NCBI GenBank assembly: GCA_036925085.1
Contig: JAUPFP010000093.1
Location: 437,001 to 501,000, forward strand
Reading direction: 5' to 3'
Source: Brachycybe producta
Lineage: Eukaryota; Arthropoda; Diplopoda; Playtdesmida; Andrognathidae
Length of the DNA stretch: 64,000 nt
This document shows, one piece after another, positions 1-64,000 of this stretch. The translations under genes and the position numbers were made by a program. The notes beneath the pieces are model-generated. The model saw nothing but the letters and a program-made list of their open reading frames with translations, was not told where the DNA came from and did not search any database. The stretch's first letter is position 1, and every line of letters begins with the position of its first letter.

Positions 1-239
1 TCATCCCGTTTTCTAATTGCCTGTCTTTAAAAAGAGGCGGTTAGAAATCGGGACAAACAGAAGTTGGTTCCGCCCTTTTTATGACGACCGGCAACTTCTA
101 ATTGGTTTGTTGTGTGGTTCGACGTCGAAAAAGGGCGGAACATGTGACGTCAGACTACATAACTAACCAATTGGAGGTTGCCGTTCGTCATAAAAAGGGC
201 GGAGCCAACTTCTGTTCGTCCCGATTTCTAATCGCCTGT
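1..239. repeat. Family A short inverted-repeat elements (one end plus one copy)
   Basis: Bases 1-25 are the right end of one element, ending in TTTCTAATTGCCTG. Bases 35-239 are a nearly complete second copy. It opens with a variant of CAGGCAATTAGAAATCGG and closes with its inverse. Inside are two inverted copies of a segment with TTATGACGACCGGCAACTTC and a central GACGTC. No coding capacity is visible, so this is a MITE-like non-autonomous element. The same family recurs at 23423-23631 and 60156-60815. Confidence 0.8.
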
Positions 240-924
240 GTCTTAAAACTGTTGTGTTTCATCTTGAACATATTTTTAGTATGCTCAGCGACAGAACGAC
301 AAAAAGTCGTTCGTGTTACATTATAAACAGGTACATTTGCGTCACTTGACAGGTACAAGAGAAAGATAGAGAGATAGAGAGATTTAAATAGATAAAAACT
401 AGACAATGAAGGATAGAGAGAAGGAGAAAGAAAGAAAAGGTATATAAGAATATTTTTGGGTTTTTTATTGTTTAGAGAGAGAAAAGGTTAAAGGTGAAAT
501 AAAATATTTTCACTAAGGGGGGGGGGGGGGGTCCTCTTATTTTTCTATGGAAATATTAATATATTAAGAAGTTTTCATCTCATAGGAGATTAGGACCAAG
601 AAAAAAACAGATAAAAATATCTGTGGGTTTTGTTATCCAATTGTCAGATTTAGAATCAATTATTTGGATGTCATTTTTCATAAAAAAGGTGTTTTATTTT
701 TTTCTCTCTCTTTCAAAAGATTATCTTAATTGAGGGTTATTTGTCGCCATTTTGTTTTTGTTTTTTTGTTAAGGGGTTTATCATTAAATTTATTTTTTGG
801 GGGGTGGGTGGGTGGGGGTTCTTTGCCAACCACACAACTTGTATGCAAATTAATTACGTGATTTTTTTTCGTTATCTTTATTTGTTTGCCATAATTCCCT
901 CTTTATCTTCTGACGCATATATTT
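240..924. other. AT-rich stretch without a recognised gene
   Basis: This stretch holds purine-rich runs (GATAGAGA-like near 360-430), a run of G near 520 and T-rich sequence. I see no exon-like open frame with splice sites. Confidence 0.5.
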
Positions 925-1232
925 TACTACTTTGACTAGTTTCTACTTTGACTAGTTTCTACTTCTGACTAGTTTCTACTTCTGACTAGTTTCTACTTCT
1001 GACTAGTTTCTATTTCTGACTAGTTTCTACTTCTGACTAGTTTCTACTTCTGACTAGTTTCTACTTCTGACTAGTTTCTACTTCTGACTAGTTTCTAACT
1101 TCTGACTAGTTTCTATTTCTGACTAGTTTCTACTTTGACTAGTTTCTACTTTGACTAGTTTCTACTTTGACTAGTTTCTACTTTGACTAGTTTCTACTTT
1201 GACTAGTTTCTACTTTTACTAGTTTCTACTTC
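925..1232. repeat. 17-bp minisatellite
   Basis: About 18 head-to-tail copies of a unit close to GACTAGTTTCTACTTCT. Some copies are shortened to GACTAGTTTCTACTTT. The unit contains CTAGTTTCTA, the same ten bases that end the dispersed fold-back family found across the window. Confidence 0.9.
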
Positions 1233-1369
1233 TCATTTTGCCTAATAAATGTGAAGTTATGCAAAATAAGAGACAGTTAAAGGTGCAAATTCAATAAAAT
1301 ATAACTTGGCACTTCAAGTGGCACTTGATTTCCATTTTTTTTTAAATTAAAAATGAGGCTCACAGGAAC

Positions 1370-1640
1370 AGACCCATGAGACTCATAAGGCCTACAAGAC
1401 CCATGAGGCCCACAAAACCCACCAGATCTGTTAAGCTCACTTTCATCTATGAATTCCACCAGACAAATGAGCCACTTTGTGTCTACCAGACCCATGAAGC
1501 CTACAAAGGTCAAAACCCCACTAGACCTATGTATGTGGCCCACAAAATCCACCAAGTCTACAAAACCCACCAGACCCATGTGGGCCACCAAACCCGGTGG
1601 GTGTCTCATGAAGTCAAACAGACCCAATGAAGCTTATCTT
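1370..1640. repeat. Degenerate CCCAYRARRCC-type minisatellite
   Basis: Irregular tandem copies of units such as ACCCATGAGGCCCACAAAAC. Similar sequence in the opposite orientation is found at 4690-5400 and in the same orientation at 38070-38960. The open frames here, rich in Thr, Pro and Arg, are a by-product of the repeat. Confidence 0.8.
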
Positions 1641-1694
1641 GTATAGGGTATTTAAGAAGCGAACTTACGGAAAACTAGTATTAAGTGTATTAAA

Positions 1695-1806
1695 AACTAG
1701 AAGAGTTTTCATGTTTGATATCTTTTATAATAAACTTTTTATTCGAACTCACATAAAAAGCTTATTTTGAAATGTATCAATATATTGAAGATATCCTTCT
1801 AGTTTA
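1695..1806. repeat. Fold-back family C element (diverged)
   Basis: A pair of inverted arms: TTAAAAACTAGAAGAG on the left, with CCTTCTAGTTTATA on the right. They enclose ATAAACTTTTTAT and its complement. It belongs to the window's commonest fold-back family. Confidence 0.6.
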
Positions 1807-2529
1807 TAAAATTACTTTGAAAAATTTCCACAAAGAGCGCTAGCATCGTTTTTCTATTGAGCCCATAGACCCAATGTTAAATTTTAATTTTTAAAATACA
1901 CAGTCATGGCCGCAATATGATTATTTTTCATATTTCAAGTTGTCCAATTTGATGGTTCAAAGTGCAGTGTGTACCTTTAAATATATGCTGATCTAGTGAT
2001 AGAATGACAAAAAATTGTAAGTGTTAATATTTCAAAATTTCGAATTTCTAACTCTTACGTTAAACTCCATTGAGTACGCGCTCGTAAACACAAAAACATC
2101 CAATTAAAATGTTGGTAAAAATACGTAAAAATAATTTTAAAAAACCAGAAAATAAATTCAGCACATGTTGGTTTTTTAAAATTACGTATTTTTACCAACA
2201 TTTTACTGGATTTTTTTTTTCTTATTTGGGCGTACTCAATGTAGTTTTAACATAAGCGTTAGAAATTCGCGATTTTGAAATAAATTTTTAAAAATAGAAA
2301 AACACTTTCCAATTTGTTGTCATTCTATCACTAGATCAGCATATATTTAAAGGTGCACATTGCACTTTGAACCATCAAAATTGGACAATTTTAAATATGA
2401 AAAAATACACATATTGCCGCCGCGACTGCTGTGTAAATTTTAAAAATTAAAATTTAACATTGGGTCTATGGGCTCAATAGAAAAAAACGATGCTAGCGCT
2501 CTTTGTGGAGATTTTTCAAAGTAATTTTG
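1807..2529. repeat. Large fold-back element, family D
   Basis: Two arms of about 350 bp are inverted copies of each other, meeting near 2150. The left arm runs from ATTACTTTGAAAAATTTCCAC through GAGCGCTAGCATCG, and the right arm ends in the complement. Both arms carry the ATATATGCTGATCTAGTGATAG segment in opposite orientation. A related copy lies at 21790-22345. No open frame of note is present. Confidence 0.85.
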
Positions 2530-2984
2530 CGATGTGTAGCCCTCTTAATGGGGGGATAATCAGAGTTCGAGTGGGCTCCGTTTTACACCTTTAAAAACGA
2601 CCTTTAAACACAAACTTCGTTTTACACGAAAAAGATATTCCAGTCTTTGTTCGAATTCGTTTTAAATGTTTTTTTCTAGTCTGTAATTATGATAAAAGTA
2701 TGGATTTGAATGAAATGCAGGGGGGGGGGGAAAGAAAACGAAATATTGTTGTAATTTTCTAAATAATGATGGATTTTCTGGGTCTTAAGAGAGAGAACTA
2801 AAAAAAACTTGTTATGAAAATCCAAGAAACAAAAGTTATTGGAAAAAAATGGGATTTTTTTCTTCTTTCTAGTATCTAAGTCATTATCTCAATTTTTACA
2901 TCCATCAGAGAGATTACCTTTGAAAAATAAATATTGTTTTCTCAGTTTATTTGTTCAAAATATGGATTATTATAATTAATAATG
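2530..2984. other. AT-rich stretch without a recognised gene
   Basis: Contains a run of G near 2720 and otherwise AT-rich sequence. No exon is supported. Confidence 0.4.
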
Positions 2985-3970
2985 AGCATCTCTCTTTTTT
3001 TTTCTCTACAAATATTTTTCTTCTTTATTTCTCTTTTTTTTTTCACAATTACTAATATTTTTTTCTCATTTTACAATTATTTTTCTTGTTATTTTCTTAA
3101 TTTTCATAAAATTTTATTCAGGCTTTTTCATATATTTTTTATTTTATTTTATAATAATATTTATTTCATTTTTTTTGGTCCTTTTTTGTGCAATTTTTAC
3201 AAATATTTTTTTTTTATTTTTAAAAAAATTTCATTTTTTCATCATTTTTTTTTGTTTACAATTTTAACAATTTTTTCGTCATTTTTTTATAATTTTGTTT
3301 TTTTTTTTTTAAAAAATTTCATTTTTTCATTATTTTTTTTACAATTTTAACTTTTTTCATCATTTTTTTTTTGATTTTAAGTTTTTTTAAAAAAAATTTC
3401 ATTTTTTCATCATTTTTTTTTTACAATTTTAACTTTTTTCATCATTTTTTTTTTAATTTTAAGTTTTTTTAAAAAAAAATTTCATTTCTTCATCTTTTTT
3501 TTTACAATTTTAACAATTTTTTCGTCATTTTTTTTTTATAATTTTAAGTTTTTTTTAAAAATAATTTAATTTTTTCATCATTTTTTTTACAATTTTAACA
3601 ATTTTTTTCATGTCTTTTTTTACAATTTTAACAATCATTTTCAACTATTTTTTTTTATAATTTTACCAATTTTTTAATATTTTTTAAAAAAATTTTTTTA
3701 ATATTTTAATTTTTTTTAAATTTTATTTATTTATTTTTTAATTTTTTTAATTTTTTTTTGCTTTAAATTTTTTTTTACTATTTTAATTTTTGTTCAATTT
3801 TTCTTGAAACTTCTTTTTTTAAAAATCTATTTTCAATTTTCACATTATTTTAAGATTTATATCAATTAGATTATGTGTTTTAATTTTAAAATTTAAATTC
3901 ATTAAATTCCTATTAAATTTTTTATACAATTTTCATGATTTTTTTTCTTCGCATTTTTCATTTATTTTTT
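2985..3970. repeat. T-rich low-complexity tract with degenerate tandem units
   Basis: Nearly 1 kb made mostly of T. It has repeated blocks such as TTTTCATCATTTTTTTT and TACAATTTTAACAATTTTTT spaced about 60 bp apart. It ends exactly at the TCTTTAG acceptor of the probable MRF exon, so it acts as an exceptionally long pyrimidine-rich intron end. The open frames in it (Phe-rich) are compositional. Confidence 0.8.
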
Positions 3971-3977
3971 TCTTTAG

Positions 3978-4126
3978 GTTATGATAATAACATGAACCAT
4001 GGTAATAATGGTGGTGTGTCCAGTTTGGATTGTCTTTCATTGATTGTTGAGAGCATCAGTCCAGCAACAGCTGGACTTCTCAATTCAGGAGGAGGAGGAG
4101 GAGGAGGAGGGTCATTTCAAGAGTGA
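3978..4126 (+). CDS. Probable C-terminal exon of a MyoD/Myf5-family myogenic regulatory factor (partial)
   Basis: An acceptor TTCTTTAG at 3970-3977 opens a 149-bp exon with intron phase 1. The readable peptide contains SSLDCLSLIVESIS. This closely resembles the conserved helix III motif near the C-terminus of vertebrate MyoD and Myf5 (S-S-L-D-C-L-S-x-I-V-x-x-I). It is followed by PATAGLLN, a run of Gly encoded by GGA repeats, and a stop at 4124. In vertebrate MRFs this motif sits at the start of the last exon, which fits. The bHLH domain and start codon are not seen between 1 and 3970 and would lie off the left edge. The tail after helix III is short, and the GGA run makes the frame beyond it fragile: another frame reads on as acidic sequence to 4236. 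The family call rests on one motif, supported by the neighbouring genes. Confidence 0.6.
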
Positions 4127-4457
4127 CCAATGTCCACTTGTGTCCAGTCAAACAAAAAACACCTCTGATGATGATGATGATGGTTCAAAAGTTATAAAGG
4201 TAGGAAAGGAACAAAAACAAAGACTAAAAGGAAACTAAAACCGATCAACAAATTTAATTTTATTTCTAATCTTAATTATCTTTTTTTTTAAATGAATATT
4301 AATTAATCTTGTCTTTATGTTATTATAACAGTTTATATAATTATTGTAAAAAAAATGGCTTTAATATTTGTTAATTGTTAATTGAGAAAGCCAAAAAAAA
4401 CACAACAAAACGTAGACTACATTTTTCTTGTGGTCTGAATTCCAATGTATTTTTTAT

Positions 4458-4463
4458 AATAAA
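4458..4463 (+). other. Poly(A) signal candidate for the MRF exon
   Basis: An AATAAA hexamer lies about 330 bp after the stop codon at 4126. It sits in AT-rich sequence with no competing gene, so 4127-4480 is probably 3' untranslated region. Confidence 0.35.
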
Positions 4464-4689
4464 CAATTTACAAATTCATAAAATTCAAAAAAAAAAAATA
4501 TGAAAATTTAAGAGATGAAATTATTCATTGGAGGGATTGAATGGAGGCTAGGAAGAATGCAAATTCAGAGAGAAAAAAATTTAGATTGAAATGGAGAATT
4601 ACATAAAGCCTATGATGGACCTAGCTGGGCCTGAAGAACTGGGCTGGCAGTTTGCTGGAAGAAAAAAAAAAGGCGTGGGCCAGGTAGGC

Positions 4690-5400
4690 TTTTTGGTCTT
4701 TATTGGTCTTTTGGGTCTTCTTTTCTTCATTGGTCTTTTGGACTTTGTGAGCCTGGTAAGCATTGTGGTCTTTATTGGTTTTTTGTACTTTGTGGGCCTC
4801 ATTGGGCCTGGTGGGCTTTGTGGTCTTTATTGGTCTTTTGGGGTTTTTTGGGTCTCCTTTTCTTTATTGGTTTTTTTGGACTTTGTGAGCCTGGTAAGCA
4901 TTGTGGTCCTTACTGTTTTTTTTGGACTTTGTGGGCCTCATTGGGCTTTGTGGTCTTTATTGGTCTTTTGGGGTTTTTGGGTCTCCTTTTCTTTATTGGT
5001 TTTTTGGACTTTGTGAGCCTGGTAAGCATTGTGGTCCTTACTGGTTTTTTGGACTTTGTGGGCCTCATTGGGCTTTGTGGGCCTCATTGTACCTGGCGGA
5101 CATTGTGGTCTTTATTGGTATTTTGAACTTTGTGGGCGTCATGGATCTGGTGAGCATTGTGGTCTTCATTTATCTTTTTGGATTTAGTTGGTCTTGTAGG
5201 ATTTATTCTTGAGGGCCCTCTGAGCCTCATGGGCCTGGTGTGCTTTGTTGGCTTCAGTGATATTTTGAACTTTCTTGGTTTTGATCGGTCTTTTGAGCTT
5301 CATAGGTCTAGTGTGGTTTTTTGCTTCGTCGATTTTTTATGCTTTGTTGGGTCGCTTGGACCTATTTATGGGTCTCTAGGAGCAGGGCTCACTTTATAAA
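4690..5400. repeat. Degenerate minisatellite, TTTGTGGGCCTCATTGGG-type units
   Basis: About 700 bp of irregular tandem units. Larger blocks of about 85-110 bp recur, containing GGACTTTGTGAGCCTGGTAAG and GTGGTCTTTATTGG. Overlapping hydrophobic open frames in all three forward frames are an effect of the repeat. Confidence 0.85.
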
Positions 5401-6465
5401 GCCTTATGTGGACTGAGCTTGTGGGCCTCGTAATTCCTTCTGTACAGAATGTTGGCCTCTCTAGTTTCTAAAATCTGTTAAAGCTCCTATCAGACTATCA
5501 ACTTTTGATGAAACTTTGATTCAATACAACTTGCAATGGTGACGTGCAACTTCTTTGTTTAATAGTGTGGATATGACGTGCAACTTGATAAAACTTTCTT
5601 TACAACTAATGTTGAGACTCAGTCTCATTGAGTTGCCTACATGTTCAACTTCTGAGAGACTTTTTTATGAAATTTACTGACAAACAACCAATCAGGCTTG
5701 TATGCCAGAAATGACATCAAAACTTGGAATGAATTTCCGGTTTATGAACTTCCTGTTAGGGGATCATAATGGCTTCCACAATGTGGACACAAACGGATGT
5801 TTTTGAAAACTTGATTGGCACTGAGGTTGTAATACTAGTTTCATGTGTGACATATACAAGTTTATTACAAACGTTCTAGTTGCAAAGTCACATCATAAGT
5901 TGCATTGCAAGTTGAATTGCATTGGAGGTTGCTTAGTGTGATAGAGGCTTTTAGAAAGTTAAGTTTGCTATTCTTGAATTCTGGCCTGAAATCCTTCATT
6001 TACATGTTTTAGCCTCTATGTGTGGGTGTGTATGTCAACACCTGATGAAGATCTTTTGAAGTCATTATCTTACATAAGGATTCATGTGTCCCCCTTTATA
6101 TGTCATACATGGATTTCATCACCTTTTAAGCTTAGCTTTAGAATTGTCACCAAATGTGATGACAGTTGTATTTTGGCCCCCTCCCCCCTTCCCTTTCTCC
6201 CCTTTTAACCCTCACTTCTATTTTGATGATGGAAATAAGGGACTAATTGAAAAAATGGCGGCTTTAAGAAGGGGGGAGGGTTAAGAGGGGGAGGGGGTCA
6301 AAAATGGTCTCCAGTGACTGTCCACTTGTGTCCAAACTACACACCAACAAGTGTTTCTGGTTCACATCATTCTTATTTACTAGAAAATTGATTTGAAAAG
6401 AAGAAAAAACACCCTCAAAAATAAAATGGCCACTCTTTTAAGGACCAAATTCAAGAAGTGAAACT
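5401..6465. other. Intergenic stretch without a recognised gene
   Basis: Less repetitive than its surroundings. Short open frames at 6020-6284 lack splice context or recognisable motifs. A C-rich/G-rich inverted pair lies around 6175-6300. No gene is supported. Confidence 0.4.
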
Positions 6466-7115
6466 TATCACTTGAACTTCATCTTGAAAAACTCCAAACA
6501 GGGTTTCAAGTTCAAACATAAATACCCTTGTTTATTTAAGTAAGGGTACTCAATTTTATGTGTGTTGGAACCTCTGTTCTGAGGTTTCAAGTTGAAGTTC
6601 AAGTGCTAAAGCTATAAGTCAAGAAAGAAACATAGCACTTGAACTTCAACTTGAACCCTCCAAACAGGGTTTAAAAATAGAAGAAAAAAACCTATTCAAA
6701 TATACTGAATAAAACAGGTTTTTTTCCATTTTGGAACCCTGTTTTGAGGTTTCAAGTTGAAGTTCAAGTGCTAAAACCGTAAGTCAAGAAATAAACATAG
6801 CACTTGAACTTCAACTTAAACCCTCCAAACAGAGTTTAAAAATAGAAGAAAAAAAACCTATTCAAATGTACTGAATAAAACAGGATTTTTTTTCCATTTT
6901 GGAACCCTGTTTGGAGGGTTCAAGTTGAAGTTCAAGTGCTAAAGCTATAAGTCAAGAAATAAACATAGCACTTGAACTTCAACTTCTTCAACCCTCTGAA
7001 CAGGGATTCAAGCACCAACGTAAAAAACTCCTGTTTAAGTACTGGGGTTTTATCCTGTTGGAACCTCTGTTCAGAGGGTACAAGTTGAAGTTCCAAGTGA
7101 CAAGTTTCCTTCGTG
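6466..7115. repeat. Tandem 167-bp units with internal inverted repeat
   Basis: The segment AAGTGCTAAAGCTATAAGTC recurs near 6602, 6767 and 6935. Each unit contains CACTTGAACTTCAACTTGAA and its complement around AACCCTCCAAACAGGGTT. Dispersed single copies of the same sequence occur at 13200-13510, 18960-19070, 42090-42250, 43255-43340, 44450-44560 and 61150-62230. Confidence 0.85.
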
Positions 7116-7212
7116 AACTTGTGCCGTAAGATGCTAAAAAAGTATAACTGACCATTGGTCATTTAGAACTGTTCTTCAGAGCGTTTAATTGGTGTTTAAT
7201 TTAAATTTTAAT

Positions 7213-7213
7213 A

Positions 7214-7285
<72 letters not shown>

Positions 7286-7396
7286 TCTGTCTCTCTCTCT
7301 CTTTCTTTCTCTCTCTCTCTTTCTTTCTCTCCTCTCTCTTTCTTTCTCTCTCCCTCTTTCTTTCTCTCTCTCTTTCTCTCTCTGTCTCTCTTTCTC

Positions 7397-7430
<34 letters not shown>

Positions 7431-7483
7431 GTCTCTCTTTCTCTCTCTCTCTGTCTCTCTTTCTCTCTCTCTCTCTCTTTCTT

Positions 7484-7514
<31 letters not shown>

Positions 7515-7579
7515 CTCTCTCTCTCTCTCTCTCTTTCTTTCTCTCTCTCTCTCTCTTTCTTTCTCTCTCTCTCTCTCTT

Positions 7580-7616
<37 letters not shown>
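7213..7616. repeat. (TC)n microsatellite, about 400 bp
   Basis: Nearly pure TC dinucleotide repeat with scattered TTTC interruptions. The long Leu/Ser frame on the plus strand and Arg/Glu frame on the minus strand come from the repeat. Confidence 0.95.
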
Positions 7617-7618
<2 letters not shown>

Positions 7619-7699
7619 AGATGAGACACTTTTTTAACTCTTTTGTTTTTTAATTAGAAATCTTCAATTAAATAAAGGGATTAATGGAGATTAACTTTT

Positions 7700-8350
7700 T
7701 CTCTTTCTATCTTTATTTATGCAAAATGCTAATGAGGATCAAATTGTTATGCAAATTAGATTTTATGGTGTTGATTAGGATAGGGTTATTTGTTATCTCA
7801 CTGCATCTAATTTATTATGAGATGGAGTGAGATAAAAAGAGAAAAGAGATAGAAACAAATAAAGAATAGATAGATAAAGGAGATATAAATTAGAAAGAGA
7901 TAGGTGAGATAGAATGCAGAGAGATAGATATAAAAGGGAAACTTGAGTTAAAAAGAGATAGAAACAAAATGGAAAAGAAAGATATATACAGTATTATTAT
8001 AAATGGAAAGTGAGATAGAGAAGTTCTATTAGAATGATATAGAAATATATTCATATAAAGACACAATATATATGAAATGAGATAGAACAAAGAGACAGAA
8101 ATAAGAAAGGGGAAATAGATGAGATAGAGAGTGAACACGGAGAGATAGATATAAATGGGAAGAAAAACAAGATAAAAAAGCATAGTGAGATAGAAAATTA
8201 CTATTATAATAATAGAAATATTTATAAATAAAATGAGATGGAACAGAGATAAAGAGAGATAGATTAGATAGAAAGAAATTGAACATGGAAAAATGAGATA
8301 TAAATGAAAAATTGAAATAGAAAGAGATAACTAATCAATAAAGAGATAGA

Positions 8351-8402
<52 letters not shown>

Positions 8403-8700
8403 TATAAGAGAGATTGGAAAGTCAGATAGAAACATTTCTGATATTAAATGAGATACGTGTAAATTAAGTTATATGGAAAGAGATAATTAATGAGATAAAG
8501 GTGAGGTGTTTCATAAAAATGAAACACCTAATGAGAGAATCAAAGAGATTAAGAGAGAGTGAGAGAGAGAGAAAGTGTGAGAGAGAGATAGAGAAAGTGT
8601 GAGAGAGATAGAAAGAGAGAGAGAGAGAGAATGAGAGAGAGAGAGATAGAAAGAGAGAGAGAATTAATACAGGGTGCTTCAAGAAAAAAAGGAACATTAT
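7700..8700. repeat. Purine-rich GATAGA/GAGA low-complexity region
   Basis: About 1 kb of GATAGAAA-, AGAGATAG- and (GA)n-type sequence, including a (GA)n run at 8355-8397. No gene is seen. Confidence 0.8.
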
Positions 8701-9290
8701 TTTCCAGGATATTCATGTTGATTAGGTGCGAACCTGAAGAAGAAGAAGAAAAAGAAGGAGGAGGAGGAGGAGGAGATTGTGGCGCCACCACACTGTATTT
8801 CACACGTGACCAATCACGTCTCACCTTATTTTGGTTGAGTGAAGAGATTATTACATTCATCTTTTTTCAATGTAAGCTAAATATATAAGAATATGCAAAT
8901 TTATTGGATATTTTTCATTCACATTTTTAGAAGAAGAAGAGAAGTTGTGGATGAAAAGAAGCAACAAAAAAAGTATTAAAAACTTGACGGGTAAAAATAA
9001 CAATATTTTTTTTGTCGGATCTCGGGTTTTTGTTTTTCATTTTAAACTATTTTTCATTTAAAAAAAAAGCATATAAACAGGAAGAGAGTGTCAATTTGCT
9101 ACAATTAACAAAATAGTTTAATTTAGAACAGGTAAAGTATGTAATTTTATTGTTCTTTTTATGAGCATTCTAGTTTTTTGGGAGGAGGGGGTACAAGTGA
9201 AATTCATGATTTTGATATTTTTTAAGAAACATCTTTTAAAGTGATTTTAAAGTTTAAACGATTCTCGAACTCTTGGTTATTCGATGTAAT
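8701..9290. other. AT-rich stretch without a recognised gene
   Basis: Contains GAAGAA/GGAGGA repeats near 8730-8775 and again near 8930. The short Glu/Gly-rich frame is compositional. I see no exon with supporting splice signals. Confidence 0.4.
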
Positions 9291-10310
9291 AACAAATTGA
9301 ATTTGTTTTAGAAACTAGAAGAGTAACTGTGTCACTTAAGGTGGTTTTAAAGTGTAATGAAGAATTTGACAGTGTTTTAGAAACTAGAAGGGGTAGTTCA
9401 ATCACTTAAGGATTATTACATGATGATATATTTCAAAATAAACTTTTTATGCAAGTTTAAAAATGACGCTAAAGTTCATTTTGAAAGATAATCAACATGA
9501 AGTGATCGAAGAACTTACCTTTCTAGTTTCTAAAACACTTTCAGTTTCGAACTTTTGACTTTTTTCTGTCTTTTAGAATCAAAATTACGAGAAATGTGAA
9601 TGTGTCTTACAAACTAGAAGAGTAGCTCTGGTTATTCGGTTTATGAAGAAATTAAATTTGTTTTAGAAACTAGAAGGGTAGTTCAATCACTTGCGAATGA
9701 TGATATCTTTCAAAATAAACGTTTTATATAAAGTCTGAAAATGGACCTAACTTTAAACAGACAATATTTTTTTTAAAAAATTTGTCTATAAAAAGTTTAT
9801 TTTGAAAGATAATCAACATGAAAATACCCTTAAGTGATTGAATTACCTTTCTAGTTTCTAAAACACTTTCTTTCAATTTCTTCTGATGGTTTCGAACTCT
9901 CTGACTCTTCTGTTTTTTTAGAATCAAAATGAGGAGAAACTTCAATGAGTCTTAGAAACTAGAAGAGTAACTTTGTCACTTAAGGCGGTTTTTAAAGTGT
10001 AATGAAAAGAAACTTGAAAGTGTTTTAGAAACTAGAAGGGTAACTCAATCACTTAAGGGTATTTTTCATGATTGATATCTTTTAAAATAAGCTTTTTTAT
10101 GTCAGTTTGAAAATGACACTCCTATAAAAAGTTTATTTTGAAAGATAACAATATGAAAATAGCCCTTAAGTGATTGAGCTACCCTTCTAGTTTCTAAAAC
10201 ACATTCATGTTTTTTTTTTGTATTTTTCACTTAAAAAGACAGAAAATAATCAAGAGTTCGAGAGGCGCGTTTACACTCGGTTGAAATCACTTTAAAAAGT
10301 AGAATTAAAT
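9291..10310. repeat. Cluster of family C fold-back elements
   Basis: At least two full inverted pairs occur here (about 9661-9866 and 10020-10202), with diverged single arms around 9310-9540. Each pair opens with TTTTAGAAACTAGAAGGGTA and closes with its complement. Inner segments near CTTTCAAAATAAACTTTTTAT also pair. Arms are about 75-80 bp. There is no coding capacity. Confidence 0.85.
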
Positions 10311-10350
10311 GTAATTTTCCTTGTTGTTTCGGTGGTCAAGGGACAGAGAA

Positions 10351-12430
10351 ATGGTGTTGGTGACCTTTGACCTGCACGTGGCATCGGCCGCACGTCTTTG
10401 CAGCCAATTCTTTCAACTGTTTTTGCTCTACATTTACCTGTATTCGGCCACAGGTAAAAATAAACTAGTGTTTTAGAAACTAGAAGGGTAACTGAATTCC
10501 TTAAAAGAAGTGTTCCTGTTGATACTCGTAAAAAAGGAACCTTTTTATGCAGAAATTGAAAGTGTTTTTAGAAACTAGAAGAGTAACTGAATCACAGCTA
10601 AAAATGGATATTTAAAAAAAGAGCTATAAGAAGAAATTCAAAGTGTTTTAGAAACTAGAAGAGTAACTGAATCACAGTTAAAAATGGATATTTAAAAAAA
10701 GAGCTAAAGGAAGACATTGAAAGTGTTTTTAGAAACTAGAAGAGTAACTGAATCACAACTAAAATGGATATTTAAAAATAGCTATAAGAAGAAATTGAAA
10801 GTGTTTTAGAAACTAGAAGAGTCACTTAATTTTTTTAAAAAGATGTTCCTGGTGATGTCTTTAAAAATGAACTTTTTATGGAGAAAATGAAAGGGTTTTA
10901 GAAACTAGAAGAGTCACATAATTCGTGAAATTCAAATTAGCATAAAATGTTCAACTTGAAAGATATCTTAAGTAATTTTGTTTTACTCGTCTAGTTTCTA
11001 AAACACATTTAATTTTCATTCTCAAATGTTGCTTTTCTGTAACTTACAGAATTACCCAGAATCCAATTTCAGTTGTTCTTTTGCATATTTTTTTTTTTTG
11101 CAAATGGTTTATTTTATAAAATGTCTCGCGTGTGTGTGTGTTTGTCATAGTGACGTCATCGTGTGCTCTCAGCTTTGATGATAATGTGATACCTGTCAGC
11201 GACACAGAGAGTCAGACAAATCACCACATGCAGGTGAGAGCGCCCTCTATCTGTCATTTATTAAAACATGTTTAAAGGAATTTTTAAAATGTGCATTTCA
11301 AACTAGAAGATTATATTTTTCACGATTATATTTTTAAAAATATCTAAATTTAAATAACTTAATTTTTTTCTTCTTCCAATTTTAATGTGAAACAATATAA
11401 ATTAATAATTTTGTTAGAAACTAGAAGAGTTGAAAAAACTATTAAGTATTTTCATTACAAGTATTTTTTTTTAAAATGAACGATTTATATAAGGTATTTT
11501 GTAAAATAACTAAATTTAAGGCTTATTATTTATGATTAAAATTGATCAACACTTAAGAAAAATTCAAAGTTTGTTAGAAACTAGAAGAGTTGTGTAATTA
11601 AAAGATATCTCATTATGGATATTTTTTTAAAATGAACTATTTATAGGGAAGTTTATAAAATAACACAATTGACTAATTTTAATTTCGAAAAATAAACTAA
11701 AAATCTTGAAAATGTCAACTTTTTAAAAGAAAAGAAAAATTCAAAGATTTTGATACAAACTAGAAGAGTAATTTAATAATTAAAAGTATTTTCATTACAA
11801 ATGTACTTTTATTTTTCAAAATGAACTATTTATCATATATAAATAGTTCATTTTGATGATAACAATATTTTTAAGGCATTTTAAATTGCTAAATTCATGT
11901 GAAAATCCACTGGAAACTTTTGTAGAAAAGTAGAAACTTCAAAATTTGTTATAAACTAGAATAGTTTAATAATCTTAATAAAATTATATTTTATTTTAAT
12001 TAAGTTTAACTTTTAATTTAATCTTGTTTTTTGAAAAATTAAATTTTTATAAAAACTAACGGTTGGGGGTTTATTTAAAAAGTTTATTATGAAAGATTTC
12101 AATGTTGACAAATAATTTTTATGCAAATTTTTTTAACTTTTCTAGTTTTTTATTTCTTGCACAAATGTATTTTGTTTGTTTTCATTATTTAGGATGCAAT
12201 TGAGTATTTCACATTTTTTGACGTTTGCGAAAGCCGAAGTGGTTTCGAGCGTCTTACAACCGGTGTCAACCCAGATTCGGAAGTCGTTCAGTTGCACCCT
12301 TCGACTTGGGTTTACACGACCACGTGCCGCCACGCAGGAAGCCCGTGTTCGGGTTATGGTAAATTAAAAGGTGGTGGGGGGTTTCAAGTTTCTCTTCATT
12401 CTGCATCTGCAGAGTAGAAGAGCCATTTTA

Positions 12431-12466
<36 letters not shown>

Positions 12467-12686
12467 GGGGGGGGGAGCTTCCTTTCTTGAATTTGGACCT
12501 CTTTTTTTTTTTTCTTTTTTTTTTCGTATAGGTGGCGCTCTCACTCTTTGCCGTCCAAAGAAATCTTGGGTTCAAGCTTACGGTAAGATAGAGGGCGACA
12601 CTTGGCAGTATCATTGGATAGCAGTAACAACGTCATGCACATGCGCAATGAAAGCATTTCCTTATTTGCCAACTAAACATCTTTGA
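10351..12686 (+). CDS. Neurotrophin-like secreted cystine-knot ligand (4 exons, 168 aa)
   Basis: Exons are 10351-10453, 11151-11233, 12193-12358 and 12532-12686, with GT-AG borders and matching phases (1, 0, 1). The start ATG follows an in-frame stop at 10312. Residues 1-34 include a hydrophobic signal-like stretch (FFQLFLLYIYLYSA). The cystine knot is in exons 3 and 4, with cysteines at residues 74, 107, 114, 124, 153 and 155. Their order and the closing CxC match neurotrophins. The segment from the fourth cysteine (CRPKKSWVQAY) to W..HWIAVTTSCTC parallels CRTxxxxVxAL..WxFIRIDTACVC of the NGF family. Spacing from cysteine 4 to 5 is 29 residues, against 28 in NGF. Such ligands form secreted dimers that signal through Trk/p75-type receptors. 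The propeptide is very short and no dibasic processing site stands out. Spätzle, Trunk or PTTH-like knots are the alternative. A further 5' exon cannot be excluded. Confidence 0.8.
10455..10925. repeat. Intronic tandem array of family C arms, about 90-bp period
   Basis: It lies in intron 1 of the ligand gene. The segment GAAACTAGAAGAGTAACTGA recurs about every 90 bp, with GGATATTTAAAAA between copies. It is one of several separate arrays built on the same arm sequence. Confidence 0.8.
11280..12170. repeat. Intronic family C arms in the ligand gene (intron 2)
   Basis: Repeated, diverged arms with TTAGAAACTAGAAGAGTT occur near 11405, 11575 and 11755, with AT-rich sequence between. There is a short perfect hairpin near 11825-11855. 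No additional exon is seen. Confidence 0.65.
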
Positions 12687-12689
12687 AAT

Positions 12690-14990
12690 TTTAACAACAT
12701 TTTTCATGATTCACTTTTAAAAATGATCTTCTTCTTCTTCTCTTTAAAATGCTAATGAAAACATCAAAAAATAATGCTTGTAAATCTTTCATTTTGCACA
12801 ATTCTTCTTCTTCTTTGTCTTTTTTTTATTCAAATTTATTTTTTGTAAATTGCTTTCTATTAATTGTTAATTAGAAAATTAGAACAAGAAAAAATCTGAC
12901 TAACCTTTTAATTTTCTGGTTATTCTGTTTTTAAAGAAAAAACTAGAAAGTGTTTTAGAAACTAGAAGGGTAGTTCAATCACTTAAGTCTGTTTTCATAT
13001 TGATATCTTTTAAAATAAACTTTTTTTGTCAGTTTTTAAAATGACCCAACTTTTAATTAGGTAATATTTTTTTTAATTGTTGTCTATAAAAAAAAAGTTT
13101 ATTTTGAAAGATAATCGACATGAAAATACCCCGTAAGTGATTCAGCTTGCCCTTTCTAGTTTTTAAAACACTTTCAATTCATAGAGGATTCTGTGAATTT
13201 CGAACTTCAACTTTGAACTCTCGAAACCAAGATTCACAAACAGAAAAATCCTGTTCAAGTGTAACTGAATAAAATAGGGATTTTCTATGTTTGGAACCCT
13301 GTTCTGAGGGTTCCAGTTAAACTTCAATTGAATAATTCCAACTTTATTATTGGAACTTTTAACACTTGAACTTCAGCTTGAACTCTCTGTGAACAGGGTT
13401 CCACAACATAGAAAAGCTTTTTTTTTTTTCAAAAAGGTACTTAATAAAATGGGGTTTTTTCTAAGTTGGAACCCTGTTTTGAGGGTTCAAGTGAAAAATT
13501 TTAATTCGACAGAAAAAAGATTAATTATTTAAGCACAAATTACATTTGTTGAATATTGTTTGTTTAGATGTTTATCTTTAATTGTGTTTATCTTTGATCG
13601 CGGTTTAATTTCTTGAGTAGATTTGCTCAAAAAAACAAAAAAATCTCTTTAATGTCTCAAAATGAATTAAATAATTCCACTTTTTAAGTGTGTCTCACAA
13701 CAATTTAGAAACTAGAAGAGTAAATGAAAGGCAATGGGATTCATCTGTTTTTTAAAAAAAAATTAAAAGGAGAAAAAAACTAGAAATGTTTTTTTATAAA
13801 CTAGAAGGGTAGCTCAAGCCCTCAAGGGTAATTTATTGTTGATATCTTTCAAAATAAGCTTTTTATTTCAATTTTGAAAAGTAGCCAACTTTAAACCAGA
13901 CAATATTTTTTTTAAATTTTTGTCTATAAAAAGTTCATTTTGAACGATATATCAACATGAAAGTGGACTTGGAAAGTCAACTGGAAAAATCTCCTTTTTT
14001 TATAGAAAACTTCTCAAGAAAAACTTGAAAATGTTTTAGAAACTAGAAGGGTAAATGAAAGGCAATGGGATTCATCTGTTTAAAAAAAATAAAGGAGAAA
14101 AAAAACTAGAAATGTTTTTTTAGAAACTAGAGGGGTAGCTCAAGCCCTCAAGGGTAATTTATTATTGATATCTTTCAAAATAAGCTTTTAATTTCAATTT
14201 TGAAAAGTGGCCAACTTTAAACCAAACAATATTTTTTTAAAAAATGTTTGTCTATAAAAAGTTCATTTTGAACGATATCAACATGAAAGTGGACTTGAAA
14301 AGTCAACTGGAAAAATCACCTTTTTTTATAGAAAATTTCTCAAAAAAAAAACTTGAAAATGTTTTAGAAACTAGAAAGGGTAGTTCAATCACTTAAGGGT
14401 CATATTTTCATGTGGATATCTTTTAAAATAAACTTTTTATAGTGAAAATTCGAAGAAAAAAAATATATTTGCTTAAAGTTGGCTTAGTTTCCAACTCACA
14501 TAAAGAACTTAATATATGGACCAATTAAGTAAAAATTGAAATGGCTCTAGAAACTAGAAGAGCAAGTGGATCACTTAAGAAGAAATCGAAAGAGTTCCAT
14601 AGACTAGAAGAGCATTTTCATGTTGATATATTTTAAAATCAGCTTTTTTTTTGTCAGTTTGAGAAAATGACACAATTTTAAACAGATATTTTTTTTAATG
14701 TTTGCCTATAAAATGTTTATTTTGAACGATATCAACGTAACAATACTATTAAGTGTAATATGCTACCCATTCTAGTTTCTAAAATACTTTCAAATTTCTC
14801 TTTAGTGTAAAACATCTTAATATTGAAATATGAAATACTGATATTGATATTGCAGACCATTAATCAAATTTTGCTGCACTGCATCATGGGTAAAATGTGA
14901 GCGTTTTTTTTTAAGATGACAAAAATTTCAATATAAATTTTAAATGTGGATTTTTTTTTGTTGAATATTAAAATGTGTGCTAGCAGTGAT
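12690..14990. repeat. Family C fold-backs and a 330-bp tandem duplication
   Basis: A full inverted pair lies at 12951-13171. Around 13700-14350 a 330-bp unit is present twice in tandem, shown by GTAAATGAAAGGCAATGGGA near 13722 and 14052. Further arms lie to 14790. Part of the CTTGAACTTC-type repeat is at 13200-13510. No gene is seen between the ligand gene and 15 kb. Confidence 0.75.
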
Positions 14991-15234
14991 TGCCTGCCAT
15001 CCAGGGGCCGCCATAAATATGCGATTCATATTTGCATTGGATCGATTGGTAAAGGACCACGTGTCTGACTGGGTGTTATGCCTGTATTTAGGGGGGGTGA
15101 GGAAAATTCATGCACGTGCAAGAACATAGTGAGAAACGCGTGCAAAAGTTAGAATTTACATTGAGGTTTTCACTTTAGCCGAATTAGGCATTACATAGAT
15201 GTAATGCTAAAGCAATTTCCGCCATTTTCGTTTG

Positions 15235-16055
15235 TGGAAATGGAGATTATGTGCTAGATATAACAATTTACTGTCATATGACAGTCTTAATTTTTTTATT
15301 TCTGTAATGACATCTCTGTATACTAGTCAACGACAGTCATATGCCAATATTTGTCATAAGAAAATTTTGTTATTTGTTTTTATGACTGTTGCAAGATTAT
15401 GAGTTAGATATAATATTTACTGTCATATGACAATTTTAATTTCATTCTGTAATGAAGTGTCATTACGGAATGAAATTAAAATTGTCATATGACATATGAT
15501 GCTACTCATTGGCAGTCCTAGGACAATATTTGTCTTAATATTATTTTGTTATTTGCTTTTATGACAGTTACAAGATTATGAGCTAGATATAACAATTTAC
15601 TGTCATATGACAATCTTAATTTGCGTCCGTAATGGCACTCCTGTGTACTAGCCAACGACAGTCATATGACATATTTTTCATAATAATAATTTTGTTATTT
15701 TCTTTTATGACTGTTACAAAATTATGAGCTAGAAATAACAGTTTACTGTCATATGACAGTCTTAATTTTTTTTCTATTATGATACCCTGTATGTTAGTCA
15801 ATGACAGTCATATGAATATATTTGTCATAAGAAAACGTTATTTACTTTTATGACAGTTACAAAATTATGAGCTAGATATAACAATTTAAGTACTGTCATA
15901 AGATAATTTTAATTTCATTCTGTAACGACACTTCTGTATGCTAGTATGTGGAAGTCATATGACAATATTTGTCATAATATTTTGTTAAATGTTTTTATAA
16001 CTGTTATCAGATTATTAGTTAGTTATGACAGTTTACTGTCATATGACAAGTTGTA
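15235..16055. repeat. Tandem array of about 150-bp units
   Basis: The marker GAGCTAGATATAACAATTTA and its variants recur near 15250, 15400, 15577, 15725, 15870 and 16015. Each unit holds several TGTCATATGACA palindromes. Units have diverged, so the array is older than the 78-bp satellite. Confidence 0.85.
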
Positions 16056-16149
16056 TTCTGTTTCTCTAATAAGGCCACCCCCCTTCCTGATATACATGTA
16101 TATATTATCTCCTGTATTAAGTGAATCTTGCTTTCTATGATTGTATGCT

Positions 16150-16164
16150 AGCGCCACCTACTGG
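16150..16164 (-). promoter_or_regulatory. CTCF-core-like site between the ligand gene and rapsyn
   Basis: On the minus strand it reads CCAGTAGGTGGCGCT, which fits every position of the vertebrate CTCF core CCASYAGRKGGCRSY. It sits in the 5-kb gap between two genes. Whether this organism's CTCF uses the same core is an assumption. Confidence 0.4.
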
Positions 16165-16169
16165 CGCGT

Positions 16170-17080
16170 TTAGACGCTGAGATGTCGTTAACACTAAATA
16201 TTGACTGGTTTTTCATTCTTTTTTAAGGCTGATTCCATTGTATATGATATAGGGTAGAAGATGATGAAGATAGACAGAATGAGAGATAGGTAGAGAAGAG
16301 AAAGATAGATAGAGAGAGAGAGAGACGGATGAGTGGCTGCAAATGCGTGGGTGGTGGCGCGTTGGTGGCGCTGTGGCGAGCGTTTGTAACTGAAGCTGTG
16401 GTTGGAGTTATTATAGAAGTGAGAGTGATCTTTTTTTTGAAATGCAACTAACTGTCTGAGAGTTGCAAAGAGAGAATGAGAGAAAGAGAGAGGAAGTAAG
16501 AAGGTTTAAATGGATGGATGGATGGAGGCTGCTTAAATACTAGAATAGGAAAAAAAAATACACACACATAAGATAAAAAGACAATGGAAAAAGTGTGTTG
16601 TTGTTTCTAGTGTTCAACCAAAAAAATCAAATGGATACAAAAATGCAGCCTCCAAGGCTTATTTTATTGTTTGTTTGTTTTTCTGTTCATTTTTGATTGT
16701 TCATTTTTCACTATTTTCAACTGAAAAATATCAACAATTTTTTTTTTTTTGATTTTTAAAATTTATTTAAAAGGTGCTTTTTGTGTGGTTAAAAGTGGTT
16801 CTCAGTGTTCCATCAGGATGATCATCATCATTATTCGGAAGTGAAGATTTTTTTTTTCCGGTTTCCAAAAATCTTCAAAAAATGCTGCATGAATGTGCTG
16901 CTTTAAAACAGGGGGCAAAAGGATCAATTTTTGTGTGTATTTTTCTACAATTTTTGGTTTTATATTTATGAATTTTTATGATTTTTTATTTTTCTCATTA
17001 TTTTTATTTTTTCAGATTATGTAAATCTCATATTTCGATGTGTGAAATTTTGAAAGAAAAAAAAAATGGCTTTGTTTTAA
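16170..17080. other. Region upstream of rapsyn without a recognised exon
   Basis: Holds a GATAGA/GAGA-rich patch (16250-16330), a GGATGGAT run near 16515 and T-rich sequence. It probably contains rapsyn upstream sequence, but no specific element can be supported. Confidence 0.4.
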
Positions 17081-17560
17081 AAGTCGCGGCCACTAAAATT
17101 AAATCAAGCCACAAACAGCAGTAACAGCAACTTTTTCCTTTTTTAAATTAATACTTAATAATTGGTGGCCACTTGATGACTTCATAAGATTTTAAAGGAA
17201 AATGATTTTTTTATAAAGAAAAAACAGTCGCGACCACTAAATTAATCCAAGCCACAACCACATCAGCAAGCAACAACTTTTTTTAAAAAGAAACGCTAAA
17301 TATTTAAATGGTGGCCACTTGATGACTTCATGAGATTTTAAAGAAAAATGATTTTTTTATTTAAAAAAAAAGTCGCGACCACTAAATTAAATTAAGCCAC
17401 AACCACAACAGCAGCTTTTTAAAAAGTAAATGCTAAATCTTTTGGTGGCCACTTAATGACTCAATGGTGTTTAAAAAGTCGCGACCACTAAATTAAATCA
17501 AGCCACAACCACAGCAGCAGCAACTTTTTAAGTAATGCTAAATATTTGGTGGCCACTTGA
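17080..17560. repeat. Four tandem units of 105-146 bp directly upstream of rapsyn
   Basis: The paired markers GTCGCGACCACTAAATTAAA and GGTGGCCACTTGATGACTTC recur four times, starting near 17083, 17228, 17374 and 17478. The array ends about 190 bp before the rapsyn start codon, so it may lie in the promoter or 5' untranslated region. Confidence 0.85.
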
Positions 17561-17609
17561 TGACTCCATGTTAATGTCCCATGTTAGCACCAATGATCCG
17601 GTGGTTGAA

Positions 17610-17746
17610 GTGATATCAAGGGTGGTGGTGGTGGTGGTGGCGGAGAAGGAGGCGGTGGTGGTGGCGGAGGAGGAGAAGGAGGCGGTGGAGGAGGAGGAGG
17701 AGGAGGTGGTGGTGGTGGAGGTAGAGTGTTGGAATCGGTGGCGGAT
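17610..17746. repeat. GGT/GGA trinucleotide repeat just before the rapsyn start
   Basis: About 135 bp of GTGGTGG and GGAGGAG repeats, ending eight bases before the start codon. It is in frame with rapsyn from the ATG at 17535 and would encode Val/Glu-rich sequence if translated. Confidence 0.85.
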
Positions 17747-17753
17747 AGTGGCC

Positions 17754-32941
<15,188 letters not shown>

Positions 32942-33261
32942 TTTGGTTGTTTTTTTCACAAATTTTATTCGAATCATCGTGTAATTTTTTTTATGGTGAG
33001 CCCAATCGAAAAACTAACATTTTTTTTCTAAAAATTTAAAATTTCAAATTGATTAAAATCAATCAGTGGGCCAACCGACCAAAAGGAAAGGGTGTTGGGG
33101 GTGGGTCTCCATTGTTTTTAACTTAGAACCACTTATGACCCACCTGTTGCTAGAATGGATGAGCTCTTGGATCATTTCCGGATGAGCTTTTTTATGTTTC
33201 GATTTTCGAAGTAAATCAATCGGAATCAATATTTATTTCAATTATTGAAAACAAGAAAGAA

Positions 33262-33267
33262 AATAAA
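33262..33267 (+). other. Poly(A) signal candidate for rapsyn
   Basis: AATAAA about 320 bp downstream of the rapsyn stop codon at 32941. Confidence 0.35.
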
Positions 33268-33334
33268 CTAAAAATTAAAGATGAAATTCTAGTTTTAGAA
33301 GCTAGAATAGTAAAGCAAGTAATACTAAGTTGTT

Positions 33335-33800
33335 TTGCTGGTTAGAGGCTAGAATGTTTCTAAAATAAACGTTCAGCTGAATAAAAGTTATTGTTTAACT
33401 CTAGCCTCTAACCAGTCTTCTTTGATTGCAAAAAAAAAGCAGAATTTTTTTTACTTTAATCCAAAGGAATTCTGCTTTTTTGTAGTAAGAGAGGCTGGTT
33501 AGAGGCTACAATTTTTCTAAAATGACAGTAAAGCTGAATAAAAGTTATTGTTTAACTCTAGCCTCTAACCAGTCTTTTTTATTTAAAAAAAAATAGCAGA
33601 ATTTGTTTTTTACTTTAATCCAAAAGAATTCCGCTTTTTTGTACTCAGAGAGGCTGGTTAGAGGCTAGAATTTTTCTAAAATAAAAGTACAGCTGAATAA
33701 AAGTTATTGTTTAACTCTAGCCTCTAACCAGTCTTTTTGATTTAAAAAAAGTATAAAAATATTGTTTTTACCTTAATCATCATTAATTACTATTCTAGTC
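33335..33800. repeat. Three tandem hairpin units (GGTTAGAGGCTAGA family)
   Basis: Each unit of about 155-160 bp has CTGGTTAGAGGCTAGAAT and, about 60 bp on, CTCTAGCCTCTAACCAGTC, giving a hairpin. A second inverted pair around AGCAGAATTTTTTT lies between units. A single hairpin of the same family is at 54771-54845. Confidence 0.85.
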
Positions 33801-34179
33801 TCTAAATAAAATTTGAATTTTTTTCTTAATGTTGCTTTTGATTAAAAATAATATTTTCAACTCTCTGAAAAAGTAACTCTTTAGAGAGTTAACTCTCAAG
33901 CCACTTTTAAGACAGTAAAACTAACAACAACAAAAACAATTTTCTTGAAATGAATGCAATTTTTCGATATTTGATAGAGAAATATCGATTAAAGCTCAAT
34001 AGTATTAAATGTATATATAAATCATATCGTAATCGCTCAGTTTGAAATATCGTTAATTTTCAAAATTAATTAAAGTTTAGTTTTGACCATTTGATAAACT
34101 TTGAATGGTGAAACACATTTCTTGAACTTTTAAAAAGCATTTGCATAAAAATAATCCAAAAGCTAGATTTTGGTTCAAG

Positions 34180-34690
34180 AAAAGGTTGCGTTCAGTTTCT
34201 AAGCACTAAGCTGTTTGAATAGAGCTTGCTATGTATGGAGTGTGTTTTGCATGTCAGCTTTTGATTGAGGCGACTGATAAGTGAACACTTTTTGGCGCGA
34301 AAACTGTCTGCAGTTATACAGTTTGGCGCTTGATTAGTTTGGCGCTTATTCAGTTTTCTAGATTCAGAAGTCCGAGTATGTTTTGAAAAAAAAAATCTTG
34401 GTCCATTTTAGCCTCTATGTACAGCCTTTTTTCTTTATTGCACTACTTAGACGCGGCGGCGTTTATGCGCCCCATTTTTATAACATCACAGCTAAAGCTT
34501 TGAGATTTAAATTTTGCGCTTTCTTTAATTAGGCGCGCGTTAGATCAGCGCCACATTGATGACTGATGTCTAATTTGACCATCAAATCGACCACAATTTG
34601 AATTGTGTGGTCAAATTAACCTTTGACGTGGATAGCGCCTCAAATGCTATAGCGCTTCAAAAGCGCTTAGAAACTGAACGCCATTTTTTT
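34180..34690. repeat. Fold-back element rich in GGCGC motifs
   Basis: Left end TTGCGTTCAGTTTCTAAGCAC and right end GCGCTTAGAAACTGAACGCC are inverted. The interior has repeated TTTGGCGC and GCGCC motifs. About 500 bp, non-coding. Confidence 0.7.
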
Positions 34691-34789
34691 CTCCTCACAA
34701 AGAAATAGTTGCTGATATTAATTAGTAGTTAATATTGTTATAATAATTAATATATAAATGTGAAATGGACACATACATTAAAACAAAAT

Positions 34790-35180
34790 GCCCAACACGG
34801 GACAGACTAATCATAGGTCAATAGGTGACCTACACTTTCAGATGGCTATTTGGAAAAGAACTGTGGGGCACTCAGTGACCTACAATTTTTTTTACATTTT
34901 GGGGGCTGTGCCCCCAGACCCCCATGCAATCACCGATGTAAAAAAAAGTTTTAAAGTGTAGGTCACCGAATGACCTACAGTTGTGAAGTGTAGGTCACTG
35001 AATAACCTACAGTTGTGAAGTGTAGGTCACTGAATGACCTACAGTTGTGAAGTGTAGGTCACCAAATGACCTACAGTTGTTAAGTGTAAGTCACCGAATG
35101 ACCTACAGTTGTGAAGTGTAGGTCACTGAATGACCTACAGTTGTTAAGTGTAGGTCACCGAGTGACCTACGATTCGTCTG
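34790..35180. repeat. 32-bp minisatellite, GTAGGTCAC/GTGACCTAC
   Basis: Seven tandem copies of a unit with GAAGTGTAGGTCACTGAATG then ACCTACAGTTGT. Each is a small palindrome. The flank 34830-34930 carries GGGGGCTGTGCCCCCAGACC, a self-complementary G/C-rich end seen in many invertebrate mobile elements. Confidence 0.85.
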
Positions 35181-35189
35181 TTCCTGCCA

Positions 35190-36430
35190 AACAACAAAAA
35201 GTTGAGAATAGAAAATCGATTCACAAATTGTGTATAATTTAGGTAAAAAAAAACAAAATGGTGGCTGCTAAAATTTAACTACTGCTTTTTTGTTGTTGTA
35301 AATGTGTGCTTATTTTTGGCAGCTTGTGATGTTGGCTGTTTGAAAAACCAAAAATGGATTTCTCTGTTGACCAACAAAACCAACAAATTGAAATTAAAAT
35401 AAAAATGGCAGCTAAAAACACAAAAAAAAACTCAATTCAAACCCCAAAAAATAAAAACCAACATAGATTTTTGTATAATTGTAATTTGATGACAAATTTT
35501 ATATCTTAACATAGTGTTTTTTAATTAATTTAATTTTTAGATAATTAATTAATTAAGTGTACACATCTCCGTGTGTATGTTTATATGTGTGTGTGTGTGT
35601 GTGTGTGCAAATGCACCCATTTTTACCTGGTGATTTTTAGGCCCAGATTCAAGAATAGAAACTTAAAACGCTTGAAATTTTTAAAAAGAATTGCTTTTTG
35701 AACTCTTGACTAACTTCTGTCTGTAAAAAGAGCAAAATTAATAGAAACTAGAAAGTTTTTTTTTCAAAACTAGAAGGGCATAGAAGAGTATTTTCATGTT
35801 GATATCTTTCAAAATAAACTTTTTATAAACAAAAAAAAATTATAATACATGACATAAAACGTTAATTTTATAAGATATCGACATGAAAATATCATTAAGT
35901 GATTGAACTACTTTTCTAGTTTCTAAAGCACATTCAAGTTTCTCTTCATTTTGCTCTTCTGAAAGACAGAGAATAACCAGATTTCGAGTTATGAAATTTG
36001 ACTTATGTATCACTTTAATTAATTATTATTTAATTAATTCATCCCTTTAAGAAAACATTTTTGCTCAATTGGTATAATCGAAAAAAATTAATTAATTTTA
36101 ATATAATGAGGGTGGATTTAGAATTGATTGTGAATAATAATTAGTAATTGTTTATTTTAGAAACAAAATTTGTTTTGATTGAATTTTGCAATCATTATTA
36201 ATATTAAAAATGTCTGTTTTTTTAAGAATTTTAAACATTTTCTGGTTGTGTATGTCTAGTATAATTAGAAGTTTCTTTCAGCTTCTTTTAGAAGAAAATT
36301 TTAAGAAAATTTTAGAAAGTAGAAGAGTAAAAAAAAAACAGCACCGTAAATTTTTTTCATGTTGGTTATATTTCAAAGTAGACTTTTTTATTTAAAACAA
36401 TAATTTTAAGTTCAGTTTTATATAAATAAG
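35190..36430. other. AT-rich stretch with one family C fold-back and a (GT)n run
   Basis: (GT)n at about 35588-35608. A family C inverted pair lies at 35763-35932. The rest is AT-rich. I see no exon. Confidence 0.5.
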
Positions 36431-36439
36431 CTATTGTTT

Positions 36440-37200
36440 TAAAGAGCAACAAAGGTCATATGGATGTACCAACAAGCCAAACTTTGGCTGGATGTTAGGA
36501 TGTATGGATGAATTCAAATGGTTTTGCACGTTATAACTTTTTAGAAACTTTTGTTCTAAAAAGCAACAAAGGTCTTATAATGTCATTCAACCAAGTTAAA
36601 CTGTGGATGGATGTTAGGATGTATGGATGAATTCAAATTGTTTTGCACTATATAACTTGCAAATTAATGATTTTTTTAGAAATTGTTGTTCTAAAAAGCA
36701 ACAAAGGTCTTAATATATTGCAACCATGCTAAATTTTCAGATGGATGTTAGATTGTATGGATGAATTCCAAAAGTTTTGCATGTTATAACTTGCAAACGT
36801 GATTTATTTTAGAAACTGTTGCTCTAAAAAAAGCAACAAAGGTCTTATAATGTTATCAACCAAGTTAAACTGTAGATGTGGAGGTTAGGATGTATGAATG
36901 AATTCAAACGGTTTTGCACTATATAACTTGCAAATTGATGTTTTTTTTAGAAATTGTTCTAAAAAGCAACAAAGGTCTTATAATGCAACCATGTTAAATT
37001 TTCGGATGGATGTTAGAATGTATGGTTGAATTCCAAAAGTTTTGCATGTTATAACTTGCAAACGCGATTTATTTTAGAAACTGTTGTTCTAAAAAGCAAC
37101 AAAGGTCTTATAATATAATGCAACCGTGCTAAATTTTTGGATGGATGTTAGGATGTATGGATGAATTTCAAAAGTTTTGAGTGATATAACTTGGGAATGG
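36440..37200. repeat. Tandem array of about 133-bp units
   Basis: The marker AAGCAACAAAGGTCTTATAA recurs near 36446, 36563, 36698, 36830, 36965 and 37095. Each unit carries GATGTTAGGATGTATGGATG. Moderate divergence between units. Confidence 0.9.
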
Positions 37201-38065
37201 GACTGCCTACAGTAAAATGTCATGAGACCAAAAATTATCCATACGTTCGAATAATGCTACTTATTTAATTTCATAATTTTAGCTTTAATTTTGACTAATT
37301 AAAATTGGTTTAATTAATAATTTTGAAAATAATGAGAATAATAACATGAAAATAATCGTAAGTGTTAAATTTTTATACCCTTTTACTTTCGAATAATTAT
37401 TTTCTTAAAATTATTAAATAAAAGCGAACAAGTGCTACACGTATTTCTTATGACTGAAAAAATAAACAGTCAATTTGTAGAATTTTTCATTTGCCATTTC
37501 TGAAAATCTTAATTTTTCTTTTTTCTACTTTTTTCTGTGTGTGTTTTGTATGTGTGATTGTGTCTTTTTTTAATTAATTAATTAATTAATTGTGATTAAG
37601 TGAATGGATTTAGAAAATTAATATATGTACAGAATGCTTCAGAAATGTTTTCATTAATAATTTATTGATTATGTTTGGTGGTTTCATTTGTGAAGCAAAA
37701 ACTATTTAAACATTTTTTTTAACAAAAATGAAAAAAAAAATTGAAAATTTCTCCAATCATAAATGTTTGATAACCGAATCACATTTAATTAATTGCTTTT
37801 CTCACAGTTTGTTTTTTGGCAAATTTAACTTTTTTATAATCAATCAATTTCTCTAATGATATTAAAACGTTGATTTTTAATTGAAAACGAAAAATAAATG
37901 AAAATTTTTGAAGTGTCTTTTTTTTTTAGATTTGGTTATAGTCATAGAGGATATGACTTAAGTTAATTATGCAAATTAATCATTTTTTGGTATCTGAAAT
38001 AGAGATCTATGTTTTGTGAAAAAAATATATATTGAAGCTCAGCGAATAAACCTTTTTAATCAGTT
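37200..38065. other. AT-rich stretch without a recognised gene
   Basis: Long A/T runs and a short TTAA repeat near 37570. Nothing gene-like is seen. Confidence 0.45.
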
Positions 38066-38069
38066 TATT

Positions 38070-38960
38070 TCATGAGGCCCCCCAATAGGTCCACGAGGTT
38101 AACCACAACCAACAATTCCATTAAGGTTCATTGATGCCTACAAAGCCCACCAGGCTCATGAAACCTCATAAGATTCATGAAACTTACCGAGCCCATAAAG
38201 CCCATACGTTCTATGAATCTCACAAAACCTGTGAAGTCCATAAAGAGTACCAGTATTCTGTACAGCTTAAGGTTCCTGAAGCCCGTAAAATCCAATTGAC
38301 CAATAAAGTCCACAGAGCTCATCAAAGCTTACCAAAAATGCCAGCAGACTTCAAAAGTTTATGAAGGCAACTAGGCTCATGAAGCCCATATGGTCCATGA
38401 AGGGCCACTCTTACCAGACCCATAAAGCCCACAAAGGGTATCATCAGAATCATGAAGAGATATGAATTTGGTTCCTGGAGCTCACCAAGCCCACCTAGCT
38501 CAAAGAGCCCACAAAGCTCACCAGGTGCATTAAAGTTTACAAGCTCCATGGAACCCATGATTGGGAACAGACCCAAAGAAATTTATGAAGCCCACTAGGC
38601 CCATGAAGCTCATAAGGTCTATGAAGCCCATGAACGCCAAGAGACTAAACGGAGAGACAATTTTTGGTTGCATCCCATCTCATCATCTCATGGGTCCCGT
38701 CAGTCCATTGGGTGCAACTGATTAGTTACACAGGTCCAACCCATCCAATCAGTCTCACGGGAAACTCAGTCATCCCATCAGTCCCACTTATCCTGATTTA
38801 GCCCCATCTTCTTCATTAATGAGAGTCTATTTTGATCTCTAAATGTCACCAGACCCATGAAGCCCTATGTTTTCTGAAGCCAGTAAATGCCAACTGGCAC
38901 ATTAAGGCCATCCTGAAACACATATAGCACACATAAAGCTCCATTCGGCCCACATTCTTT
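38070..38960. repeat. Degenerate GCCCACNARGCYCATGAA minisatellite
   Basis: Irregular units such as AAGCCCACTAGGCCCATGAAG, then a CAGTCCCATC-rich part at 38690-38800. Related to 1370-1640 and, inverted, to 4690-5400. Confidence 0.8.
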
Positions 38961-39349
38961 TCTTCTTAGAATGAAGCATATTTCTTTTTTATAATATTTT
39001 CTAAGAAATTTCAGAGAAAATTTCTTGGAAATTTAAATGAAAATTTAAAAAAAAAACTAAATTAAAGTTGTGGAAATAATAATTCTCAAGAGTGGACAGT
39101 TTATTCGACCGTAAGTCCACCTTAAAATTACTTTTGATGCACCGCCAGCATACTTATACAATTCATTTCTATTCTGAATAGCTTTTTTTTTTTGCTGATC
39201 ACTGGACACTGGTCAAGACTCATAAGTTATAACTTGACCATTACAAGGTGCAACAAAAATAGACACACACATGCATGAGTGTGTCATTTGTAAATTAATT
39301 TTACAAGTAAGGTAATAAATTAATAAGATTGTCATATGACAGTTAATAC

Positions 39350-40215
39350 GGCATAGCTCTGGCTTATAACTTCTTAGAAACTAGAATGGTATTTTTAATT
39401 TGCTAAAAAGTATATTTTTTTTACAATAATATATTTCAAAATAAAACTTATAATACAATTTGAAAATATTAATTTTTATATTTTTGTTTAAATTTTTTTT
39501 ATAAAATGTTTATTTTTAAAAAATATTATGAAAATTTTGAAGCCAATAATTCATTGACTTTTCTAGTTTCTAACGAACTGTTGAATTTTTTTTCTTTTCT
39601 TAAAATTTGTTTCTATTAAAAGTGTCTTATAATTGTACTAATTGTATATTGGCATTTCTAGCTCATAAGTTCTTAGAAACTAGAATAATATTTTTTATTT
39701 GATAAAAATTATTTCCACAATGATATATTTCAAAATAAATGTTTTTATGACGCAATTTGAAAATACTAATTTTTGTATTTTTGTTTAAATTTTTTTATAA
39801 AATGTTTATTTAAAAAAAAATAGTATGAAAAATTTGAAGCAATATTAATTGACTTTTCTAGTTTCTAACAAGTTCCTAATTTTTTTTTTCTTAAAATTTC
39901 TTTCTATTAAAAGTGTCTTATAATTTTATTAATTGTAAATTGGCATTTCTAGCTCATACGTTCTTAGAAACTAGAATATTTTTTATTTGATGAAAATTAT
40001 TTCCACAATGATATATTTCAAAATAAACTTTTTATGACGCAATTTGAAAATATTAATTTTTATATTTTTGTTTAATTTTTTTTATATATAAAACGTTTAT
40101 TTTTTAAAAAATAGTATGAAAATTTTGAATTTTGACTTTTCTAGTTTCTAATAAGTTTCTGAATTTTTTTTTTTTCGTAAAATTTGCTTCTATTAAAAAA
40201 GTGTTTTAGAATTTT
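39350..40215. repeat. Three tandem family C-like fold-backs, about 295-bp period
   Basis: Starts near 39368, 39673 and 39963 with TTCTTAGAAACTAGAAT. Each closes with GACTTTTCTAGTTTCTAA. The inner arms carry TTTCAAAATAAA and its complement. Tandem duplication of a whole fold-back element. Confidence 0.85.
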
Positions 40216-40739
40216 GCTAATTTATTGTTGTGCCTCCTATGTTATTAATCATTTGGAATCACTCTGTATTGATTATTTTTTTTTTAGAATGGTCAATGGT
40301 CAAGACTGACCATTGGCAAAGTAAAAGTTCCTGAAGAGATTATATTATTTATCATTCAGTTCTCTATTCTTCAATCTTGAACCAATAATAGAATTTCTTC
40401 TTCTTCTTCTTCTGGAATTCAACATATGGCAGCCAAGAGAGAGAAAAAAATACAATTGAACTGGACAATGGTCAATTGACATCTGGTGAAAATTATTATC
40501 AGTTATTCAAGTGATTCTACTTTTTTTTTTGGCTTTTCTTGAGAAAATATCATTCAAGAAAATAAGTTGGATTTTCTATGGTGATTTTTAGGCTCATCTT
40601 TAAAGGGTGTTTTTTTAGGGGGAAGAGTTCTGAGTTCGAACTCGAGGTTCCTATTCTGGAAAAAATCCTCTTAAAATATTCGAAAATATTCAATAATTCA
40701 GGGACTGACACACCTAGGGGGGAAAAATACACTTTCAAC

Positions 40740-41600
40740 TCTTCAAACTTTCAAAATAAACTTTTTATAGATTAAAATTTAAAAAATATTGTCCTCTTTA
40801 AAGTTAGATCATTTTTAAACTCACAGGAAAAAAAAAGCTTATTTTGAACGACATCAAACATGAAAACAACCTTAAGTGACTAAAAGCTACCCTTCTAGTT
40901 TCTAAAACAATTTCAATTTTTAGTTAAGATGTTTTACGAACAGCTGATTTTTTTAAAACTGTTGTTTATTCTGTTTTTTCAGACAAAGTAAATTTGATAG
41001 AGACTAAAAATTGTTTTAGAAACTAGAAGGGTATTTTAAAATCTTTCAAAATAAACTTTTCATAGCAAAAAATTAAAAAATATTGTCCTCAAACTCACAG
41101 AAAAAAAGCTTATTTTGAACGATATCAAACATAAAAACAACCTTAAAACAACCTCTTCTAGTTTCTAAAACAATTTCAGTTCTAGTTAAGATGTTTTATG
41201 AATAGCTGATTTTTTTTAAAAAAAAAAGCAAAATGAAGAGAAACTAGAAATGGTTTTAGAAACTAGAAAGGTATTTTAAGTGTATTTTCATGTTGATATC
41301 TTTCAAAATAAACTTTTCATAGAAAACAAAATTATAAAAATATATAGTCTGCTTAAAGTTGAATTATATTTCGAGCACACCGAAAAAGCTTATTTTGAAC
41401 GATATGAAACATGAAAACAACCTTAAGTGACTCAAAGCTACCCTTCTAGTTTCTAAAACAATTTCAGTTTCTAGTTAAGATCTTTTATTAACAGCTGATT
41501 TTTTAAAAAACTGTTGATTATTCTGTTTTTCAGGTTGTAAAACTAGGATAAACGTGAATGTCTTTTTAGAAACTAGAACTGTAAACTCAATCACTTAAAC
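40740..41600. repeat. Cluster of family C fold-backs
   Basis: Inverted pairs at about 41011-41172 and 41252-41462, and a partial one at 40745-40905. Copies share the following segment TTAAGATGTTTTATGAACAGC. Confidence 0.8.
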
Positions 41601-41798
41601 GAAATCGTTTTGATTTTGTATTTTCTATTAATTGCTTTAAAAGATTTAATTAATTGGGGCTTTTCCTATTTTAATAAACACTTTTTATTTGCATAAAATG
41701 AATAATTTATAAAAATAATTTGCATATATTTTCTTTTAAATGTTAATTTCGGATAAAAACAATTTCGACCTTAATTATCACTGGTTCATTATTCATAT

Positions 41799-41882
<84 letters not shown>
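41799..41882. repeat. (TA)n microsatellite
   Basis: About 80 bp of TA repeats. It is followed by ACAGGGTGTTTCACTATGAA, a sequence of the type often found at the end of invertebrate mobile elements. Confidence 0.9.
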
Positions 41883-41884
<2 letters not shown>

Positions 41885-42625
41885 GGTGTTTCACTATGAA
41901 TAATTCACTAAGAAATGAGAGAAAAAAATACATAATGGATTTTTCTAGTTTATGCTTTTAAGTTTTTGCTTATTAAATGAATAAAATCTGATTTATTTGA
42001 AGTTTTTTCCCCTCTGTTTTAGGCTCCTCTCTAAGAATATTTTTTTCCAATATTCAATACAAGCAAAAAAAATTCTAAGGTCCATATTTAAGAGTTGAAC
42101 TTCAAGTAAAACTTGAACCCTCTGTGCAGAAGTTTCAACATTGACGAATAAACCACTTTTAAACTGAATATCCTCAAACATTGGTTTTGTCTATGTTTCA
42201 ACTCTTTATTTTAGAGGCTTCAAGTTGAACTTCAAAGACCAAAGTTTCTTTTCTTGAATTTGGTCCTAATATGCCTATAAGGCACTATATCCATTGTTTT
42301 AATTAATTATTCAGTTGCCTCGTTATATATTATATTTTCAGATCTATTCCAATTTCTATTTCTAATTTATTTCTAAAGTTGACATATAATATCGACCATA
42401 AAAAATCACAGGCAGGAAAAGGAGGGTACAAAGAAGAAGAAGAAAAAAAAAGCCTCCACAATATTAATAACTATTTCTTAAATATTTTATAATACATGAT
42501 GTTTATTTTACAACTTTGCTTCTCTTGTTCTTTTCATTTATATAATGGAGGAGTTTCATGTAGCAATAAATTGCCATAAATATGATATTAGCAATCCATT
42601 TCTACGTGGTATACTTGTCTCACAC
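41885..42625. other. AT-rich stretch without a recognised gene
   Basis: Holds a diverged copy of the CTTGAACTTC/AACCCTC repeat (42090-42250). Otherwise nothing recognised. Confidence 0.4.
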
Positions 42626-42629
42626 TGAG

Positions 42630-43095
42630 ATAAAGTTTGTGACGTCAGAGGGGTTGATAAAAAAAATTTAATATTTGATTATTTTGTCTTAGAAAAAAGA
42701 GCTCGGATTTTTAAGCAAAGCTAAATCTTTCTTAATTTGTGGCCCAAAGTGCCAATTAGGAAGTGTTCGTCATTAGAGCATATGCAATTATGTTTTTTTT
42801 TTCTAATCAAAATGGCTGCTTAGAGGCTAGATGTCTGGGTACTAACTTACTATCAGTTCTCAACTAGAGTTCTAGCATCAAACTAGCCTTTTTGATTAGC
42901 AAAAGCATAATCACAACTTGCTCTACTGATGATCACAATATGTACTTGGGCCACAAATTGAGAAACAGTTGCTTGATTTTGCATAAAAATCCGAGCTTCT
43001 AGTAAGCAACCCTTTTTTATTTGACAAAATGACAATCTTAAATTTTAGATAAACCCCTCTGACGTCAAAAGCTTCGTCTGACAATGAGGTAACCA
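42630..43095. repeat. Fold-back element with CCTCTGACGTCA ends
   Basis: Left GTTTGTGACGTCAGAGGGGT and right ACCCCTCTGACGTCAAAAGC are inverted. Inner arms carry AATTTGTGGCCCAAAGTGCC and its counterpart. A partial copy lies at 29545-29700 in rapsyn intron 2. Confidence 0.8.
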
Positions 43096-43129
43096 CACTT
43101 TAGGTTATCTTGAGGGGGTCATTTAAAAA

Positions 43130-45530
43130 GTTCAGTTATAATAAGTTATAATAATATCGATATTTTTATTTTAATTAATTTCAATTTATGTTTCCTAATG
43201 TAGATGCATTAATTAGCTTCTGTTGGATGTCCAATTTTTCATAAAGAAGGAAACTGGGAACTTGAACTTCGACTTTTGAACCCTCTGAGCTGGGTTTCAG
43301 TATAGAAAAGGGGCTCTGTGTTTGAACCCTGTTATAAGAGCTAAATTTTAGCCAATGAAAAGATTTGATTTTGTTCGTATGTTTATTTGCTTTAAATTTT
43401 TTTTATTTAACATGACGTCGTGCATTTGAAGACACATTTTGTTGCATAGTGGTGCACTAATATGGCGTTGTTTCACTAAATGTTATACTGGTAAGACGCC
43501 ATATTACATTTTTCTCATCTGTCATCATGATCATCGCGCAGCGCGCTATGTTTCAAAACATTAACTAGAACAGGTTAGCTAATGCCTTTTAACTTTTTTT
43601 CTATTGAATATAGTTCGTGAACTTTCTTGTCCTGTTGTTTCAAGATGACTGTCTATGTAAGTTGTTGTTTTGTGCGGTTTTTAAAAAAAGTTTCGCGTAA
43701 TTTTAGCACTTTATCGATGAAAAATGTCGCTAATAATGAAGTTCAAGTGAGGGTTAAGATTAAGTGTTAATTTTAGCGCCTTAGATGGGCTGCAAATGTT
43801 AATTTAACATGACGTCACACATTCGAAGTCATTTTGTTATATGGTGGTGTACTAATATGGCGTGTTTTTAGGCAAAATAGCATATTGGCAAGACGCCATA
43901 TTTACATCTTTCTCATGGTTATGGCGTCGCACGCTATGCTTCAGAATGTTAATTCGGACAGGTTAGCGAGTGCCGTCGACGTTTTCTTTTTTCATCGCGT
44001 GTGAACTTTTTACCCCATTTTCAAGATGGCTGTCGGTGTAGCTTGTTTTTTTTGTGCGGTTTATTAGTGAAGTTTCGCGGCGTCTTTGCACTTTATCGAT
44101 GAAAAATGTAGCTAACAGGGAAGTTTAAGTGATAATTTCAGGGCAAGTGTTAGTTTTAGGGAAGTATTTAAGCTATTCCAAGCGTTTTAACCGGTTCAAA
44201 GTAAGTTGTTAACGACACTTATCATTGAAGTCTATGAGCGCGGCGCGTTTTTTCACGTTTCTTTTGTTCGATTAACTGTTTTGTTTTCTTAAAGGGGGTG
44301 GCCTGGGGTGGGTCACTTAAAAAGTTTGGTTGTCAAATATAATAATATCGATATTTTTATTTTAATTAATTTCAATTTATGTTTCCTAATGTAGATGCAT
44401 TAGCCTCTGTTTTACGTCCAAATTAGGCTTAAAGACGAAAACTTGGCAGTTGAATTTCGACTTTTAAACCCTCTCAGCAGGGTTTCAGCATAGAAAAGTC
44501 CTTGATCAAGGAGTACTCAATAAATCTGGGGTTTTCTGTGTTGGAACCCTGTTACGAGAGCTAAATTTGAACCAATGAAAAGATTTGATTTTGTTTGTAT
44601 GTTTATTTTCTTTAATTTTTTATTTAACATGACGTCGTGCATTTGAAGACTTATTTTGTTGCATAGTGGTGCACAAACATGGCGTTGTTTGACTCAATGT
44701 CATATTAGTAAGACGCCATATTACTACATCTTTTCCATCTATTATTATGGTGATCGCGCAGCGCGTTATACTTCAAAACATTAACTAGAACAGGGTATCT
44801 AATGTCTTTTGACTTATTTTCTACCGATTTATAGTTCGTGAACTTTCTTGTCCTCTTGTTTCAAGTTGACTGTCAATGACTCAATGTAAGTTGTTGTTTT
44901 GTGTGGTTTTTTAAAAAAAAAGTTTTGCGTATTTTTCTGTGTTTTGTCGATGAAAAATGTAACTGATAATGAAGTTCCAAGTGATAGTTACGGGTAAGTT
45001 TTAGTTTTAGCGCACAATGATGGGGTCTGCAAATGTTAATTTAACATGACGTCACACATTCGAAGACATTTTGTGATATAGTGGTGCACTAATATGGCGG
45101 GGTTTTTAGGCTAAATAAGCATATTAGCAAGACGCCATATTTACATCTTTCTCCCTCTTTATCATGATTATCGCGCCGCACGCTATGCTTCAGAATGTTA
45201 GCTCGAACAGGTTAGCGAATGCCTTCGACACATTTCTTATTCATAGTTTGTGAACTTTATTGTCTTATTTTCAAGATGTCTGTCATTGTAACTTGGTTTT
45301 GTTGTTGTTTTGTGCGGTTTATTAGTGACGTTTCGCGTTTTTTAACACTTTATCGATGAAAAATGTAGCTAGAAGGGAAGTTAAAGCGATAATTCAGGGC
45401 AAAAGTTAGTTTTAGAGAAGTATTTCAGCCATTTCGAAGCGTTTTAACCGGTTCAAAGTAAGTTGTTAACGACACTTATCATTGTAGTCTATGAGCGCGC
45501 CGCGTTTTTTACGTTTATTTTGTTTGGTTA
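43130..45530. repeat. 1.2-kb tandem duplication with internal half-repeats
   Basis: Two copies start near 43140 and 44335, each with ATATCGATATTTTTATTTTA then TTTCCTAATGTAGATGCATT. Within each copy a 390-bp segment recurs, marked by TTTAACATGACGTC, TATGGCG and CAAGATG.CTGTC, giving four related segments (near 43410, 43805, 44625 and 45040). The four segments differ by many substitutions. No conserved open frame is visible. Confidence 0.8.
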
Positions 45531-45994
45531 ACTCTTTATTTGTTTAATAATGGTTAGAGGGTTGTATTCACAATGTTAGAAGTCAGTTTTGGTCATGTTT
45601 TGTACTTTATTAAATGTATTTTGACCTCAAACGGATGAAAATCTGTTATATTATCAACGAGCCGGCGGCTTCTCAATGTTAAGTAATGGATGACGTCATT
45701 CTCTATGGTTTGTTTCCCGCTCGAATATGTTGATCGTCACTTGCATTTGACTGACTAAACTCTCATTGTTGTGTTCTTATTTATCAGTCGTTTAATTGGT
45801 CGGGCGCCATTTTGTGTCTTATTTAGCCTTTGATGTTAGTATTGAAGGACACACGTTTTTCTTTTATATTATTTCCAATTTTCCATAGATTGCAATGCAT
45901 GGGGGACGACATAGAAGAAAATCAACTACGAGATTCATAAAGATTCATCGAGATTCACACGATTCACCCTGCATTAATATGCTTGCAGTTAGTT

Positions 45995-46297
45995 GGCTTA
46001 TACCTTGCATACACACATGAGTTAAATGAATTCAAATTAAATGTGTTTTGGTGAATTATACGGAATCCAGTTAAGGACATGAACACCAAATAAAAATCGA
46101 CTTTTATTATTAATATTTTAAAATTTGAAATACTAAATCAATATTTTGTAAATTGTTTATATTATTATATTTCAGTATTAACTCAATATTTTCAGATTAA
46201 TTAACTGAATAAATTGAATTCGACGACATATTGTTTGTTTTGTCCTTCACAGGGCTCTGTAGAACACGTTTATTATTTAAATGCATTTAAATTATGA
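45995..46297. repeat. Dispersed 300-bp repeat, family F (single arm)
   Basis: Nearly the same sequence as the two inverted arms at 62935-63668, including GAATTATACGGAATCCAGTT and CCTTCACAGGGCTCTGTAGA. Confidence 0.85.
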
Positions 46298-46436
46298 GGT
46301 GTGTGTCTGTATTAGGTATTAGGACAACATCCCAAAGACATTTTTTTGTTGCAAAACATTGATACCAAAATCAGCCTGGTTCAAACTCACAAATTAACAA
46401 GTTATAAAAACAAACTAAATTTCTACTCATAAAACA

Positions 46437-46442
46437 TTTATT
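46437..46442 (-). other. Poly(A) signal candidate for the Rab exchange factor gene
   Basis: AATAAA on the minus strand, about 270 bp beyond the stop codon. Confidence 0.35.
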
Positions 46443-46710
46443 TATATTAGTAAAATTTACACGATATAATATATATTAACTTATATAATGGAACTATATA
46501 CAAATACGACAAAAATGTAAAATATAATTTCATACACTGAATTGCAACAACAACAAAACTGGTATCTATAATTGTGTTTGTTGTGGACCCAAATAGTCCT
46601 TAAATTCGTGACTTAGGAAGACGAGAGAGTCTTGTGTGTGATCAAAACTATACGGAAGAGAGAAACAGAAAGAGTGGTCAAGGTTTTTTCTTGAATTTTG
46701 GCACTAAGGG

Positions 46711-49700
46711 TCAATTGAAGCCCAGTTTAGCCAGGGCCATCTTCTTTCTCAGTTGTAGAATCTCGCCGTAAACTTCATGTACTGTGAAAAGAAAGAAAAA
46801 AATAGGGTAGAAATTAAGAAGAAAAAAAGGGGGCGTGTCTCATAACAAAGGGGGAGTGACTTCGAGGTGAACCAGAGGGCGTGTACCCCATAAAAGGGGG
46901 TGGAGCTTAAGGTACACCCGAAAAAGGGGAAGTTGGTAAGAGAACGCGCAATATATACGTGGCACATAAAAAGCGATCGAAATACCAATACAAATGTGGA
47001 TTACACAAAATGGGAGTGGCTTAGTTGCCAGTGAGCATTGTTGGCCAAAAATCGAAATTACTTTAAGCCTTTTGTCGCTAACCACTTTTGGTTGTTGAGT
47101 TCGACTTCATTTTGCAGTCAAAGTTGACCACTAAAAAGTGGCTCGAAAAGGGGGGGGGAGGGTCTTAAGTTGACCCGTGTGTAATACAGAAAAAAAAGGG
47201 AACTGAGCTAGTCGAAAGTGGGCGTGGTTTAGGGTATGGGGTGTGGTTTAGTGTGGGACCAGTTGGACAATATAGGAAGGAAGTGTCTTAGTTGGCAATG
47301 GGTGTTGGTCTATGAGATTTATGACAAAGGGATGTTGCATAACATTGGCCATTTATTATTAGTGGGCGTGGTCGCGTGCAATGGAGGGGGCGTGGCTTGA
47401 CGTAGGCCATTAGTATGAAGTGGTTTAAAGAAGGTATAGTTTGTGGCATACAGAGTAAAGGAAATGGTGTGTGGGGGCGTTGCTATAGTGAAAAAGGGGC
47501 GGAGTCTGGATGGAAGGGCGGGGTCGATATAAAGGGGGCGTGGTCTTACTACTGTTCTTGACGAGTCCTTGTTGAATATAACGTAAATAAGATAGAAAAT
47601 CGCAAGTGGCTGCAATCTGTTGAATAAAATAAGAGAGAAAAAAATGATTTTGGACATCGCTTCTCGATTGATAGTAACTTAACTGACCACTGTCCACTCT
47701 TACCCTATTTCGACACAGTTGCGAAATGTAATACCATTGTTCTGAATCTCCGAGTTTCATTCTGTATTTGCAAATACGAGGTGTTTCCAACAAGGAGCAA
47801 CGTCTTTCGAATAACACGAGGAAGAAGAAGAAAAAAAAAGACACTTGACCATTTTCTTCTTGACCAAAATGGACATTGTCCATCGACTCACAAAATCCTT
47901 ACTTTGGAAATGGATTTTTGCCGCTGACCGTTTCGATCACGATTGAGTTGTCTTCAATACTTTTCTGAACGTTGACTGAAAGCTGTTTTGAATGAAAAAC
48001 GAGCAAATAAAATGACCAATAGGAAGTGACCAATGGGAAGTGACCGAATGTGTGTCCATACTTCCTTGTTGCTGAAATTGAGGCACGGAAGAATGTCCTC
48101 TAGATAAACACGGTCCAGAAACGGATGAGTTTTATCCAAGTTCGGACTTTTTCTCCACGATACGAATTCGTGATGATAAAGTGGATCCACCTGGCGGACA
48201 AGAAAGACAGCATAATTTACATATTATGTAAATTAAAAAGGAAAACAAAATCGAGAATCTGTGTTTCAGAAACAACATTAAAATTTTTGAAATGTTTTTT
48301 TATGAAACTTAAGAGTAAATGGACCTTAAGGTCCCTCTGCCATAGGCCAACAGGCTGCTTGGGGAGTATTTTTTGTAATTCTAAATGAACCACTTAAGAA
48401 CTTGAAGAGTAAATGAACCACTTAACAAGAAATTGAAAGAGCTTTAGAAACTAGAAGAGTAAATGGACCACTTAACAAGAAATTGAAAGAGCTTTAGAAA
48501 CTAGAAGAGTAAATGGACTACTTAAAAAGAAACTGAAAGTTTTTAGAAACTAGAAGAGTAAATGAATCACTTAAAAAGAAACTGAAAGAGTTTTTAGAAA
48601 CTAGAAGAGTAAATGGACCACTTAACAAGAAATTGAAAGAGCTTTAGAAACTAGAAGAGTAAATGGACCACTTAACAAGAAACTGAAAGAGTTTTTAGAA
48701 ACTAGAAGAGTAAATGGACCACTTAACAAGAAACTGAAAGTTTTTAGAAACTAGAAGAGTAAATGGACCACTTAACAAGAAATTGAAAGAGCTTTAGAAA
48801 CTAGAAGAGTAAATGGACCACTTAACAAGAAACTGAAAGAGTTTTTAGAAACTAGAAGAGTAAATGAATCACTTAAAAAGAAACTGAAAGTTTTTAGAAA
48901 CTAGAAGAGTAAATGAATCACTTAAAAAGAAATTGAAAGAGTTTTTAGAAACTAGAAGAGTAAATGGACCACTTAACAAGAAATTGAAAGGGTTTTAGAA
49001 ACTAGAAAAGTAAATAAATCAGGATTTTCCACGTTCAGATTTCATCAAAATAAACTTTTTCTGGTTTTCTTCTTCTGGAAATTCTCGAAATGTTTTGAGA
49101 TGAAAAAAAATTTGAATCCTAAGATTCAAAGCCCGTATTCGAAAACGTTGCTTAAAATAAAGTTAAGCTTTAACAAACGCAATACGAAACTATAACCAGG
49201 CTATGGAGAGTTTTTAAGTTTAACTTTGGCTTAAGTAATGTTTTAGAATAATGGCCCGTAAGTTTTTCCGTTGGAGTTTTACTTCGTATTCGTCTCTGAG
49301 AAATGGTTCCGTAGTTTGAAATTGCATTTGAGGAAGATTCGGATTTGGTTCCTTAACCGGTGATCCTGGTGGAGTCGTATCTCTACCGTATTTTAGATTA
49401 TTGTGACTCGGTGATCGTTTGTGACCGCGAAACAGATTCATTCCATTGTTCATATTTCCACTCCCTCCTCCTCCACCGAATCCGTTCTCTTTCGGTCTCT
49501 GTTCGGCCGCTTTTAGTTGCGGATGAAGATGTCGATTCGGCATACTCGGAGTTGACGTAATGACCAAGGTTTTTAGAGCCTGAACTTCAGCCTGAAGAAC
49601 TTCGATCTATGGAAGGAATTTAGATCGATGGATTCACTCTGGATTCAAACAAACAAAAAATAACCTTCATGTTGGCTTCCGTTAGAGATTTCTCGGCTCC

Positions 49701-51703
49701 GTCTCTTTTCACTTTGGCTTCACGGACCATTTTATGAGCTTCCTAGAAAAAAACAAGAGAAATAATTTACGGAATGCCTCGGAGGGGGGGGGCCCTCTCG
49801 AACTCTTTGATTATTTCTGTCCTTCAGATGCAAAATGAAGAGAAACTTGAATGTGTTTTAGAAACTAGAAGGGATATTTTCATGTTCGATATCTTTCAAA
49901 ATAAACTTTTTATGTGATTTTTTAAAAAGTTTATTTTAAAAGATATCAACATGAAAATAACCTCTTTGAGTGATTGAGCTTTTATACGCTTCTAGTTTCT
50001 AAAACACTTTCTAGTTTCTCTCTTCTTGAAAGACAGGACAGGAATAATCAGGAGTTTGAAAATCATGTTGTTCGTAAAAACCATCTTAACCTGAAAGAGG
50101 CTAGCGGTCAGATCTTCTAGTTCGGCTCCGACTTCATCTCGTAGACAACGAAGTCTTCCGACTTCTTCGTCTTTCTGTTTTAACTCCTGTAAAATAAAAA
50201 AAAAATAAAAAAAAGGGGTTGAGGTTTTTTTTTCCCGAAAAAGGAAGTGTTGAATCCCCTGGAAAACAAAAAAAAATCTCGATTCTCGAACCTCGTGCGC
50301 TTTCTTAAGCTCTTCTTGAAGTCTTGCGAACGGATACGCCGCTTCAGTTTTTAGTTCGCAAGTTACGTTCGCAGCGCTGTTACTGTTGAATTCGTGAACA
50401 TCTTCTTTTGGAAACTGTCTGAAAAAAGGAAGACACCCCACCCCCCAAAAAAAATATTATTGATTATCGATTCTGATTTACAGTGAAAATCGGATAACAC
50501 GAAATATATTTTCGGTCGGGGTGTTCTTTAGAAAAGCATAAAATTTCTTTTAACACCAAAATTCAATTAACACAAAGAAATATTTTTCATCTTTCTGTCC
50601 ATTTCGTTTTAAATAGTTTCCACTGTAAATACAGTGAAAAACCGTTTAACAAGAAAAAATCGGATAAGACGAAATATATTTTCAGTTCGGTTCATTAGAA
50701 AAGCATGAAGAAGAGAAAAACAATTTCTTAGAACACGAAAACGGATAACAGAAAATATCTTTTCGGGTCTGGTCCTTTTAAAATAGTTGTAAGCTTTTCT
50801 TTTAACACGAAAAAATATTCCTGATCGGATCAGGAATATTTTTTCGTGTTAAAAGAAATGTTTACAACTATTTTAAAAGGATCAGGCTGATCCTTTTCAT
50901 TTTGTCTTAAACCGTTTAACACAAAAACGGATAACACGAAATGTTATCAGTTCAAGTTCTTTGGAATAGCATAAAGATTTCTTTTAACACGAAAAAATAT
51001 TCAGGGTCCCATTTTAGTTGGGTTTTAAAATTCATTTTTAACACAAAAAATATTCTGGTCTTTCATTTCGTGTTAAAACGTTTCGACTTTATACAGTTAA
51101 AACCCGTTTAACACGAAAACGGATAACACAAAATATGGAATTTCGTAGAATATAGCATTTTTTTAACACGAAATTCGTTTAACACGAATAAATATCTGTC
51201 CCTTTCATATTTTCGTGTTATATTTTCATCGAGAACGGTTAAGTTGACCTATTGTGTTGACAACCACCAGATGTCGCTGGTCCATTCAGTTGCAAAACAG
51301 CTTCGGGGCTTCCAGGCGTGCTCGCTTTCGAAGACCGTTCGTGACCGTTGTCCGAGTTACAATTAGGTACGAGATTCGTTTCTTTCGTGGGGTTTCGATC
51401 GTCCTGATGAGAAGTTCCATTTACGGTGGCCCATTTGGTCTCTTCGGACTTTCCATTATCTGTCGATACATTACGTTGAATTGCAGATGGACAGTCCAGA
51501 GTAGGAGGAGTAGGAGGAGAAGAAGATGGTGAACTGGACACTTGGACATTGCAATCTTCACTGCCCACTGGATCTTCTCTTTGGTGTCCATTAAAATTGG
51601 TTGTTGGCGATATTTCTTCTTCCGATTCCTTTTGATGATGATGATGATGTTGATGTTGGTTGTTGGAAGTGCCGTCATGGTCAGTTGTGGTCATCACTTC
51701 CAT
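46711..51703 (-). CDS. RAB3IP: Rabin8/GRAB-type Rab guanine nucleotide exchange factor (10 exons, 508 aa)
   Basis: Exons in transcript order are 51703-51249, 50418-50292, 50186-50091, 49742-49665, 49606-49283, 48190-48062, 47982-47903, 47803-47704, 47616-47550 and 46781-46711. All borders are GT-AG and all phases match. Rabin8 and its paralogue RAB3IL1 activate Rab8, and also bind Rab3A and Rab11, in vesicle transport and ciliogenesis. Residues 1-152 are low-complexity, with a His run and a Ser/Pro-rich part. Residues about 180-275 form the Sec2 coiled coil that carries exchange activity: [40 protein letters not shown] and EAHKMVREA are nearly identical to the vertebrate proteins. The C-terminal region has [43 protein letters not shown] and [12 protein letters not shown], again close to vertebrates. 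The exon A start codon lies five bases after an acceptor, so an untranslated 5' exon lies upstream. A single pre-duplication gene is likely, so RAB3IP versus RAB3IL1 is not decided. Confidence 0.95.
48410..49015. repeat. Tandem array of family C arms, about 50-bp period
   Basis: Twelve copies of TTTAGAAACTAGAAGAGTAA followed by ATGGACCACTTAACAAGAAA or ATGAATCACTTAAAAAG. The array is in the intron before the HPFLDRVY exon of the Rab exchange factor gene. Two unit types alternate irregularly, so it grew in steps. Confidence 0.9.
49128..49256. repeat. Short dispersed repeat overlapping the end of a Rabin8 intron
   Basis: Shares GTTGCTTAAAATAAAGTT and GAGTTTTTAAGTTTA with 63250-63375. Ends near GGGCC..ATTC. 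It sits about 30 bp beyond the donor of the 49606-49283 exon. Confidence 0.6.
49853..50007. repeat. Family C fold-back element in a Rabin8 intron
   Basis: Inverted pair between two Sec2-domain exons. Left TTTTAGAAACTAGAAGGGAT, right ACGCTTCTAGTTTCTAAAAC. Confidence 0.85.
50470..51240. repeat. Repeats of TTTAACACGAAA and its inverse in the first Rabin8 coding intron
   Basis: GGATAACACGAAATAT, CCGTTTAACACGAAAA and the complement TTTTCGTGTTAAAAG recur about fifteen times in both orientations over 770 bp. One perfect hairpin lies at about 50775-50880. The copies end close to the donor of the first coding exon. Confidence 0.8.
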
Positions 51704-51789
51704 GTCCACTAGGAAGAATAGTAGGTTACACTTTGAAGTGTGTTTGGTCACTGTTTTAAAAAAGAAAGATAAAAAGAGAAATGTCAAAC

Positions 51790-52560
51790 GTTTGACAGGA
51801 TTTCAAATGATTTTGATCATTTGGTCATTTCCGTTTTAAAAAAATGTGTTTTCTAGTCTAGTTGGTTCTTCTAGTCTCTTTGGTTCTTCCGAAATAACTC
51901 AAATTTAAGGCCGGCTTCCAACAAACCACTTTGTGGCGCCACATTAAATTGGCCGTTTTTTTAGCCAAACCAATTGATTACTAAATTGGAGATGTTCACA
52001 CACACACAAGCCAACAACAGTGGCGACAATGTGTGGTTGAGTCCCTTAATAAGTGGCGCCACCACTACCTTGTTTGTCACTAATGATCATAATCATACCA
52101 AGTGGCCCGCACCGACAGCAGGAAAGAAATTGTTTTCAGTGGTGGTTCGTGTGAAGCAAGTCGCGACCCACAACCACTTAGTGGGCATCAGAAAGTAGTG
52201 CCACAAAGTGGTCTGTTGTGAAGCTGCCCTCCTTCGAACGAAACACTTTGTGGTTGCCACGAAATGTGTTCGTTTTTAGCTGGCCATTAATCACATAAGT
52301 AGAGGTGGCAATGGGTAGAACCGAACTGTTCCTACTCTGTTCGCGGTTTTGATCAGTTCGTCGATCCTGACGAACCGGTTCCCAATATGCATTAGCAGAT
52401 TTCCGCAGCATATTAGTTGTAGGTGGTAAAGGGTAGAACCGAACCATATATCTACTCGGTTTGGAACCAGTTCTTATCAGTTCGACCTCTATACTGGCCA
52501 AACCGGTTCTATTGGTTCCGAACCGTTGACATCTCTATGTAACATGGGGGATGTTCACAC
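51790..52560. repeat. Upstream region with AGTGGCGCCAC repeats and a possible hAT-like fragment
   Basis: Several AAGTGG and GGCGCCACAT motifs occur in both orientations (51930-52270). At 52300-52540 GGTAGAACCGAACTGTTCC and CGAACCGGTTCC sequence resembles the element end at 22520-22590. Confidence 0.5.
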
Positions 52561-52569
52561 AAGCAACTG

Positions 52570-53350
52570 CCACCGGATTTTTTTTTTGGCGCTACAGTGG
52601 CAATAAGTGGTTGAGTTCTACCACAAGTGGCGACCACAAACCAAGATGCAGAAAATGTGAAAGAGGTTAACAAAGTTGAGATGAATTTTTTATTATCATT
52701 TGTAATTAGTTTCTTCTTCCGTAATCCGTTTTTGTTATGAGACATAATCATTGTCAGAAATGGATGTTATTTCCTTCCTCATTCATTACAAACTGGGTTA
52801 TTAAAAAAAACAATGTTGCCACACATATAACACATTCTAGTGTTATTAACAAAGACATAAAAAACAAACATCAAAGTTTTACAAACAACATTTTTGTTCA
52901 AAAGAAAAATTTAACAAGTTTTCGTTAAAAGTTTTCTTCTGTAAAGGAACCAAATATATAGAAACAAGAGACTGCTGCTTAGAGGCTAGTTTTCTAGTCA
53001 CTTTCAAGACCACTTGAGCCAGTTGTGGACCCAGGTCTGGATTAGACCTGGGATGTCCAATTGTAGGAGGATGAAAAAAGCTCATGGGCGTGTGGTGTTG
53101 CTACATGGGTTCGGTTTGTTTTTATGGGCCTGGTTGGTTGGTTTTTGAATAAAGTTCAGAATATGAACTTAGTTGTGCTTTTTTTGGCTTTTTTTTCTGA
53201 GCCTTTGTAAGCCTGGTGTGTTTTGTAGGTCTGCCGGGTCTGGTGTGTTTTTGGTAGGTCTCATGGGGCCTGATGAGTTTTCTGAAAAAAAGCACAGAAC
53301 ATGGACTTTTTATGGGCCTGATGGAATTTGAGGGCTTTCGTAGTTCTGGT
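52570..53350. other. AT-rich stretch without a recognised gene
   Basis: No exon is supported. Start of GGGCCTGGT-type sequence at 53110-53390. Confidence 0.4.
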
Positions 53351-53399
53351 ACGTTTTGTGGATCCCTTGGGCCTGGTTAGGTTTGGAAAAAAAGCTTAG

Positions 53400-54010
53400 C
53401 GTATTGAATTTGTTTGGGCCTTTTTTGGTTTTTTGGGCCTTTTTTGGTTTTGTGGGTCTTTTTTTGGTTTTGTGGGCCTTTTTTGGTTTTGTGGGTCTTT
53501 TTTTGGTTTTGTGGGCCTTTTTTTGGTTTTGTGGGCCTTTTTTTGGTTTTGTGGGCCTTTTTTTGGTTTTGTGGGCCTTTTTTTGGTTTTGTGGGCCTTT
53601 TTTTGGTTTTGTGGGCCTTTTTTTGGTTTTGTGGGTCTTTTTTGGTTTTGTGGGTCTTTTTTGGTTTTGTGGGTCTTTTTTAGTTTTGTGGGCCTTTTTT
53701 AGTTTTGTGGGCCTTTTTTAGTTTTGTGGGCCTTTTTTAGTTTTGTGGGCCTTTTTTAGTTTTGTGGGCCTTTTTTAGTTTTGTGGGCCTTTTTTAGTTG
53801 TGTGGGCCTTTTTTTGGTTTTGTGGGTCTTTTTTTGGTTTTGTGGGTCTTTTTTTGGTTTTGTGGGTCTTTTTTTGGTTTTGTGGGTCTTTTTTTGGTTT
53901 TGTGGGTCTTTTTTTGGTTTTGTGGGTCTTTTTTTGGTTTTGTGGGTCTTTTTTTGGTTTTGTGGGCCTTTTTTTGGTTTTGTGGGAATTTTTTTGATTT
54001 GTGGGCCTCT
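53400..54010. repeat. 20-bp minisatellite, TTTTTTTGGTTTTGTGGGCC
   Basis: About 30 copies in four blocks of slightly different units (ending GGGCC or GGGTC, 19-20 bp long). Because 20 is not a multiple of three and no frame carries a stop, all forward frames stay open. The Trp/Phe/Gly-rich proteins they predict are artefacts. Confidence 0.95.
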
Positions 54011-54578
54011 TTGGTTTTGTGGGTTTTACGGTCTTGATGAGGTTGGATTGGCTTTTTTTTTTGCTCTGAACTGGGCCTCTGTATTTTTTTTAAAAAAAAA
54101 TACAAAATGACATCTGTCTCTTAACATATAATATGTTAATTAGATGTCTAGCCTCTTAATTTGATTGGAATTAACGTAATTTGTAGTTATTCGAAAAAAA
54201 TAAAAATCAATAAATCAATTTGCAACTGAAAAACAAGATTCGAATTAAACAAAAAACGGGCCTTTACGAGCTTCCGTATTAATCTTTAATCGTTTGCTCA
54301 AATCAGAGAAATGTTAATTATTTTCTGAGAAAAAGTAACAGCTGATCATTTAATCATGTCAGGATATTAAAAATGAGCGACAAATAGAGGTTAAAATTAA
54401 ATATGTGATCGATGATCTTTTATATTGAAATATGTGAAATATTTGAGAGAAAAAAAAAGAGAATCTAATAAATAATGCAATTTAAAAAGAAGCAAAAAAA
54501 AAAAACCCGATAGGATTACATTGAGAGAGAAATCCGATACACAAACATATTGGAATTTATAAAAGATAAAGACTCCGA

Positions 54579-54722
54579 TGACGTCGTTGCCATGGTAACC
54601 AAGGTTGTGGTTTTGTTTCCATAGCAACCTCGGCTCGTGTCTTCCCCCCCCCCTCTCATTCATTCATTCAGGCTAAGTTGTCATAGCAACCGCCGTAATA
54701 TGATCGAGTTATCACGCACGTG
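54579..54722. promoter_or_regulatory. Cluster of three RFX X-box motifs with CRE and E-box
   Basis: X-box-type sites are GTTGCCATGGTAACC (54586-54600), GTTTCCATAGCAACC (54615-54629) and GTTGTCATAGCAACC (54677-54691). Each fits the palindromic RFX consensus GTNRCC..RGYAAC or has one change from it. TGACGTC (54579-54585) directly adjoins the first, and CACGTG is at 54717-54722. The stretch is locally GC-rich in an AT-rich region. It lies about 2.9 kb upstream of the Rab exchange factor start codon, beyond the acceptor of its first coding exon, so it may be that gene's promoter. Confidence 0.6.
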
Positions 54723-54770
54723 ATCCTAATCTCAAAGAAATTGTTGTTTCTTCTCTCACCAGTAAAAAAA

Positions 54771-54845
54771 GACCGGTTAGAGGCTAGAGTTCTCTAATTA
54801 AATACGAGTTAAAAAGAGAATTCTCTAGCCTCTAACCAGTCTTTG
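54771..54845. repeat. Hairpin element (GGTTAGAGGCTAGA family)
   Basis: GACCGGTTAGAGGCTAGAG and CTCTAGCCTCTAACCAGTC are inverted and about 35 bp apart. Same family as 33335-33800. Confidence 0.85.
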
Positions 54846-54849
54846 CGAT

Positions 54850-55215
54850 TGCAAAAAAAAAAAAAACACCTGACTATTTTTTTTTTGCTAAAAAAGACGG
54901 GTCTCATTTCGCCTACATATAAATATATGTTAATTTGTTTCATTTCGCCTAAATCATAAGTTAACTTCAAAAATTGAGGTCACATTCTTCATGTAAATAT
55001 CAATGAATATATAATTTAGAATTTCAAATTTAGGCATTTGTTTTTAGGGTTTTAATCCCTATTTAGGTCACATTGATATTGGCGGGAGAAAAGATGGCTC
55101 ATAAATATGCAAATTGAAAGAGAACAATAGAATATATAGATCTCTTTTGTTATTCTTCAGCTTCGAACTAATTGATTATTTCTGTCTTTCAGAAGGTCAC
55201 AATTAAGATAAACAC
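54850..55215. other. AT-rich stretch without a recognised gene
   Basis: Two short CATTTCGCCTA copies near 54905 and 54945. Nothing else recognised. Confidence 0.4.
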
Positions 55216-55220
55216 GAAAG

Positions 55221-55397
55221 CGGTTAGAAACTAGAAGGGTAGCTCAATCACTTAAGTGTATTTTAATGGTTGATTAATTATCTTTCAAAATTAAACTTTT
55301 TATACTTTTCAAACTTGAAATAAAAGTTAATTTTGAAAGATATTAACATGAAAATACTATTTAAGTGGTTGAGCTACCCTTCTAGTTTCTAGAACAC
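55221..55397. repeat. Family C fold-back next to the large satellite
   Basis: Full inverted pair, with GTTAGAAACTAGAAGGGTAG at the left and CTACCCTTCTAGTTTCTAGA at the right. It lies 70 bp before the start of the 78-bp satellite, which is built from a diverged right arm of the same family. Confidence 0.85.
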
Positions 55398-55466
55398 TTT
55401 CAATTTTTTTTCTTCTTTATGGTTGCTTCTAGAAAACTAGAAAATCTTCTTAATTAATGCCTTAAA

Positions 55467-58290
55467 AAATTGAATTTTTTCTAAGGAAAAAAAAATATGA
55501 ACATGAGAAAATCCTCTTGAAATGATTCATTTACTCTTCTAGTTTCTAAAACACTTTTAATTTTTTCTATAAAAATATGAACATGAGAAAATCCTCTTGA
55601 AATGATTCATTTACTCTTCTAGTTTCTAAAACACTTAATTTTTTCTATAAAAATATGAACATGAGAAAATCCTCTTGAAATGATTCATTTACTCTTCTAG
55701 TTTCTAAAACACTTAATTTTTTCTATAAAAATATGAACATGAGAAAATCCTCTTGAAATGATTCATTTACTCTTCTAGTTTCTAAAACACTTAATTTTTT
55801 CTATAAAAATATGAACATGAGAAAATCCTCTTGAAATGATTCATTTACTCTTCTAGTTTCTAAAACACTTAATTTTTTCTATAAAAATATGAATATGAGA
55901 AAATCCTCTTGAAATGATTCATTTACTCTTCTAGTTTCTAAAACACTTAATTTTTTCTATAAAAATATGAACATGAGAAAATCCTCTTGAAATGATTCAT
56001 TTACTCTTCTAGTTTCTAAAACACTTAATTTTTTCTATAAAAATATGAACATGAGAAAATCCTCTTGAAATGATTCATTTACTCTTCTAGTTTCTAAAAC
56101 ACTTAATTTTTTCTATAAAAATATGAACATGAGAAAATCCTCTTGAAATGATTCATTTACTCTTCTAGTTTCTAAAACACTTAATTTTTTCTATAAAAAT
56201 ATGAACATGAGAAAATCCTCTTGAAATGATTCATTTACTCTTCTAGTTTCTAAAACACTTAATTTTTTCTATAAAAATATGAACATGAGAAAATCCTCTT
56301 GAAATGATTCATTTACTCTTCTAGTTTCTAAAACACTTAATTTTTTCTATAAAAATATGAACATGAGAAAATCCTCTTGAAATGATTCATTTACTCTTCT
56401 AGTTTCTAAAACACTTAATTTTTTCTATAAAAATATGAACATGAGAAAATCCTCTTGAAATGATTCATTTACTCTTCTAGTTTCTAAAACACTTAATTTT
56501 TTCTATAAAAATATGAACATGAGAAAATCCTCTTGAAATGATTCATTTACTCTTCTAGTTTCTAAAACACTTAATTTTTTCTATAAAAATATGAACATGA
56601 GAAAATCCTCTTGAAATGATTCATTTACTCTTCTAGTTTCTAAAACACTTAATTTTTTCTATAAAAATATGAACATGAGAAAATCCTCTTGAAATGATTC
56701 ATTTACTCTTCTAGTTTCTAAAACACTTAATTTTTTCTATAAAAATATGAACATGAGAAAATCCTCTTGAAATGATTCATTTACTCTTCTAGTTTCTAAA
56801 ACACTTAATTTTTTCTATAAAAATATGAACATGAGAAAATCCTCTTGAAATGATTCATTTACTCTTCTAGTTTCTAAAACACTTAATTTTTTCTATAAAA
56901 ATATGAACATGAGAAAATCCTCTTGAAATGATTCATTTACTCTTCTAGTTTCTAAAACACTTAATTTTTTCTATAAAAATATGAACATGAGAAAATCCTC
57001 TTGAAATGATTCATTTACTCTTCTAGTTTCTAAAACACTTAATTTTTTCTATAAAAATATGAACATGAGAAAATCCTCTTGAAATGATTCATTTACTCTT
57101 CTAGTTTCTAAAACACTTAATTTTTTCTATAAAAATATGAACATGAGAAAATCCTCTTGAAATGATTCATTTACTCTTCTAGTTTCTAAAACACTTAATT
57201 TTTTCTATAAAAATATGAACATGAGAAAATCCTCTTGAAATGATTCATTTACTCTTCTAGTTTCTAAAACACTTAATTTTTTCTATAAAAATATGAACAT
57301 GAGAAAATCCTCTTGAAATGATTCATTTACTCTTCTAGTTTCTAAAACACTTAATTTTTTCTATAAAAATATGAACATGAGAAAATCCTCTTGAAATGAT
57401 TCATTTACTCTTCTAGTTTCTAAAACACTTAATTTTTTCTATAAAAATATGAACATGAGAAAATCCTCTTGAAATGATTCATTTACTCTTCTAGTTTCTA
57501 AAACACTTAATTTTTTCTATAAAAATATGAACATGAGAAAATCCTCTTGAAATGATTCATTTACTCTTCTAGTTTCTAAAACACTTAATTTTTTCTATAA
57601 AAATATGAACATGAGAAAATCCTCTTGAAATGATTCATTTACTCTTCTAGTTTCTAAAACACTTAATTTTTTCTATAAAAATATGAACATGAGAAAATCC
57701 TCTTGAAATGATTCATTTACTCTTCTAGTTTCTAAAACACTTAATTTTTTCTATAAAAATATGAACATGAGAAAATCCTCTTGAAATGATTCATTTACTC
57801 TTCTAGTTTCTAAAACACTTAATTTTTTCTATAAAAATATGAACATGAGAAAATCCTCTTGAAATGATTCATTTACTCTTCTAGTTTCTAAAACACTTAA
57901 TTTTTTCTATAAAAATATGAACATGAGAAAATCCTCTTGAAATGATTCATTTACTCTTCTAGTTTCTAAAACACTTAATTTTTTCTATAAAAATATGAAC
58001 ATGAGAAAATCCTCTTGAAATGATTCATTTACTCTTCTAGTTTCTAAAACACTTAATTTTTTCTATAAAAATATGAACATGAGAAAATCCTCTTGAAATG
58101 ATTCATTTACTCTTCTAGTTTCTAAAACACTTAATTTTTTCTATAAAAATATGAACATGAGAAAATCCTCTTGAAATGATTCATTTACTCTTCTAGTTTC
58201 TAAAACACTTAATTTGTTCTATAAAAATATGAACATGAGAAAATCCTGTTGAAATGATTCTTTTTATTCTAGTTTCTAAAATACTTTCAA
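55467..58290. repeat. 78-bp satellite, about 36 near-identical copies
   Basis: The unit runs ATGAACATGAGAAAATCCTC, TTGAAATGATTCATTTACTC, TTCTAGTTTCTAAAACACTT, then AATTTTTTCTATAAAAAT. Exact 78-bp spacing holds for more than 30 units with only rare single changes (for example GAATATG near 55891). The first copies and the last copy are more diverged, as expected at array edges. The unit equals one arm of the family C fold-back. No coding capacity and no CRISPR-type variable spacers. Confidence 0.97.
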
Positions 58291-58294
58291 TTTC

Positions 58295-59100
58295 TGCTGA
58301 AAGTAGCATGTTTTAAAAGCTAGAAAAGCGGTCTTAACTGCAGAAAAACCATAAGTTTTTATTCCATTGTTCTTTTTATTGTTTTGCATATTTTGCAATT
58401 TATGCTGTTTTCTAAAAAAAAAAAAATGACGGAAGTTTCTCTTAAAAAAGGAGTTCATATTATAATAATTAATCAGAAATGTTTTGTTGTTGTTGTAATA
58501 TTTGAAAATGAAACACGCAATTTAATTAAACTTGTTTCAAAATACAATGTTTACAAGTAATATTAAATTTCATTGTTATTCGCTATAATAACATGACGTC
58601 ATCTTGCGAGGAGCACGAGCGTCTTTTATTTTTGAGAAAGGACAATTGAAGGTCATTCGATTTGACCTCCTCTATGAAGAACAACACTGAAGGTCATCGA
58701 CGCTCATCTTCAATCATGAAACGTGGGTCCCGAATGAATGACAAAGATAAAACCACGCCCATAGTCACTCAAGACTGACAATTATTTCGTAGCTCCTCCC
58801 ACTTTTTCTACTCATATGTTAAGCGTCAAAGAGAAAACCCAGTCATACTGCAAATTTACTAGTCAATTTGAAAAACCATAATTTCTATATTGAGTTTACC
58901 AGATTGCCCAAGGCCTGGTTTAGACGCCATGTGTAGAAATGTGCTCATTGAAATATTTTCTACGATTGGTGCATTTAAAGGGAGAATGCACATGCGCAGT
59001 AGAGAGCGACCTTGCATTAAGGTGTTTTGTCATCAGCTGATTGTCAAACTCTTTGATTCTTCTGCTGATTCACCAGAAAAGCAGCAACACAATGAAGAGA
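58295..59100. other. Stretch without a recognised gene
   Basis: 58570-58860 is less AT-rich, with GACGTCATC near 58595 and two AAGGTCAT motifs. The short frame at 58890-59117 runs into a family C element and has no family motif. No gene is supported. Confidence 0.4.
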
Positions 59101-59105
59101 TATTG

Positions 59106-59450
59106 AAAGTGTTTTAGAAACTAGAAGGGTAGCTCAATCACTTAAGAGGGTATTTTCATGTTGATATCTTTCAAAATAAGCTTTTTATGTTAATTTGAAA
59201 CAATATTTTTATTTTGAAAGACATCAATATGAAATTAGTAAATTTTCCTTAAGTGATTGAACTACATTTCTAGTTTGTAAGACACTTTCTAGAAACTAGA
59301 AAGGTAGATTAATGAATCATTTAAAGGTATTTTCATGTTGTTATCTTTCAAAATAAGCTTTCTTAACTGACGTAAAAAGCTTATTTTAAAAGATATCAAC
59401 ATTGAAATATTGAAAAGTGTTTGAACTACCCTTCTAGTTTCTAAAAATGA
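59106..59450. repeat. Two adjacent family C fold-backs
   Basis: Inverted pairs at 59109-59290 and 59290-59450, sharing the usual ends and the CTTTCAAAATAAGCTTT arm segment. Confidence 0.8.
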
Positions 59451-59461
59451 CAATTAACCCA

Positions 59462-59695
59462 CGAAAGATTCACTAAGATTCATTGAGATTCACCGCCCTG
59501 TGTCGTTCCAAATTGAACTGTCCAAAGACAACGACACTGAAAGTGAATCTCGCACAATATGGCAAGCTTATTCAGATTTTACTGGATTTTCTCAAACAGT
59601 AAAACGCAGAAAAATAGGAAAACTGTTTGCTGTACCGTATGCTATGCAGTATCTCGGTAAATCTTTGTGAATCTTATTGAATCTCTTACATTATA
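59462..59695. repeat. Fold-back with AAGATTCATTGAGATTCAC ends
   Basis: GATTCACTAAGATTCATTG at the left and TTTGTGAATCTTATTGAATC at the right are inverted. A similar AAGATTCATCGAGATTCAC segment lies near 45945. Confidence 0.6.
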
Positions 59696-59845
59696 TGTGG
59701 TGTCCCCCTTGTATTTGGCATTTTATTGCTAGTGTTTGACGACTAGAAAATAATATGGGATTTTTAACATGATGCGCTCCGTAGTAGCTCTTAACTTACG
59801 CTCAAATGTAGCTTTTTTTTTTTTTTGAATACATGAAAAACAGGA

Positions 59846-60039
59846 CAGGCAAGTGTGCCCAGCACTAACTTTTCGTTTGCCCCGCCCTTTTATGAGTGTC
59901 AGACCAATTATCAACCAATTAGAAATTGAAAAGTGCTGGGCATTTGACATCAGACTTAAGTAATAAACCAATTAGAAATTGATGACGCTCATAAAAGGGC
60001 GGAGCAAAACAAAAAGTTAGTGTTGAGTACACTTGCCTG
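59846..60039. repeat. Family B short inverted-repeat element
   Basis: Ends CAGGCAAGTGTGCCCAGCAC and its near inverse. Interior CCCCGCCCTTTTATGAG and its inverse. Confidence 0.85.
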
Positions 60040-60155
60040 TTGAAAAACAGGTATCCGGACATTGCTCAGTTTTGACGTCATCGACTCATCATTGTATTAA
60101 AAACAGTATCCAAATTTCTAGTCGCTAGTGTTTTTATTAAATCCTGTTTACAATA

Positions 60156-60815
60156 CAGGCAATTAGAAATCGGGACGAGCGGAAGTTGGTTCCGCCCATT
60201 TTTATGACGACCGGCAACTTCTAATTGGTTTGTTGTGTGGTTTCGACGTTGAAAAGGTCTGAGCATGTGACGTCTGACTACATAACCAACCAATTAGAAG
60301 TTGCCGTTCGTCATAAAAAGGGCGGAGCCTACTTCTGCTCGTCCCGATTTCTAATTGCCTGTAAAAAAAGGACCGTACTCCACAGGCAATTAGAAATCGG
60401 GACAAACAGAAGTTGGCTCCGCTCTTTTTATGACGACCGGCAACTTCTAATTGGTTTGTTGTGTGGTTTCGACGTTGAAAAGGGCTGAGCATGTGACGTC
60501 TGACTACATAACCAACCAATTAGAAGTTGCCGTTCGTCATAAAAAGGGCGGAGCCAACTGAAGTTCTTCCCGATTTCTAATTGCCTGTAAAAAAAAGGAC
60601 CGTACTCCACAGGCAATTAGAAATCGGGACAAACAGAAGTTGGCTTCGCCCTTTTTATGACGAACGGCATTTTCTAATTGGTTTGTTGTGTGGTTCGACG
60701 TTGAAAAGGGCGGAGAGCATGTGACGTCAGACTACATAACCAACCAATTAGAAGTTGCCGGTCGTCATAAAAAGGGTGGAGCCAACTTCTGCTTGTTCCG
60801 ATTTCTAATTGCCTG
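60156..60815. repeat. Three tandem family A elements with identical spacers
   Basis: Copies are at 60156-60361, 60383-60587 and 60610-60815. The spacers (60362-60382 and 60588-60609) read TAAAAAAAGGACCGTACTCCA, with one extra A in the second. Repeat period is about 227 bp. TA flanks the first copy on both sides, as expected for a TA target duplication. Confidence 0.92.
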
Positions 60816-60819
60816 TGTT

Positions 60820-61150
60820 TACATTAGCCTCTCACCCCATCCGTCCTTTTTTTTTATTATAATTGCGGAAAAATTCTCACGGTTTAAAGGAGATAGACTG
60901 TTGAGAGATGTCTTTCAGTAGTTATAATAATAATAATAATAACCTAATTAATATAATTACTGAATACATAAAACGGAGGACAAGTTTGTTGTTAAATTAT
61001 TCACAAAAAAACAACGCAGAATTGAATTGACCTCATCTTTTTTTTTTGAATATGAACTATATTTCAATTGCTTCATTGACCACTATAGGGAGGGAGGGAG
61101 GGAGCGAGAGAGAGAGGGGGGCCCCCTATAGAGGGAAAGATTATGGCCCA
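60820..61150. other. AT-rich stretch without a recognised gene
   Basis: (TAA)n near 60925 and GGGAGGGAGG near 61090. No exon is seen. Confidence 0.4.
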
Positions 61151-62230
61151 CATTCAAGAAGGGACACATCAACTTGAACCCTCTCAGTAGGGTTAGGATA
61201 CACATAGGATATTAAGATGGTTTATGAACAGCTGATTTTCAAACTTTGATTACCGGATATTCTTGTCTTTTTCAAGAGTAAAACATTAAGAGAAACTAGA
61301 AAAAGTGTTTTAGAAACTAGAAGGGGTAGCTCCAATCACTTAAGTTTGATATCTTTCAAAATAAACTTTTTTTTTAAAAAGCCAAAAGTAACAAAATATC
61401 ACATCTGTTTAAAGTTGAATCATTTACAAACTCACATAAATCGTTTATTTTGAAAGATATCAACATAAAAATATAGGCCGTAAGTAACTGAACTAACCCT
61501 TCTAGTTTCTTAAAACATTTTTTAAATTATTTCTCTTAAGATATTTAATGAACAGCTGATTTTAGAAGTAGTTATTCTACATTTTCAGAAGAAGTAACAT
61601 TAAGGAGAAATTTGTAAGTGTTTTTTTTTAGAAACTAGAAGGGTAGTTGAATCACTTGAGGTTAATTTCATGTTGAAATCTTTCAAAATAAACAAATATT
61701 TAAAAATATGGCCTGGTTAAAGTTGGATTATTTTTAAAAGTCACATAAAAAGTTTATTTTGAAAGATTTCAACATTGAAATTAAGCTACCCCTTCTAGTT
61801 TCTAAAACACATTCAAGTTTCTCTTCATTTTACACTTGAAAACCACCTTAAAGAAAATACTCAACAAAACATGATTTTTCTATGTTGAGAAACCCTGCTT
61901 TGAGGGTTTTTAAGTTTTAAGTTAAAATATTAAACCAAAAATTCAAGTAAGAAACATATGACACTTTGAACACGTCAACTTTGAATTTTGAAGCCTCTGA
62001 AGCAGGATTTCAACATAGAAAACCTGCTGTTAGAGGCTTTAAGATGACGTTGAAAGCCTCTAACAGCAGGTTTCTTACTTGAGCACTTCAAACTTTGAAG
62101 CAGAATTTCAACATAAAATATTAAAAATTATTCCACAAAATAAGAATTTTCCTATATAAGAAAGAACCCTTCTGAGAGAGTTCAAGTTGAAGTTTAAAGT
62201 GCCAAGGTTTATTCTTGAATTTGGACCTAA
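61150..62230. repeat. Family C fold-backs and CTTGAACTTC/AACCCTC repeats
   Basis: Inverted pairs at about 61303-61516 and 61617-61811. At 61860-62230 there is an inverted repeat around CCTCTAACAGCAGG (62025-62070) and several TTCAACATAGAAAA segments. Confidence 0.75.
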
Positions 62231-62378
62231 GAAGTAACTAAATCAATTTCTAAAGAAATTCTAAAGACATTTCTCCTTAAAATTGTTTATAGAACAATAA
62301 TAAATAAGAGACTAATTAATATGGCCCTTCTAGTATGAAAACAAAGATCATATTTAACCCTTTTAAGTGGTTCTTTAC

Positions 62379-62446
62379 CATTGAGACATTGCTGAGGTTT
62401 TTTGACTCCGTTCTCAGGTGATGATGATGATGTATTTTGGTGGCTC
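62379..62446 (-). CDS. Possible isolated coding exon (unidentified)
   Basis: On the minus strand a T-rich acceptor (TTTTTTTTAAAG) is followed by 68 bp open in one frame and then the donor G|GTAAAG. The peptide reads SHQNTSSSSPENGVKKPQQC followed by LN. It looks protein-like, but no family is recognised and no neighbouring exon was found. The TCATCATCATCA run may make it look coding by chance. Confidence 0.25.
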
Positions 62447-62934
62447 CTTTAAAAAAAAGGGGTGTCCAAAGGAGACTAGAAAACACAAACACACACAACA
62501 CACAAAATTACTAGAAAAAACGTTCAAATTGAAACATGTATTAACATTTAAAGTGGACAGTGTTTTAAGTTGCCCATTTTTTTTATCTACCACTGTTGAT
62601 GGCCTTCGTTTTTTTTGGGGGGCAAAATTGCAACATAAAACAGTTGAGAGCTAAATTCACACTGGAGTTAAAGTTATGCTTTATTATTAGGTCTTCTTTA
62701 GTAAAAGAAAAATTTCCATTTACACACTGCGCATGTGTAAGAAACCCTCCCCCCCCCTCCTCTTTTTATATATCGATTCACCATTATATTGGTTTGGAAT
62801 CGATATTTCTTTATTGGAACGTGTGACTTTTTGTGTTGGCGCTTCTGCACGTGGACTTCTGAAAAGTTTTAGGCGCAAAGTTTGAAAAATAAGCCTGAAA
62901 ATACACCCAAATCCTATTTAATACCTAGTACAAC

Positions 62935-63668
62935 ACGTGATAATTTAAACGCATTTAAATAATAAACGGTGTTCTACAGAGCCCTGTGAAGGACAAACAA
63001 AACAATATGTCGAATTCAATTTATTCAGTTAATTAATCTGAAAATATTGAGTTAATACTTAAATATAATTCATATAAAATATTGACAAATTATTGATTTA
63101 GTATTTCAATTTAAAATATTAATAATAAAGTCAATTTTTATTTGGTGTTCATGTCCTTAACTGGATTCCGTACAATTCACGTAAACACATTTAATTCGAA
63201 TTCATTTAACTTATGTGTGTGTACAAGGTATAAGGGCTTGAAGGCCCTCAAAAATGTTGCTTAAAATAAAGTTGAGCTTAAATCATGAGGCAAATACAAA
63301 ACTTCAATTTAGTAAGTCTATAGAAGAGTTTTTAAGTTTAGCTTTGTTTTAAGTTTGACGTAACGTTTTAGAATATGGCCGTTATACCTTGTACACACAC
63401 ACGAGTTAAATGAATTCAAATTAAATGTGTTTAGGTGAATTATACGGAATCCAGTTAAGGACATACAAACCAAATAAAAATTGACTTTAATTATTAATAT
63501 TTTAAATTGAAATACTAAATCAATATTTTGTCAACAGTTTATTATATTTAAGTTAATTAACTCAATATTTTCAGATTAATTAACTGAATAAATTGAATTC
63601 GACATATTGTTTGTTTGTCCTTCACAGGGCTCTGTAGAACACGATTATTTAAATGCATTTAAATTATC
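62935..63668. repeat. Fold-back element, family F (two 290-bp arms)
   Basis: Arms at 62935-63235 and 63385-63668 are inverted copies, each with GGAATCCAGTTAAGGACAT and CCTTCACAGGGCTCTGTAGA or the complement. The 150-bp loop carries GTTGCTTAAAATAAAGTTGA, also found at 49128-49256. A single arm lies at 45995-46297. Confidence 0.88.
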
Positions 63669-63749
63669 TCTTAACGTTCGCTTGACGTTTTTGCGTCCAA
63701 ATTTTACTAAAAAAAAAAGTCTATGGAGCTTAGCATTAGACACGGCAGT

Positions 63750-63764
63750 GGCGCCATCCAGAGG
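63750..63764 (-). promoter_or_regulatory. Weak CTCF-core-like site
   Basis: The minus strand reads CCTCTGGATGGCGCC, 13 of 15 positions of the vertebrate core. Confidence 0.15.
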
Positions 63765-63797
63765 AACAAAAGCTAAATAAATACCTATTCAGCCACC

Positions 63798-63866
63798 TTA
63801 AGAAACGTTGAGCTCAAGTTAGTACTTTGATGGGAGACCAGCCTGGAAATACCGAGCGTCGTTAGA
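63798..63866 (+). pseudogene. 5S rRNA-derived fragment (3' half, SINE3-like or pseudogene)
   Basis: Reads TTAAGAAACGTTGAGCTC, then TTAGTACTTTGATGGGAGACC, then CCTGGAAATACCGAGCGTCG. This follows the second half of animal 5S rRNA, including the C box (AGTACTTGGATGGGAGACC, one change here). The first half of 5S rRNA is absent upstream. A TTTTT follows at 63871. It is either a broken 5S gene copy or part of a 5S-derived SINE. Confidence 0.75.
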
Positions 63867-64000
63867 TATGTTTTTATAGTCAGCTTTTTCATTATGACGT
63901 CATGATTGCCAACTATAAACGCAGCATTAAGCCGATTATTCGCCAAAAGAGCGAGCAATAACAAACAAGCTCGCCGATGTTTGGTCATATTTCCTTGATG
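63867..64000. other. Right edge with a palindromic CRE
   Basis: TGACGTCA at 63895-63902 within ATTATGACGTCATGATTG. No gene is readable before the window ends. Confidence 0.35.

What the first reader, a model, noticed from the sequence alone, without database searches (positions are those of the whole stretch)
3978..51703. MRF, neurotrophin-like, rapsyn and Rabin8 genes in one 48-kb stretch, in the same order as on human chromosome 11
Seen: a MyoD-type helix III exon, a neurotrophin-like ligand, rapsyn and a Rabin8-type gene lie in that order. Known: human chromosome 11 carries MYOD1, BDNF, RAPSN and RAB3IL1 in this order over tens of megabases, and chromosome 12 carries NTF3, RAB3IP and MYF5/MYF6. 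Inferred: the window keeps a tight ancestral cluster that predates the vertebrate genome duplications, later spread out and split between paralogous chromosomes. It brings muscle fate, neurotrophic signal and synapse scaffold together, so shared regulation is conceivable. The linkage also supports the two weaker gene calls.
Basis: partly seen in the sequence, partly recalled or inferred. Interest (0 to 1): 0.93.

Follow-up and report, generated by a model that had tools for sequence, protein, structure and literature searches.

The report
Ancient muscle-and-synapse gene neighbourhood
In an invertebrate of the arthropod lineage, a master muscle gene, a nerve-growth-factor-like gene and several synapse genes sit side by side, and their human counterparts appear to share one chromosome, so the linkage may go back to early animals; the matching order is no stronger than chance.

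Summary
The four gene calls hold up, the ligand less firmly. The window is G000:C93:437001-501000 of a 295-Mb genome. The helix III exon belongs to an MRF gene: the genome's only myogenic basic-domain match lies 18 kb to the left on the same strand. Rapsyn and Rabin8 are clear. The ligand is six-cysteine and neurotrophin-like: NGF is its only Pfam match, but below the cut-off, and a genome-wide NGF search did not list it, so I do not file it as a neurotrophin. The flanks add SYT1 and a SYT12-like gene. Spaetzle matches and mitochondrial order point to an ecdysozoan, not a chordate. Linkage with the human 1/11/12/19 paralogon may therefore date to the protostome-deuterostome split; amphioxus and C. 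elegans reports agree. The matching order has p = 1/12 for four genes and vanishes with the flanking genes. Whether the packing is ancestral, or reflects shared regulation, is untested. Most likely this is slow decay of an ancestral linkage group.

The parts
3978..4126 (+). Last coding exon of the MRF (MyoD-family) gene, with helix III (VSSLDCLSLIVESIS); the bHLH exon is outside the window at G000:C93:419041-419199, 18 kb to the left
   Evidence: Pfam Myf5 E 2.4e-4, 22.2 bits, cut-off 23; only Myf5-family match in the genome at E<=10; PF01586 once in the genome at E<=0.001, same contig and strand; acceptor and stop
12193..12358 (+). Neurotrophin-like ligand, exon with Cys 1-3 of the knot
   Evidence: ag acceptor and gt donor; no Pfam match alone; own-genome protein search at E<=10 finds only this gene
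12532..12686 (+). Neurotrophin-like ligand, last exon with Cys 4-6 and stop
   Evidence: Pfam NGF E 0.0074 for this exon's frame, E 0.0012 and 19.4 bits for the joined protein, cut-off 27; best solved-structure matches are NT-3, E 0.065
17754..32940 (+). Rapsyn gene (N-terminal and TPR exon from 17754; by eye a further exon about 29764-29900, a RING exon about 31100-31234 and the last coding exon about 32786-32940)
   Evidence: Rapsyn_N E 5.6e-29 and TPR matches, RING matches under cut-off, no Pfam match for the 29764 piece; only Rapsyn_N match in genome at E<=0.001; end read
47428..51703 (-). Rabin8/RAB3IL1-type gene, in several exons (exact 3' end of coding not fixed)
   Evidence: Sec2p E 2.1e-8, RAB3A-like_C E 4.7e-37 on joined exon pieces; Rab-3A-interacting protein E 3.3e-10, GRAB E 2.8e-6; exon pieces

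Best explanation
The window is a piece of an ancient chromosome, the linkage group whose four vertebrate copies are parts of human chromosomes 1, 11, 12 and 19, preserved in an ecdysozoan. Along about 138 kb it carries, in order, a SYT12-like gene, MRF, a neurotrophin-like ligand, rapsyn, Rabin8 and SYT1. The genes stay linked because exchange between chromosomes is slow, while order within the chromosome shuffles. Six named neighbours in 138 kb would be ordinary spacing in a genome of this size, so no special force is needed. Shown: the genes, their order, strands and distances, and that the MRF basic domain, helix III and Rapsyn_N each have one match in this genome. Inferred: that the linkage is inherited from the bilaterian ancestor. 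Not shown: that the close packing is ancestral or functional.
For: Genes and order. Each of the five neighbours that I assigned to a human family (neurotrophin-like, rapsyn, Rabin8, SYT1, and SYT12 by recall) has a member on human chromosome 11, by recall. A rough model with recalled gene fractions and family sizes gives 3e-5 for chromosome 11 and 3e-4 summed over the three MRF chromosomes. PMC7530620 (passages): MRFs lie on human 1, 11 and 12, with 19 as ghost locus; the amphioxus MRF scaffold is enriched for human 11 and 12 orthologues and maps to ancestral group #14, later #2. PMC3280201 (passages): the neurotrophin paralogon maps to proto-chromosomes 13 and 14, and the single-exon amphioxus neurotrophin is on B. 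floridae scaffold V2_138. PMC7530620 lists B. floridae scaffold 138 among those with excess orthologues to the B. lanceolatum MRF scaffold. PMC2823689 (passages): the four SYT1-group regions share ancestry. C. elegans strain lists put hlh-1 (MRF) and snt-1 (SYT1) both on chromosome II (PMC3315469; PMC7606450).
Against: Only 195 kb of one 524-kb contig was read, and six families were named after the fact; no systematic domain scan of the flanks was made, and parts of the reading-frame lists were cut. LIN7 is on C1 and troponin on C32, not on C93; contigs are not chromosomes, so this is weak. In PMC7530620 the amphioxus MRF scaffold has no significant tie to human 1 and a marginal one to 19. In PMC3280201 amphioxus lin7 is on another scaffold. 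Human positions are mostly recalled. The amphioxus step joins scaffold numbers from two papers and assumes the same V2 numbering. SYT12 could not be told from other synaptotagmins with the structures held; the best match is SYT1. A RERG/RASL-like GTPase exon next to SYT12 was not assigned to a human locus. One of the five partners, the ligand, is of open membership.
Confidence: 0.75

Rival explanations
1. One reading: a tight cluster of these genes already existed in the bilaterian ancestor, was kept intact here, and was later spread out in vertebrates.
For: The six named genes span 138 kb with gaps of 5-32 kb, and few other coding-like segments stand out between them in a codon-usage scan. 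Four of them agree in order with human chromosome 11.
Against: The order agreement is 1 in 12 by chance and is lost with the flanking synaptotagmins. In vertebrates the genes are tens of megabases apart (recalled). LIN7 and troponin are elsewhere.
Confidence: 0.25
2. The neighbours are held together by shared regulation, a neuromuscular regulatory block: MRF enhancers or insulators spread over neighbours and selection resists breaks.
For: MRF, rapsyn, SYT1 and neurotrophins act in muscle or at synapses (established knowledge). The MRF gene has about 21 kb between its two known exons that could hold regulatory DNA.
Against: No expression, chromatin or conserved non-coding data were available. 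The functional theme was noticed after the fact. THAP-like frames between Rabin8 and SYT1 and a reverse-transcriptase-like frame beyond SYT1 were seen by eye.
Confidence: 0.07
3. The ligand is not a neurotrophin orthologue but a diverged Spaetzle-type or other cystine-knot factor, so only MRF, rapsyn and Rabin8 of the reader's four carry the linkage argument.
For: It is under the NGF cut-off, and the genome-wide NGF search at E<=10 listed only a fragment on C7, not this gene. Its Cys3-Cys4 gap of 9 equals that of one Spaetzle of this genome (L031), not the 11 of NT-3. The neurotrophin motif quoted in PMC2772990 is not met. The C7 fragment fits that motif's spacing better.
Against: Pfam reports NGF and no Spaetzle for it at E<=10, while two Spaetzle pieces of this genome score 34.7 and 45.3 bits with Spaetzle. 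Of 6 solved-structure matches at E<=10, four are NT-3 or NT-4 and two are viral proteases; none is a Spaetzle. It has no intron after Cys2, unlike the two Spaetzles read across that point (L032, L035). It lacks the adjacent cysteines of L030, L031 and L033, but L032 and L035 lack them too, so that is weak.
Confidence: 0.3
4. The agreement with human chromosome 11 is coincidence.
For: The families have up to four human members each, and chromosomes 11, 12, 1 and 19 together hold over a quarter of human genes (recalled).
Against: Amphioxus and worm reports agree.
Confidence: 0.05

Closest known systems
Ancestral chordate linkage group #2 of Srivastava 2008 (earlier #14 of Putnam 2008), as cited in PMC7530620; human 1/11/12/19 paralogon with MYOG, MYOD, MYF5/6
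   Same: MRF with neighbours whose human counterparts lie on 11 and 12 (passages)
   Different: Described for chordates; here the neighbours are within 138 kb in an ecdysozoan. Rapsyn is not named in that paper's main text (0 occurrences); Rabin8 was not looked for in it
Neurotrophin - LIN7 - KCNA - glycoprotein hormone tetra-paralogon (PMC3280201)
   Same: Neurotrophin in a set of human regions that includes 1, 11, 12 and 19 (passages)
   Different: That set also takes in other chromosomes (3, 6, 10, 22, X); LIN7 was not found on this contig; KCNA was not searched
SYT1/SYT2/SYT5/SYT8 four-fold synteny (PMC2823689)
   Same: A SYT1-type gene on the same stretch
   Different: Its main text has no word beginning Myf or TNN (figures not held); troponin is on C32 here
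Arthropod neurotrophins of Daphnia and ticks beside Spaetzle genes (PMC2772990)
   Same: A six-cysteine, NGF-profile ligand split by an intron, in a genome that also has Spaetzles
   Different: Consensus motif and NGF cut-off not met; signal peptide and propeptide exons not found

Membership tests
Myogenic regulatory factor (MyoD family) | Myogenic basic domain plus HLH | tested here: met
   Basic 44.8 bits (cut-off 25), HLH 49.2 bits (cut-off 20.7); only Basic match in genome at E<=0.001
Myogenic regulatory factor (MyoD family) | C-terminal helix III in the same gene | tested here: inconclusive
   Helix III exon about 21 kb downstream, same strand, only match at E<=10, 22.2 bits against cut-off 23; donor and acceptor phases differ, so a linking exon is missing
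Neurotrophin (NGF family) | Six-cysteine knot ending in C-x-C | tested here: met
   Gaps 32, 6, 9, 28, 1; disulphide pairing not tested
Neurotrophin (NGF family) | Pfam NGF curated cut-off of 27 bits | tested here: not met
   19.4 bits, E 0.0012, still the only family reported at E<=10; not listed in the genome-wide NGF search
[quoted passage not shown]
   Sequence read: PCSGYGGALTLC
Neurotrophin (NGF family) | Signal peptide, propeptide and phylogenetic place among neurotrophins | not testable with these tools
   No upstream exon was recognised by eye; no invertebrate neurotrophin sequences held
Spaetzle | Pfam Spaetzle match | tested here: not met
   None reported at E<=10; two other pieces of this genome score 34.7 and 45.3 bits
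Rapsyn | MGQ N-terminus with Rapsyn_N, and TPRs | tested here: met
   Rapsyn_N 100.5 bits (cut-off 23), TPR_12 50.6 bits (cut-off 30.1); one genome match
Rapsyn | C-terminal RING | tested here: inconclusive
   RING families match the 30971-31234 frame below their cut-offs; the rest of the finger is probably in the next exon, not scored together
Rabin8 / RAB3IL1 exchange factor | Sec2 coiled coil and Rabin8-like C-terminal domain | tested here: met
   (joined exon pieces)
Synaptotagmin 1 | TM segment and two C2 domains closest to SYT1 | tested here: met
   Two C2 pieces: SYT1 E 1.1e-36 against SYT7 3.4e-19; TM and further C2 pieces at 511586-521139 seen by eye
Synaptotagmin 12 | Closest to SYT12 | tested here: inconclusive
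   C2 domains confirmed, no SYT12 structure listed; the name rests on recall of human SYT12
Ancestral linkage group of human 1/11/12/19 | Orthologues linked in several phyla | tested here: inconclusive
   Literature only: amphioxus MRF-NT, worm MRF-SYT1

The most novel reading that the evidence does not exclude
A neuromuscular gene neighbourhood (SYT12-like, MRF, neurotrophin-like ligand, rapsyn, Rabin8, SYT1) was tightly packed in the bilaterian ancestor and is kept together in some lineages by shared regulation, so that muscle identity, its trophic signal and synapse parts were once one genomic block.
Probability: 0.07. Interest if true: 0.9.

Novelty: new member of a known kind. Interest (0 to 1): 0.5.

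Why it matters
If the linkage is inherited, the MRF and neurotrophin paralogons of vertebrates come from one neighbourhood at least as old as the bilaterian ancestor and not from later fusion. The position would also give an independent argument for the orthology of fast-evolving invertebrate neurotrophins, whose sequence alone is weak. It makes a long-standing question (what keeps old neighbourhoods together) testable with named genes.

Tried and rejected
Chordate origin: rejected, because the genome has 14 Spaetzle pieces at about nine places, 11 marked over the cut-off, and a mitochondrial block K-D-ATP8-ATP6-COX3-G-ND3-A-R-N-S-E. The A-R-N-S-E part is in the sea-spider table shown in PMC2194727 (passages); that the rest is arthropod ground pattern is recalled. 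After E the order departs from the ground pattern (ND6 follows). tRNA-Leu is not between COX1 and COX2, unlike Pancrustacea (rule). The species was not found.

Order conservation as evidence: rejected. LIN7 and troponin as further linked genes: not found on C93. Trk kinase motif: exact pattern, no match on either strand, uninformative because an intron or a changed residue would hide it. C7 fragment as a second neurotrophin: no further exon recognised in 11 kb read, no Pfam match for the 40-residue piece; left open. Papers on this cluster: searches with neurotrophin/rapsyn/MyoD/synteny (15 of 15 listed), paralogon/NTF3/BDNF/MYF5/MYOD1 (15 of 60 listed) and neurotrophin/rapsyn/microsynteny/protostome (1 listed) showed none that describes it, as far as titles and abstract starts tell. 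Worm rapsyn position: not found in the papers seen.
Full report
WHAT WAS CHECKED. The window is C93:437001-501000 of an unnamed 295.3-Mb genome in 442 contigs; C93 is 523,709 bases long. I read C93:329001-523709 (and the window). Flanking genes were found with a codon-usage scan and by eye in reading-frame lists, parts of which were cut; there was no systematic domain scan.

MRF. Pfam Myf5 matches it at E 2.4e-4, just under its cut-off. In the whole genome nothing else matches that family at E<=10, though its own genome-wide E-value is only 0.136. The missing bHLH exon exists: PF01586 has one match in the genome at E<=0.001, C93:419041-419199 on the same strand, 18 kb left of the window. Its frame scores over the cut-offs for Basic and HLH. 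One loose end: the obvious donor of exon 1 is phase 0 and the helix III acceptor is phase 1. A small exon in the roughly 21 kb between them is probably missing from my model.

LIGAND. Exons 12193-12358 and 12532-12686 join across a gt-ag intron. The 106-residue product has six cysteines with gaps 32, 6, 9, 28, 1. Pfam gives NGF as the only family (E 0.0012, 19.4 bits, cut-off 27). Of 6 solved-structure matches at E<=10, three are NT-3 (best E 0.065), one is NT-4 (4.2) and two are viral proteases. A search with the ligand itself at E<=10 finds only its own two exons. Against it: the cut-off and the published neurotrophin motif are not met. The genome-wide NGF search at E<=10, which scores exon by exon, did not list it and listed only a fragment on C7. 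Its Cys3-Cys4 gap equals that of one Spaetzle of this genome. For it: no Spaetzle match is reported, although two Spaetzle pieces of this genome score 34.7 and 45.3 bits. The two Spaetzles read across Cys2 have an intron just after it (L032, L035), which this gene lacks. I call it neurotrophin-like and leave membership open.

RAPSYN AND RABIN8. Rapsyn_N E 5.6e-29 with TPRs, and a RING-like piece under the cut-offs; one Rapsyn_N match in the genome at E<=0.001; end at about 32940. Rabin8 on the minus strand: Sec2p E 2.1e-8, Rabin8-like C-terminal domain E 4.7e-37, best solved match Rab-3A-interacting protein.

FLANKS. Left: a SYT12-like gene at C93:383118-386986 (-) and a RERG/RASL-like GTPase exon at 376764-377216; the SYT12 name rests on recall, and its best solved match is SYT1. 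Right: a SYT1 gene at 511586-521139 (-), two pieces of which match SYT1 at E 1.1e-36 and the others by eye. Between Rabin8 and SYT1 lie THAP-like reading frames, and beyond SYT1 a reverse-transcriptase-like frame (named by eye). From SYT12-like to SYT1 is 138 kb.

WHICH ANIMAL. The mitochondrial contig C442 (15,359 bases) reads well under code 5; its order was read from reading frames (by eye) and ARAGORN tRNAs. It keeps K-D-ATP8-ATP6-COX3-G-ND3-A-R-N-S-E. The A-R-N-S-E part is in the sea-spider table of PMC2194727 (passages); the rest of the arthropod ground pattern is recalled. There is no tRNA-Leu between COX1 and COX2, unlike Pancrustacea. Beyond E the order departs from the ground pattern. 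Spaetzle matches are many: 14 pieces, 11 marked over the cut-off. I infer an ecdysozoan outside Pancrustacea; the species is unknown. PMC2772990 (passages and one section) reports neurotrophins beside Spaetzles in Daphnia and ticks, so such a pair is not new.

IS THE LINKAGE OLD? Human positions are recalled: SYT8, MYOD1, BDNF, RAPSN, RAB3IL1 and SYT12 all on chromosome 11. This is a rough, after-the-fact figure. Order adds nothing: for four genes 2 of 24 permutations are as concordant, for five 98 of 120, for six 518 of 720. Reports agree with old linkage. The amphioxus MRF scaffold is enriched for human 11 and 12 orthologues, but not significantly for 1 and only marginally for 19 (PMC7530620). 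The amphioxus single-exon neurotrophin is on B. floridae V2_138, while amphioxus lin7 is elsewhere (PMC3280201). Scaffold 138 is in the list of scaffolds with excess orthologues to the lancelet MRF scaffold; joining these two papers is my own step. The SYT1-group regions of vertebrates share ancestry (PMC2823689, passages). In C. elegans hlh-1 and snt-1 are both on chromosome II (PMC3315469; PMC7606450; strain lists). That rpy-1, the rapsyn homologue, is there too is recalled and was not confirmed. Results that do not extend the group: LIN7 is on C1 and troponin on C32.

HOW IT WORKS. Nothing here needs a mechanism beyond slow exchange between chromosomes. Six named genes in 138 kb of a genome of this size is ordinary spacing if the animal has some 15,000-20,000 genes (assumed, not counted). 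The functional theme of muscle and synapse is striking, but it was noticed after the fact and no regulatory evidence was available. I rate inherited linkage at 0.75, a tight ancestral block at 0.25 and shared regulation at 0.07.

VERDICT.

Noticed in passing
G000:C7:5841487-5841606 (L010, L034): Terminal-exon-like frame with C-x10-C-KGTD-x7-C, close to the neurotrophin motif spacing and ending CDCG-stop; the only match of the genome-wide NGF search (26.4 bits with one TAG read through, under the cut-off) but no Pfam match alone. Possible second, more canonical neurotrophin.
   Followed up: partly
mitochondrial contig G000:C442, 4633-5012 and 10733-11110: 380-bp inverted duplicate, 96.6% identical, probably two control regions that bracket the segment with the rRNA space, ND4L, ND4 and ND5, which lies on the other strand than in the sea-spider table.
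   Followed up: partly
G000:C1:12697416-12698753 and C17: COX1 matches outside the mitochondrial contig, probably nuclear copies, one almost full length.
   Followed up: no
G000:C24, C4, C21, C8: About nine Spaetzle places; the two read across Cys2 (L032, L035) have an intron just after it.
   Followed up: partly
C93:504276-505953 and 522408-522943 (right of the window): THAP-like reading frames and a non-LTR reverse-transcriptase-like frame near the contig end, named by eye.
   Followed up: no
window 7188-7653, 19959-20195, 28656-29214, 53313-54120: Long low-complexity tandem stretches, seen as repetitive reading frames.
   Followed up: no
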